A DNA stretch of 64,000 nucleotides, taken from Asparagopsis taxiformis. Lineage: Eukaryota > Rhodophyta > Florideophyceae > Bonnemaisoniales > Bonnemaisoniaceae. The notes under the pieces were generated by a model that was not told the DNA's origin, did no database searches, and worked only from the letters and a program-made list of their open reading frames with translations. The stretch lies in the NCBI GenBank assembly GCA_030407315.1, contig JALQPE010002396.1, positions 1 through 64,000 of the forward strand, written 5' to 3'. This document shows, one piece after another, positions 1 through 64,000 of the stretch. The position numbers and the translations under genes were made by a program. Each line of letters begins with the position of its first letter. Position 1 is the stretch's first letter.

Positions 1-337
1 AATATTCACCACCACCATCCGAGCGAAGTTGGCGGATTCTTCGTCCTGTGTGACACAGGATAGCAAAAATAGAGAATATTCCATGGAAATGCCGTATTGT
101 ACAGTAGAACTAGTCCACCATATTTTAGCGGAACGCCCATCCCCAACGTTTGGATAAGGCCCATCGAAAAAAATGTAAAAATCATGGCTGAGACCAGCAC
201 GGCGATTTTGTTTTACAGTAGGCAGGAACCAAGCAGAACTATGGTGTGGCCGTGAGGTGATGGCTGACCATGTACGGAAGGACACGGTAGGGATGAAATG
301 AACCTCGTCCATATATGAGCAGGACGGCGGGTTGCTA
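1..337. other. No gene recognised
   Basis: Flank to the left of the Copia element. No convincing coding frame, RNA gene or repeat is visible. The short minus-strand open frame here has no recognisable features. Confidence 0.5.
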
Positions 338-826
338 TGTTTGACTCACCGCGAATAGGCCTGGTAGGCCTAATTCCGTGAGAAAACTTTGACCCTCGAT
401 TTCTCTATGAAGGAGTGGTCTGAGCGCTCTGAAACCTATCTCATCGTATTCAGCGTGCCCGAATTAGTCGGGTAGCAACTTCTCCGGGGCTCCTACGACA
501 CTCCATTACGGAGTAACTGGCCTCTGAAGTTTCAATTTGTTTGTCATAGTTTCAATTAGTAATTAGAAATGCCAGGATGGGTTGCCATCATGGCAGAGGG
601 AAAATGTTATGATAAGTGTACACGTGTGGATGATATGATAGAGAAGCCCACGTGTACCAGATTGGCAGCGGGTGCTTGCTAGGACAGACTGTCAGTGACA
701 GTCTGTCTGGAGCAGCCATGAACAGGCTGTCCTTAGCACCGCCGGCGCACCTCGGCGAGAATACAAATAATGTAGTGAGCTCGCAGATTCAGTAAACGCT
801 CGGTAAGCGACCAAACTTTATCAACA
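338..826 (+). repeat. Copia 5' LTR
   Basis: A 489-bp repeat starting TGTTTGACTCA and ending CAACA. It matches 6081-6566 almost perfectly. It contains a palindrome near 683-707 built on GACAGACTGTCA and its complement. A polyadenylation-like signal (AGTAAA) occurs near the end; the solo LTRs have AATAAA at the same place. Confidence 0.95.
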
Positions 827-846
827 GGTTATGGGCCCAGTGCGCT
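827..846 (+). other. Primer-binding site, half-tRNA initiator-Met type
   Basis: The 20 bases directly after the 5' LTR, GGTTATGGGCCCAGTGCGCT, are complementary to the anticodon stem-loop of eukaryotic initiator tRNA-Met (the GGGCCCATAACC region, which contains the CAU anticodon). Priming from an internal half-tRNA is known for Drosophila copia and yeast Ty5. There is no spacer between LTR and site. Confidence 0.85.
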
Positions 847-1071
847 CGCTCGGGTCGTTTCTTATTCTCTAGCGCTGCGGTGAGTCTCTCTTTCGCGCCG
901 GCGTCCGTCTCGCCTCCGCTCGGCGTACCATCGTGTCATCTGACTGTCACAGTGACAACATCTACTGCCATCGTGACACAAAATTCTGTCATCAAGTGAC
1001 ATCTCTTGGAACACATCGGATCTCTCGCTGGAGCTATCTCGCGCCAAATACAAAAATTTCTTCCCGCTCTC

Positions 1072-1148
1072 GCTGGGACTCGAACGCACGACCGCGAGAT
1101 TCCGCGCTGCACAGCACGGCTTAACCGCTGAGCTACTGGCCCACTTAA
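1072..1148 (-). other. tRNA-like segment in the Copia leader
   Basis: On the minus strand the segment has an A-box-like TAGCTCAGCGGTTAAGC and, about 50 bases on, a B-box-like GTTCGAGTCCC. These are the internal RNA polymerase III promoter signals of tRNAs. The cloverleaf is poor: the acceptor arms do not pair, the T stem pairs at about 3 of 5 positions, and U33 is missing. It is best called a degenerate tRNA or a tRNA-derived SINE fragment, not a working tRNA gene. Confidence 0.35.
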
Positions 1149-1314
1149 GGCCAACATACTGGAATCGACTGCTCCTAATAAAAGACTTGTCTATACCTTT
1201 CTCAACTCGGTTCTGCTCTTGTAAGTCAGCAACCTTGTCCTGATCGGTATAGCATTAATAAGTCACACAACAGTAAACTTCTGCATTGGTTAACCTACTC
1301 ATTCATCTTCAAAA

Positions 1315-1411
1315 GTAAGTTATACCTTTCATCTTTCGGTCAATTTCAAGGTTTAGACCTTAGTACTGATCGGTATAACTGCTAACCTCTTCTCTCTCTC
1401 TATCTCCATAG
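1315..1411 (+). other. Probable leader intron of the Copia element
   Basis: A consensus donor GTAAGT at 1315 is followed by a pyrimidine-rich CTCTCTCTCTATCTCCATAG ending at 1411. The zinc-finger frame opens immediately after and contains no ATG, so a spliced leader would explain how it is reached. A second GTAAGT lies about 85 bases upstream. Inferred from splice consensus only. Confidence 0.4.
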
Positions 1412-1821
1412 TGTCTAGTAGTGACGAGGATCGCATCGAGCCGAATAACGAGCAGCCAGCTCCGAGGCTTCGACGCGACGGTGAGTCTCTTCGCGACCGT
1501 GTTTTCCGAAAGGCGTATAGCATCGCCGAAAGAAGGGACAATAAGAAGAAATACGCCGCTCACAAGGCTGCAAACCGTTCCAGGTGCTCTCACTGCAACG
1601 TATATCTCAATTCCGCTGAGTCCAGAGCTGCTCATCTCAACGGATCCAGACACAAGAAAACCATCGAGCGCCTCAAGGAGGGTCCTCTAAAAGTTTGCAG
1701 GCCCTGTGGTGTCATCGTCCGGACTCAGAGTGAGTTCGACAACCATCTTCGCGGCAACCGCCATCGCAGTAATGCGAAGGCCCTGGAAATCACCAAAGCT
1801 TCTTCTTCCTCCGATAAGTAG
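1412..1821 (+). CDS. Double C2H2 (U1-type) zinc-finger protein of the Copia element
   Basis: An extra frame of about 136 residues between the leader and gag. It has a basic region and two zinc fingers of the U1/matrin spacing: CSHC followed by an AAHLNGSRH half, then CRPC followed by a DNHLRGNRH half. Such fingers bind double-stranded or structured RNA in U1C-like proteins. The C-terminus is serine-rich. No methionine codon occurs in the frame, so translation must use a spliced leader or a non-AUG start. The Gypsy element at 52.6-60.3 kb carries a similar paired-finger frame at the same place before gag. The product may help RNA packaging or nuclear handling, but that is inference. Confidence 0.6.
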
Positions 1822-2006
1822 TTTCTCTCTCTCCTCTAGACACTAGAAATCTAGCTGATTTCGTATCGTTAAACATTGCTTTCTTGTTCTCCATCCACTT
1901 CGCTCTTAGCTAGACAGTCTCTATCCTATAGATCCCAGCTTGGTCCTCGACGACTATCGGTTGTCCACTTGGGAAGGGTCGAACAGATAAGACTTACTGC
2001 AGAGCC

Positions 2007-2953
2007 ATGGAGAGTAATACTTCCGGCATCCGCATCGAGAAGCTGGATTATTCAAACTTCCACTCATGGAAGCAGAAGATGGAACTCATCCTTGGCCACC
2101 GCGAGGTGGACGACATGATTGATCCTAATCTTCGCCCTAGACGTCCGATGGACCAAGAAGAGCTCTTAAAATGGCTCTGCAAAGACAAGTCAGCTCGAAT
2201 GGCCATCGGAATTACCTTGTCGGATGAAATGCTCAAAAACGTTGCACACACCACGACTGCCCTAGAAATGTGGCAAGAGATCTGCAACGTGCATCAAAGG
2301 CACACTCTCCTAAACAAACTCGCTGCAAGGCGCGACTTTTACACAGCGACTATGAAGCCAGGTGAACAGATGCTCGTATACATCAACCGTGTTCGACAAA
2401 TGGCAACGGTACTATCAGCAATGGGCGTCGACATTGATGATAAAGAAATGGCTATGGCTGTTCTCAATGGCCTCCCATCTTCCTTCCAGACGCTGATAAC
2501 CGCTCTTGATGCAATTGGAGATGAAGATCCTACCTTCACATTCGACAAAGTTCGCAGTCTCCTCCTTCAGGAAGAACGCAGGGCAGCTATTTTAAAACCG
2601 GGAAGTTCCTCAACAGACACAGCCGCTCTACTTTCCAAGTCTGGAAAACAGTTTGGGAACAACCGGAAGAAGTGTACCCATTGCGGTCGAACAAATCACA
2701 CCGAGCCATATTGCTGGCAGAAGTATGGAAGACCATCTCGCTCCCGCTCGAATAATAAACCACGCAGTTCTCCGAACTTGTCTCTGGCGCAGGGGAATAT
2801 TGGCTCTATGGCAGCCGTAGCCACTGAGACTGAACCGAGCAATGATGAAGAAAAGGAGTACGTCTGCCTTTTGTCAGCCTGTTCGGATTCAGCTAAGTCG
2901 GTACAAATCACATCTACATGGTACATCGACTCCGCTGCTACCTCACACATGAC
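2007..2953 (+). CDS. gag: Copia Gag and start of protease
   Basis: Starts at ATG with MESNTSGIRIEKLDYSNFHSW, the start of a UBN2/Copia-type Gag (capsid) domain. Around residue 220 is a CCHC zinc knuckle with CX2CX4HX4C spacing (CTHCGRTNHTEPYC), which binds the genomic RNA. The aspartic protease active site follows as WYIDSAATSHMT, with alanine where DSG is common. The frame then drifts at about 2953; the continuation lies one frame over. In the intact ancestor Gag and Pol were evidently one polyprotein, the usual Copia arrangement. Confidence 0.9.
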
Positions 2954-5900
2954 TTCGATCGCTCAATGTTTGTCTCGTACCGTTCCGTGACTCCGTTCCA
3001 AGTGATTCTCGGAGACAAATCCACTTCTGTAGCAGTAGGATGTGGCGATGTCAAACTGTCACTCCTTGTCAATGGGAAGGCAAGAATCTGCATACTCCAG
3101 GACGTTCTCCACGTCCCCTCCTTCGTATTCTCACTCATTTCCGTTAGTACTCTCACGGCTCGAGGAATTGGAGTTCAGTTCACGAACAATGCAGTCCTCT
3201 TAACCCAAAACGGGGAATCAATAGCTACTGGCCATAGACGCCACGGGCTCTATGCAATTGACCTCTACATGCCCTCCAGAAATAAACAACAGCCCTTTGA
3301 GTTAGCTTGCATCGCGTCACTGCAGCTGTGGCATGAGCGACTTGGGCATGTTCACAAAAACGGAATCTCTCGTATGGCAAAGACATCAGCGGTCAAAGGA
3401 CTCCGAATCAAACCTGAGCAGTCCCCACCTGAAAATCTATGTGAAGGGTGTGTTACTGGTAAAATGCCTCGTGCTGCTATCCCAAAATTCTCCGAGACAA
3501 GAGCCTCCGAGCTTCTCCAACTGATCCACACAGATCTGGCAGGGCCAATGGAAATACGTTCGAAAGGGGGAGCTCGATACTTCGTGACCTTCATCGATGA
3601 TAAGTCTCGCTGGCTAACTGTGTATCCGCTCCACCGTAAGTCGGATTGTTTCGATGCATTCCAACGATTTCTGCGCCTCACTGAAACTCAAACAGGATGC
3701 AAACTTCGTCAACTACGCTCACACGGGGGGAGAGTACTTCTCAAACGAATTCAGCTCTTTCCTTGAAGACAGGGGTATCCAACGTCAAACTACCTGTGCC
3801 TACACTCCCCAACAAAACGGAGTTGCGGAACGCATGAATCGCACCCTTAAGGAACATATGCGGGCCATGCTTCTCCACAATTCCACTCCATTGGAGTTCT
3901 GGGCGGAAGCACTTTCTTGTGCTGCCTACATTCGAAATCGTCTCACCAGCCGTGCTATCCCCGCTGGAACCACTCCATATGAGCTATGTATGGGCGGAAG
4001 CCAAACATTGCACACCTGCGAACATTTCGAAGCATTTGTTGGTACAACTGCCGAACACACATCACCAAGCGCTCGATTCTCGTGATGTTCAGGCTATCAT
4101 GCTAGGGTATGCAACATCACAGAAGGCATATAAACTGTGGGATCTAACGAATGAGAAAATAGTTGTCTCTCGCGATGTCGTTTTCGAGGAGACGAGGTCG
4201 AGGAAACTACCGTCACATCTAGACATTACTGGAGCTGATGTCAGTCTAGAAGATACCTCACAAGACCCAATGAGGGAAAAACCTTATGGAGGAACTCCCA
4301 GAAATGAATCCTCTTCCTCCCATTCAGGTTCAGATTCGGACCATATTTCACCTCAATCACCTCCGCCAACGCCATCCTACAGTCAAGATGCCTCGTTACT
4401 CAATGCTCCCCGTAAATCGTCTCGCACCCGCAAACCTCCGAGTGAGTGGTGGAAAACCACTGCACTCGTCACTACCGCGCCCGATCCTACTCCAGAACAC
4501 CTCCTCACCTTCACTGAGGTGACCAAGGGGGAGGAGAAAGACCTTGGATCGGTGCCATTCAGTCTGAAATGAATTCCCTTTATACAAACCGCACCTGGAT
4601 TTTGGTCCCTCGCAGTGAAGCTGTCAACCTACTTTCATCCAAATGGGTGTTCAAACGCAAAGATGTTGTCAGTGAAACTGGTGAGCACTCGGTCAAACAT
4701 AAAGCTCGCCTGGTAACTCGGGGATTCCAGCAGAAGTACGGTGTTGACTATGCTGAAACATATGCACCGGTTGTCAAGTTCTGCACTATTCGCATGTTCT
4801 TCGCTCTCACTGTCCATCACGACCTCCATTGCGATCAAATGGACGTCAAGATAGCTTTCCTCTACGGAGACTTCGAACAAGACATATACATGGAACAACC
4901 GGAGGGCTTTGTCGACCCGAAGTATCCTAATCATGTTTGCAAACTGCAGAAAGCTTTGTATGGACTGAAACAGGCTCCGAGGCAATGGCACGCAAAGATC
5001 GACGAGTTTCTCATTTCAGAACTAGAATTCCAGAGTTCTCCGTACGACCCATGTTTCTACGTGAGGTACCGTAAAGATTCGATGATAGTCATTGCCCTCT
5101 ACGTTGATGACCTCCTTATCGCTTCAAGCAGCAGAGACATGTTGAACGAGCTGAAGGCTGAGTTCAGTAGACGCTTCGAAATGAAAGATTGTGGGAAAGC
5201 TAGAGTGTGCCTCGGGCTGGAAATCGTGAGGGACTCACCTAGAGGACTACTTCATTTGAATCAAACTCGGTACGCTGAAAAGGTATTGGAACGATTCGGC
5301 ATGGAGAACTCAAGCCCTGCTGCAACCCCTATGCAGGCTCAGATTTCCATCAGTGATACTGAAACAGAGGCTATCGACTCTACATTATACCGCAAAGCTA
5401 TTGGAAGCTTGATGTATCTCGCAGTGGGAACTCGCCCCGACATCGCATTTGCTGTTGGAAGACTTGCCCAATTCGTGGAGACTCCAACCAAATCTCTCTG
5501 GGTTGCTGTCAAGCGTGTTCTAAGATACATTTCTGGTACTCGAAGCCTTGGTGTGCTGTACAGGGCATCGAAGCCTCTGTCACCTGTCGGATATAGTGAC
5601 TCAGATTGGGGTGGTTGTACGATCAATCGGAAATCCACCAGCGGATACGTGTTCATGATGGCTGGAGCAGCGGTGAGCTGGAAATCTCACAAACAGAGTT
5701 GTGTAGCGCAATCCTCCTCCGAAGCTGAATATATGGCTCTCAGCGCTGCAGTGAAGGAAGCTATTTGGTTGAGTAATATTGTTGGGTTTGGCTGTGGAAG
5801 CAGCTCGGCGGATCCGATCCTAATCAATGTCGACAACCAAGGTTCCATCAAGATGGCTAGGAACGATGCCTCAGGAACTCGTACCAAACACATCGACATT

Positions 5901-6086
5901 CGGTATCACTTCGTCCGAGACAGCTTACTCAAGACGTTGTTCGGCATTGACTACTGTCCCACATCAGATATGGCGGCAGATCTGTTAACCAAGCCTCTGC
6001 AACGAGTTCAATTTATCAAGCTCCAGGAGATGATCGGCGTGTCAGATATTTCATCCATCGAGCAGGTCAAAGAGGGGGAGTGTTGA
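2954..6086 (+). pseudogene. pol: Copia Pol: protease end, integrase, reverse transcriptase, RNase H
   Basis: Frames must be changed near 2953, 3727 (a run of six G), 4020-4080 and 4545 to read through. Integrase shows the zinc-binding H-H-C-C motif (WHERLGH, then CEGCVTGK) and the catalytic DDE core (HTDLAGP, GGEYFSNEF, QNGVAERMNRT). Reverse transcriptase and RNase H run unbroken from 4569: KARLVTRGFQQ, QMDVKIAFLYG, LYGLKQAPRQW, the catalytic YVDDLL, then SSSEAEYMALS. The stop codon TGA at 6084 lies inside the first bases of the 3' LTR. The breaks sit oddly with the youth of the LTRs and may be sequencing indels. Confidence 0.9.
6069..6080 (+). other. Copia polypurine tract
   Basis: AAAGAGGGGGAG directly abuts the 3' LTR, the expected primer for plus-strand DNA synthesis. 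It also encodes the last residues of Pol. Confidence 0.85.
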
Positions 6087-6566
6087 CTCACTGCGAATAG
6101 GCCTGGTAGGCCTAATTCCGTGAGAAAACTTTGACCCTCGATTTCTCTATGAAGGAGTGGTCTGAGCGCTCTGAAACCTATCTCATCGTATTCAGCGTGC
6201 CCGAATTAGTCGGGTAGCAACTTCTCCGGGCTCCTACGACACTCCATTACGGAGTAACTGGCCTCTGAAGTTTCAATTTGTTTGTCATAGTTTCAATTAG
6301 TAATTAGAAATGCCAGGATGGGTTGCCATCATGGCAGAGGGAAAATGTTATGATAAGTGTACACGTGTGGATGATATGATAGAGAAGCCCACGTGTACCA
6401 GATTGGCAGCGGGTGCTTGCTAGGACAGACTGTCAGTGACAGTCTGTCTGGAGCAGCCATGAACAGGCTGTCCTTAGCACCGCCGGCGCACCTCGGCGAG
6501 AATACAAATAATGTAGTGAGCTCGCAGATTCAGTAAACGCTCGGTAAGCGACCAAACTTTATCAAC
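6081..6566 (+). repeat. Copia 3' LTR
   Basis: Begins TGTTGACTCACTGCG and ends ATCAAC, 486 bp. It is the partner of 338-826. The last base differs (CAACG against CAACA), so the terminal CA is lost. Confidence 0.95.
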
Positions 6567-7040
6567 GGACTAGAACGGGCCAAGTCACGTAGGCATGGAT
6601 GGTTGGAGTGGAACCAGTACTGTATATGGGTATAGTTAGATATGGGGTGCACCGTGACTGCGATATGTGGTGGAAGGTGCAGAGTGATTCATAGAAATAA
6701 ACTATAAAATATAATGGGCACACCGTGACGGTCCGGTGTCTGAAACCAGGCGTAAGCAGCACTCGCTGAATGGACGGTGACCAAAGTATGATTATTGTAT
6801 TCATTGGAATAATTCCAGAGTAGGTGACTTTTGCTCATGGGACGTGACCAAGCTGACTTGTGGAACTGGCCAAACGATAATTTGGAAAGGGACCATTTAC
6901 TGGGCATGTACGGCCCAAGGCAAAGCGCGGTTAGTTTCCAAACTACAGTACTGTGTAAAGCCCGGATATATTCTATTATCACAACTGCTCGTGACACTGG
7001 AATTATTCCACCGTAGAGCACTGTAATGGGTACGGTTCAC

Positions 7041-7173
7041 TTCCACTGGATGTAGTGGTTGTACCGTCGGGTTGGCGTGGACCATGTTTACTGGGTAGAG
7101 TAGTTGTACCGTCGGGTGGGCGTGGTCCATGTCCACTGGGTAGAGTGGTTGTACCGGTGGGCGCTCTGGGTAG
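7041..7173. repeat. Three tandem units of about 45 bp
   Basis: Each unit carries ACTGGGTAGAGTGG, then TTGTACCG-TCGGG and GGCGTGG-CCATG with small changes. The third unit is shortened. Confidence 0.8.
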
Positions 7174-8180
7174 AAACTGAAAGGTAGAATGGGCGGCACA
7201 TCGCACTTTTGCGGAGAAACTGCAGGACGGATAGGTCTGACTGAAACGATATCTAGGAAGAATGGAAATCTGCATAGGGATAAAGAATTAGACTAGGGTG
7301 CAGCCAGTAGCGGGCACGCAAGATTTACGATATGGTGTAGTGGATATGGAATAGGTAAATGGGCAGCTAACGCCAAAGTTTAACGACATGAAGATCATCT
7401 GTACACTGCACTAAGGAACTATGAACTATGCCACCATGGTAGATACTAAACGGCAAAACGCTAGCTCTACATAAAGTAACTACAAATACATATAGGCATG
7501 AAAAGAGAGATGAGGGGAAGCCAGAAATTTCTGTTGGCACCTGGAAGGAAAAGAATAGATGAATCAATGGTTAGTGCTAGGAATGTAACTTCATCAACGC
7601 TTGAAGCATGATTAGAAGCGACAGAACATATCGTTGATAGTGGAGCCAGAGCTTGAGTAAACGTATTGTAGAGAACCCAGAAACTTCTGCTGGCACATAG
7701 ATGGAAAGAAGCGGATGACATAGTGGTTAGTGCTAGAAACGGTATGCCAAAAGCTCGATTAGAAGTGAGAAAACGTAGTAATGACAGTAGCCCTGGAGAA
7801 AGACGAAACAGAAAGTAGGAAGGCAGAAAAGTATGTTAGCAGAAGAACAACGAAGAACCGCAGAAAAAGACAATGGGAGGAATGGATAAAAGACTAAATG
7901 AGCTGGAAAACCTTATCGTAGGATGGAGGCGGCGGGGCACAACCACATCGGTAGGGATGCGATTGCACACCGCCGCCCCATCCTGCGTGCGTGGTGTGCT
8001 CCGAGCGACAGGTGATGGTGATGTTGCCCGGCGTAACGCAAGGCTTAAATACTGCTGCAGAGTGAGCCCAGAGGTCGCGTATTTCACTTGCGTAGTGAGA
8101 AAGCGCACGCTTTTCGTACTGACAAATCAGAAAGAAATCATCGATGATCTATGGACACGTCATGGACACGTCATGAACAC

Positions 8181-8220
8181 GTAATGAAATAGAACACTAG
8201 GTAGTGTTCTATTTCATTAC
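8181..8220. repeat. Perfect 40-bp palindrome
   Basis: Two fully complementary 19-base arms surround a central GG. The centre reads AACACTAGGTAGTGTT, so CACTA and TAGTG meet almost head to head. It is preceded by short direct repeats of GGACACGTCAT. Confidence 0.95.
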
Positions 8221-8308
8221 AGCTGGCGTGCAGCTGCACGCTTGTGAGCAGAAACGTGTATTGCAGGCTGAGGAGCCAATGATGAAAAATTAGAAAAAAT
8301 GACTAGTT

Positions 8309-8414
8309 ACTGCAGTAAAAAGTGATCTAGGAAGATGCATTTGGTAGATCACTTTTTACTGCAGTAAGAAGTGATCTAGGAAGATGCATTTGGTAGATCA
8401 CTTTTTACTGCAGT
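8309..8414. repeat. Two tandem 49-bp hairpin units
   Basis: The unit starts ACTGCAGTAAAAAGTGATCT and closes with AGATCACTTTTT, so each copy folds into a 13-bp stem. ACTGCAGT, itself a palindrome, occurs at 8309, 8358 and 8407. The copies are nearly identical. Confidence 0.95.
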
Positions 8415-8712
8415 AAAAAAAACTTAATTTGCCTTTAATTTTATTGTGGTACGTTCCGCCCTGAGGAAGCTGGTTCAGGCTGGAGGCAATTCAAGGAATG
8501 GATAAGCTCTGGAAGAAGCATGAATGGAGTATAGACGAGGAATTAGAGATAGTTACATAAAATATAACATAGTGTCTGACAGGTTTTAGGACAAGGGACA
8601 TAAGTATGGCCAATGTCAAGGTGGATGTATGTGACGGAAAGGCTACAATATGAGGAAGTTTGTTTACGGGAAGTAATATGGTAGAGAAGCTTATGTACTA
8701 GACCCTAGAGTA

Positions 8713-9060
8713 TTATGCAGTCCTTGGCGGATATCCATCTTCTCTTGCAAAGATAGAGAAGGAACCACCATCCATAAACGAAGGACCTCCATGCGTAATT
8801 CCTCCATTCGAAGTGCCTTGCTCCACAGAACATAATGAAGGGCTACAATTGTGGAGGAGACCAACCTTACGAACCCCTGAAGTGAGAGGGAGAAACCAGG
8901 AGCCGGAATCGGTGTTCGGATCAAACGTAGTGGGGGAGGACTTCTGCTTGATAACTGGAAGAACAATAGCGTGTGGTGGAGACAGGTTTTCCTGGTGAGA
9001 TTCGTCTATGCAAACGTTTCCAGGTGAAGCAATGTTTCCATCAATAGTCAGGTCAAACAC
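8713..9060 (-). CDS. C-terminal part of CACTA-like transposase locus 1
   Basis: This minus-strand frame ends FAREDGYPPRTA. The last frame of the second transposase locus (22846-23526) ends LTREDGYPSLSA. Both also share a VRKVG/VREVL...HNC block just upstream, so this is a conserved C-terminal domain or second exon and not random sequence. Its function is unknown. In locus 2 it contains a GWYDAGIVV strand reminiscent of small beta-barrel (Tudor/SH3-like) folds, but that is weak. Confidence 0.55.
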   Translation of the reverse strand: MFDLTIDGNIASPGNVCIDESHQENLSPPHAIVLPVIKQKSSPTTFDPNTDSGSWFLPLTSGVRKVGLLHNCSPSLCSVEQGTSNGGITHGGPSFMDGGSFSIFAREDGYPPRTA

Positions 9061-9155
9061 GGTGGTAACAGCCCAAAAAGAAGGCCAACAGGTCTTCTGT
9101 AGAATTCTAGAAGACGGGGAAGCTGAGTAGCAAGCTTGTACTACACAGCCAGAAG

Positions 9156-11880
9156 CTATTTCTTGTGGTTTTGAAAAGTCCCGAGACGCAGCAGAGGGCG
9201 AAGCTCACAGGCAGGGTGGGCAGAACTGAGACGTGCTCCCTTGCAAGGTTTTCCACGAAGCATGACTGCATCCGAATTCTGCCCACAGGAAAAATCCTGC
9301 TGTGGTAATGAAGAGGGAACTCCTGTCCACGAGTAATATGAATATGGAGAAGAGAATAATGGTAAAGAAGACCTATTCAAATGTTCGAGAAGGGGTTCTT
9401 GACAGAGGTCATGCAGCGTACTAGCCGGGAGGTTCTCCATGGATTTACAGTGCTCCCGTCCGAATAGAACACGAAGGAGAAACCGTTTAGAACGTTGTCT
9501 CTCCACAGATGCTGGAGTAGAATTGGAGAAACTTTTCAAAGCAAGATGGAGGCTTCCTTTCCAATAGTTTCCGAGTGCCGCTAACATAGCATCCAACTGT
9601 CTGTCAGCACCTCCGGAATGCTCTAGACCTCGTTTCATTTGTTGATGTGTTGCTTCGAATGATAGCTCAGCTACCTGGCGAGCGTGTCCGAGCAGAGGAA
9701 CAGTGTGTTCAAATGCCTCAATGAGACGGTGCAAGTTTGGCTTATTGTCAAGAATCTTCCTTGCCCGGAATCCAGCAGTCTTGTTTTCCATCTCAATGTG
9801 GTCATTATCATTCGTTACTATTCCTTCTGTCTGCATCTTCCGTTTCTTCGAAACAGCTGTGCTCCGCTGCCTGGTAGGAACAGTCTTGAGCAGTTCATCC
9901 ACTAGAGTAGCATATTCTTTGGATAGCTGCTGCAGACGACGGAGACTGTTGTGCGCAGAATTCCCTGTAGCTCTCTGTACTGCCTCAGAACCGTCGATAT
10001 TTTTTCGTGGTAGGAAGTATGTAGCTGCAGATATAGAGGACAGGAGACGAACAAGTTCGAGAGACAGATGGCGTTGCTCTTCAGAAGCCTGGAGTGACCT
10101 TGAACCGCTACCTTCGGATGACCTTGTAGTCTGCGATTGGAATTTCAGAGAAGACCTGAAGCAGTGTTCGGCGACGAGGAGAACTGCAAATCTGTCCGAG
10201 ATTCCCATTGTATGAGTTTCACCTGCGTTGAAGTTATATATCTTGTTCTGATTTGCGAGGCACAATACACGGAGGGCATCCACCATGAACCTGTCGGCCA
10301 GCCTTCTCACACCATCATTAGGCAAGCTTGAAAAAGCATTGTCCAGAGCATCCTTTGCCAGTCCGTGGAGGAGATGGTCAATTCCAACAAACGTCGAACG
10401 GTATGGGTCCAGAATAGCGGGCACGACAGGGATTCGTAGACCATCGTTTCCGAGTGGTGTCCCGGTTGGAACCAGCCCTTTGGACCTAGCTTCATGAAGT
10501 AGTCTTTCAATGAGAAGCAATGGAGTGTCTGTGATATTTTGCACTGTTCTCAAACCCAGATACGTCAAGATGTTTGCAAAACTTTCCGATGACTGAACAG
10601 CAGCTGTTCGCTCGGATGTGCGAAAGTGTGTATCAGAGCTCGAATGTAAACGGGTGTCGTAGCCAAACTGCGAGTTCTTCCCATATTTCCCCCCTCTTAC
10701 AAAAAAACACAAATGGCATGGGCAGTCTGCGTTATGCCCCATAACATCCAGCACATGAGAACAGGCAGGATAATCCGATACGAAACCAATAAAGTCCAGG
10801 AAAATTAGACATTCATTGCCGTCTGGATCGACATCACGAAACCCCGACGTACATCCTTGAATAATGTCTCTAGAGATATGTCGAAGGATATGGTTTGTAC
10901 TAACACCAGGACCTGTGACACCGATAACGCGCACAGCAGAACTGTTCCGGCGACAGTCCAGCGGAAGACCCATTGGGAGCATATAGCATCCTCCAGCACT
11001 CCCTTTCTTACCAGAGGCTTCATTGAAGTCATCGCAGTATAAAAGAAATGGATAGACGTAGTATGTGGTACCGCAGCTGAGAACCCCACGGAGATGTGTA
11101 GGATGAAAGGGGCTGGAGCTCGTGCCTGGTTTCAATAACTTGACATTATTGATTGCACGAGTTCCGCCGACAACTTTGTAATGCCCTTCAGAGTTGACGA
11201 GAAAGAGCAGTTTTTGTGATGGGCCTGGCGGTCCGGGAGAGCTGACGATAAGCCCAATGAAGAACTGTATACCCTACTTTTGAGTAGAGTTGCATTCAGG
11301 ACTGGGTGATAAAGCTGTCAGGTGATCACCCGGCCGAGCATATTCCCGGAACGACTCTTTCTGAAGGATGAAGGCGGACCCATATGAATGCGGGGAGACC
11401 GAAAGCCTACTATGAAATGTGGCACCGGAGTTTATCCATGAAGAAGATGTGATAGCTTTGAACGACTCATGGCGGGAAGATAGTGATTCATGTTGGAAAA
11501 GGGAACTGAGAGTAGGATCTAGAGAAGAGGCGTGCTGCCCTGATGTGACATGCAGTTCCACAATACTACCACCGAAAGCAGAAACGGAAAAACCGTCTTT
11601 TACCGCCTCCGCCCTCATCGTGTAGTTTTGTCCTTTTAAGGAGTACTCTCTGAATTTTCCTAGCTTCGACTTGCACACGTTACCATGTAAACTTAGTATG
11701 TCATCCAAGTCGGAAGCATCCAATTGTGTGTTATCACGCCACGCAAGGTCGAATATATGTGGTGCAGTAATTTCTGCTCGTGCATATTCGCTTGGTGGAA
11801 CGATAAGTACAGGTGCTGATTGACTAGCTTTGTTTTGTTCGACCTTGCTTCTTCGTAGAATTGCAGAAGAGGCAACACGA
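9156..11880 (-). CDS. CACTA-superfamily transposase, locus 1
   Basis: One reading frame runs from about 11880 to 9156, broken by a single in-frame TAG at 11274-11276. Catalytic features of CACTA/TNP2-type DDE transposases are visible: LLYCDDF, then SAGGCYMLPMGLP, a long GDYPA-like SDYPACSH and a zinc-type CPCHLC, and near the end LSFEATHQQMKRG supplying the likely last acidic residue. The same blocks appear in order in locus 2 (19832-22895). The in-frame TAG is either a nonsense mutation or the end of an intron (AAAAGTAG|GG). No terminal inverted repeats could be fixed. The upstream start is uncertain because no ATG fits. Confidence 0.8.
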
Positions 11881-11939
11881 GAGAAGAGGCAACACGAGCT
11901 GCACTACGCTCTGCGTTTACAGGGAAGTATACGGTTTCC

Positions 11940-12440
11940 GAACGTAACCATGCGTTGAAGAACAGTCACGGTCTTACCTTCCGCATAATTGTCGAATAAT
12001 GGGGTGGACTTCGCTGAACGTGTTTGTTCGTGGAACCTTGTCTAGCGAAATCAAACAACACGCGATCTTCCTGAAGGTTTGCTGCGGTGCATTTCGTCGA
12101 CCCTCGTCTGTGTTCTCGGAAATGGACGCGGACGTCCACAACCTCTAGTACACCTAGTATTACTAGGCGGACGTCCATGTTCTCCAGTATTTTTGGATGT
12201 CCGCCTAGAACCGGACGTCCATGCGGTCTATTACGTCTAGTATTACTAGGGCGACATTCATTGTTTCTAGTACCACGGATGCCCCCTCGGGATGGACTTC
12301 CACCATGTCTATGTCCACCTAGGACAGGCGCCGGTTCAGAAATTCAAAAATTTCGAGCCCAGAAATTTCTGCCACCGTGCTCGACATGGATGTCCGCATC
12401 CATCACGGCGACCACTCTATTTTTCCTTGTCGGTCGACTC
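11940..12440. repeat. Inverted-repeat cluster rich in GGACGTCC
   Basis: CCTAGTATTACTAGG, a near-perfect palindrome, occurs near 12150, with a close copy near 12234. CTAGGCGGACGTCC near 12163 faces GGATGTCCGCCTAG near 12194. GGACGTCCA recurs here and in the dispersed repeats at 13.8, 14.3 and 44.7 kb. No coding frame is credible. Confidence 0.7.
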
Positions 12441-12459
12441 CAATTTTGTCTTTAATTTT

Positions 12460-13440
12460 TTCATCCTCTCGCTCACACCCCCTTCCAGTTGGTGCTCACC
12501 TCCCCCGTACTGTACCTCAAACACCCCCAATACCACTCTAGCACGCATTTTCAGCTACCTATCCCCGCTTCCACGGTGCACACCTCCATTCCATACATAC
12601 TTTTCTGCTCTACCGTACAGATTTCGTATAACCAGTCCTCATACTACCTCAGAATAGGGAAAAACACCCCCTATCTCCTCGACCATGCTCTCCCCCATAA
12701 CCTTTGAAACGTATTGTTCTTCAATACCCTCTCTCCTCTACTCTCAACCCCTCTCCTTCGCCCTCTACACAAACTTCCCCTGCAGCTTACTCTTCCAAAA
12801 CCTCTCACTCCCCATCCCGTACCCGACCTGCTCCACCCCTCCCTCCCTCACCTGCTACATGCCCCCCACGCCATCCGCATCTTCGATACCGTATACACCA
12901 CCACCACCACCGGCCCACGCTCCCGCTCCCCCGCCGTCTCCCCAGAAACCTCCCCGCTCTGAAACACATATCAACCCCCACTTCGCACCCTTCCTCCCAC
13001 TCCCCTCCCTCCCCAAATACAATAACCCCCTTCTTCATCATCACATCCCCACTCACCACAGCCAGAACAGACGCCACCCCCTCCCCCTCTTTCTCCTCAC
13101 TTTCCTAAAACCCCCTCCTCTCGGGCCTTCAACCGCACCCTCCTACGGTCCCACCTAAACACCTCTTCCGCCCTCACTACCCCAACACCCCGCAGCGTCT
13201 CCCCAATCCCCATAATATGCTTGTCGGCACTCCTCTCCGAATCACACTCCAATCTAAACCCGCACTCCGTACATTTCCACCTCCCCCCTGTACCAACCCA
13301 AGATTCCATCCCCCCACAGAACACATCCTCATACCACAGAAGAATTTTCTTCCTCTCATACCTCATCCTTAAAACCTCCATCAGCTCCATGTAAATTTCG
13401 ATGTAAATATTTTCTCCACTATGCAATCTCAAACATCTAT
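12460..13440. other. C-rich, strand-biased stretch without confident gene
   Basis: The plus strand is very rich in C and poor in G, most strongly from 12690 to 13200. All three plus frames give long proline/serine/threonine-rich open frames, which is what such composition yields by chance. A minus-strand frame at 13097-13432 contains WKCTECGFRLECDS and a later H, a possible zinc ribbon, but has no other support. Confidence 0.4.
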
Positions 13441-13724
13441 GAGCCTATGCCTTTCCGCTTTGTCAGCCCTGAATATTGGTACTCATGTATTCATAAAATA
13501 GGGCCACCCACATCCCTATCCCGTTCTGCAAGCTTTACAAACCACTAGACGCATACTCCACAACTATACAACAAACACTACTCGCTATTTCAGACGACGC
13601 GGTACACAAGTAGCGTAGTCTCAACCTTCCGTGCAGCCTTCCCTGATGCGTACAAGTGCGAAACACGTCTAGACTACTACTACTACTACGATATAGTATA
13701 TCAGAAGTGACTGCGGGAATTTTC

Positions 13725-14345
13725 GGCACAGGAGATGCTGGGCCACCAAATTGATTTTTCGGAAATTTTAGAATTTCTGGGCTTGCCAGCAATGCAATCG
13801 AGCTGGACATCCACCGGACGTCCATTTCAGGTTGGTCGTGTGCTGCCTACATCCACGCATTGCAGCAACTAAGCAGGCGGGTTCACTACTCATACAAAGT
13901 GCACGGAATATGAGTAACGTGATGGGTGAGTAGTGTTTGTCGTGAGGGAGTAAGGCGGGACCATGATGAAACACGGAAAAAGATTTCTCCCTAGACTTAG
14001 GCTTGAAGCCTGGAATCGATCAATCGTTAGGCGCCATTTAGCCTCACAGTTAGTGCTTACAGAAGCCAGTGATGACCCCGCTCGGGGCGGCGGCTCCAGT
14101 GCCAGGGGCCGTTGTGCCCAAATTAGACACCATGATTTGAATTAAAATTTGGGCTATTCTCAAAAACATGCACATGTGAACATGTTTTTGAGATGGGGGT
14201 GTGCCGTACGGCACAATCGACCGCCGAAGTCGATGTTTTTGCAATATGTTTTTTCTGCCCGAAATTCTAGAATCTCTGGGCCGGCTAGCAATGCAACTGA
14301 GACGGACATCTACCGGACGTCCAACTCAAGCTGGTCGTTTGTTTC
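13725..14345. repeat. Set-B dispersed palindromic repeat, one partial and one full copy
   Basis: The full copy (about 14110-14340) has three palindromes in order: CTCAAAAACATG facing CATGTTTTTGAG, then GTGCCGTACGGCAC, then a GAAATTCTAGAAT-type core. It ends with GGACATCTACCGGACGTCCA. A partial copy with the last two blocks lies at about 13740-13830. Related full copies are at 43268-43445 and 44553-44765. The structure fits a non-autonomous, MITE-like family. Confidence 0.85.
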
Positions 14346-14593
14346 AAACTTGCACCCATTACCGGAAGCTAATAGGCGGTGAAGCACGTTCAGGCCCAAT
14401 TGTTTTTTTAATTATGGCATAGACTATCTAGCCTAGTCAAGAGATGTGTGGGAGGCGTCGTGGATTTCAATGGAAAAACGGGTCTGAGAGCATGATACGG
14501 AAGCTGATTAGAAATGTTTCATAGAACGAGAGCGATAAAGGAGATGATTATATTGTCGATAATTGTTTACCAATGTAGTTGCTCTTGAAGTAT

Positions 14594-17310
14594 CTAGCTG
14601 TCGGAAAATTGTTCTTCCTCTTCTTCCTCGCTATAGCTAGAGTCTCCTTGCACAGGCTCTATCGGCAGCCGTGGAGTTGAATTTCTCCTGATGTTCTCTT
14701 CAGCCGTTGAGGGATTTTTCTTCCTCACCCGAAGGAGTCCGAGCTGCCCTGTCCTCGGCCCACGATCTTTCTTGACCGGGATGGGAACAACCGTCTTGTG
14801 GCGAACATTGACAGGTGCCGGTTGACTTTTCCTGGCAGTCCGGCGCGGAGCATTGGGGATTACTTCTTCTTCGAATCCCAACCGCCTGATGAAACCAAAC
14901 GAAACATTGTCGGGAATCGGATACGACGCATTCCTGAAATACGTGTGATACCTCGTTGTCGTGTGTGACACAACTCTGTCGACATGCCCTGCCCCGGCAT
15001 GTTGTACATGGCCGTGACCGATGAAGACTGAACGTGGCGGAACAATTACCTTCTTCAGCTTCATCGTCTTGGCGTACATATCTAATTCCAGCGCTTTGGA
15101 AAAGACGTACTTGTGGGACCCTGGACACACCCAGATAGGGAATGGGTCATCTCCGTTGGCAATCACAAAATAACCCGGAAGTTGATCTTTGCGGTCGCGA
15201 GGAGGAACAGGGAAATCATTGTGTGGGACCTGCCGAGGACACCCCTTTCCCGTTATCAAAAACCGTCCCCCAGATGCCGGCATGACAAGTTTTTCTCCCG
15301 GTAAACCGCACTCCTCCAGCCCTGTCAGCCGGACAAGGATTCCCAACCACACATCCAGCAGGGCTCGCCGCGTCACAAACTTGAACCGGTCGGTACGCGA
15401 CTCGTCGTTCTCGGCATAGTCAACCAGGCAGTGGCGCGTAGACGTGAAGCGAGCCCTCCCCTCATTCCGGTTCTTCTCATCTATTTCATCGTCCCCTGTA
15501 TTGACAATGGGACTCCACAGCTGCCGGTTCCCAGGGTCCTTGTGCACCTGCTCCCCCTCCCATGTTCCCAAGAAGTACCGAAACAATTCCTGGTTAGGAA
15601 TTTCTTCCATGAGACCCAAGTCAAATGGGAACTTGTCCGACGCATCGAGGTAGCTTACATCCGCGAAATTGTGCATCACCGTATACCCTCGCTCGTTGAT
15701 TTCCGTTCGGCAATTGTGGAAGTACGCCATACCAGTGCCGGCCTCATACGAATCTTTCCAGCTTCCCTATAAGAAAAGGAATATGTACCCCTGATATGCT
15801 TTAGATGAACCAATGATGTACGTGATATCTCTACTGTACGCAAGGGATACTTCGCTGATGTCCGGGAGATGAGCGTATGGACATCTCCCGTCCATCATTG
15901 ATGTATCGCTATGCGGCCATCAGCTGAAGAGCAAATGTTCCTTATCCGTACATCAGAGGAACACCATGCATGTCATAGGTTCATCATTCGGCCATCTTTG
16001 GTACATCTTTAAGGCTTACTGGGCTTGGAGACATTCGCGCGACCTGAGCGAAGTCCAGCCTCGAGGGTAGAAACGTCGATGTAGGCTCACACATCGCCTT
16101 GGCAGCCATCTTCCACGCTGCGAAGAACATCGGATAGACGTGATCGATTTCGAATAGCACACGAGCCCGATGTTGTTCCGGAATATGCAGCCCCTCGAAC
16201 ACAGGGTCCATTGCCACTTTCTTCAAATATCTCACCTCCCTGCCCGCTTCATCGATTTCCACACTCTCCAGTAACAACCTGAGCTCAATCGGGGGCAGAC
16301 AGCCAACCCTCACCGACGCGATGATGTCCGCAGGACGCTGCGCCAGATGATGCCCTTCGGCTTCGAGTGTGCCTTTCAGAAGCAGAGTCACGAACGATGT
16401 AACCGTCTTCATCGACTTCGACTCCTTCCGGAACAGTGAGTGTAATTGTCACTTCGCGGACCCCCTTGCTTTCGACTTGGCCCTCGTCTGCACCCTGTTT
16501 GTCTTCCTCGTCCGAAGCGGTATGGACAGATTCTTGGTTGGAGGGAGTCGCGCCAGCACCTTGGTTATCTTGGGGGACAATCTGAATGGCAGAATCGGGG
16601 GAACGGGCGGAGTCTTCGTCACCCTCATCACCGGAAACAGTGGCTTGTTGTTGATCGGTGGGTTTATCAACAACGGCCTGCTCTTCTTCCCCGGCGGATT
16701 GTTGTACCACAACCGGCTCTTCTTCCTCGAGGCGTGTGCTCCCCGTCGAGCGAAGTCGCTGTGAACGGCGGCGGATGCCATGCGAAGCAGGCTCATGTTC
16801 GACATTCCGCTGCTTCTTGTGAGTGAGTCTCACATTGGCAGCAGAAGGGCGGCGTTTGCGTCGAGCCTTAGTCTTCTTCTTCAATGTCGGATTGAAAAAC
16901 TCTTTCAAGTTCGTTTCCAAATCCTGTAAACACGTAGTTCTCCGTCGCATTCGAACCTCACTGCTCCGGTCGTCCCCTCTATACATTGCAATGGCATTGG
17001 TGAGATGCCATTGCAACTCCTTCGGCTGCTAAACCGACCCAATTGCCATCTCTGTGCTCAGAAATGACTTGCGCATAATACTCTTTGGGCGCCCATACGC
17101 AGCGTACAGAGAATTTGCTATTGCAGTCACGCGACGGACGTATGTATAGAAGTCGTTCACGTCAAAGCGTCCATCCGGACGTCCACCATGAGCAGGGTTC
17201 AAGTACTCCGAAAGACCACGCAAGACGAAGACAAAGTTTTCTTCCAGCAACTCGCGCACTATCTTGTGGTCCAGGTCACTACTGTGTCTGAAATCGGGCC
17301 TGGGGCAGTA
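14594..17310 (-). pseudogene. 2OG-Fe(II) dioxygenase (set B), 5'-truncated
   Basis: The dioxygenase domain lies at 15730-14594. It has the metal ligands H-x-D in VPHNDFP (H170, D172 of that frame), a distal histidine in GHVQHAG, and the 2-oxoglutarate arginine in TTTRYHTYF. A basic and acidic tail follows. Upstream pieces match the two complete paralogues at 24.1 and 29.2 kb: IPEQHRARVLFEIDHVYPMF, an acidic linker at 16300-17000, and DFRHSSDLDHKIV at the extreme start. A clear splice acceptor (TTTTCTTATAG|GG, near 15770) precedes the dioxygenase exon, and frames change near 16350 and at a TAG at 17029. The N-terminal ParB domain is missing; sequence gives way to the GGCAGTA array at about 17300. 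The likely lost half is at 41.4-42.9 kb. Confidence 0.75.
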
Positions 17311-18480
17311 CTGTACGGCAGTAAAATTTAGTACTGTAAAAATATAAATTAATGCCCTACTTGCCGGCAGTACAGTGCACTGCCCGGAGGCAGTGGCCAT
17401 GTGCTGCCGACGGCAGTAGAAAGTACTGCCTGGATGTATGACGTGAGGCAGTGGTGGGAGGCAGTGATAGTTGCTGGATTTAGATTGTCTTTCTGGCAGT
17501 GATTTGTGCTACATTGGCCTGTAAAATAAAGTAGTATATTGTGCTGACTTGGGCAGCACGGGGAGGGAGTAAAATATGCTGTCCAGGAATATGGCCCACG
17601 GCAGTACTATTTGGTGGCGTGGGATGCACCGTGTGGCAGTAGAAGCTAGTGTTTCCGGCAGCGTGCTGTGCTGGCTGCGGGCCCGAATGACGGCAGCACA
17701 TTTTGCTATATTTTGGTAGTGCCCCGATGTACTGTATGATACTGCCTGCAGGTCATGGCAGAGGCAGAGAAATGTACTGTATTCTATTATTGGACAAAGC
17801 AGTAATTTCTGCTGCTTTGTGGTGCTGCTTTTTTTGTACTTACAGGTAGTGACAAGTCTATGTTCTGGCAGCACAGAAATGTAGTGTAATAGGATGACAG
17901 CGGACATACTGCGAGGCAGTGTATTTTATTGCCTGTGGAAGCGAGTGGGGACAGTAAATTATGATGTCTGACGCAATGTGTGAAAGCAATGAAATGAGCT
18001 GCTGATAGTCTCTGGAAAAAGCTGCCTGATAGTACTGCTTTATGATACGAAAAGTGCTACCGTACCGTGCTACTTGCCGTGGTGGAAAGTGCTGCCGTGC
18101 TCTACTTCTTGCGTATGTGTAAATCACTGCCACGCTGTACTGCTCCAGGATATGTGAATTGCGGCCTCACAGCACTACAAAAAGTAGTAGATTTTGATGT
18201 ATTATAGAGCTGTCCAGATCAGCGTAAAGTACTGTCTGATAGTGTTGTACTCGACAGGGGCATAGGACAGTACCAGTTACTGCCTGTGGCAGTGCAGTGT
18301 ACTACCTGGAAGTGCTACCTGTGGCAGTACATTTCACTACCTGGAACTAGTGCTTGAGACAGTACAATTTACTGTCGGAAGTCTATACTGAACCAGTAAA
18401 TTGTAGTGCCTGGCGGTACTGACTCGGACAGAACGGGAAAGTAGTAGAATATGATGCCTATGGTAATACTTTCTAGTGCC
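17290..18480. repeat. GGCAGTA/TACTGCC array, left part
   Basis: Dozens of short GGCAGTA or TACTGCC motifs in both orientations, spaced irregularly and often joined by AAATTTA-like or TGTACT stretches. The same array type recurs at 41025-41380 and nowhere else in the window. It begins exactly where homology of the truncated dioxygenase gene stops. Confidence 0.85.
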
Positions 18481-19831
18481 TACAATTGATGTTCAGGACG
18501 ATAGAATCAGGTGGAAATGCCATTCCAGCCGCATGTTCAGGCATCTGGCTACGAAATGTCGGGCAGAATGGAGTATCTCTCTCGGTGGTCTTCATAGAAG
18601 TGTATAGGGATAACCAAGTGTGATCTAAAAGGATGTCAGAATTTTTATGTAGTAAGGACAACGATGCCTGAAGGATTGTTTCAGTTCTATCATTAGACTA
18701 GACTACTCATCAAATCGAACTATCGTATCTAAAATCTTACTATCTCTACAGCCAGGACTATTGTGCAAGCAAATCGAGTTCCTTACTGTTTCAAAATTAC
18801 ATGTGATGTTCAGACAGGAGGGCAATAAACACCATTACAGATGATTTGCAACAGGTTAGCAATCGGATATAGAAAAGTATTGTAAATGATGAGAAGAAAA
18901 TGAGTATGTACGGAATGAACAAACTTACCATCATTGAACTATTTTTGCGTGCAAAGGTATTCGTTGTAGGTTGGAATGACGAAAGCTTGCAAGCTTTCTC
19001 CATGCCAACCTACAAGCAATACCTATGCCAGAAGCATTTCCAATCAATAGACTAGAATAGGATCAGCGAAAAACGATATTTATGGTTAGTGCACTATCTT
19101 TCATGGAAAGCATGTGGAAAGAAATGAGAGAGGGGAAAGATACCTACTCGATAACGTACCAGCCTTACCTGTCATCTTCATGATACCCGGATGATGAAAT
19201 GCCTATACGTCGCGCATCAACAGCCTTAAATAGACAGCTCATCCACTCATAATGACCTCGTCGTAACCAGAAGGCAGATGATTTGGCAGCGGATGATCTG
19301 TCAAATTTTCTGGACGTGATAAATTAGCAGAAATAGAAATCATGCCCCTACGCAATGTCAAACCAACCTAAAAGTCTTGGTAATGATGTTTAGCTGCATA
19401 CTGAAGGAGAAACATCGAATAAATGCTGTAAATTAGAGTAGTAGACAATCCGAAAGAGAATTGCAACCGTGTTCTCATCTATATATAGTTTATTACCATA
19501 ACAAGATTACTATTGAGGCCTATTATACCATGTACTGAAGCTAAATTGTAAATGATTCGTGTATTTCATTCAGAAAAGGAAGCAGGAATCGTTGGAGGCA
19601 TTAAAGCTCGCTGAAGAACCCAACATGGGAAATCAAGTCACCTGTTCCTTGAGTTAGGTAGGACACTAGTCAGTGTGAAGTTTTCGATAAGATGTCACGG
19701 TAAGAAAATATAGGTACCATAAACTATTACAGTGGCCAGGTAAAAAGAGACGGATACCATCTTATTAGTTGCCTACTAGTTGACACTAATCCACAATTTG
19801 TGCAAGGTTCTCTCGAATCCAACGAGAAGAG
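18481..19831. other. No gene recognised; upstream region of transposase 2
   Basis: AT-rich sequence without coding frames. A short palindromic ACACTAGTCAGTGT at about 19663 resembles the centre of the 8.2-kb palindrome. A local inverted repeat at about 18967-19012 pairs GTAGGTTGG with CCAACCTAC around GCTTGCAAGC. Confidence 0.5.
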
Positions 19832-22800
19832 ATGAAACAAACAGCTGTTCGGAAGAAAGGTACACCTCGGAGAACCCGGAGAAGGTTTGAATCATTGTCA
19901 GTCCCATACGAAAGTGGGACAAGGCACGAAAATGGGGAAACCCCGCTAGTTTCGAACGAAACATTCGAGGTTCACGCCGATATACCGGACGAAAACGTCG
20001 GAAAAGCATCTGCTGAAGACGAGAATATTTCTAGTGGCAATGGAGAAGAGCACATTGGATTTTTTGAGGCTGGAAAAGTTACCAGAGAAGAAGAAACGAT
20101 AGGCTCTGAGGAAAACTCGGCCGAGAGCTGTGATGACCACGACGGAGAAGAGGCAGCGGAAGATGACCGCGGACTTGTGGATAAACTGCTGACCTGGCCA
20201 GTATTCTCTGCAATAATATTGCTTAGTGGAACGCTACGGATGAAACGCAAGGACTATGAAGGTATGCGTGAGATGTCTAATTTCAAGCGGGACATTTCGG
20301 ATCAAGCACCTAGCGACTCGTACATGAGGAAAGTCATTTTACCGTTCATTCTGAAAACATGTTTCCCACAAAGCATGGATACAACGTGTGAAATAGATGT
20401 AACAAAAAGCGGCTCTAGGCTTGGAAAGATGTCTCCAGGACTGTCTAGTAGCCGTAGAGCTCATTGTACTACATCGGTACGAGTCGTGCTACCGAGCACA
20501 TGGGCGGAAAGGGATATACAGACCGGACTCATTCTGGACTGCATAAAGTCTAGTAAAAGGGATAATAGTGATGAAAGAGAAGATGAAGCATATCAAATTG
20601 CTTCAGAAAGTATTGAAAACTCTTTCATTGTCAAATGCCGTTCAGCTGTTCTGAATGACCCATTCCATCGCATTTCGGTAAGTGCATCAGATCATGACGG
20701 TCACAAGATGCACAGAAAGGTATACGCCCGATATGGAGACGAGTTGAGGATCATATGTATGCCGACGACAAATCAAGAGGCCCTGGTGGCTAAGCTGGGA
20801 GGAGCCAGAACGAAACAGGGAAAGAACATCGAAACTGGAAAGAATTCTAGGAGCAGAAGAAGTTTTGCAGCAAGGAGTGACTGGAGAATTGAAGCTATCA
20901 TCATTGCAAGTTATCTTGCAACCGGAGAAGAACAACAAGAATCAAATATGGAAGATGTGATAGGCCCGCAAATCGATGCAATTGAAGAAACTGAGAACAG
21001 AAATGCGAGGCGTGTCGTCTCCACCACAACGCTCGACGGAGAACATTGCAACAATGATATTCGGGCAGGTGACGCTATCACTCTGTTTCGGCCAAAAAGT
21101 AAGTCTGATGGGAGCACATTTGAAGAGTTACTACTCGTAAACAGACATCTGGAAAAGGGACGCTCTGAACATGCGACTTTTTTCATTTGCTCCACAAGGG
21201 GAGCAACTGGGCAGCTACATCGCGAACAAATTCGGGTGAAAGACGTCCAGCTCATAGGAGCTCCAGACAAGAGGTCTAGATGGCACCCCGGCTCTAAACG
21301 TATGGATGCCTGCAGTGAGGGGAATCTTTCAGATGGCAGGAAATATATCGTATACCGATTTCTGCTATATGCTGATGACTTCCAGCCGTTCACAAGCCGG
21401 AAAGGAAGTTTTGGTGGCTGCTATATGCTTCCATTAGGCATACAGCCAAGCAAGAGAGCAAGCTTCCACGCAGTCCGCGTTCTTGGATTCGTTCCCCCTG
21501 GAGTTTCAACAAATGTTGTAATTGAGAGAGTTGTACCCGACATTGTGAAGGGAAGTACAGACGGTTTTCCAGCAAGATGCAAATGGAGAAGACGTGGTCA
21601 TATTCCTGGACCCTGTTGGATTTATCGGAGATTACCCAGCTGTTTCGCATACTCTGGATGTCCGTAGACACACCAGTAATACACCATGCCATAGCTGCAT
21701 TTTCGAAAAGCAAGATATGAGCAGCAGTGGAGGTTCACGAAATGCACACACAGCATTGCTAAACAGTCAGATGAGTACGCATGCCCGAGGAATGCACCGA
21801 AACAAGCTTGTGAGGGAAGTCGCATCGCAAGATCAGCTCAAAGTTCTTGGACTAAGCCTAGATCCGATTGAGAATAAGGCACTCCATAATTTGAGTGAAT
21901 CCCTTAATCGTGTGCGGAGAGGAGTTCCTACAAACGAAGGAGTTCCAGTTGTTCCTTGTCAATTCTATCCATATCGCTCTGCTGTAGTTGCCCCAGACCA
22001 TCTGCTCTCCGGACTGGCTCAAGATGTGATGAATGCGACAATCACTGCAGCAACACCTTTAATTCGAAATGTTGCGGAAACAGTTCTACTGAATACCCTC
22101 CGAATGTTCTGTTTGAGTAGTCAGAGTCAGGTATTCGGGCAGAACTACCTATTATCGATGAACATGAGCGATATATTCGCTGTTCTCGTTGTAGCTCCCC
22201 AAGCATTTTATTCGGCATTTCGTATCGTCATCGGGAACTCTTGGGACGGGTATGAAAAACTTGAACGTATTCTTCGTTTGCTGAAAAAGTTTCAAATGGT
22301 TGTTGCCAGCATTCGATTCATCCCAACATGGTGGATAGATGGACTTGAGTCAACCAGGAGGTTCGAGGTCGAGAATGGCGGACGCCATAACCACATTCTA
22401 GCTCTTGTTTCAGACTATGTGAAAGAACTGCATGAGGCATGCAAGAAGGATCCTATTGCAATGAAACATCTGGACAAACCGAACTTGCATCGGTTGATAG
22501 AATTTTGCGTACATACATTACCAGCTTCTGGAGCTGCGAAACATGTGGAAGAGCTTTTATTCGAGAGAATGCACCAGCCTCTTAAAAGAGGGGTTCGAAA
22601 CTCGAACCATAAGAATGAACATCTGTCATCAATGGAGCTCATCATGGCCGATGACTGGCTCGCACGAATAGCCATCACGCTGGGTGCGGTAGGTCACAAT
22701 ACAAAACAATGGACGTCTGCCGATTGCAGACGCGTGTATTTTGCACTAGGAAAAGGAATTTCGGAGTCCACATGCGACAGAAGAGGCAGCAAAAAGATGC

Positions 22801-23526
22801 TTCTCAAGTCCTGTATTCCATCTCATATCCGAGAGGAGCAGTACTATGGTGAGCACCCACTGTCCAATCACGCGGTGGCGAGGGGAATCTGTTGAAGACG
22901 CGAAAAATGTTCCGGCAGAAGAAACCGTCATGATGGCAAGGATACGTAAAGCTTCTGAAACTTTTCTCAGAACCAGACAGGTAAACGGGTCTCAACATGG
23001 TGAACGACTATGGTGGCTCACTGCTGCACAAAGAGTGCGCACTAGTCATGATGGATCTGAGAGCGAATCGAGGTTAGGGCGTGCTGAGCCTGGAAGCATC
23101 ATTCAAGCAGTGTGCAAAGATGGATGGTATGATGCTGGTATAGTAGTACCCGCCCATAGCAGGACGAGCATGGAGGAATTCACATGTTCTAGACGTGTCC
23201 TTTTCGTCACATTGTCCTTTTTTATTGTGGTAGGGCAAGGAGAGGAGAAGAAGGCAAAGAAATGGAAGCAGAAAACTCCATATGCTGTCTGCATTCCCTT
23301 GACATGCACTGGAGACGGTATGTACCGGAAAGGTGGGAGTGGTACTATAGTTCACGTTGAAATGAACGACGGGGTCCGAGAAGTTTTGCACGTACATAAC
23401 TGCGAGTCAGGAGTTTGTTCATACGATAGACAAAGTGGCATTGTAGAGCACAATAGTGATATTCTTTCTGGTGGTGAAGTGAACGTCTTAACTAGAGAAG
23501 ATGGATACCCATCACTTTCAGCATAG
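19832..23526 (+). CDS. CACTA-superfamily transposase, locus 2 (two frame changes)
   Basis: ATG at 19832 opens an acidic N-terminal region, followed by the same blocks as locus 1: FLLYADDFQPF, SFGGCYMLPLGIQ, VPPGVSTNVV, then LDPVGFIGDYPAVSH, TPCHSC and LLFERMHQPLKRG. The middle frame starts after a one-base shift at the TTTT run 21565-21568; removing one T restores the match to locus 1. A second change near 22860 leads into the C-terminal frame ending LTREDGYPSLSA. The DYPA...CHxC and late FE/FER acidic residue mark a CACTA/TNP2-type DDE transposase that cuts element ends. It lies immediately left of the ParB-dioxygenase genes in the same orientation and is the best candidate mobiliser of set A. 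Confidence 0.8.
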
Positions 23527-23779
23527 AGTGTTCCAGCACAGTGTTTAATACATCAGTAAACCTTCGTAATTCATTTAGCAGCAGTCCTGATCAAGTCTTC
23601 CAACAAATGCTATACAAGATTTGTACATGTCGTTTGAAGAATAGAGTGGGCTTTTGTTACATGCGCACAAATAAAATGTAATTTGCGAAGAGCGTACGCA
23701 CTTACGTACGTATGACGCCATTGGTACTAGAGATGGAGCTGCGAGTTGTAGGACTGCTAGTTCCACAAAGTTGAGTTCG

Positions 23780-23880
23780 CATCATCCAATGGAGAGCCGG
23801 CACCTGGCCAATGAAGTGGAAAATAATACCCGGTATAGTTTTTTGGGTATAGTTTTTTGGCTCCAGTGACAAGTGGAGTA
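23780..23880. repeat. Set-A palindrome, diverged copy
   Basis: CACCTGGCCAATGAAG is followed by AATAATACCCGGTATAG, the left arm and core of the family seen at 28.6, 28.7, 32.35 and 38.85 kb. The right arm is decayed and its core is duplicated. It lies about 290 bases beyond the end of transposase 2. Confidence 0.7.
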
Positions 23881-24141
23881 CTATGATTCATGGCAATGGG
23901 ATGGTTTTGGGAACGAAGGAATTGTGTGTGGGAAGTCCTTCGTCGAGGAATGACAGATGGCCGAATACAATTGGAGCGCGTGGAAGGTGAATCAATAACT
24001 GATATTTCACGTTTAGACGTGTAGGGAGATCGTTTCCCGCCAAATACCACCTTGAAAGAGGAATATCTCTTGATCGTGTAGTCGGAGAGAACAGGTATCT
24101 TTGTTATCCTGAACGGCTTCTCTACGCGTCCAAATCTTTGC

Positions 24142-27100
24142 AATGGCCGGAAGCGACACTGAGCGCGCTGCGGAACCAAAGGATACCGTCGAAAGCGTTG
24201 CAGAGAGACTTGCAACGACAGTAGGCGGTGATAAAACACCCTCCGGAGTTTCTGTTGATGGAGGGGCTCCGTCTGCAGCGGGAAGGGAGACGGCAGATAG
24301 CCAGACACCCATTTAGGGAGCAGACGCTGCCATGATAGAGGCAGCAAAAACCCTTGGCGATATATCACCATCTGGGAAAAACACTCTACGCTTTCCATCT
24401 ACTCCTGGGACGGTGAAATCGAAAAACAGGGGGAGGTCTAACGTCCGTGAAGGCGAGGGGAGTCCTGCTGGCATGGAAGGATCAGAGAGTCTGTGATGTG
24501 GATTGACATCAACATTGTCGAATGCAGGACTGAACCTAAAATGATCAATCCGCTAGATTTTGCCAAACCGGAATCAACTTCTCGTCTTGTGCAGGAGGCC
24601 AGAGTGCGCGATCTGGTCAGCAAAATATCTACCGAGGGGATTCTGGAAACTGGCACCCGAATGACCATCTGTGAAACAATGGGGTCAGACGGACGGAAGA
24701 AACTGCAGTGCATTGATGGAGGTCATCGTATCAGCGCTTTGCAGTCGATTGTGGAAAACAAACTGACAGTTGCTGATCGATGGAGACTGAGGAGCATTAG
24801 CGTTGAATTCATCCGACCACCTGGAACCCGTGAAATGTTTCATCCTCTTGAAGTTATGCGAATATCGCAGAAGCTGAACGAAAAGACTCATGACGTGATA
24901 GAAGTTTCTATTGCTGACCACGTCTGTACGGTCATGAAGTTCATGATGATGAAGGGCTTGATGAAGGCGAAGGTAAATCTGTGCACAAAAGTTGTAGTCG
25001 AGAACAAGGTCATTCCAGGTTGTCAGGAAGGAATTATGATGAAGTACGTTTCGATTGCGCAGGGCTTCGGAGACGTAAATAACCCGGCGTTCGAACATTG
25101 GTCAGCTATCCCAAGTCGATTTGCAACTGAAACTAGTCCGCCAGACTCGAAGAATATGCAGGGATGCACTGTGGACGTCCTATTCGCTTCTGCGTTTCGA
25201 AAAGCTTCGGTGGACACCAAACTTGTCATTCTAGAGCTCACTGCAATGTGGACGATGTGGAAACGTAGGAAAGGAGATGGTGGTATAAGTCTAAAGACAT
25301 GCGCGCAAAAGTGGTGCTACAGCATGTGTGAAATATATGACATACTTGAGAAAGCTGTACGGAAAGAAAACTCCTGGCATTCCTCACCTCATCCATGTTT
25401 CAGGAAGTTACATGAAGTACCGGAGCCAGGTGGACGAACACGAAAAACCATACGATATCGCATTTTGACTGTCCTCAAAGATTTCTATCCTTCCGACGCA
25501 CCAACTGGGAGAGGTATACGTGCAGCATTGACGCGGTCTATGATGAAAGAAATCCGTTATGTGGTTTTCAACGGCCCAATTCTATCGGATGACTCTCTCG
25601 ACCATTCCGTCGCGCCTGAAATAGGTGTGCAGGAAAGGCGAACTAGGCGAAAATCCTTGGAAGGGAATACTGCACCTCGACCACGACAAGAATCCGCATC
25701 GTATGGTGATACTTCAAATGCTGCCATTAATCGCTCGGATGTGGTACAGAGTCCAAATGTACTTACCCAACAGCAGACACAGGGCAGTCTAGAAATATCG
25801 GATCGTGTTAACGCTGAGGTCGGTGCTGCAACACAGGTTGGTGAAGAGGCGACAGGGAAAGCGGCAGATTCCGAAAGCGCAAAGCAGGTTACAACGGACC
25901 GCGCAGTGCCTACTGCGCCTACCGAGAACAATTCTTCGAAACCTGGAGATTGTGAAGTTGGGGATGTGTTGCAGAAGAACGTAGGAACTCAAGAGCTTGA
26001 ACCAACTGGTACAAATCGAGGAAGAAATGACCACGGTGATGAAAATGACCTGCAACAACCACCTAGCCCAGTGGCAGCCGGAAGTGCCACGCTCAGACCA
26101 GAGCAAGGTGGAAAGTCGCCGGCGAATATGTCAGTTGGTCATGCAAGAACTGGTCGAGATGGTGAAGGAGGTCCTGAATCTAGGAAGAGCGATGGGTCTG
26201 GAACGAAAGATGTCCGCGAAGAATGTCCCGAAAATTCTTCTGGAAGGACAACGGAGGACCCGATGAAAGGTGTACGAAATCAGGGTGATGGCACTGGAGA
26301 CGCTATGTTATCTACAGCGGATGTCGGCCTACCTGTTTTACCTGAGCTGGAGGACACGGAAACACCTGTTACCAGTTCTACGCCTAGGAAGTTGATGAAA
26401 GCCAAGCACAGCAGTGGTTTCGTGCCCTTAAAGGCAAAGCCGAGGAATACGGAGACGCCGCCAATGATTCTACGATCCAAACGGAAATTGGTGGATGTCA
26501 CCCCTCAAGAGGTTATTGACCTGGTGGGAGAGGATACCAGCAGGCCGCGGCAGAAGAAGAAGCAAAAGATGCGTGAAGACGCAAATTTGCAATCCGGCAA
26601 AGACGCTGCAGTCCACGCGGTTCAAGGAGGTCAGTATTCGGACAGGCAACAAAATGATGTCCCTGACAAAGATGTGGAGGAAGGTATAGAAGCGAAACTG
26701 CCTGTTATCATTCATCCCGACAGTCGAATGAAATACTATGTGAATAGGAAACTGGTCGATACGCTTCGAGCCGAGGTCGCTGAAGCAGCAGCGAGTGCCT
26801 ATTTAGCACAAAATGTTTCCGCTGAGTTTCTCTCGAGGGCTTATTTCCGAGAGAAACGAAATGAAATAGACTTGGTTGGGTTTACAATTCTGGACGGAAT
26901 ATTCAAGTCTTCTACTACTGCAGATGCGATCCACGAACTGCTCCTTCATTTTTCTGCGTTCTTTCAGGAACGTCTCGAGGATGCCAAGAAGAACTCTGAA
27001 TCCGGTGACACCCGCAGAGATCCGGACTGGACACCGTGGTGCATGACTATGATGGATGGGAAAAACTCTGATGAAGAAGGTGAGAAGGGCAGAGGAATCT

Positions 27101-28168
27101 TTATAACAAAACGGAAGAGCTTACGTGATGACCTCGAGGATAACAATAATAATCTCTATCAGAAGAAGATGATTGTTGAGCTCAGTCTAGGTATTTGTGC
27201 GGAAGGTTTGGAATTGAGGACTAGTGGGAAGGACCCGATGGCCTTCCCCAGCACTGGAACTACTTTAGTGCTGACTGGAGAGCGGACTAAACCTCGTGCT
27301 GGACATACAGACTATGAAGTGGGAATCGATGAAGTTAACAGTCCCCCTTCTCCGCCATCCTACTTCATGATGTCAAGCGGCGCAGATGGATTCGGCCTCG
27401 TGCTTGCACCCTACAGTCATGTCTTAAACAAACGTTTATCCCATCCCAACAGAGAGTTATACAGAGTTCCAATGAAGAGGTGTGAAGTACCACCATATTC
27501 TGTTCTTGTCTGCCGAGGGGATGTTTCTTGTTGAAGCACTGGAATTGGCCCTGAGGGGCTCAATTACGTGAGAAAACTTTGACCCTCGATTTCTCCTAGA
27601 AGGAGTGGTCTGAGCGCTCTGAAACCTATCTCATCGTGTTCAGCGTGCCCGAATTAGTCGGGTAGCAACTTCTCCGAAGCTTCTACGACCTTTCTTCATG
27701 GAGATAATAGCGTCTGAAGCTTCAATTTGTTTGTCATAGTTTCAATTAGTAATTAGAAATGCCAGGATGGGTTGCCATCATGGCAGAGGGAAAATGTTAT
27801 GATAAGTGTACACGTGTGGATGATATGATAGAGAAGCCCACGTGTACCAGATTGGCAGCGGGTGCTTGCTAGGACAGACTGTCAGTGACAGTCTGTCTGG
27901 AGCAGCCATGAACAGGCTGTCCTTAGCACCGCCGGTGCACCTCGGCGAGAATACAAATTATGTAGTGAGCTCGCAGATTCAATAAACGCTCGGTAAGCGA
28001 CCAATTCGTTTCAACATTTATCACCACGAGGAAGGCTTTGAGAGCGATAAGGGTCTTCAATACAAGTTCCCGATCCGATCTCACATATTCCTCAAAACTG
28101 AGCAGCATCAAAGAGAAGAAGGAGAATATGTCGTTGGACATTGGGAGGGCAATTCGAAATTGAAGTGA
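24142..28168 (+). pseudogene. ParB-like / 2OG-Fe(II) dioxygenase fusion 1, interrupted by a solo LTR
   Basis: Main frame 24493-27528. The ParB-like domain shows IDGGHRISAL (D75-R79). A helical extension follows, then a long polar linker (about residues 380-700) with basic clusters such as RQKKKQKMR, then the dioxygenase: GHTDYE gives H938 and D940. A Copia solo LTR (27529-28016) splits the domain just before the distal histidine. Beyond it the frame resumes with YHHEEGF and FPIRSHIFL, matching YHGGKGF and LPVRSHLYL of paralogue 2, and ends TGA at 28168. Upstream, 24142-24490 is coding-like (starts MAGSDTERAAEP, many S, T, E, G) but contains a TAG and a TGA before the main frame, so the true N-terminus needs splicing or is broken. 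Predicted to oxidise a DNA base; inactive as it stands. Confidence 0.8.
27529..28016 (+). repeat. Solo Copia LTR 1
   Basis: A 488-bp LTR starting TGTTGAAGCACTGG and ending TTTCAACA. It is related to the full Copia LTRs but of a variant subfamily shared with solo LTR 2. The flanks TTTCT and TTTAT are an imperfect 5-bp target duplication. It is the product of LTR-LTR recombination after insertion into the dioxygenase gene. Confidence 0.95.
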
Positions 28169-28508
28169 TGAAGGGCATCTGTCCAGCCGTGTTGAAGCCT
28201 TAGTTGGGTATGAATCCGTAGAGTAATAAACACAATTCCAATAGAAAATGATAAAAGAGATACTGCATGGATTCTTTATATAGTCAGATCAATTTCACAA
28301 ATGTAACAAACACCACTTGCAGAAAGCTATTCTCCACAGAAAGCTCTACCTACAGGAGCTGCAAATTCTAAACCTCTTCAGTAGATGCAAGAAACGATAG
28401 GAGATAGTAAAACCTGGTATTATATTACATCGTTTACTATCCCCGGTAAAATTTTCAGTTCCTGAGAACAGTAGGAGTCTGGCCGGGTATAAAGTTGGTG
28501 GGTGTAGA

Positions 28509-28775
28509 CCAAGTGCACCAACCCTATTGGCCGAGGTTGTCCAAACTACCACCGGCCAATGGCGTTGGTGCACCTGGCTTTTGGGAGGCCAAAATAATAC
28601 CCGGTATTATTTTGGGTCGGTATAGACCAAGTGCACCAACCCCATTGGCCGAGGTTGTCCAAACTACCACTGGCCAATGGCGTTGGTGCACCTGGCTTTT
28701 GGGAGGCCAAAATAATACCCGGTATTATTCCTAGTTTCTCAAGCCAGGTGCAGTGCACTCATTGGCTGAAGCCCA
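28509..28775. repeat. Set-A palindromes, two tandem copies of about 118 bp
   Basis: Each copy holds GTGCACCAACCC-ATTGGCC facing GGCCAATGGCGTTGGTGCAC, then CACCTGGC, then the core AATAATACCCGGTATTATT (9-bp arms around one C). The second copy is closed on the right by GCCAGGTG. ATTGG/CCAAT boxes occur in every copy. The array lies about 340-600 bases beyond the end of ParB-dioxygenase 1. Confidence 0.9.
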
Positions 28776-29196
28776 CTTATTCGTGGTTCATGTTGAATAC
28801 AGACGCATTTGGTATGTACGCATCAGCTCCACGAGTTGGTGCAAAATGCTGGGAAGTATGTGACTGCAGCATTATGTAGTTATTACTTGAGTGGTTTTGG
28901 GGTAATCACCATGACCAACTCGTACCTGTTTAGCCACTTTGAGTATGAACTCGTCGTATAGCGATTGTATTTGGCCGCAGAAATTAACTGAATTTCGAGT
29001 ATTGCTCTTGATCTGAGTCAAGTGGTCTAGAAATAAACAAAAAATTGAAATCAGAGTTGAAACAGATTGTTCACGTTTGATCCTTTATCAGACTGCAGTA
29101 GCGAAATAAATCTATCTTAATCGTCTCTGTATCGTCGTTATCGGGATCGTACACTCAATCAAGCTTCTCTCCATTCCTGCTTTCCCTCATCCTTCA

Positions 29197-31977
29197 ATGG
29201 CTCCTCGCACTCGCTCCAAACCCTCTGCCCCCGCCCCTGCTCGCGCTTCGACTCGCGGTCGGGCCTCCGCTCGCTTTCGCGCCCCTTCTCGCAGCCCTGG
29301 TCACGATAACTCTGTCACCGCCGAGGTTCAGTTGTCAGACTGTCCCAAAGCTGACCACAGGCTGTCTCCCTTGGATTTGCACAGACCTCCCTTATTCTCT
29401 CGTCATATTAGGGAAGGGAGAGTGCTTGACCTGAAGGAGAAGTTCCTGAGGGAAGGATTCACCTCCTCAATCTCCCGAATCCTTGCCTGCAAAATGCTCC
29501 TTCCCAGTGAAGGCAGCACAACCCCCACCCTTCAAACGTTCTACATCGATGGTGGCCATCGCGTTGCGGCTCTCCAGAAGTGCATTCGTGAAGACCCGGA
29601 AGGGCAACATCCGTATGCTGCTTCATTCAGGAACATCGATGTGGCTTTGATGATTAGGCGCCCAGGGACAGAAGAAGTCTCCGATGAGTACTTCACACCT
29701 TTTGAAGTACTCGGGCTGTCCATTCAAGCAAACACACTCACACATGATGTTGCCCTTGTTTCTTTGGCAGACCGAGTGTGTTCTGTGGTCCAACTGCTCA
29801 CGACCAAGGACATGCTGGGTGAACCGAATCGGAAGTGCATTCAGGTCATCATGGACAGCCAGTTGTCGATATCGAAACTGGGCTACCAAGCCATCAACAA
29901 GCACGTGACTGCTGCGAAAGGCTTCCGGACTGTGAACAACAAAGCGCTTGAGTTCTGGAGTTCCGTACCGAGCATGTTCACCAAGGAAATTCTCGCTGCG
30001 GAACAGGAAAGGGCCGTTAAAGAAGGCCGTGACATCAACGACGATGTCTTCAAGCAGTCCGTAGACATGTATGGCTGCAACATGGATCTCGTATTCATGG
30101 CAGACTTCCGTCGCGGCTCGGAGTATCAACAAAGGTTCATCTTGCTGATCACAGCTCTCTGGACTCGCATGAGAGATCTGCGTCAGTTGAGCAGGACGAC
30201 AAGAGGATTTGGTAGTCCTTTCGTTCGTGTTTTAATTGAAGTGTTCAAGATGTCTGAGCCGGTTGCTGCTCATAAAATGATGGAGCCTCCGCTCGAGCAT
30301 TTCTACTCCGAGCTCAAGAACACTGGGTCAGGAAAGGAGACTGTCATTGCGAACAGTATCGCGGAGACCCTCCTGCACTTCAATACCGACGACAACAGCG
30401 GTACGAAGCATGCTCTCGTCTCCGATGAAATGTATGAGCAGCTTCGCTTTTCCACGGGCGTTGTGGACATGGAAGAAGACCAAAGGGTCATTGTTCACAA
30501 TGAACAGCCATCTGAAGATGCGCCGAAGCCATCTACGCCCCAATCAGATGAGCCTTCTACCCCTTCTACCCATTCAACCCGTTCTACCCGTTCTGGTCCT
30601 ACTCCTCCTGCCCCTTCTACCCCTCCTGCTCCTCGTGCTCATTCTACCCCTTCTACTCCTGCTCCTACTACCCCTCCTCCTCCTGCCACTTCCGTTCCTG
30701 CAGTTGAGCATGCTCAAGGAATCCCTGATGCCACTGTGGCAGGTTCTGAGAAGCAATTGGGATCTGTTCTCCTCCGTCTCCCTCTCAATGCACCACCGCT
30801 TGCGGTGAATGAGCCAGTCGAGACACTTCGCAGGTCGAAACGGCAGAGAACGGAGAGTCTACGGGTTGGCGGCGACAGTCAGGCAGAGTCGGAGGTAGAA
30901 GAAGGGTCCGAAGAGCCCCTTCCGAAGCGCAGAAGACTCGAAGTGAAACGTTCAACGGAAGAGATTCCATTGTTCAGCGATGAGCAAGAAAATCCCGTCC
31001 CCGACAGGTTAGTCGATGAACGGATTATGGATATCCTCCCGAACACCATACCGTCAGACTCTAGGGTCAAGTACTATATCGACAGTAAGCTGTACGAAAC
31101 AATCCGACAGGAGATTTTGAGTGCAGCTGCTGTCGATATGAATTGTACGGCGTGCAATGGTCCAGCTTGCTGTGCAGAGAAGTTCTTTGCAACAGCTAGG
31201 TCAACCCTCAATCTCTTGGGTGCCCATGTACTCAGTGGTATCTTCCGTTCTTCGACTGTGGGCAATGCAGCACATGAACTGTTTACATTCTACGCCCAGA
31301 AGTTCAAACCTGTTCATTCCTCTGCTGAAGACAGTTCCAATGATCCCTGGCATCAGATTCGAAACAAGGGTGAGGTAACAGCAGAGCAACAGGCCTCTCG
31401 TTTGGGAAGTTTCTCTATCTCAAGGAAGAAGATTTGCGACGATCTCGAGCAGATGGATGAACATCAATTCAAGAACAAGATGATTCTCGAGGTCGGCAAA
31501 GCAATCTGTGCCGAGCTAATGTACTTGGGCCTAGGAATCCATGAGCCTGTGGCCTTTCCTAAAACCGGTTTACGTCTTTTGCCGACCTCTGATGGTGCTC
31601 CAGATCAAGACTTGCACACAGACCTACCGGTGGTCATCAATGATTCCGATTTCCCACCTGGAAGATTGTACTTTCTGATGGCAAGCGCGGCTGATGGGTT
31701 CTGGCTTCGTGGAGCGTATTTCAGCCACGTCTTTTTGACGCGTGCAGACGCTGAGAAGTACAAGACGCCTGTTATGGACATCTACGTGCCACCGTATTCT
31801 CTCTTCATCGGTCGTGGTGACTTCTACCATGGAGGAAAAGGATTCAGTAGTTTAGCGGAAAATCGCCTAACATATGGTCTTCCGGTTCGTTCTCATCTCT
31901 ACCTTTTAAGTGACGAAGAAGAATTGGCGGATGCTATCGAAACAGTCAACTACTGGGATGCACCTAGTGCGCGATAA
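29197..31977 (+). CDS. ParB-like / 2OG-Fe(II) dioxygenase fusion 2, intact
   Basis: 926 residues from ATG (MAPRTRSKPSAPAPARAST). Residues 1-40 are basic and Ala/Pro-rich. The ParB-like domain shows YIDGGHRVAAL (D118-R122), followed by a helical extension (to about 430), then a Pro/Ser/Thr linker (about 441-505) and nuclear-localisation-like RRSKRQR and PKRRRLEVK. The dioxygenase domain has HTD (H807, D809), GRGDFYHGG (H878) and PVRSHLYL (R898), the full HxD...H...R set for Fe(II) and 2-oxoglutarate. Among known families the layout is closest to TET/JBP enzymes, which oxidise 5-methylcytosine or thymine, but base preference cannot be read here. It faces the methyltransferase-SET gene tail to tail across 577 bases. 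It is the only uninterrupted member of the family in the window. Confidence 0.8.
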   Translation: MAPRTRSKPSAPAPARASTRGRASARFRAPSRSPGHDNSVTAEVQLSDCPKADHRLSPLDLHRPPLFSRHIREGRVLDLKEKFLREGFTSSISRILACKMLLPSEGSTTPTLQTFYIDGGHRVAALQKCIREDPEGQHPYAASFRNIDVALMIRRPGTEEVSDEYFTPFEVLGLSIQANTLTHDVALVSLADRVCSVVQLLTTKDMLGEPNRKCIQVIMDSQLSISKLGYQAINKHVTAAKGFRTVNNKALEFWSSVPSMFTKEILAAEQERAVKEGRDINDDVFKQSVDMYGCNMDLVFMADFRRGSEYQQRFILLITALWTRMRDLRQLSRTTRGFGSPFVRVLIEVFKMSEPVAAHKMMEPPLEHFYSELKNTGSGKETVIANSIAETLLHFNTDDNSGTKHALVSDEMYEQLRFSTGVVDMEEDQRVIVHNEQPSEDAPKPSTPQSDEPSTPSTHSTRSTRSGPTPPAPSTPPAPRAHSTPSTPAPTTPPPPATSVPAVEHAQGIPDATVAGSEKQLGSVLLRLPLNAPPLAVNEPVETLRRSKRQRTESLRVGGDSQAESEVEEGSEEPLPKRRRLEVKRSTEEIPLFSDEQENPVPDRLVDERIMDILPNTIPSDSRVKYYIDSKLYETIRQEILSAAAVDMNCTACNGPACCAEKFFATARSTLNLLGAHVLSGIFRSSTVGNAAHELFTFYAQKFKPVHSSAEDSSNDPWHQIRNKGEVTAEQQASRLGSFSISRKKICDDLEQMDEHQFKNKMILEVGKAICAELMYLGLGIHEPVAFPKTGLRLLPTSDGAPDQDLHTDLPVVINDSDFPPGRLYFLMASAADGFWLRGAYFSHVFLTRADAEKYKTPVMDIYVPPYSLFIGRGDFYHGGKGFSSLAENRLTYGLPVRSHLYLLSDEEELADAIETVNYWDAPSAR

Positions 31978-32289
31978 TCTGCAAGAATACTGCTTTGCCT
32001 CTCCCTCCACAGGCAGCATCTGCTAATCCTAAGCTAGCTTCGGTAGTATACTTCCTTTACCACAACTAAATCTACTCCTATTCATGACTTTGAAAATATT
32101 AGCACGGTCAGTATACTGCACTATTAGAGTTCCTCTACCTCTCACCCAGCATAGCTTCTACACCCTACATCGTACAGACTCATCTCTTTTCCTTTCCTAC
32201 ATGCATGGCACAATTTTGCAAGACTGCCACAATTCCACATCACTCGAGTAACCAAGGTCTCGGATTGTTCTTCTTAGTATACTAACTAT

Positions 32290-32410
32290 AGTTGAGGTGC
32301 AAACCTGGCAGACAATGGCAGAGCTGCACTTGGGCTGGCCACACCCAAAATAATACCCGGTATTATTTTGGCATGGCAAAGCCCAGGTGCAGCACTATCA
32401 TTGGGCGTGG
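32290..32410. repeat. Set-A palindrome between convergent genes
   Basis: Imperfect palindrome of about 72 bp: GCTGCACTTGGGCTGGCC on the left faces GGCAAAGCCCAGGTGCAGC on the right, around AATAATACCCGGTATTATT. ACAATGG and CATTGG flank it. It sits in the 577-bp space between the 3' ends of ParB-dioxygenase 2 and the methyltransferase-SET gene. Confidence 0.9.
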
Positions 32411-32553
32411 GCTGACTCGCACCGCTCAGCAAATGAAAGTCTGTTATTATCGCTGAGGTAGATTGCAGTATTACAACGTTGTACGAGTTCAGATGCAAGA
32501 CTTTTTATTGCTGATAGTACTCTTGATATCTGTAATTGGACGCCTAAACTGTC

Positions 32554-35500
32554 CTACTTCTCTGCAGTCCAGTAGCGCGATCCATAGTCAACGAATATCC
32601 CTTCCCCAGCTCGAACATCTACTACAACCTGCGCTAGGATGAGATCAGGTTCTGCTACTGCATACTTGAAGTCGCAAGTAGGATTGACGTCTTTGTGAAC
32701 TCGGAACTCCGCATTTTTTCTGCGTTGCACATTTGCAACTCTCTCCATTCCGTCAATGGTCCTACTGTCGTTGAGGTAGCTGCAGACATTGTATTCCGCT
32801 GGTACAAGATATATCTTGTCGACCGGTGCTTCTTCTCCGATGACACTGGTCTCCATCTCCATGTTGAAGTTTTGGAATCTTTCACCAGTACAACCGAACC
32901 CGTCCGGTCCGTACAAGCGACTGCGGTGCGGTTCATTCTCCCCAATCTTCCCGTATAAAATTGTCCCATTATACCATCCAACAACAGAGCCCCTCTCTAA
33001 ATCTTCTGCGGCAAAAACCCCCAATCCTCCCTCTCGAACTGTCGATGCAGCAACAATAACATTGTGAAAGGAGGCATCTACTGCAAGCATCATCTCAGGG
33101 TCAACGGAGAAAACCTTGCCTAAATCTTCTACGCCCCATTCATTCATTGGAACTTCGGCAAGTCTTCGGAGCATGCTTTGATCCCGCGCAACAGAGGAGA
33201 AAAATCGCAACATATGCAGTGGTAGTGAAGATACCGACGGGAATCCATCAGGCGCATCACTTCGATGTCGAAGTCTTTCACTCCCTACATTGCTCCTTAT
33301 CGAGTAATTCCATTCTTTGCTAGCGAGAATACTCGATATGTCATTTTTGGTTACCTCCCCAAAAACTCCATCTCGACCTTGCCTAACAAAGCAATCCAGC
33401 AACAACGGCTGAGCTGATCCATGGCATGTGGCGTCTTTTTCACATCCAATAAACTTGCGATACAGACCATCTCTCATTGTCATGCAAGCTATTGCAGTAG
33501 AATACGTTCCGGAGAATAGATCTACCACAATGTCTCCTGGCTTTGAAAACCTTGAAATAAGCTCTCGAAGTATGGACAGAGGCTTCTGCTCCGCACGTAG
33601 CCTTTTGTCTTCGAAGTTCAATGACTCACCAGGTCCGAGCTTTGGGCAGTTGTCGATTGCGTTCACGTACCCTGGATGTCGTGAAAGGTCACGGTTATGC
33701 AAAGAATAATCAACCATTTCAAACGCGGCAGCTCCCATCCCACGTTTGAAACTGTGCACAAAAAACTCGTGAATGTTGTGTAATGAACACGATTTGTTCA
33801 TTGGGTTTTGGATGAATACGTAGGGACGACGGCTTAGAATGAGAGGAACATCGTCTGTACGCATAGATTGTTCCCCGCTTTCTGCATTTTGAAGAGCTTC
33901 TCCCCACCCAACCAACTGTTTGATACTGGAAAATATCAGGGCATGTCCTCCAGGGCGCAGCATTCGAGAAATGTCCTTTCCGGTACGAAACATTTGTGCG
34001 CTATTGATGTCATCATAGTCTGAATTGGTCTTGCCTTTCTCCCTCCGCGTGTTGAAGGGTGGATCGGTGAGCACAAGTTGTGCTCGTCCATCAATAGTAT
34101 TCCCTGAAAGCATGCCAATGGAATCAGTGTTAACCTGGTGCACTAACCTCGAGGCTGTACAGTTGTAAGCCACGCAAAATCTCTTCATGACCTTTTTCAA
34201 TTGCACAATATGATCCGGTACCCCCTCTTCCTCACCCACTGCCTCCGCTGACGGTGTATCCTCCGCAACATCTTGCATAACCGTGTCCATTGCGGACGAA
34301 GCCCTCCCATCCATGCTGGATGTATACTGGGATCCAGAGTCATTGGTAGGTTTCCTTCCACCTGAACGGCGAGTGCTGTGCTGCATTGATTCATTCGACT
34401 CAAGACGATCTCTTTCTCGAGAAAGAGATCTGGATGCTGCGTTGCGCTGTTCAGTCTCGTAGAGAATTTTCAAGTCGCAGACATCAACTGGCTTCACACG
34501 CATTTCACGGTTCCAGTTCTTCCATACCTTGAGTCTTTCGTGACCATCCAATGCGATGGATTGTTCAATTCTTGCTTCGATGAAGGCGTTCAATCCGAAC
34601 CGGTCAGGCTGATGGAAAAATTTAGTGCGCAGCCCTTCCATCTGGTTCGTACTTGATCCAAATACATCAATGCCTGTCATACAGTCATACACAGACACTA
34701 GTACGGCTTCTGTCAAAGACCTCAACCTAGCATCAACAGAGATATCCAAAGTGCCTGGATAACCTGCATCCTCGCGGACTTTCACTACCGGGGACGGAAG
34801 CAGAAGATCTGAGTAGTGGTCAGGATGTGCCCACCCGTCAGTACGATTAGCAAGACAGATGAATTGGAATTTCTCAGAGTCGAAAACTATGTATGGGCGG
34901 AACATCATGTAGGCGCTTTCGAAGCCCAGAATCATCGCTGTTGTATCCCAGGCAGACATGACCCTTTCCAAAACGACACCCACAGACTCTCCGTTTGCTC
35001 TTGTGCGCTGGAAAGGGGCGAATGTAGAAGTCTCTGTATCCCTCCCAGTTCTACGACGCTTCCTTCCCCGGCGAATGGGTGCATTTCTGTTGAAGCACTG
35101 GAATTGGCCCTGAGGGGCTCAATTACGTGAGAAAACTTTGACCCTCGATTTCTCCTAGAAGGAGTGCTCTATGCGCTCCGAAACCTATCTCATCGTGTTC
35201 AGCGTGCCCGAATTAGTCGGGTAGCAACTTCTCCGAAGCTTCTACAGCCTTCCTTCACGGAGATAATAGCGTCTGAAGTTTCAATTTGTTTGTCATAGTT
35301 TCAATTAGTAATTAGAAATGCCAGGATGGGTTGCCATCATGGCAGAGGGAAAATGTTATGATAAGTGTACACGTGTGGATGATATGATAGAGAAGCCCAC
35401 GTGTACCAGATTGGCAGCGGGTGCTTGCTAGGACAGACTGTCAGTGACAGTCTGTCTGGAGCAGCCATGAACAGGCTGTCCTTAGCACCGCCGGCGCACC

Positions 35501-36547
35501 TCGGCGAGAATACAAATTATGTAGTGAGCTCGCAGATTCAATAAACGCTCGGTAAGCGACCAATTCGTCTCAACAATTTCTGCGTCTAGTGAGGGCAATG
35601 TGCACAAATGAAATCATAAACATCAGCCTTCCAAATACTTTGTCTTCTTCTGTTAATGTTCTACCCTGTGCACTTCTTCCAGAACGAAAATACTCACAGG
35701 TGAGGACTTCGCGACACAATGGAGAAGCAATTTCACCACTTGTAGACTTCCCAAACAACTGCTCGCCGACTGATGCTCTTTTCTCGAGAGATGTGGGAAA
35801 CTCCATCGCAAAATTGTTCTGAACTTCCACCGGCCTTCCCCATACAATACAGAACAACTGCCACAGACAGCGAACCATTTTGGGATTGGGTTCTTCTATG
35901 CGACTGTAGGGGCGAAGCACACGAAGAATCGACAAGCAACTCTCGTACTGTGGCTGCCTCAGCACAGTTTCTGCCAAATCTTCGCGCTGAGATCCCACGG
36001 CGAGCCATCGCCTAATAGATGGCATATTCACATCGCGAATTGTAACCATGCTTGAGCTTCCTTGTTTTTCACCTGCGTTTCGCTCCCAGTACCCATCTCT
36101 AAGATCCAAAGTAAGATTCAGGTACTCAATGAAAGTCATCCTCTTCTGCCTGGATGCCATATCGTTCGCGTTTGATGCTTTCACACTATCTAGAATGAAA
36201 GCAGCACTTGTAATCGGAGATATGTCGACTTCTTCTTCAATCATAGGAACAGTGAAATCACGTGGAAGCTCACCGTTCTCTATGAGCTTGATTACAGCTT
36301 TCGAACGATGCGCACCATCCAGCACCTCTACCTCACCGGCAATGATCCGACCGGTAATTGGGTTGTTGTCATTGTAGCCGTAAACCTGAATGCTCTCGGC
36401 AATAACATCGACGTGCCTGTAGTCAATTTCTCGAATCTCGACATATCTTTTGATCTTGAATGGGTCGATGTGCAATAGCCCATTGCGCCGCTCACCATGA
36501 AGGGGACGCCGAGAGGTGCTCGCTGGATTTCTCTTCTCAGAGGCCAT
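32554..36547 (-). pseudogene. ParB-like / N6(N4)-DNA methyltransferase / SET fusion 1, split by a solo LTR
   Basis: Reading from ATG at 36547: ParB-like domain with VLDGAHRSKAV (D77-R81), a helical extension, then a solo LTR at 35088-35575. Removing the LTR and one copy of its target duplication leaves the frame unbroken, so this was one protein of about 1,170 residues. The second part holds the methyltransferase: LTDPPFNTRR (motif IV, 34051-34065), LRPGGHALIF, and later GDIVVDLFSGTYSTA (motif I, near 33510). Motif IV before motif I is the beta-class order. The last 180 residues form a SET-like domain (GGLGVFA, YLNDSRT, FVDYGSRYW). ParB-methyltransferase fusions are common in phages and bacteria; adding SET, a histone-lysine methyltransferase fold, is a eukaryotic feature. 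It ends TAG at 32554 and is inactive as it stands unless the halves act separately. Confidence 0.8.
35088..35575 (+). repeat. Solo Copia LTR 2
   Basis: 488 bp, TGTTGAAGCACTGG to TCTCAACA, nearly the same as solo LTR 1. It is flanked on both sides by ATTTC (35083-35087 and 35576-35580), a perfect 5-bp target duplication. Antisense to the host gene it interrupts. Confidence 0.97.
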
Positions 36548-37278
36548 CGAGAAATAGATTCTTCACCTCAATCAGCCACCAGCAGAAAACAATCTTCTCT
36601 CCTACCTGCCGTTAAAAACCTTCGGCAACAATCTTGATAAACCTTAAATGCACAGTTAAAGAGTTAACCTGAATATTTTCAGGTATACTTTGGCTAGGTA
36701 GGGTACGTAATGAGGAATAATTAGGTTCTTCGGCGGCCTTTCAATACAATTATTTCGCCAACGGACATTTCCATTTTTGTTTTGAATTTGAAGTCCCCTC
36801 GAGAGATTGAGTTTGAAATCTGCCATCGGAGATTTCAAAACCAATCTCTTGAGAGGACTTCATCTTCTGTTCGAACTTGTAGACACGTTCTTACAACCAG
36901 TATATAAATATACACATTGATTTCACTGCATCATTCTCGATCTCTGCGTCTCTTTATACATACACGTCTAGGTTCCGTTATATTGCCACAGCGAAAAATA
37001 CACCCAATCTACTGGTAATGGCTTCGAGCAGCTCGGAATAAGATCTTTATTATATGGTGATGAATGTTCAAGAGAGATGATCATCACGATGTTGGTCTCC
37101 CATGTCGCTTGGGACAGTTGTTAGTAATTTATAACCGTTACGAGTTATGAAAGTATAAAAATAGTAACCTACCAATTTTCTCTCTATCATTCCACACGGA
37201 TACAAGCTGTACAGTTTCGTCATCTTTCCTGTTTCCTCAGTCGATACCTCTTCCATTCTTTTCCTGGGAATACCCATT
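36548..37278. promoter_or_regulatory. Divergent promoter region with a long hairpin
   Basis: Shared upstream space of the ParB-methyltransferase-SET gene (minus) and the gene at 37279 (plus). A TATA-like TATATAAATATAC lies at 36900-36912, placed for the plus gene. The hairpin 36790-36861 is described separately. Confidence 0.5.
36790..36861. repeat. 72-nt imperfect hairpin
   Basis: Two 32-base arms with four mismatches enclose the 8-base loop GCCATCGG. The arms begin GAAGTCCCCTCGAGAGATTG and end CAATCTCTTGAGAGGACTTC. The length and loop are in the range of small-RNA precursors, or of a fold-back repeat. Confidence 0.85.
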
Positions 37279-38666
37279 ATGCAAGACCCAACAGACTTTG
37301 TCTCCGAAGGATCAGTCATTGAAGTAGAATGGAGTTTACGAACGAGAGGAAGGAAACAGAAAAAGGTTTGGTGGGGCGCCAAAGTTTTGAGTACTGCCAA
37401 GCCGGACGCGTCCGGAGAACATCGTTTGACTGGAAACTTGTTTGTTACGCTGCAATATCAATCTGAACACGGTTTCGACCAGTCAGTCTCTACAGCAAAA
37501 TTATTCAAGAACAATTCGCTGCTGGACATTGACTCTGGAAACATGCTATGTTGGAGGTTTGGAGAGCAACTAGCACTAGAGCAGACGATCTCGTCTGCGG
37601 GTGAAGACAGTTTCCATAAAAAAGACTGCAAACAAAACTTGTTGAGTCGATCCAAGTCCGAGCCGCGCTTAGTTTGTGATGAGAGTCCTCCTGGTCCTAA
37701 CATCAATGAGGACATATCCAAGCTGTTTCAAAAGGTATCCTACCTCGAAAGGCAGATTCTCAACTGTCGCGGTTCATCAAGCGCTACTGACCCATCTTCG
37801 GAAACATTTTGTGCGACTACCTGTTCCAGAGAGTTGGCTTAAAACTGGACAAACCACTGTCCTCCAAAATCACGAAGTCTGAAACAGACCGAGAAGTGAG
37901 CTCCTTGGTCCAAGACTATGTGACGGCAAGAGCAGATTGCTCGCTTGAACAGTTTTCAGAACTTTCCCGGCTATGCGAAGAGAAGAACAACCCAAAAACA
38001 AGTTTCCTGCCGAGCGTCGAGGCGGTTCGAATTTCAACTGGGAGAGATAAAGAGCTATCGATCCACTTTGGAACATACTAAGACCTCTGCAGTACTTTAG
38101 CTCCTTCCATGTCTACATGCACGAACTCTACTATCCTCAAGTGGAAGAAAACACGACACGATTCTGGGTCTTCTGTCATTAGAGTTTTGGGAACTCTAGC
38201 AGACAGTGCTTCAGAAGATTCTACTCCATCTACAAAGGCTGTTCTTGTTGGTTCCTCTTTATACAGGAGATCTGAAAACATGAGTAGTACTGTCGTTCTT
38301 ACCCGAGAATCTGATGAATACGACTATGTCAATTGCAGCTATTCGTATCCTTTGGAAGCTCGCTTCCTCTCAAGTCGAGAAATGCAGGACAACTTTGAGC
38401 TGCCGGACAGCAAAAATTTCAAACTGGCCAACTCGTTCTCACTGACCTGGAAACCTGTTCAAGGCCCTCGTCCATACGGAACTTTCGAGCGCGTTCTCAA
38501 GAATGTTGTGTTGGGAACTGCATACTTGAACCTCCCAGCATGCATTTTCAGTGGACACACCATCTGCAGCGAGCTAGACACAATTGGACATGACGTCATT
38601 GTTGGACAGAATAGTTCCCCTGTCGATGCACCTCATCCTACCGTACACGATGTCGCCTCCGAATAA
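37279..38666 (+). CDS. Unrecognised set-A gene, possible Tudor/SH3-like N-terminus, frames broken
   Basis: ATG at 37279 opens 187 residues: MQDPTDFVSEGSVIEVEW, then KVWWGAKVLS, LFVTLQYQSEHGF and CWRFGEQ. Short alternating strands with aromatic residues suggest a small beta-barrel (Tudor/SH3/BAH-like), but no firm motif is seen. The coding sense continues in the next frame from about 37790 (NILCDYLFQRVGLKLDKP) to 38081, and in another from about 38170 to 38666 (YDYVNCSYSYPLEARFLSS), so there are either two indels or short introns. Its start faces the start of the ParB-methyltransferase-SET gene, which suggests joint expression. Function unknown. Confidence 0.5.
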
Positions 38667-38799
38667 AACGTTTTTCTATCTTTTATAGATGTGTCTACAC
38701 GACTGTTCAGAATTAGCCAACCTCGATTAAGTCGATGGTATCCATCGATACATGCTCCGTATCTTTCTGGCCTCTTCCTTCGTCCAGGGACTGTCTGCA

Positions 38800-38925
38800 T
38801 TCTGTAACAATTATTGCCCTCCACTTGGCAAAATATTCCTCAAAATAATACCCGATATTATTTTCCGCACTACTCTGCCAGGTGGAGCTACGGCATTGGA
38901 TGGGACTGCACAGGCCCCGAAGCTA
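38800..38925. repeat. Set-A palindrome beyond the 37.3-kb gene
   Basis: CCACTTGGCAAAATATTCC and AATAATACCCGATATTATT are followed by TCTGCCAGGTGG and CATTGG: the same arms and core as at 32.35 kb with one core change. It lies between the 3' ends of two convergent genes. Confidence 0.85.
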
Positions 38926-39183
38926 CTAGAGGCGTGCTCAATGACAGGGTAAAACTCTTAACCGTAGTAGACATGACGCTTTCTAGTCGCAGAGTGAGCT
39001 GAAAAATAAGAACGATAGCTATTATTTCCAGTACACCAGGTAGTACGTAGCATGTTAGGGTGCACCTTTTCCACTCATATCCTAGACAGTTTCATATCTA
39101 AAGGTTTCTATTTCTCCTCAGTCTGCCTCGTCGTAATTATTTTACTTCAAAGGTTATGAAACTTTACTTATCCGCTTCCATTA

Positions 39184-40707
39184 TCAATCTTCCTCATCAA
39201 GGAAAACTTCAACGTAGCTTTCACTCCCATCTTCTTCATTTCCATGTCCGCTATCCTCCTCAAACGCGGTACTACGCTGTTCCAAGTGTTGTTCATCGAA
39301 TTTTTCGTTAGTAATTGTCAGTACATCTTCGCAGAGATGCCTCTTACAGATTCGCTCACTCGGCAACATCGCCTTTCCTAATTGTTTGAGCTCGTCTTGT
39401 ACACTTTCTTCGAAGGTCTGACCTGATTGTACCTTGAAAATTCTTAGAATCCCGGAAGCGATTGCATAGACAAATCTGAGTGAATTGCAGGAACGTCGCA
39501 GGAAAACCGTTCTACTCGTGCATTGAAGGAATGCAATTGCAGTGTTCAGGGCTACCTCCAGGATATTGATTCTCCTTCGGATCATCCTTTTGGCCATACA
39601 TCCCGATATCCCGACTTCGTACTGAATGATGACAACCATCTCTTTCCGCTCAGCGATGAATTGTATCAAGATCTCGGAATTCTTGTCATCCACAACTTTC
39701 CGTTCCTCAGGCCTTAGATTTCCGTTGGTCACACGGGTATCAGGGATAACATCTATATCTCGAATGAGATCGTGAGTTGGAAACTCGAAAGTGATAGAGG
39801 CGTCCGTTTCCAACACTAGAGCGAACCCCAGTTCGACAAGGAATCGATGGCGCACCTGCTCTCTAGACATGTTCAGGAAACCGAGCACCTTTGTCAGCGC
39901 AACTTTCGTAACAGCCAAAGATATTTCACGCTTGCTCAACTGTCCATCATTTCCATCTGTTTTCCTCCGCTTCCTAGCCCCTCCGTCAATGCTTCCTGCA
40001 GGCTGGTTTCGGCCATCGCCAGTGGCACCATAAACAACTTCTTCGATTATTTTGTCCGGAATGTACTTGTTCTCCTTCCAGACGTTGAACGCATTCGAAT
40101 CGCGTCCAGAGCTCGAGCCTTCCACTGTACGGCCTGTACCCGACTTTTCCTTCTGAATGTTCCGCAGGAGAGACATCACCACTTGGAATCGAAGCTCGAT
40201 GTTGTTCTTCCCGGTGTTGGATTGGAACACATCTCTCTTGTCATTGCTCTGCTTCGCAAACATCATTGCAGAGAGCAGCCTGCACCCACGGAGGTCGTAG
40301 ATTCCTTGGTTGGTGTAAATTGTCGCCCCAGCATCAGTCTTGTCGACCAGCAAAGGTACAACAGTTCCAAATACTGCACACAGAAAATTGTAAGAAAACG
40401 ATAGTTCTGCTGACTGCGAGATGCGCAAACGGTCCCTGTCCTTGTCAGTCATCCCCTTCTTCGAAGTGCCCTGACTCTGCTGTAATAAACCATCACAGAT
40501 GTCTTTCACACCCTGTAGTTCCGTTACAATAAACTCGACGCGACTCATCAGCTTTTCGATTTTCTGGCGTTGGGACGTTCGATCATCGTCGATTTCATCC
40601 ATCCTCTCCCCAATACGACGAACTTCCCCAGTCACTGTCCTGAATCCCTCTCGAATTATCCCTGCTAGGCAGTCATTTGGATTTTCCTCACGACGCTGAG
40701 ATTCCAT
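39184..40707 (-). CDS. Unrecognised 507-residue coiled-coil protein of set A
   Basis: Intact frame from ATG (MESQRREENPND). Residues about 15-75 have a heptad-like pattern typical of a coiled coil (GEVRRIGERMDEI, QKIEKLMSRVEFI). A middle region of mixed helices and strands carries a nuclear-localisation-like ARKRRKTDG near residue 245. The C-terminus is strongly acidic (EEDGSESYVEVFLDEED). No catalytic motif is seen. It lies tail to tail with the 37.3-kb gene across a set-A palindrome, and about 300 bases from the right GGCAGTA array. It may be an oligomeric DNA- or protein-binding partner of the set; this is inference from position. Confidence 0.6.
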   Translation of the reverse strand: MESQRREENPNDCLAGIIREGFRTVTGEVRRIGERMDEIDDDRTSQRQKIEKLMSRVEFIVTELQGVKDICDGLLQQSQGTSKKGMTDKDRDRLRISQSAELSFSYNFLCAVFGTVVPLLVDKTDAGATIYTNQGIYDLRGCRLLSAMMFAKQSNDKRDVFQSNTGKNNIELRFQVVMSLLRNIQKEKSGTGRTVEGSSSGRDSNAFNVWKENKYIPDKIIEEVVYGATGDGRNQPAGSIDGGARKRRKTDGNDGQLSKREISLAVTKVALTKVLGFLNMSREQVRHRFLVELGFALVLETDASITFEFPTHDLIRDIDVIPDTRVTNGNLRPEERKVVDDKNSEILIQFIAERKEMVVIIQYEVGISGCMAKRMIRRRINILEVALNTAIAFLQCTSRTVFLRRSCNSLRFVYAIASGILRIFKVQSGQTFEESVQDELKQLGKAMLPSERICKRHLCEDVLTITNEKFDEQHLEQRSTAFEEDSGHGNEEDGSESYVEVFLDEED

Positions 40708-41024
40708 CTTCCGTCAAACTTCGCCTCTCGTTCCAATCGCAGAGTGTCACTCCAAACGCTTTTCCTGCAACGAGAATGCTAGCAATAGTAACAAATAATG
40801 CCAACTACTCTACTCATATCCTCGGAAAACGACCGATTTTCTCCTACCGTTTTTGTAACGGTCATTTCCATGTGACCATGCATCCTCTACACTTCTCACT
40901 ACTAGTAGCTTCAGAATAGTTTCCTCTCTTCTCTACTTGAACTCACATGCGAACACATTGTACAACCCTATCCTGGACAACTATTGCAATATTGAATCTC
41001 AGAAAATACCAATCACCAATTACT
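40708..41024. other. No gene recognised; presumed right margin of set A
   Basis: AT-rich sequence upstream of the coiled-coil gene. I looked for a terminal repeat matching the 18.5-19.8 kb region and saw none. CACTACTAGTAG at about 40896 is the only CACTA-like string. Confidence 0.4.
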
Positions 41025-41380
41025 ATCAAGGCAGTACTTGCAGGCAGTACAATTCACTGCCGGAGCCAGTATATTTTACTGCCTGATTCTAATGCCAGGT
41101 CATTTGCCAGGGCAGTACTGTATGGCAGTACATTCCATTGCAAAAATCATCAAAAATCACTGCATTGCACTACTGCCCTGTGGTACCAGCAAAAATTACT
41201 AGAATTTGCTATCGTACAGTACTGAATTCTGCTACATACCGTACTTCCAGGAAATTTTGTATTTTACAGCCTGCGGCACTAGAACTCAAAAAAATTAAAA
41301 TACTAATTTTACTGCCTCAGACGCCAAATTGCTCAGGCAGTGTTTTTTACTGCCTCCGGCAGTAAATTTATTACATTTTT
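41025..41380. repeat. GGCAGTA/TACTGCC array, right part
   Basis: The same mixed-orientation motif array as 17290-18480: AAGGCAGTACTTGCAGGCAG, TTTTACTGCCTGATTC, CAGGCAGTGTTTTTTACTGCC. It abuts the end of ParB gene 3. Confidence 0.85.
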
Positions 41381-41394
41381 TAATCTCAAACTCA

Positions 41395-42922
41395 GTAGTG
41401 GTGCGTTATCCCAATCTCGTTGCGGCGCTCGGAATTGTTCAGCTCACGCAACACTTCGTCGAGAACAGGATGCTTCAGCGTTGCTATAGCCAAACGCGTC
41501 CACCGCCGGGCCGTGTTCGTTGAATTCATCATCCCCATGAACTGCGCCTCGAACAATGTTCGGATGACATCAGACTCACGCAAGTCGCCAGCGTTTTCCA
41601 CGTTATTTGCAACAGCAATCGTACGGATGAACTGCTGGATGGACGACAAGATTCGAACCAGGGAGCGCTCCGTCAGTTGCGTCCCAGTCGTATGGTTCGA
41701 CTCTGCACTCTTGTGGATGATCTCATGAGGCTGAAGATCACTGTCGTCCTTGCGGCGAAGGTAGTACACCGTGTACTGGATGTGACATCCAGAGGCTGAG
41801 TAACCCAGCGCAAGCGGTTTGCGTCCTGTGGCAGCTTGGTTCTGTGCATACGGGTGAGGCGCGTGAAGTCATCCGCAATGCTATGCATAGCATTGAGACG
41901 ATGCAGTCCGTCGATCACGGTCACGTTCGCATTGGCATGGAATTTGCCATTCTGGAACAGACGCGTGGCGGCGGACAGATGCGTGTTCTGCGACCTCAGC
42001 ACCGTCACAGTGATACGCGAAGAGCTCACATACCCCACAGCCAACATATTGTTGCGTAGGTCCTCCACGTGGTCTTCTTTCACATCCCGAAGGGTCACGG
42101 CCGGTTCCACTAGCTGCCTCACCAACACAGTCGCTCCTTCTCCGACGTAATCCGACGTCACAAACTTGGGCACCGTAATTTGCGTCCCCTGCTGCTCACG
42201 AATGCTTTCCGCCACCTCCGGTTCGTCGTCCACCTCGGTTACGTCCTGCGTAGTAGCTTCGGTGACGTTGGAGCGAGCAGGGTGCTTCGTGCCTCCACTG
42301 GAGGCTCTGGCAGAGCGAGCAGGGTGCTTCGTGCCTCCACTGGAGGGTCTTGCAGAGCGAGCAGGGCGCTTCGTGCCTCCCGAAACCGGGACGGAGCGTG
42401 CTGGATGCTTCGTACCCCCCGAACCAGTGATTTCGCCTGCTGGACCGGTACTGGGCATCCGTCCCGAGCTGGCCTGGTTCGTCGCTGCGTTGAAGTTTGA
42501 CGCTGCAGCAGGGGTACGAATGTCGCCAGGGCCATCCTCCGCAGCGGGGCGCATCATCCGAGTATCCCAAGGGTAAAACGCCGCGGCGTATGCTCCACCC
42601 ATCGTCTCCGGCGGTCCCTCGGCGCCATCAAACATGTACGGGAACGGGAGGTCCTTGAACTTGTCCTTAGTCGCAATGTTGCGCACGACGATATAGTCCG
42701 CCTCGTCGGTTTCCGGCAGCTTGTGGTTGTGCAGCGTGCGCGGAAGGCCAACATCGCCACCAGCAGTGCTCACCGAAGCCGTCCCAATATGCACAGCCGC
42801 ACCGTCCACGTCCGCAAACAAATTGACATCGACGTCGCGCTTGAGTCCGCGCGACTCCGCTGACGCGCTCACTTGATCGCCGCAAACCGTTGAAAACAAA
42901 CTGCTGAAATGCGTATCCGCCA
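41395..42922 (-). pseudogene. ParB-like protein 3 (set B), lacking the dioxygenase half
   Basis: Probable start ATG at 42922 (MADTHFSSLFSTVCGDQ). Residues about 165-220 include four copies of a GGTK(H/R)PARS motif, three of them in nearly exact 51-bp units. The ParB-like domain shows VIDGLHRLNAM near 41910. A one-base frame change near 41800 is needed to continue into YTVYYLRRKDD and LQPHEIIHKSAESN, which match the region after ParB in paralogue 2 (TPFEVLGLSIQAN). The frame stops at GITHHY (TGA at 41395), directly against the GGCAGTA array, at a point that in paralogue 2 would be followed by the DFRRGSEYQ block. That block is where the truncated gene at 17310 begins. Confidence 0.75.
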
Positions 42923-43267
42923 TGGTTGTTGAGTTGGAAAGGAAAAGAGATGGTTGACGTTGACGTATTGGAGTGATGTGGATGGTAGGTTTCACGTTAA
43001 GTTGAAGAATGGTCGTGAACGCCAATCGCTGGAAATAATAACACAATAGAAACGAAATTTTGTTAGGTACACACCTATCGTGACCGCTGGAATGCAAGAG
43101 AGGCAATCGAGATGTGAGTGTCCGTTCGGAACGGGCCCGAGTCGGGCTCTCGAAACCTGACGAGGTGGCGTGAAGCAGGCAGTGTCCTTGATGTGTAATG
43201 TGTTAAAATTACAGCTGTCAAGCTAGGCGGCTTTTGGGGCGGCTGCGAGCACCCCTTTATCCGGGGA

Positions 43268-43445
43268 ACACCCTGATTTGAGTTAAAATTTGGGCTATTC
43301 TCAAAAACATGCACATGTGAACATGTTTTTGAGATGGGGGTGTGCCGTACGGCACAACGGCACAATCGACCCGCTGAAATCAAGGTTTTTTACAATTTTT
43401 TTGCTGCCCGAAATTCTAGAATTTCTGGGCTGGCCAGTAATGCAA
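43268..43445. repeat. Set-B dispersed palindromic repeat, second copy
   Basis: Contains TTTGGGCTATTCTCAAAAAC and its facing arm, GTGCCGTACGGCACAA with a short duplication, and CCCGAAATTCTAGAATTTCT. It lies between the divergent ParB 3 and methyltransferase-SET 2 genes. Confidence 0.9.
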
Positions 43446-43939
43446 TAGCTATCTGCTCTAAACCGATTCTAACAAGCAGAAAGAATCCTCTCCTTCATGA
43501 CGATGCTCTCGAATTGAGTGCAATGCAGCGGTCTCCCTCCAAGAGAACGACAGAGCATCGTCTTTTCCAAGGCATTTCCGTACGAAAAATAATCGAAACA
43601 AATATTTGACTTTAACCTAACAGCTATCGCGAGCACCGTAGTCAGCTATATTTTCTCTGTAATTTCCTTCCTCCAACCAATCAATAGCCGCTTGGTCACA
43701 GGCTTGAAAGCCTTCCAATATCTGTCCTATCCATCGAAGAGGGTTCGATCCAGGCCTTGATGGGTGTGCAACCCGAGAAATTGAAAATGGAACATATTGC
43801 GACAGAGACGAGATGTCATTCTCTTTCGTTTACTTTTTTTCTAACAAGATTCTAAACGTCTACAAACCCTATGTCGTCCGTCCGTTTTCATCCCGGAGAG
43901 ATGTGGGTGTGAGGTAAGACGCAGTGGTGATGTTGTGTT
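43446..43939. other. No gene recognised
   Basis: Intergenic sequence with no clear frame or repeat. Confidence 0.4.
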
Positions 43940-44300
43940 GATTCCCACAGACGGAGGTGGAGGTGGTGGCTACGGAGGAAGCCTGTAGAACTTCTCCGGT
44001 ACTGACATCTCACATGTTGAACATGTGAGATGTCAGTACCCATGGATGAGAAGAAAAACATGTTGAGGTACGGTTCGGATATTGTTGCCATTAACGGAGG
44101 CGGAGGAGGCGGCTACGGTGGAAGCCTGCAGAACATGTGACTCACATCTCGGAGATGTCAGTACCCATGGATGAGAAGAAAAGCATGTTGAGGTGCGGTT
44201 CGGATATTAGATCCATTAACGGAGGTGGTGGAGGAGGCTATGGTGGAAGCCTGGAGAAGAATAGAATAGTCCTATACCCATGGATCACAAGAAAACGTTG
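43940..44300. repeat. Three tandem units of about 125 bp with a glycine-codon run
   Basis: Each unit has a GGAGGNGGNGGNGGCTA run followed by GGAAGCCTG. The first two then have a GTCAGTACCCATGGATGAG block and CGGTTCGGATATT, and the third a decayed form. In one frame the run would read GGGGGGYGGSL. Unit 1 contains a 43-base palindrome at 43998-44040. A short open frame (44137-44528, two frames) follows but has no recognisable domain. Confidence 0.8.
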
Positions 44301-44552
44301 TTGGGCTCCTTTTCGAAGCCCATTCGTCTCTTGAATAAATTTAGCACCCGAATCATATACGATTGCCGAGTTGACACCCCGTATGTCTCGTTGGTAGAAA
44401 TAGCAGGGGTTCCACCACTCAGCTGGCGGGAAGTAGTTACTGATTATATGAGATATGGCTTAGCTCCCGCCAAAACCGATAGCTCTGGGCTCAGGTTCTC
44501 CAAATGTGGTTATACGAATGTGTTCTGACAATGCTAGAAGACGAATATCTGC

Positions 44553-44765
44553 ATCCTGATTTGAATTAAAATTTGGGCTATTCTCAAAAACATGCACATG
44601 TGAACATGTTTTTAAGATGGGGGTGTGCCGTACGGCACAGAAATCGATGTTTTTTGCAATATTGTTTCTGCCCGAAATTGTAGAATTTCTGGTCTGGCCA
44701 GCAATGCATCTGAGCTGGACATCCCTATGTCCAGTGGCCGTCCGGATGTCGCTCACCTGGTAAGC
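44553..44765. repeat. Set-B dispersed palindromic repeat, third copy
   Basis: Same block order as at 14.1 and 43.3 kb: facing CTCAAAAACATG arms (one change), GTGCCGTACGGCAC, GAAATTGTAGAATTTCT. It ends in GCTGGACATCCCTATGTCCA, itself an inverted repeat. Confidence 0.9.
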
Positions 44766-45058
44766 GTGATGCACCTGTGACAACCTATGTGACTGGCGGC
44801 CGTGCAGTACAACACTCAAAGGCAGGGAATCACAATCTTTTTAAAAATTTTTCTCTACCACGTATCCGTCACAACTTATTACCTACACCGGTTACGGGTT
44901 TCAAGACCTTTCCAGTGCTGTGTACCCGTATACTCTGTTCCGTTCGATATCAACCAGTGTTCCTCACGAAAGAGTGCAAACGTCACGAGATACGTCGTCA
45001 AATTTGACTGTCTCGCCGAGCGGTCGCCATCCTGTACCGAATTTCCACTCATCCCATT

Positions 45059-48000
45059 ATGACGAATAAGCGCAGGCGCAACAGCAATCCGATCGTTGAC
45101 GACGCAACCGTGCCAATTCTGCGCGAACCCGCTAGCCCTTGGGAGGATTCTAGTGACATGGGTACACGTCGAAACGTAGGTCGCGCCGCCCGCGAAACTA
45201 CTCTCGCTGGCAAAGACTTCCTCCGCCTCTTGCTGGATTTGTTCGCCCACTCAAGTTTCGCAGACTTGACGGACAAGCCGGGAGGTTTCACATACGCGGA
45301 CCTTGGCGCTTGGGTTGCGCAGGGCACGGAAGAACAATTTGTGGCGCTGCAAGGTCGACTCAGCATGTCCTTCAGCGGTCGTTGGAAGAATGCTGGAGTC
45401 GAGGCGGATGTTGCCGAAATCGTCATGGCAGAGATGAACGTTGAGCGAGCCAAGCAGATTGTTCGTCTGGCATTACCGATTGCCGAGTTTTCAAGACAGG
45501 ATGAGCGTATCGGGCAATGGGTTGAGCACTGCATCCTTTCTGGGATCGTGCCGCAGACCTTCCTTATTGGATGTAACATGCTTCCTTCGCCACTACAGGC
45601 GCCGCAGCGCGGGGAACCAAGCGCCTTCGTTCTTGCTCCACCGGAGACGTTCGAGGTATTGATGTATTTCCAAGCGTTGTCTATCATCCGAAATCACAAC
45701 AAGAACCTGCCGCGTCGCCGAATAGGCGACGCGGCCGAAGAGGGGAACGAAGCCGCACGCGTCCCAGCCCATCGGAAAAGCACTAATCGAGCTTGTTACG
45801 TGGTTCAAGTTTTATACCATGCTTGGACCGATGTGGCCTTCGCCGCAAAGTTTTCCAGCTTCGAAGAGTTGATGGCGCCGTACATCATTTTCGACAGCAG
45901 TGAGCATTGGTTTGACGTGCTCGATGAAGGTCTATTCGCACCGATGGAGCAGAAGCTAGATCTCTACCACGACAAAGCTCCCCTGTCTCATCCTGATGGA
46001 TATGGTGGAAAAGTAGAGACAAGAACCAGTGCGCAGCACAGTGCATTTAGGGACCTTGTGAGGAAGTTCTTCGACCGGTTGCAGTTTCTTATCGTCAACC
46101 CGGACCTGTACACCTGGCCGGAGTCCGACCGCTGGGGGGCGCTGGAAATATACTTGTCAAGCGGAAATCCGGACAAGATGCCAGCGTACTTTGACACCCT
46201 CGACGAAGACGTTATGGCTGTCCTCCGCCCGGCACCACAAGTCGCGGACGCAGAAAAGGTCCCCAAGCCGGTTGATGACACTCCCACTCGTCGCAACACA
46301 GGAGGGAGAGGTTTGGTTCCGTCGACAAGACACACAACCAAGCTTCAACTTGGGCCTGGGAGGACCAGTCTTACTGCCCAAGGGCCGTCTCCCCCGTCAC
46401 CGTCACCCTATGCGACAGAAGAGCAGGAAAGTGAAGGGCAGGCTCTCGCAAAGGACTTTCTTTCGAAAATGAGTCAGTATTGCCGGTACGACGTCCCTTT
46501 CGAAGATTTGGTCAGTGCCGACGAGAGCCGAGAACACGTGCCCATCACGGGCAATGTTCAGCTCATTCTGACTGATCCGCCCTACAATGTTCGTCGTAAG
46601 AGGAACGATTCCAACTCTTCGTACGACAGGCTAACTGCAGAAGATATGCAGGCTAGCATCGAAGTGTTTGACGAGCTGTTGCGCCCCGGTGGCCACGGCA
46701 TCGTGTTCTGCTCCGTTTTGCAGTTCTACGAATGGTTCCATTACTTGGAAACGTACAAAGGACCGCAGTCAGAAGGCCCAACCGATGCTGCTGCCAGTGA
46801 TGACGGGTCGGATGAAGAAGAGGTTACGTCCATGAATTCGGACTCCGAAGCATCGCAGCACAGTGGCGAAGAAAGTGCGGATGAGGAGGACGAGGAGGAC
46901 GAGGAGGAGGAGGACGTCGTTCGAAATTCAGTTTTCTTCGTTGACGAGGTACCTCTGTTGTTTGTCCGATTACCTGGGCACCTCTATCAAATGCCGGGGC
47001 GGAAGAGGTACCAACGCATGAACATGGCAGAGGTCGCTATCCACTTCTGGAAGCGAGGTGTTCCGTTCAAGACCGGAAGCGAGATGGTGGCCTATAGGAA
47101 CTACGGATACATGGACGGCACGTACCCGGCGTGGTGCAACGTCACCATCAATATGCCCGCCATCGATTCGAATGAGATGGTGTGGCGAACAAGGAGCACA
47201 ACCGGTGCTACGGTCAGAGTTCGTGCAGAGCAGAAGAGCGTCGCTCTCATGATGGAGTTGATCAGCCAGCATTCACAGCCTGGTGATATTGTTGTCGATC
47301 CATTCTCTGGCACTTTCGCAACGGGAAAAGCAGCTATGAGCTTGCCTGAGCACCGTGTTTTCGTCGGCAGTGACATGGGCAAATTGTGTGTGGCACGATC
47401 GCTTCCAAAGCTGTGTGCAGTCATGTCACGTGTAATTCTTTCAAACAACACTGACATGAGGGTCACGACAGAAGCGAAACAGAGTGCTGCGAAGTTCTTG
47501 GCGTCCCCCTCTGTCACGATGCGTACGCAGAGGGAACGCAGGATCATCGAACCCCCACCTGGCCTTCCCCTGTACCAGAGGTTCCCGAAATATATTCGGC
47601 AGTACCTCTGGCAGCTGTGCCCAGAGTCGATTGCGTCGCACGAGCACATGGAAAAACCGGTACATTATTGGCCACCTTCCCTGCGCCGCTGGTTGCAAAC
47701 TGAAAACCCTCGCGTGATGCGGGCACACGATTGTGTTGCGAAAAAATTGAGCGTTCGACCATCGCTGATTAAGCATCCAAATGCAGGAAGAGGGCTCTTC
47801 GCTGAACAGACCTTTAATGTTGGCGACGAAGTATGTGCATACTACGGAACTGTTGTGTACTCTGATATGAGCAAGGAGTCGATGCGGTTCGCGTACGGAG
47901 AGGGTCACATGGCGATAACGAAGGAAACATTCTTGATGTATGCCATCAAGCTGTATGCAACAGCGGAGGACGACGAAAACATCGAGCATCCAATTTGGAT

Positions 48001-48259
48001 TGTTCCGGCTCCGTTCTGTTCGGCGCAGTTCATCAACGACCCGCGGTATTTGCGAGGTGAGGATACTCCGGCGGAAGACACCAGGCGGATGGCCAACGTC
48101 GAGTTTGTCGAGAACTACAGCAGCGGTTCGACGGGGAAGAAGCTCAAGGCGAAGGACCTAGAAAATCCAAAGATCATTGTAGTACGTGCAATCCGCGATA
48201 TCCGTCCAGGGCAGGAGGTCTACGTTCATTATGGGACAGCGTTTAGAGCATGGAATTAG
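45059..48259 (+). CDS. N6(N4)-DNA methyltransferase / SET fusion 2, intact
   Basis: 1,066 residues from ATG (MTNKRRRNSNPIVDD). A helical N-terminal half has no ParB signature. The methyltransferase has LTDPPYNVRR (motif IV, D506) and RPGGHGIVFC; a very acidic insert at about 579-621 rich in D, E and S; then GDIVVDPFSGTFATG (motif I, D747). This is the beta-class order of the N6/N4 family (DPPY). The C-terminal SET-like domain (about 895-1066) has GRGLFAE, a FINDP block in place of the usual NHSC, MANVEFVE and the closing VYVHYGT. The match to the 32.6-kb gene extends through both domains. The ParB module here is encoded by the divergent neighbour (42922-41395). Likely nuclear, adding methyl groups to DNA and perhaps to histones from S-adenosylmethionine. 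The stop is TAG. Confidence 0.85.
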   Translation: MTNKRRRNSNPIVDDATVPILREPASPWEDSSDMGTRRNVGRAARETTLAGKDFLRLLLDLFAHSSFADLTDKPGGFTYADLGAWVAQGTEEQFVALQGRLSMSFSGRWKNAGVEADVAEIVMAEMNVERAKQIVRLALPIAEFSRQDERIGQWVEHCILSGIVPQTFLIGCNMLPSPLQAPQRGEPSAFVLAPPETFEVLMYFQALSIIRNHNKNLPRRRIGDAAEEGNEAARVPAHRKSTNRACYVVQVLYHAWTDVAFAAKFSSFEELMAPYIIFDSSEHWFDVLDEGLFAPMEQKLDLYHDKAPLSHPDGYGGKVETRTSAQHSAFRDLVRKFFDRLQFLIVNPDLYTWPESDRWGALEIYLSSGNPDKMPAYFDTLDEDVMAVLRPAPQVADAEKVPKPVDDTPTRRNTGGRGLVPSTRHTTKLQLGPGRTSLTAQGPSPPSPSPYATEEQESEGQALAKDFLSKMSQYCRYDVPFEDLVSADESREHVPITGNVQLILTDPPYNVRRKRNDSNSSYDRLTAEDMQASIEVFDELLRPGGHGIVFCSVLQFYEWFHYLETYKGPQSEGPTDAAASDDGSDEEEVTSMNSDSEASQHSGEESADEEDEEDEEEEDVVRNSVFFVDEVPLLFVRLPGHLYQMPGRKRYQRMNMAEVAIHFWKRGVPFKTGSEMVAYRNYGYMDGTYPAWCNVTINMPAIDSNEMVWRTRSTTGATVRVRAEQKSVALMMELISQHSQPGDIVVDPFSGTFATGKAAMSLPEHRVFVGSDMGKLCVARSLPKLCAVMSRVILSNNTDMRVTTEAKQSAAKFLASPSVTMRTQRERRIIEPPPGLPLYQRFPKYIRQYLWQLCPESIASHEHMEKPVHYWPPSLRRWLQTENPRVMRAHDCVAKKLSVRPSLIKHPNAGRGLFAEQTFNVGDEVCAYYGTVVYSDMSKESMRFAYGEGHMAITKETFLMYAIKLYATAEDDENIEHPIWIVPAPFCSAQFINDPRYLRGEDTPAEDTRRMANVEFVENYSSGSTGKKLKAKDLENPKIIVVRAIRDIRPGQEVYVHYGTAFRAWN

Positions 48260-48806
48260 GGTCACGAAAGATGTTTTCATTTCGACTACAAATAAAGCTA
48301 CGTTCCAGAGTTGAAGTATATCATATAATGCAGCATGTCCAGCCACCATTAGTCCAGGGTGAAACCTATTCAATATGTGGGGGTAGCTTTTCAGCAATTA
48401 GTTGGTATGGTGGTGTACTGCATGTCTTGTCTCCAAGGCTCGCAAGCAAGGGAAGAAACGGACGTTGTCGAGAGCGAACAGCGGACTAGTGCACACTCAC
48501 GGCATGTGTTCGCAAGCCGTACTGTGACGAGAGAGGCTGTTGAAGTGTGGCAAAGCGGAGAGGGGTCTGGAATTGTTCATGTCGTTGATGATGTAAACCG
48601 TTGCTCATCACTTGTTCTAGTGTCCGAGGATTGGATTCAATCGCATATTACGTCAAACCTCGGTGCTGTAATGGATTGTGTGATTGCGCAAGGACTAATT
48701 GGCGCAGAACTTTTCGTCGTTGACCCATATGCTGGACACCTGAGTGCAAACCTGAATGTCGAAATCAATGCCCCACAGTATGGGGGCATGGAGCGGCGCC
48801 ATGCAG
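48260..48806. other. Gap between set B and the Plavaka-like gene
   Basis: A plus-strand open frame (48359-48847, 162 residues) overlaps the end of the minus-strand transposase gene. It contains SGIVHVVDDVNRCSSLVLVS but no domain I recognise. It could be a small gene or chance. Confidence 0.3.
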
Positions 48807-51800
48807 CTACTGCTGATAACGGTTTTGGCGTAATGGAGGATGGTTGAAATTAGTGCAGTAAATGTGACGTTGGCTAGAAGGCTTATCATGTAGTACATTA
48901 TCAATAGAGTGCTGCGATTTAGATTTATTCTTCTTCATTATCATCTGTGAACTGGTAATCAGTGTTGGTGTAGAAGCGGTTGAGATAGAAACGGTGGTCC
49001 GACCAGTGAATTTGTTTCGTAAATGGCTTGACTGGAAAGTTACTTCGTACGATGTGCACGGTGCCAGATATAGTAGATGCAGGAATGAGGTCAAACCAAG
49101 GACCACCTGCACTGTGGGATGCAGTGTCATTGCTGTCAACGGATCCGTTGTCCGATCCGGGTCCCATGTGGACCACTTTAAACAAATGCACCCAAGTGAT
49201 TTTTCCACAGCGGTTTTTGGGGCAAAGCAGGTCATATACTGAACGAAAGCGAGTTCTACAGGTTGAAACAGGTTTGGAGACTGCAGGCGTACCAGTGCCA
49301 GGACGCGCCCTACCCATACGGTTCTGTAGTCATCGGCAGTTCCGGAGATGACGACAAAGGAGTACTGCGATCTCTTTGTGGGGCCGAATGATGAAGTTGC
49401 AAAGACGCGCTGCTGCTTGTGCCTCGACACGTTTGTGGGGCGAAGCATGCCACTGTGCGGGTCAAAGTCGTCGGCATCTGGGACGTACCCTCCCATGACG
49501 TAGGCGGACTTTACCACGGTGACGGAAATGTCCATGTCATGCATTGGAGGGCCTTCTGCCGTGGCGCGCAGTCTAGCGAGGGTGAGGAACGCTTGTGCAG
49601 CTGTGTCACCGAGTTGCTGGAATAGCGTTATGGTGCCAGACGGGAACGAGGAGTTGTGCAGAGGCAAAAGAGTGGCAGGATCGGGCTGTCCGTCGATATC
49701 TGCAACGAGGAGGGTTGCATCGGGCAGCAGGGAGGCAAAGTCGTGCAGTGCAACGGTGAATCCGTCGCGAACGAGTACTGCACCGTCTGTGGGCGATATC
49801 ATCCGTGGGTTTCCCAATGTGTTGGATGGGGTGTGACCAGTTGGAGTGGCCAAGGAGAATTCCATGTGGCGAATAGTCTCTTCCATGGCTGTGGAGCGCC
49901 TTCGAGAGGTTTTCCTATAACTCTGTTTGAACAGAAGATGCGAGTGTTCGTAGGGGCCTGCATCAATGTGTTCCAGGGCGCCATATCTCTGCAAGTCACC
50001 GGGAAGATGGTCAAGAAGATGGAACTTGAAAGTTTTGAGACCTGTGGTGTGGAATGGGCCGAGGGTGGAGAGCATTGATTGTTTGAAATAGGAAATGGAG
50101 TTCTGGAGGCTTTCTAGTTCGGCGGCAGTCCAGTGCTTGATGCGAACGCGTTTCATGACCCATGCGACGAGGTCAGAGTATTGCGTGCAGATGGAAGTGA
50201 GAGGGGCTGTCTCTACTTCGTCACAGCATGTGTCAATGAATGCTGCGATGAAAGGGAACACCATGTCGACATGGTGATAGTCTTTGGCTGCGAGCATGCC
50301 GCGTATGCCGTCCTCCGTGAAGAGGCCGTTCAAATTGGTGCCCTTCTCACCCTTGGAGAAGTCGACATGAAGACCGGTGATGTAGTAGTCGCGTTCGATA
50401 GCGGACAGAATGCTGTTTGAGCCGGCGAGGATGGATTTTTTCACCTTCTTGAAGGTGCGAGGTGTCCCGGAATGGGAGGCAGTGGTGGTGGTGAGGTCTG
50501 GGGAGCTGAGGCGGTGGACAATGCACTGTTTGATGAGCATTGAGATGCCGAGGTGGAGATTGTGCAGAGGCTCGAAGGAGAAAATGTTGTAGGGGTCTAG
50601 GGGACTGTTGCTGGGTAAAAGAGCGGTCGATTCGAGGACAGAGTGTTGTTCGAGGAGGGAGAGAGCTTCGAGCGGAGCAGTTGTATGCTCCTGAGCGCTC
50701 TCTTGGCGTGCAGAGCGTGTATCATCGAGGGAGCGGGGCTGGTGTGGCGCGGTGGATTCAAGTTGAGTGGCGGGGATGTAGCAGCGGTGGCAGGGATGTG
50801 TGGTGGTAGTGCTGTTGCGAGTGCATGACAGCTCTTTGGCCTCTGGAAAGTCGCAGCAATAATTGGCTAGGATGGGAAAGCATTGGCGGGAAGTTGCAGT
50901 GGAGTCTGTGCAGGGGAACCCGGAAGAGAACGCGGTGGATAGGGACGAAAACACTTTTTCGAGTGCTTTATGAAGAATATCAATTTTGCGAGCGCGACTA
51001 GCAGAACTAGAGGTTGTCGGCATTTCATCACCGAACAAGGCGTTGGACGAAGGGTTAACAATGTACGGAAGATACCCGACGATGGTGAGGCCGGTACGGA
51101 TGCAGTGGCGACGGAGGGGGGCGGAGAAGTTGAGCAGTGTGACGTGTATGGGGTATGCGACGATTGCGGAGCTCTTGAGGCTTGTGCTGCTCTTGTCGGA
51201 GTACACTTGGAGGAGGCCGGCAAAGGAGGAAGGTGTGGGATCAGTTTCCTCTGCCCATACGACCTGTGGATCTTCCGAGAGCTGCACGCGCTGTCTAGTA
51301 ACCTGGTGCAGCGTTTTCGCGAATTCTGTGTGTAGGGGATGAGAAAATATTGCGGTGCCGTCTGGGGCGGTCTGTGGGGAGGGGTGGAAGAGAGTATTTT
51401 GGTCGTTAGCCAGTGCTAACTGCCTGCGGAGCATGTCGACTGGGTCGCGGAGGTACAGCTGTGCCGAGTACTTACCAGTTTTGTCTGGAATGATGTGGCT
51501 CTTGTAACCTTCGGTGCGGAAATGTGTTTCGACCATGGAAGCGGTAACGTGGCGACATTCTTCTACGGTGCGAACGGCGCTGTTGAACTTTTCTAGGGAG
51601 AATGCGGGGTCTTGTAGGATGGTGATGACTTCGCTCACGCGGCCAGCGCCGGCCTTGTACTCGAGGGTTGTGAGACTGGCGGCGAGGGATTGCACGAGGA
51701 GGTCTGCGCGGGAGGGGGTTGAGGTTGGTGGCAGTGGAGCGTCACAGGGTGAGTCACTGGAGGAAGCACGACCAGATTCTGGGTCTGGGGAGCTGGGTTG

Positions 51801-51971
51801 CGGGGAATCATGGTCGCCGTTTCGAGCAGGCTCATGGGTGACGGCAGGGACACGAGCGTTGTTGAAATGTTGGGGAGAGGGGTTGAAACGGTAGCGACAC
51901 GTTCGCTCATGCAGCGCGAGCGCATAAGCATCTACGCAGTAGTAGAAGCACCCTTCATACTTGCATTCCAT
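48807..51971 (-). CDS. Plavaka-like (CACTA superfamily) transposase, intact
   Basis: 1,054 residues from ATG. The N-terminus is a C2H2-like finger (MECKYEGCFYYCVDAYALAL with HERTC). The DDE core shows LLQVYSDKSSTSL with the first acidic residue, YPIHVTLLNF, and then CCDFPEAKEL with HPCHRC, the CACTA-superfamily D(F/Y)P...CHxC signature. FEPLHNLHLGI, FKFHLLDHLP and AGPYEHSHLLFKQ follow, with a late acidic residue. A C-terminal domain has VWVGRVLALVRL and VELAFVQYMTCF, as in other Plavaka proteins. It acts in the nucleus on element ends. Codon use is richer in C than in loci 1 and 2, and this is a different transposase lineage. No terminal inverted repeats were identified, so element borders are unknown. 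Confidence 0.85.
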   Translation of the reverse strand: MECKYEGCFYYCVDAYALALHERTCRYRFNPSPQHFNNARVPAVTHEPARNGDHDSPQPSSPDPESGRASSSDSPCDAPLPPTSTPSRADLLVQSLAASLTTLEYKAGAGRVSEVITILQDPAFSLEKFNSAVRTVEECRHVTASMVETHFRTEGYKSHIIPDKTGKYSAQLYLRDPVDMLRRQLALANDQNTLFHPSPQTAPDGTAIFSHPLHTEFAKTLHQVTRQRVQLSEDPQVVWAEETDPTPSSFAGLLQVYSDKSSTSLKSSAIVAYPIHVTLLNFSAPLRRHCIRTGLTIVGYLPYIVNPSSNALFGDEMPTTSSSASRARKIDILHKALEKVFSSLSTAFSSGFPCTDSTATSRQCFPILANYCCDFPEAKELSCTRNSTTTTHPCHRCYIPATQLESTAPHQPRSLDDTRSARQESAQEHTTAPLEALSLLEQHSVLESTALLPSNSPLDPYNIFSFEPLHNLHLGISMLIKQCIVHRLSSPDLTTTTASHSGTPRTFKKVKKSILAGSNSILSAIERDYYITGLHVDFSKGEKGTNLNGLFTEDGIRGMLAAKDYHHVDMVFPFIAAFIDTCCDEVETAPLTSICTQYSDLVAWVMKRVRIKHWTAAELESLQNSISYFKQSMLSTLGPFHTTGLKTFKFHLLDHLPGDLQRYGALEHIDAGPYEHSHLLFKQSYRKTSRRRSTAMEETIRHMEFSLATPTGHTPSNTLGNPRMISPTDGAVLVRDGFTVALHDFASLLPDATLLVADIDGQPDPATLLPLHNSSFPSGTITLFQQLGDTAAQAFLTLARLRATAEGPPMHDMDISVTVVKSAYVMGGYVPDADDFDPHSGMLRPTNVSRHKQQRVFATSSFGPTKRSQYSFVVISGTADDYRTVWVGRVLALVRLQSPNLFQPVELAFVQYMTCFAPKTAVEKSLGCICLKWSTWDPDRTTDPLTAMTLHPTVQVVLGLTSFLHLLYLAPCTSYEVTFQSSHLRNKFTGRTTVSISTASTPTLITSSQMIMKKNKSKSQHSIDNVLHDKPSSQRHIYCTNFNHPPLRQNRYQQ

Positions 51972-52562
51972 GTCGAGTTTTGACGCAAAAGGGAGGATTG
52001 CGAGCTGAACAGGGGAGACTGTGCCGTCCAGATGCGACCAATTTTATTTTTGTGGTGCTTTCGAGACTTGGAATGTAACGTGTTCGTTCGTAGTTTTGTG
52101 GGTAGTAGTTTTGTGCTCACTCCAGCTGACATCCCAACGGTGGAATTTAACCGAGAGTTCAATCATTTCCAACTGTTACATCACATTGCGTGCTGGCAAC
52201 GTGTGCATGGAAGGACGAACGACCACCCTGGGAGATGAATTTTCAATTAATTCATTTGTAATAATAAACTTTTTTATTTCCGAACTTCGTGGAATCTGAA
52301 TGTGCTTTACAGCGGATATGCCACGGATCATGTAAGGAAAGCAAATGGATTCTCATATATATGATTATATGTTTATATTCGTTGTTCTCGATCCGGATCT
52401 CATTGTTCGGGGATTCAGAGACCATGGCTTGGGCCATACTCAATCTCACTGCCGGCGATGATTTCGAGTATGCACAGCAAGACTTAAGCGGACGCTGAAA
52501 GCTGTCCGGTCGATGCCGCAGGCTCCACTCCCCCCTCATCACCGACTGAGATTCTTTGACCG
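51972..52562. other. No gene recognised
   Basis: Upstream of the Plavaka-like gene and left flank of the Gypsy element. Its last five bases (GACCG) are the Gypsy target duplication. Confidence 0.5.
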
Positions 52563-53398
52563 TGTGGGGGTTAAGGCACAACTTGGGAGAAGATGTTCCG
52601 GTCGAAGGTACCTCCGAATCCCTGAGGTGGGGAGCGGAGGGTAGTTTATATAGACTAGGAGGTAGCTCTAGGAGGGGTAAAATGAAGGGTAACTACGAGG
52701 AGCTACGAGGAGTAGGCATCGGGAGATCAACCAATAGGAGAGGAGAATGGGAGATATTGTTGGTGGTGGCGGATCTGGAAACGGTCATAAGGAGAGTGTG
52801 ACAGGGAGGGCCACGTGTAAGAGTCCAGCAATGTAACACGTGTAAGAGTCCAGCAATGTAACACGTGTAAGAGTCCAGCAATGTAACACGTGTAAGAGTC
52901 CAGCAATGTTCGGCAGGAACCCCTGACACGTGGAAACCTGGAGCCGGGCGCGACCGGGCCCCGCAGGGCGGCTTACAGTGTAAGCTTGCATTTCTTACAT
53001 GTAAGCTTACAGTTGAAATTTCATTGAAAAAATGAGGTTTCCGTCAGTTACAGTTGTAAGTTACCTGTCATACGGGCGTATGTGTGTAAGTAACCCTGTA
53101 AGTGGGGCGAAAGTGGCTGAAAAAGCCATGTAATCTTGTAAGTAACCGTGTCAGTCACATGACAGGTGTTGTAAGTCTATCATAACATGTAAGTAGCCTG
53201 CTCAAGTGTCTCCTAGGTGGTGTAAGGTATGTGGAAAGCTGTAAGTAGCCTCGTAGGAGTGGTTACTGTAAGCTTCCCTTGTAGTTGGGAGCTTTGGTCT
53301 CTGTGGAATGGTACTATCTTATTGGTTGGTCGGGGTATGGTGTTATAAGAACAGGAATCTAGTGTTTACCATGAGGTCTAGAGGGCTGATCCCTGACA
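52563..53398 (-). repeat. Gypsy LTR (3' LTR of the element)
   Basis: 836 bp, bounded by TG and CA. It contains a minus-strand TATA box (TCTATATAAAC, near 52650), a four-copy 25-bp repeat, and a stretch with many GTAAGT words on the plus strand. Confidence 0.95.
52812..52909. repeat. Four-copy 25-bp minisatellite in the LTR
   Basis: Unit CACGTGTAAGAGTCCAGCAA plus TGTAA, perfectly repeated. Each unit carries the E-box/G-box CACGTG. The partner LTR has five copies (59654-59776). Confidence 0.95.
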
Positions 53399-53413
53399 TC
53401 ACTCCTTCCTCTG
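53399..53413 (-). other. Gypsy polypurine tract
   Basis: On the minus strand GAGGAAGGAGTGA lies directly before the 3' LTR, as expected for the plus-strand primer. Confidence 0.75.
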
Positions 53414-53453
53414 AATAAGAGTCGTGCTCGACTCGAGACTGAAGGGGAGGATA

Positions 53454-53912
53454 CTAACCGTTGAAGACTGTTGGGAAGGGGAACACGGTGTGTGTCGGCC
53501 TAGGGATTAGGATGAGTGATACGTCCATTTGTTCTTCTTCAGCCAAAGCTGTGACGATATTGCGGATCTCATCCGCATAGGACTGGTCGGGGGAGAGGTG
53601 CCCATAGGCACCAACTACCCAGTGGTACAGATAACAGATAAAGTTGTATCCTATGGCTTCGGAGAGAGGAGCCGGTAAATTTTCGACGTTCGGCGAGAGT
53701 TCAATTCGATCTATGATCACAGACAGTAGGTCGAAATCTTCCGCTGTTACACAGAAGGGGCCAAAGGCATGATAGTATCCATAGCATGAGTGGATTAGGG
53801 CCCAGCAAAGTACACTTCGTGCATAAGGTTCTGGGGTAACGTCTTGTAACCATGTAGTCAATGTCTCGCCAGCGATAACGAGCTGGAGGTAAAACTCAGA
53901 AGAGGTGGCCAT
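53454..53912 (-). CDS. Extra 152-residue frame of the Gypsy element, env position
   Basis: Starts at an ATG in good context (CCACCATGG) and reads MATSSEFYLQLVIAGETLTT to VFPFPTVFNG. It lies after pol and before the 3' LTR, where envelope or accessory genes sit. It is compact and helix-prone, with several cysteines and aromatics (CWALIHSCYGYYHAFGPFC). There is no signal peptide or clear membrane anchor, so it does not look like an envelope protein. Not recognised. The frame is intact in an otherwise intact element, which argues that it is used. Confidence 0.55.
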   Translation of the reverse strand: MATSSEFYLQLVIAGETLTTWLQDVTPEPYARSVLCWALIHSCYGYYHAFGPFCVTAEDFDLLSVIIDRIELSPNVENLPAPLSEAIGYNFICYLYHWVVGAYGHLSPDQSYADEIRNIVTALAEEEQMDVSLILIPRPTHTVFPFPTVFNG

Positions 53913-54001
53913 GGTGGAGAGGGGATATGGATGGGAAGGGGATGTCCAAACGAGGTTGTGGACTGAAAGGAATTTATAGAGCTGAAAGGGAGACCGGGAG
54001 T

Positions 54002-57000
54002 CTAATTCTGATGATATTTGTCAAGAAGTTCCTGACAATTTTTAAGGTTTTCTATGGAAAGCCAGGAATTTTCGTGATCTGGATAACCTTTCCATTTCAC
54101 GAGATATTGGAGTTTCCTGTGTCTTTTTCTGTGGTGAAGAATTCTCTCAACTTCATATTCGTCAGAGTTTGTTGAAAGTTTGATCGGTGGCGGTGGTACT
54201 GGTTTTCGCTCGAATGTGTCCTCTACGTAAGGTTTGAGGAGGCTAGAGTGAAATGCATTGTGGATTTTGCGATCGATCATTGGTTGGGGAAGGTTCAATC
54301 GAAAAGTAACTTCATTGATCTTCTCAGTGATTTCGAATGGTCCACAAAACTTTGGGTGAAGCTTTCTTGTACCCGATCCATCTTCAAGGGTTAGGTTTGC
54401 TGTGGACAGCATGACCTTGTCATTGACCTTGAATGGAGTCGGTAAACGCTTCCTATTGGCTTGCTTTGCCATTGATTCATTTGCTTTCTTTATGTTTTCG
54501 ATGGCTTGTTTGGTAGCTTTTCCTATGGTGGATATGAATTTTTCTGCAGTCGGGTTTTCTGTTTCTAAGGTTTCTATGGGAAGGGTCCTAGGGTGTTGCC
54601 CATATGTGAGGAAGAAGGGTGTGAAACTAGTGGCAGCATGTATTGAAGAGTTGTAAGCTACTTCAAAGTGGGCTAAGTATTCGTCCCAGTTGGTTTTGTT
54701 GTAGTTAGCGAAGGCTCTAATCATTTCCTCAATCTTTCGATTAAGTATCTCTGTTTGTCCATCCGTTTGTGGATGGTATGCGGACGATGGTGATATCTTG
54801 GTTTTCAAGGTATGGAAAAGAGACTTCCAGAATTTGCTCATAAATACTGGATCGCGGTCACTAATGATTACTGAGGGGAGTCCATGGTGTCGATAAATGT
54901 TCTCGAAGAATAACTTTGCTGTTTCAACAGCGTTTGGGTCTCTTTCATACGGGATGATTCGGAGTAGCTTAGATAATCGATCAACTACAACGAACATTCC
55001 GGTGTTGCCTTTCCTGGTTTTGGGTAGAGGTGTCACAAAGTCCATGGTGATGTGTGTCCACTTCCCCGAAGGGGGTTCTAATGGTTGAAGTAGTCCGAAT
55101 GGTTTATGGTTTGGAGCCTTAGTTCTTTGGCATGTATCACATGAAGTGACATATTCTCTAATGGTTTGTTTCATTTTCTTCCAGTAATATTTTGTAGCTA
55201 TTCTGTGGCAAGTTTTCTTTACTCCAAGGTGACCAGATTGTGGGGTATCATGATGATCATGTAGTAATTGAAGTCGATAGGTCCCTTTCGGTACACATAA
55301 TCGTTCTTTGTAGTACAGAAGGTTGTTTTCTTTTCGGAAGGAGTTCTTCGGTGCTTTGTATACTTCTTGGAACTCAGGATCCTTGGTATAATCTTCTTCT
55401 TTTATCTTTGCGTTGCCGTCTGATGCAAAGTACGTAGCATTGGTTTCAAACTGTGATGTTATGGATATTGCTTTCGTCAGAAGAGAGTGGTCTCTAGGGG
55501 CGGTTGGTTCTTTGTTCAGAAATTGTCTGGAGAGTGCGTCAGCTACTTTGTTTGTTTTCCCTTTTATTGGAATTATTTTGAAGTCGAACGAGACAATTGA
55601 TTCAAGCCATCTTACTTGTCTTTGGGATAGTTGCTTTTGGGTTTCCAAATATCTGAGGGGATAGTGATCAGTGTAAACGGTAAATGGTCTACCATGGAGA
55701 TATGCTCTCCATGTTCGAAGTGTATCGATGATGGCCAGGAGCTCTCTTTCATGAGCTGCATACTTTTGTTCGGCTGCATTGAGAGTTCTGGAGTAGAATG
55801 CAACAGGTCGGTATCTATTTGTGTCCTTTTGTTCCAGGACAGCACCAATTGCAAATTGAGAAGCATCGGTTGTGACAACTATGTCCTTTTCTGGGTGGAA
55901 GGGCATTAGTACTGGGGTTCGAGTCATCACTGTTTTCAGTGTGGTAAAGGATTGTTCGGCGGAGGGGTTCCACGTGAATGGAGCATTTTTCGTGAGTTCT
56001 GTGAGTGGTTTTGCTATGGCTGAGCAGTTTCCGATGAATCTGCGATAATAATTGACTAGGCCCAGGAAAGACTGGACGTCTCGTTTGTTCCTTGGCCTTG
56101 GCCATTCTTTGATGGTTTTGATCTTGGTTTCTTCAACTGATATTCCTCCTGGTGTGAGAACATGTCCTAAGTATTCTATCTCTTGTACTGCGAAAGAACA
56201 CTTTGACATTTTTGCGTACAACTGATTCTTGCGGAGTCTCTGCAGAACTAGCTCAATGTGGTGAAGATGATCGGTAAATGAGGAGCTATAAATGAGTATA
56301 TCATCCAGATATACTATAACAAAGTGATCTAGGTAATCTCTGAAAAGATCATTCATCAACGTCATGAACGTTGCAGGAGCATTGGATAATCCGAAGGGAA
56401 GCACAAGGAACTCGAAGTGTCCGTACCGGGTTCGGAACGCGGTTAGTGGGATAGAGTCCTTTTCTAAGCGTACTTGATGGTATCCAGATCTTAGGTCGAT
56501 TTTACTGAAGTATTTGGCGTCCTTCAGCTGGTCAAAGATATCATCAATTCTAGGGAGCGGGTAGCTGTTCTTCACAGTGAGGCGATTGAGGGCTCGATAA
56601 TCGATACACATACGTAGTGCACCGTCTTTTTTACTCACAAATAGAACTGGAGCACCCCAAGGGCTGCAACTTGGCTGGATAAATCCTGCTTCCAGGAGTT
56701 CATCGAGTTGTTTCTTAAGCTCTCTGAGTTCAGGTGGGGACATCCGATACAGACCTCTTTTCTGTGGAATACTTTCGGGAACTAGGTCTATTCGGAAGTC
56801 AATTTTTCTTTGGGGAGGTAATCCTTTGGGCAACGTTTCTGGGAAAACGTCATTGTACTTTCCTAGAATTTGTTCGACATGTTTAGGAAGTTTTTGTTCG
56901 GAGGTCTCTGGTTTATTTGGGTTCAATACGACTGCAAACAAAGGGAAATTTTCTTCGTAGTCTCGGGTCATTGCGCTTAGTGAAATACTTTCGCAAAGAT

Positions 57001-57562
57001 GAAATTCATTTGCGTAGATGGTAAATTTTTTGTTTCGGTGGGAGAATGAGATTTGGTTCGAGTGGTTATCAATGGTGGCAAAATGGTTGGAGTGCCAATC
57101 CTTGCCGAGGATGGCATCATGATTTAACGGGCAGACAGCGAATGACAACTGCTCTGTGTACCCTTGAATCTGTAGACTGATAGTAGACTTGGTTTGTTCT
57201 AAGGTTTGTGTATTCTTGTTGGCCATGGTGGCTAGGTGATTTGTGTCCTTGATCGGAATTTTGTTCGATAAGCAAAACGATCTGTTCACGTAACTGATCT
57301 CGGAACCAGGGTCAAACATGAGTTTTGCTCTAACCCCATTTATTTTTCCAGACGACACTAGTAATCCTATACCAGCTCGTTTGAATGGATCTGGAGTTGT
57401 TTCAAAGGGAACTAGGGGAGGGCTTCTTACCATAGTAGGAATTTCTATGGGGTTCTGGACGTCTTGGGACGGAGATTCGACTAGTTCCGTTTGCCTTTTG
57501 GGCAGTTTTTGGCAATATGCCCTGGTTGGCGACAGCGGAGGCAAAGCCCTTTCTTCATGCAT
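54002..57562 (-). CDS. pol: Gypsy Pol polyprotein with chromodomain
   Basis: 1,186 residues without breaks. Protease: [12 protein letters not shown]. Reverse transcriptase: [28 protein letters not shown], the catalytic [10 protein letters not shown]. RNase [13 protein letters not shown], with Gypsy-type ARREL-like AHERELLAI. Integrase: zinc-binding HHD...CDTCQ, then DFVTPLP, SDRDPVF and the DDE glutamate in [11 protein letters not shown]-terminal chromodomain: [26 protein letters not shown], which in chromoviruses steers integration to marked chromatin. The ATG at 57562 lies inside gag; the frame is -1 relative to gag with an 82-base overlap, so Pol is most likely made by ribosomal frameshifting. 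Confidence 0.95.
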
Positions 57563-58350
57563 TGTTCTCTTTCTTCTTTGGTTAACTTTTTGATTTGAAT
57601 GTTTCCAAGTTCCATGGGGACGGGCCTTGAGGAATTTCCTTCTGGTTTACGGCCATAGTCCTTATTTTTTGAAATACCCCCGTTGGGTCCAAGGCGGCGG
57701 TGAGCAGCTTCAACGCGTTCAGCGTCACGCATTGCCTCGGCAAGGTCACGATAATCTTTGGTACAAAGTTCTTTCCAGATATATTGCTTTAAACCCCTGG
57801 TATATCGGTCAATTTGTTCTGCCATACTTATAGTTGGGATGTCAAGGAGAATTCTTTGGAAATCATCGTTGAATGATGATACGTCGCGTACCTGTCTCCA
57901 GCGAGCCAATTTATCGCGAGCTACCTTTTCTTTGTTAAGCGTTTCAAAACGAGAGATAATAGCCTTTCTTAAGCAGTTCCATGTTTTTATTTCGCTTCCA
58001 TCATCGGTTTTTTGATAAACAATCCACCACTCATGAGCAGCTCCAGATAAATAGCTAACAGCTAGCTGGAGTGAGTCGTCGTCGGTAGCGTTGGCCAGGT
58101 AGTTGTCCATGTGCGTAGCCCAGCTTGTGATCGATCCTCTGCCAGAGAACTTTTCAGGTTGGTGTTTCTTTGGTTTAGGATTGTCTGATGTTTTAATACT
58201 CTGGAGCTCTTCCCTTATACGATCATACGATGCAGCGGCATCGTTTAGGGAGTTCTGCTGGTTATTGATCTGGGAGTTGGCTGCCTGGAGTTGAGTTTGT
58301 AGATCCTGGACAACCTGGGCAAGGTTTTCAATGGTGATGGGATTACTCAT
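57481..58350 (-). CDS. gag: Gypsy Gag
   Basis: 289 residues from ATG ([20 protein letters not shown]). An N-terminal coiled-coil stretch is followed by a retrotransposon capsid domain ([42 protein letters not shown]). The CCHC knuckle [14 protein letters not shown] binds RNA. The stop TAG is at 57481. The C-terminal 27 codons overlap pol. Confidence 0.95.
57496..57502 (-). promoter_or_regulatory. Candidate -1 frameshift slippery site
   Basis: On the minus strand C CCA AAA fits X XXY YYZ in the gag frame, inside the gag-pol overlap and 15 bases before the gag stop. It is the only good heptamer in the overlap. Confidence 0.65.
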
Positions 58351-58396
58351 TTTTTTGTTTTTGAGGAAGAGAGAGAGTGTGTGTGTTTACTACGTT

Positions 58397-59314
58397 CTAA
58401 TGGTTCACTCCAAGTCCTACGCGCTCACGATGCTTAGCACTCTTGATGTGACGAGTATAGTCTTCGATAGAGACGAAGGAACGATCACACGGGCGACAGT
58501 TTAATTCGACTTGATGGTTTCGAACTCGGCGCTTGTGCTTTTCGGAATCGATGTGGGCTAGAAATTGAGCCCTGGTCTTGGCTGATTTTCGGCAAAGTGT
58601 GCAGTCGAAACTTCTTGTGGGAGTCTTTGGTTTAGGGTTCCTCTTGGCTTCTTTGTATGTTGCGGTTCGGAGAAGATGCTGCGAGGAACGGTCGTCGATT
58701 GGCAACAAGGTGCGCTGCGGAGGGATAGTGGTCGAAGCAGAGGCGCGATGTGAGCTAGGAGTTGCTCTGGGGGCCGGTATGTTTTGTCGGGAGACCGTCT
58801 TTCCGAGAATACGATGAGTATTGCCGACCTTCTTGGGCGTGTTCGGAGCGTCCGACTTGGGTGCCACCGTGAATCGAGGGAAAGCAGCCCGGGGCGGTTG
58901 AGCACGAGGGGCGGGTCGAAGACGTGGGGTAGGAAGAATGGTCTTCTTCGTGATCGGAGGGCGAATGGCGAGGCGAAGGGTCACTCTCGGCACGAAGGCG
59001 GGGAGAACCGCTTTAGGCTTGGCGATAGCAGGAGGTAAAGGGCGGAAGTCGTCGTCAAGGTCGATGACGGTCGGCGGCGGAGCGGGCGGAGTATCGACGG
59101 TGGGGGTCTGTGGGGTGGTGTCGGCTCTAAGGGCGACGATCCCAAACGGCGGAGTCTGCGGGGGCCGAGTGAGGGGGGAACTCGGGAATGCGGCACTATC
59201 GTCGGAGCGGTATTCCGACGGGGAGTCTGGGGTTCTGTGGGAAAAAGATCGTGGTCCGGCCACTGTCCAACAGGAAAAATCCTCAAGATGGTTAGTCAAG
59301 TCGTAGTCAGTCAC
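58397..59314 (-). CDS. Zinc-finger protein of the Gypsy element (two C2H2, U1 type)
   Basis: About 305 residues before gag. A long proline- and arginine-rich disordered part is followed by two fingers: CTLCRKSAKTRAQFLAHIDS with EKH, and CRPCDRSFVSIEDYTRHIKS with AKH. The spacing and the order of two fingers near the C-terminus match the frame in the Copia element. No methionine occurs in the frame; the first usable codon is GTG at 59314, and the frame stays open upstream to a TAA within a GTAAGT at about 59380. It needs splicing or a non-AUG start. The stop is 46 bases before the gag ATG. Confidence 0.65.
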   Translation of the reverse strand: MTDYDLTNHLEDFSCWTVAGPRSFSHRTPDSPSEYRSDDSAAFPSSPLTRPPQTPPFGIVALRADTTPQTPTVDTPPAPPPTVIDLDDDFRPLPPAIAKPKAVLPAFVPRVTLRLAIRPPITKKTILPTPRLRPAPRAQPPRAAFPRFTVAPKSDAPNTPKKVGNTHRILGKTVSRQNIPAPRATPSSHRASASTTIPPQRTLLPIDDRSSQHLLRTATYKEAKRNPKPKTPTRSFDCTLCRKSAKTRAQFLAHIDSEKHKRRVRNHQVELNCRPCDRSFVSIEDYTRHIKSAKHRERVGLGVNH

Positions 59315-59389
59315 ACAACAGCGTAGACTCGATAGGAGAACTAGACTGCTGTGTGAAGCCAGAGATGGAGAAGTGGCGGGAACTTACTT

Positions 59390-59401
59390 GCGATGCTACC
59401 A
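59390..59401 (-). other. Gypsy primer-binding site
   Basis: On the minus strand TGGTAGCATCGC begins three bases after the 5' LTR. It predicts a tRNA ending GCGATGCTACCA, hence starting A-G-C with an A1:U72 pair, the mark of a eukaryotic initiator tRNA-Met. Confidence 0.75.
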
Positions 59402-59404
59402 AGC

Positions 59405-60265
59405 TGTGGGGGTTAAGGCACAACTTGGGAGAAGATGTTCCGGTCGAAGGTACCTCCGAATCCCTGAGGTGGGGAGCGGAGGGTAGTTTATATAGACTAG
59501 GAGGTAGCTCTAGGAGGGGTAAAATGAAGGGTAACTACGAGGAGCTACGAGGAGTAGGCATCGGGAGATCAACCAATAGGAGAGGAGAATGGGAGATATT
59601 GTTGGTGGTGGCGGATCTGGAAACGGTCATAAGGAGAGTGTGACAGGGAGGGCCACGTGTAAGAGTCCAGCAATGTAACACGTGTAAGAGTCCAGCAATG
59701 TAACACGTGTAAGAGTCCAGCAATGTAACACGTGTAAGAGTCCAGCAATGTAACACGTGTAAGAGTCCAGCAATGTTCGGCAGGAACCCCTGACACGTGG
59801 AAACCTGGAGCCGGGCGCGACCGGGCCCCGCAGGGCGGCTTACAGTGTAAGCTTGCATTTCTTATATGTAAGCTTACAGTTGAAATTTCATTGAAAAAAT
59901 GAGGTTTCCGTCAGTTACAGTTGTAAGTTACCTGTCATACGGGCGTATGTGTGTAAGTAACCCTGTAAGTGGGGCGAAAGTGGCTGAAAAAGCCATGTAA
60001 TCTTGTAAGTAACCGTGTCAGTCACATGACAGGTGTTGTAAGTCTATCATAACATGTAAGTAGCCTGCTCAAGTGTCTCCTAGGTGGTGTAAGGTATGTG
60101 GAAAGCTGTAAGTAGCCTCGTAGGAGTGGTTACTGTAAGCTTCCCTTGTAGTTGGGAGCTTTGGTCTCTGTGGAATGGTACTATCTTATTGGTTGGTCGG
60201 GGTATGGTGTTATAAGAACAGGAATCTAGTGTTTACCATGAGGTCTAGAGGGCTGATCCCTGACA
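59405..60265 (-). repeat. Gypsy LTR (5' LTR of the element)
   Basis: 861 bp, TG...CA, partner of 52563-53398. It has five copies of the 25-bp unit instead of four, and one C/T difference near 59865. A minus-strand TATA box is near 59492. Confidence 0.95.
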
Positions 60266-60289
60266 GACCGCCTTTGCTTTGTACGTGTG

Positions 60290-60320
60290 CGAATCTTGAT
60301 CAAGATTCGCGCACGTACCT
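60290..60320. repeat. Short hairpin
   Basis: GTGCGAATCTTGATCAAGATTCGCGCAC, a palindrome with one mismatch near the end, just outside the Gypsy element. Confidence 0.8.
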
Positions 60321-60429
60321 TCGTTCCATCCTCTACCCTCGAGGGTATGCATTGAGGTAAGCGTGGGTTTTGAGTTCGACTATTTCCGTTGATGCGATAT
60401 TTTTCACTGGAAGCCTGTTGACTCATGGT

Positions 60430-61080
60430 GGGTATTGAGCGGAGGATGGAAGAGAGGTACGTGAAGTTTTGAAAGTGTGCTGCGAGGGAAGGTTGGTTTT
60501 GAGTCTGACTGTTTTAGTTGATTCCGATGTTGTGTAGATGATGCAGGAATGTTGATGACGGAAGGTAAGTTTCATTGAGTGCCAAGATGTGGTTTGCGAA
60601 GGTATGGACTGCTGACTATGATTATTATTCATTGCAAGGTTTTTGGATCATGGTTTGTATTGTGTGTAGGATGGATGAGAGGTACATTTGCGAGTTCTCA
60701 GGGTATGTAGCGAGGGAAACGTTGGTTTTCAATCCGACTGTTGCGATTGATTCCGATGTTGCGTAGGTGATGGAGGAATAGTGATGACGGAAGGTAAGTC
60801 ACATTGGGCGCCCAGACCGGTTGTGCGAAGATGCGGAATGCTGACTACTTTTCTTGGCTACACGATTACGTGACTTATGGTTTTTATTGTGTGCAGGATG
60901 GAACGGGTAAGGTAAGTGTGCGAGTTCTGAAAGTAAGCAGCGAGGGAAGGTTGGTTTTGAGTCTGACTGTTGCTGTTGATCCAATATTCATTCATTACAA
61001 GCCTATTGAGTCATGGTGTGTATTGTGTGGAGCGAAGGTAAGTGTGCGAGTTCTGAAAGTATGCTGCGAGGGAAGGTTGT
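60430..61080. repeat. Diverged tandem repeats
   Basis: Three to four uneven units of about 230 bp. Common blocks are GCGAGGGAAGGTTGGTTTTG, TCTGACTGTT, GTTGATTCCGATGTTG, GATGACGGAAGGTAAGT and GTGCGAGTTCTGAAAGT. No coding sense is visible. Confidence 0.7.
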
Positions 61081-61082
61081 AG

Positions 61083-62200
61083 GACTTAACTGGCGCTTAG
61101 ACGTAATGACTTAGGTAGTCGTCCAAACGTCTCGAGTAGTCGCCGGAGAGGCGGCTTCGCACTCCTGGCTTTTGTTAACCCGAAGCGGTAAAGCGTAGTC
61201 GCACTGCCGACGACTGTCCACTGGCCTCGACTCGGTAGGTGGTAGAGCGGTTTGAATCGGAAGGATCTTGATCACCCTTAGAGGAAAATCCACCAGGGCG
61301 ACACACGAGCCAACGGTGGCTAGGTCGGATCACGGAAACAGGCGGGCGTTTTAGCGGTTAGTCAACCCAGAACGGACGGCGCGACACACAGTGTATGTCG
61401 GTTCCGGGCACTCACGCTTAGACGAAACCGTTGACCTTGATCAGCCTCACACGCGTAGACGTCGTGTTGGCGTTCCGTGGCAACCCGGGGACCACGGTAC
61501 GTTACGCACCCACGCCGTGATGCGGAACGGAACAATCCCTAAGACGGAAACGATAGACACAAGCGTCGAAAACAATGCGTCACCTCTAGGATTGACTTGG
61601 ATCGGTACCTTAGAGGGGGTTTGTTACCTTTTACTCATTGGAGAAGGGTCACTACTTGTAATTGCGCACCGGGCCGAGTGGTCCGTTCCGAGGGCCCAGT
61701 GGGGCGGGCCGCGCCGGCGGCCGCGGTGGTCCTATACTACGTGTACAGGTATCAGTCGTTCTACACGTGGCGCATATCACGCTCGCATGAGGCGACACGT
61801 GTGTGTCGCCACGTCATCGCGTCTCGGTAGCTTCTTTTGCTCCTACAGCCAAGTAGCCGATCGGCTTTTCGGATAGTCGCAAATGCCCCGCCTGTCTCGA
61901 GTATTTGTCTCACATTCCCCCTTTCCAGTCTTCGAGCCCCTGCGAGTGCTTGCCATCTCTTGCCCGTACACTGTCTGCTTCTCTTAGCAGGTTCCTGGCT
62001 ACCAAGCTTCCCTGCATCTGGCCGGATAAAAACCCCACGGTATGGGGAAACCTTGGCAGATTCCCTAATTTGTCGTTTCGGGAGCTCGGATGACTTTCCC
62101 AGGATGTGGTCCGGGAGAGTCCTGGTAGAGCTACTCGATGTGGCGGGCGCCAATGCGTTATACTGCGTGGAGCTGGCAGTACGATTTTTTCGATTACGAA
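61083..62200. other. No confident gene
   Basis: Higher GC than its surroundings. A 161-residue plus-strand frame (61391-61876) is rich in R, S and T without motif and is probably chance. Minus-strand frames continue from the ABC pseudogene but lose similarity. Confidence 0.4.
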
Positions 62201-62229
62201 TGGGGGTAATCAGTTTCTCACTTCCTATC

Positions 62230-62720
62230 CACAAAGGATAATGGCGTTCAGACCCCTTTGTCCGTTTTCGCTCGCGTCCACAGTAGAAGCCTCTCTCTCG
62301 CTTGACGAGATCGTCGTGTGGACCTCTCTCAATGACCTTTCCTCGTTGAGTGCAGGAGATTCTGTCAGGGTTCCTCACTATACTGAAGCGATGGTTATTG
62401 TAGTTCGGTTCTCGGATGCTTTTTCGAGAGCATCTTGTTTGATTTTCCCGCTGGCGGTGGATGCGTCCAATAACAGGATTTTGGGGTTGCAAACAAGTGC
62501 ACGGGAAATACAAATACGTTGCCTTCGTCCCTCACTGAGCATTGCACGGGTGCAACGCGCGGCCGCGCTCTCCAAGCATATAGTCATAGCCCTCAAGTAG
62601 TCGGGTGGTGAACGTATGCGCATTGGCTATTTTATCAGCGGTAATGATTTCATCTCCAGTCACCTCGCGTGCTTTGGCAACCATCGTACCCGTTTCTGGA
62701 TCTGCATCGTCGAAATACAT
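62230..62720 (-). pseudogene. ABC transporter (B/MDR-type) nucleotide-binding-domain fragment
   Basis: Three minus-strand frames in order give [20 protein letters not shown], a signature-like [19 protein letters not shown] with Walker B KILLLD, and then IVRNPDRI and RGKVIERGPHDDLV. These are consecutive parts of an ABCB-type ATP-binding domain after Walker A. The catalytic glutamate after Walker B is replaced (DAS for DEA) and the D-loop is missing. Frames change at least twice, so it is dead. Confidence 0.8.
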
Positions 62721-62756
62721 TTTGCATCGATCCCGACCATATCAACTGCACAAGTA

Positions 62757-63740
62757 TCATGTTAAAACGATGCCAAACCGACGAAAGCAACGCCGTGCAA
62801 TCGTTGGCCAGCGTGCAAGCACCATGTTTTCCATCGCGGAAAGACTGCAGCCGTACCGTTGTCCCGGCGACAATCTGCGCGTCGCAACCGACATGTACGC
62901 CGCCGAGCAATTGTACGAGCGCTGTGTCGAGGAGCTTCTGCTCCTAGAACCATATCGGAGCCATGTATCGTCTCGCAACCATTCTACGCGTCTCCGATAA
63001 CATGCACGACGGCAGACGCGCCATGCAACTGTTCCAATGCTGCGTCGTCGAAGGCAACCATCCCGGCGTCATGTTCGATCTGGCACGCATGTATTCCGAC
63101 GGTAAGTTCTGCGAGCAGGATTTCGTACGAGCCGTCGATCTGTATCAACGCGCCATACAACTAGGCAATGACGCGTGCGCGATTGTCTAGCTGGCAATGA
63201 TCTACGACGTCGGCGAGAAAGAGGTTCCAATGGACGCCTTGCGCGCGATGAACTACTATCAAATGAGCATTGACGTTGGCCAACGTCTGGAGGCAATGTT
63301 CTGGCTCGCTTGATTACTCATCTCTGATGTCATGCGGCCGAAACGCGATGTGTCGCGCGAAAAGCGTCTGTGCACCATGTATGTCGAGTGATGTGAGGAG
63401 CCGACGCCGATTATCGAAATATGCAACGAGTTGATGTACGGATCGTCCAATCTCCCACGAGACGCGGCACTAGCTGCGTGCTTGGTACAGACATGCGCGG
63501 AACGATGGGACGACTGCGATGCAATAATACCACTTGCGGAAATCCTTCTGAGCGGCGCTCGGTGTCGCGAGAGACGCCGCGTGTGTGATGCGTCTGTGTG
63601 AACGAACCGCCAGCGTTCGCTGAGAGTATTTACTATCAACGGCTGTGTTGGCGCACAAAATCGCCTATGGAACTTCGCAGATTCAGGCCAATGTGCAACT
63701 CGCTGTGTATCTGTGTCAGATGAGGAAGCGTTCTTTTCGA
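62757..63740 (+). pseudogene. Sel1-like repeat protein, broken
   Basis: Tetratricopeptide-like Sel1 repeats are recognisable: MYRLATIL, ARMYSDGKF...AVDLYQRAIQLGNDAC, LAMIYDVGEK...AMNYYQMSIDVGQ and, near 63660, AYGTSQIQANVQLAVYL. TAG at 63188 and TGA at about 63312 and 63390 interrupt the frame, and frames shift near 62960. Sel1 repeats bind partner proteins. There is no start or end intact. Confidence 0.7.
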
Positions 63741-63744
63741 CCAC

Positions 63745-64000
63745 TGCCGCCCCTCCAACCCTTTCCCAATTTTGCAGGGTATAGTTGCCCTCAGTGACCA
63801 GGATTTTTGAAGTCTCGCGTAACAGTAAATTGCAATTGGCGACGAATTATCAAACACAATCCTTTGAGGTTTCTTGAACACGAATTCCGCATAAAACTTG
63901 AGTAGAACGTTGGTGATCTCAGGTACACCAGCTTCTGAAAACACTTCACAAGTCTTCAAAAGAACATGTGAGTGCGCGGATTACAGCCAGTCGAAAAACA
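63745..64000 (-). pseudogene. Exportin-7-like fragment running off the right edge
   Basis: Minus-strand reading gives PEITNVLLKFYAEFVFKKPQ, RIVFDNSSP and, one frame over, LLLRETSKILVTEGNYTL. The run of MAE-, QR-F-SSP and RETSK- blocks is characteristic of exportin-7 (RanBP16), a nuclear transport receptor made of helical repeats. A one-base frame change lies near 63830. The sequence then joins directly to the end of the Sel1 fragment, which is encoded on the other strand. Confidence 0.65.

Follow-up and report, generated by a model that had tools for sequence, protein, structure and literature searches.

ParB fusions to predicted dioxygenases and to DNA methyltransferase-SET proteins are cargo of two nested giant transposons in Asparagopsis taxiformis

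Epigenetic cargo of described transposons

In Ectocarpus, the 21.5-kb transposon Sola1-1_Ec32 is described as encoding a 1104-aa accessory protein that joins a ParB-like domain to an N4/N6 DNA methyltransferase and for which a role in binding and modifying the transposon that encodes it has been suggested (PMC12477816). The locus analyzed here resembles it in that ParB is fused to an N4/N6-type methyltransferase, carried by a giant DNA transposon and encoded on the strand opposite the transposase, whereas the passages of that report on Sola1-1_Ec32 mention neither a SET domain nor a dioxygenase and place its transposase in a superfamily different from those here (PMC12477816). Fungal Plavaka and EnSpm elements carry a TET/JBP dioxygenase, a cargo common to transposon lineages (Kojima 2025, PMC12730594); likewise, the present Plavaka/EnSpm-type elements carry predicted dioxygenases that are shared between lineages. 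The fungal PE type has HxE, in contrast to HxD without a TET/JBP profile match here, and neither ParB nor DNA methyltransferase cargo is described in that account of the fungal elements (PMC12730594). Oomycete HarbingerS and MuDR elements carry a SET histone methyltransferase as cargo, as is the case here, although no fusion to a DNA methyltransferase is mentioned for them (cited in PMC12730594). In outline, the Arabidopsis VANDAL transposons encode VANC, a sequence-specific factor that lifts silencing, to which the anti-silencing role proposed below can be likened. To our knowledge, VANC contains no enzyme fusion of the kind found here. Proliferation of one giant Plavaka lineage has reportedly been documented in an earlier study. 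ParB-methyltransferase proteins in algal transposons (PMC12477816) and TET/JBP proteins in fungal transposons (PMC12730594) are already published, as far as those accounts extend, and our literature search found no ParB-dioxygenase fusion, methyltransferase-SET fusion or joint carriage of the two.

Two nested transposons and their genes

The window comprises 64,000 nucleotides of Asparagopsis taxiformis DNA (contig JALQPE010002396.1, positions 1 to 64,000). Its fused ParB, predicted dioxygenase, methyltransferase and SET genes are real, yet they are transposon cargo: instead of merely lying beside transposons, they belong to two transposons nested one in the other, sitting between the element ends and recurring together with the elements. 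Element A (24.1 kb, 17277–41400) is inserted in element B, a Plavaka transposon of ~21.7 kb. ParB-dioxygenase genes number three in total, two in element A and one in element B. Element A also has the only ParB-methyltransferase-SET gene of the window, and element B the only methyltransferase-SET gene without ParB.

Element A ends in CACTACTG...CAGTAGTG and is flanked by a 2-bp target duplication, GT/GT in the window and AC/AC on C2634, both ends having been read for these two copies. It thus shows the CACTA ends, short target duplication and subterminal repeats of the CACTA/EnSpm superfamily; 17 of the 20 GGCAGTA occurrences in the window's copy fall within its two terminal kilobases. Such repeats, proposed below as sites for ParB, may just as well bind the transposase, as is usual in CACTA elements. 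The putative transposase (19790–23526, + strand) contains frame changes here and is a single 1247-codon frame on C2634, which holds a fuller copy of element A; it is 31–44% identical to an ORF at 9159–11273, and the 1247-codon frame matched no Pfam or PHROG family, hence no recognizable CACTA-type transposase.

ParB-dioxygenase gene 1 (24493–27531, + strand; DGGHR at 24715, HTD at 27304) spans 1184 codons from stop to stop on C2634. In the window it is interrupted just before its end by a solo LTR (about 27527–28016), which was missing from all 21 fetched loci with a match crossing the insertion point. Gene 2 (29197–31977, + strand; DGGHR at 29548, HTD at 31615, H at 31828 and R at 31888) is intact and encodes 926 aa. 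The joined gene predicted at 36547–32554 was borne out by a single intronless 1169-aa frame on C2634; in the window, a solo LTR (35088–35575, flanked by ATTTC/ATTTC) cuts it into an N-terminal part (35573–36547, − strand; DGAHR at 36319) and a C-terminal part (32554–34983, − strand; DPPFN at 34065, DLFSGT at 33522 and SET at 33.0–32.6 kb). This LTR is absent on C2634, and the C2232 copy has an LTR at the corresponding position, so interruption of the gene may not have kept that lineage from spreading. Two further element A genes, one at 37279–38666 (+ strand; broken here, 462 aa on C2634) and one at 39184–40707 (− strand; 507 aa), have no domain recognized by Pfam.

From one end at 12107 (TCTGTGTTCTCGG..., preceded by CG at 12105–12106), element B continues to the insertion of element A at 17276. 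The fuller copy of element B, on C254, is an unoccupied site for element A, spanned by an open 1364-codon ParB-dioxygenase frame. In the window, the N-terminal half of this gene (41403–43202, − strand; DGLHR at 41912, with a frame change near 41.8 kb) lies apart from its other half (17276–14597, beyond the 24142–48259 range first described) because element A jumped into the gene. The C-terminal frame (14597–17016, − strand; HND at 15223, PGSHK at 15124, H at 15001 and R at 14953) contains ~258 extra bases (15765–16022) absent from C254. The intact methyltransferase-SET gene of element B (45008–48259, + strand; DPPYN at 46574, DPFSGT at 47297 and SET at 47786–48224) is followed by a transposase region (48370–52562, − strand) that matched PF18759 (E = 1.2e-23; 84.4 bits against a cut-off of 26.3) and also accompanies the other cargo in the C254 copy; by this domain, element B is a Plavaka element of the CACTA/EnSpm group. 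A Gypsy LTR retrotransposon (52563–60265) is inserted beyond it and is not cargo, and element B sequence with minisatellite-like repeats resumes at 60266–61079. The ends of element B read TCTGTG...CACAGA and are each flanked by CG in C474, the single copy for which both were read; this CG may be a target duplication or part of the element. The Plavaka/CACTA group is described as having 2–3-bp target duplications and TGT..ACA or CATCA..TGATG ends, and the end letters of element B differ from both of these published types (PMC12730594). Introns were rejected as the cause of the apparently split genes, which reflect solo LTRs, the element A insertion and indels instead.

Near-identical copies of both elements' genes occur across the assembly. 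Exact left ends numbered 262 for element A and 1,237 for element B (control patterns, 0), although these copy numbers and the near-identity are inflated because some contigs duplicate one locus; on C2269, for example, the 7,141 window bases used as query recur in full at a rounded identity of 100%. For one ParB-dioxygenase, 47 of 49 scored copies matched without a stop. Amino-acid changes are depleted in three of the four genes compared, with pN/pS values of 0.36 for the first half of ParB-dioxygenase 2 (30 copies; 57 synonymous and 65 other distinct variants), 0.34 for the element B methyltransferase-SET (one pair; 13/15) and 0.40 for the element A methyltransferase-SET part (one pair; 10/14). 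ParB-dioxygenase 1 gave 0.86 between the window and C2634 (8/23), a value that does not indicate constraint for these two copies.

Domains of the cargo proteins

Both predicted DPPY/F methyltransferase-SET proteins were recovered by profile searches and invariant motifs. N6_N4_Mtase (PF01555) matched at 45059–48256 on the + strand (E = 3.1e-15) and at 32557–34983 on the − strand (E = 5.6e-14). SET (PF00856, cut-off 22.4 bits) matched the former above the cut-off (E = 2.6e-6, 28.2 bits) and the latter below it (E = 1e-3, 19.9 bits), whereas the uninterrupted C2634 copy of the latter scored 25.3 bits, above the cut-off. DPP[YF]N, the D..GT motif and the SET residues were invariant over nine sequences (24–98% identical to the first). 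The usual SET motif is NHS, and the corresponding position reads ND here. The element B protein has a 98% identical database counterpart (P0001), and PF00856 was present in six of seven database relatives. In PDB sequence searches, a 24-position match to the SET domain of EZH2 was found (E = 9.3e-6), and the solved structures closest to the methyltransferase were all adenine-specific: DpnA (E = 8e-14), CcrM (E = 2.9e-8) and MboIIA (E = 1.4e-6). The enzyme is therefore predicted, on solid sequence grounds, to be an adenine-type methyltransferase of the beta class, with DPP[YF] before the AdoMet motif, fused to SET.

Four DGxHR ParB-like domains had been predicted, and the four motifs, which are of the GxxR type, are present at 24715, 29548, 36319 and 41912. 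For the methyltransferase-SET protein of element A, sequence searches confirmed a ParB/Srx superfamily domain: it matched the PHROG 'ParB-like partition protein' (E = 2.6e-6; whole protein, 6.3e-5) and, by tblastn, seven Leptospira phage records (best E = 2e-5), five of them annotated as ParB; against proteins named ParB, the E values were 2e-5 and 1e-4. A Pfam search of this piece returned no ParB match. Assignment of the other three, in the dioxygenase fusions, as ParB is tentatively supported by profile resemblance to that domain, with an alignment score of 28.7 (200 shuffles: mean 11.9, s.d. 2.5, maximum 23.9) and an hhalign probability of only 34–44%; one of them gave weak Pfam matches to DndB (E = 0.13) and GmrSD (E = 0.32). 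The putative helical extension described after ParB in all these proteins is shared by the two element A ParB-dioxygenases (32% identity over 318 aa), but not between these two and the methyltransferase protein. No ParB domain was found in the element B methyltransferase-SET protein; not every copy of this enzyme therefore depends on ParB.

The HxD, distal H and R expected of an Fe/2OG site were invariant in a three-way alignment of the ParB-dioxygenases (22–34% identical to the first), as anticipated, but the TET/JBP likeness originally attached to them did not carry over: searches of all three against Pfam, PHROGs and PDB gave no match to TET/JBP or any dioxygenase, nor did NCBIfam for two of the three. 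The putative 2OG-dioxygenase identity rests on the conserved HxD...H...R pattern. The C-terminal domain might instead be no DNA dioxygenase at all, being for example an enzyme of PhyH type with a different substrate or a DNA-binding domain that lacks activity, in which case the ParB fusions would be accessory DNA-binding proteins for transposition. The missing profile matches favor this, as does PGSH in the element B protein, which we take to recall PhyH-like enzymes; the invariance of the HxD, H and R at such low identity argues against it, as does a profile resemblance, some 30 columns long, to one host 2OG protein out of five compared (score 26.5, probability 7.6%; maximum of 40 shuffles 22.5, with the other four proteins within the shuffles), and we consider it very improbable.

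Probable self-targeted epigenetic control and its alternatives

TET-like ParB-dioxygenases could strip host cytosine methylation from the element, a role suggested for the transposons of fungi that carry TET. Such counter-defence would be in keeping with the TET/JBP cargo reported for Plavaka and EnSpm elements of fungi (PMC12730594) and with the CG preceding 1,205 of the 1,237 exact left ends of element B. No C5 cytosine methyltransferase (PF00145) was matched in the host, in a search that was positive in 10 of 14 control genomes, those ten being bacteria and archaea; 5mC may therefore not be the substrate. CpG observed/expected was 0.83 for element A and 0.96 for element B, and C>T was not raised at CG (12/168 versus 47/632 sites), which gives no direct sign that 5mC-based silencing is being fought. 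Together with the lack of a TET/JBP profile match, these results make counter-defence against 5mC decidedly unlikely. The domain make-up fits the original proposal as far as a single targeting module bringing in more than one DNA-modifying activity is concerned, although opposition acting on 5mC is doubtful because no host C5 DNA methyltransferase was found.

The same host results would suit a phage-like self-marking, in which 6mA or an oxidized or hypermodified base flags the element for its own transposase or repair factors, or shields it from nucleases. Matches of the methyltransferase and ParB to phage families (phrog_67, E = 2e-23 for element A and 1.4e-16 for element B; phrog_1033) point the same way, whereas SET points to chromatin, and the two further element A genes have no recognized domain, so that neither a nuclease nor a glycosyltransferase came to light as a partner. 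We regard self-marking for protection or transposition as rather unlikely.

The cargo of the two giant CACTA/Plavaka-kind transposons probably serves self-targeted epigenetic control of their own copies. The ParB module would bind or load on the elements' DNA, for example at the repeats that cluster at either end of element A. There it would carry the N6-adenine DNA methyltransferase and histone-lysine methyltransferase, marking the element as permissive chromatin, and the 2-oxoglutarate dioxygenase, which would oxidize a modified base so that a mark is removed or converted; the element would thereby keep its copies transcribed and mobile. In other eukaryotes, 6mA has been linked to permissive chromatin, in the account given there (PMC12695648), and the domain make-up agrees with the earlier suggestion that SET links DNA and histone methylation. 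More speculatively, and with little confidence, the two lineages may share a self-contained chromatin-marking kit in a host in which no cytosine DNA methyltransferase was detected. Its adenine methyltransferase-SET proteins would place a combined mark on DNA and histones of the elements, and its dioxygenases, guided by ParB, would remove or alter the adenine part of that mark; most DNA methylation in this genome would then be set and taken off by transposons, for transposons.

If self-targeted control is correct, transposons would carry more than a single anti-silencing factor: they would bring matching modifiers of DNA and of histones, directed by a partition domain of bacterial type, and different transposon lineages would have this set in common. 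Through the methyltransferase-SET fusion, a mark on DNA would be tied physically to one on histones. Nearly identical copies number in the hundreds, which would allow their influence on 6mA, on histone marks and on expression to be measured directly in the host.

Nested mobile elements in the window

The window was originally predicted to hold a ParB module fused to TET/JBP-like dioxygenases and to DNA methyltransferase-SET proteins at 24142..48259; these genes lie in two nested transposons, a CACTA-like element (A) inside a Plavaka element (B). A single gene cluster was rejected, as the region is built of mobile elements, with A and B accompanied by an LTR retrotransposon (about 341-6555), a third DNA transposon (6568-12104) and a gypsy element (about 52563-60265). 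The assembly searched comprises 141.5 Mb in 3,156 contigs, the window being from contig C2270. Exactly the stretch of the third transposon is matched at 21 of the 24 other places scored in the assembly, and two match partly or in pieces, with the right end the same or nearly so. The remaining place, on contig C2269 (114664-121799), matches the whole 7,141-base query at 100%; the window's own locus is therefore present twice in the assembly, and C2269 is a duplicate or second-haplotype contig of it. With such duplicates, the copy numbers of A and B, which are counts of exact ends and not of whole elements, are inflated. The putative transposase of the third transposon (9159-11273, minus strand) has no Pfam family and is 31-44% identical to that of A, and the two possibly represent a new transposase lineage. 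This reading frame was rejected as the transposase of B, since it is part of the third transposon and B has a Plavaka enzyme.

Element A was delimited by comparison with C2634, a contig carrying a fuller copy: the sequence shared with the window starts at 17277 and stops at 41400. CACTACTG and CAGTAGTG form its ends; the bordering dinucleotides are GT on both sides in the window and AC on both sides on C2634. Of the 20 occurrences of GGCAGTA in the window's copy, 17 lie within the terminal kilobases. In the assembly the 24-base left end has 262 exact occurrences (reversed control, 0). On C2634 the genes of A read as intronless and comprise a putative transposase of 1247 codons without a known family, ParB-dioxygenase 1 (1184 codons), ParB-dioxygenase 2 (interrupted there by one stop) and ParB-methyltransferase-SET (1169 aa). 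Two further genes of A have no recognised domain, one of 462 aa (L040 4658-6046, corresponding to window 37279-38666) and one of 507 aa (window 39184-40707). The GC-rich DNA flanking A on C2634 contains frames of 845 codons (L038 664-3201) and 286 codons (L040 8861-9721) on the same strand, possibly the two parts of a gene that A interrupted.

Introns were rejected as the cause of the split genes in the window because other copies read through; the breaks are solo LTRs, the insertion of A and indels. ParB-dioxygenase 1 is cut by a solo LTR that is absent from all 21 fetched loci matching across that point. A second solo LTR cuts ParB-methyltransferase-SET; of the only two fetched copies read at that point, C2634 lacks it and contig C2232 has an LTR in that position. 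The same LTR family was seen at further places in the C2232 copy of A (L044 1391-1879 and L042 3092-3583).

The insertion of A within B was established from C254, a contig with a copy of B on which both flanks of A are contiguous. There, the frame spanning the insertion site is open for 1364 codons and encodes ParB plus a dioxygenase-like domain, and the Plavaka transposase (PF18759; in the window, E = 1.2e-23) lies in the same stretch, together with further small frames and a methyltransferase-SET gene. The small frames, of 434, 261 and 189 codons (C254 50934-53313, the end of L048 and start of L046), lie between the transposase and methyltransferase-SET genes. About 2.4 kb of that C254 stretch (51408-53763) is missing from the window's copy of B.

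Ends and amplification of element B

C254 has B with its left end cut within a tandem array, and the ends were taken from other copies. They are TCTGTGTTTTCGGAAGTGGACGCGGACGTCC and an inverted near match; both were read in one copy alone, on C474, where they lie 21.7 kb apart. In the window, B begins at 12107. Six of the ten short stretches fetched for B ends hold one, and four (L054, L057, L061 and L063) do not. Exact matches to the 33-base left end number 1,237 in the assembly (control, 0), of which 1,205 are preceded by CG; CG is also found on both sides of B on C474. This suggests that B inserts at CG with duplication of the dinucleotide, making a CG-targeting transposon possible; alternatively, CG could be the element's own last bases. 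The B ends read in L050-L053, L055, L056, L058-L060 and L062 all adjoin CG. A recent burst of B, subject to the duplicate contigs, is suggested by a 2.5-kb piece: of its 1,709 candidates 40 were scored, and every one is at 100% identity (rounded). If every end marked a full element, B would make up near one fifth of the assembly, and shorter derivatives with the same ends are possible.

Domains and suggested constraint of the cargo proteins

The predicted methyltransferase-SET fusion was borne out in both elements by Pfam matches to N6_N4_Mtase and SET, the SET of the window's A copy falling below the cut-off. The B protein has seven database matches covering 97-100% of the queried part (8,000 candidates scored), one at 98% identity and six at 30-36%, with a Pfam SET in six of the seven. 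An alignment of nine sequences keeps DPP[YF]N, the AdoMet-site D..GT motif and the key SET positions throughout. The nearest solved structures of the methyltransferase are DpnA, CcrM and MboIIA, which together with the motif order point to an N6-adenine type; a short SET stretch matches EZH2. A viral origin was rejected, as scans of viral_contigs with the protein P0002 and the window's methyltransferase-SET returned no relative; a scan with the nine-sequence alignment gave at least one short match, of 43 residues, among the 600 stretches listed.

The ParB assignment held for the methyltransferase fusion, whose domain matches phage ParB families as well as Leptospira phage proteins (five of seven records annotated ParB) and plasmid proteins (seven of seven), with 28-34% identity across 54-58% of its length; Pfam gave no ParB match for it. 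The domain of the dioxygenase fusions has the same ParB motif order, and its profile alignment exceeded 200 of 200 shuffles, although at modest probability. In the predicted dioxygenase domains, all three proteins keep HxD, the distal H and R (in ParB-dioxygenase 2, H to H spans 71 residues, with R 20 further). Because profile and structure searches added nothing in its favour, the dioxygenase is a motif-level call. Four of five host 2OG proteins were negative as profile partners of the domain. No ParB-dioxygenase was found at E ≤ 0.001 among 5.8 billion proteins (about 8,000 candidates scored per search), one such search perhaps having been swamped by low-complexity words.

The frames have largely stayed open across the copies scored. 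For ParB-dioxygenase 2, 49 copies were scored out of 6,958 candidates (window included), and two have a stop inside a matched stretch. The B dioxygenase half gave 106 matches from 3,550 candidates, with a stop in one and frames of at least 1364 aa in many. The pN/pS ratio was 0.36 for the first half of ParB-dioxygenase 2 (30 copies, distinct variants). Single-pair values were 0.34 in B methyltransferase-SET (from 13 synonymous and 15 other changes), 0.40 in part of A methyltransferase-SET (10/14) and 0.86 in ParB-dioxygenase 1 (8/23), which is broken in the window. Of the four genes compared, three thus suggest constraint, with few changes behind each pair value.

Candidate modified base and proposed mechanism

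A search for C5 cytosine methyltransferase (PF00145) gave no match in the host and was positive in 10 of 14 control genomes, all ten bacteria or archaea; it takes exons separately and could miss a gene that is unassembled or heavily interrupted. No decay signature of 5mC appeared, C>T variants at CG being no more frequent than elsewhere, and CpG is without strong depletion (0.83 in A, 0.96 in B and 0.82 in the gypsy element). On these observations, an enzyme that removes 5mC is less probable than one that acts on 6mA, thymine or a different base. The host genome has seven matches to the AlkB-like family PF13532, and an MT-A70 search found none in the host or the controls. An adenine eraser is chemically plausible by analogy with the fungal TET relative CcTet, which acts on both 5mC and 6mA according to the available text of PMC12730594.

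As to whether such fusions have been described, full-text literature searches, in which subscription papers are thinly covered, returned no ParB-dioxygenase fusion, no transposon DNA methyltransferase-SET fusion and not both kinds together, a limited negative. The components have been described. In the accessible portions of the sources, ParB-methyltransferase cargo is reported in Sola1-1_Ec32 (PMC12477816, citing green and red algal cases from Iyer 2011 and Petroll 2025), and TET/JBP cargo in fungal Plavaka, EnSpm and other transposons (PMC12730594, which also cites oomycete transposons with SET cargo). Likewise, excerpts of PMC11244446 and PMC12633428 describe giant Plavaka repeats in Amoebidium and EnSpm-Plavaka in a green alga, respectively.

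In Asparagopsis taxiformis, the fusion genes are cargo of amplified elements, occur in two transposon lineages and retain conserved enzyme motifs. We propose that ParB would serve as a targeting module, with the end repeats as its candidate target sites. Since B methyltransferase-SET has no ParB, its targeting would need its other N-terminal region or ParB-dioxygenase as a partner. The methyltransferase-SET proteins may then lay down 6mA together with histone methylation, a double mark that would be permissive, and the partner dioxygenase would oxidise a modified base.
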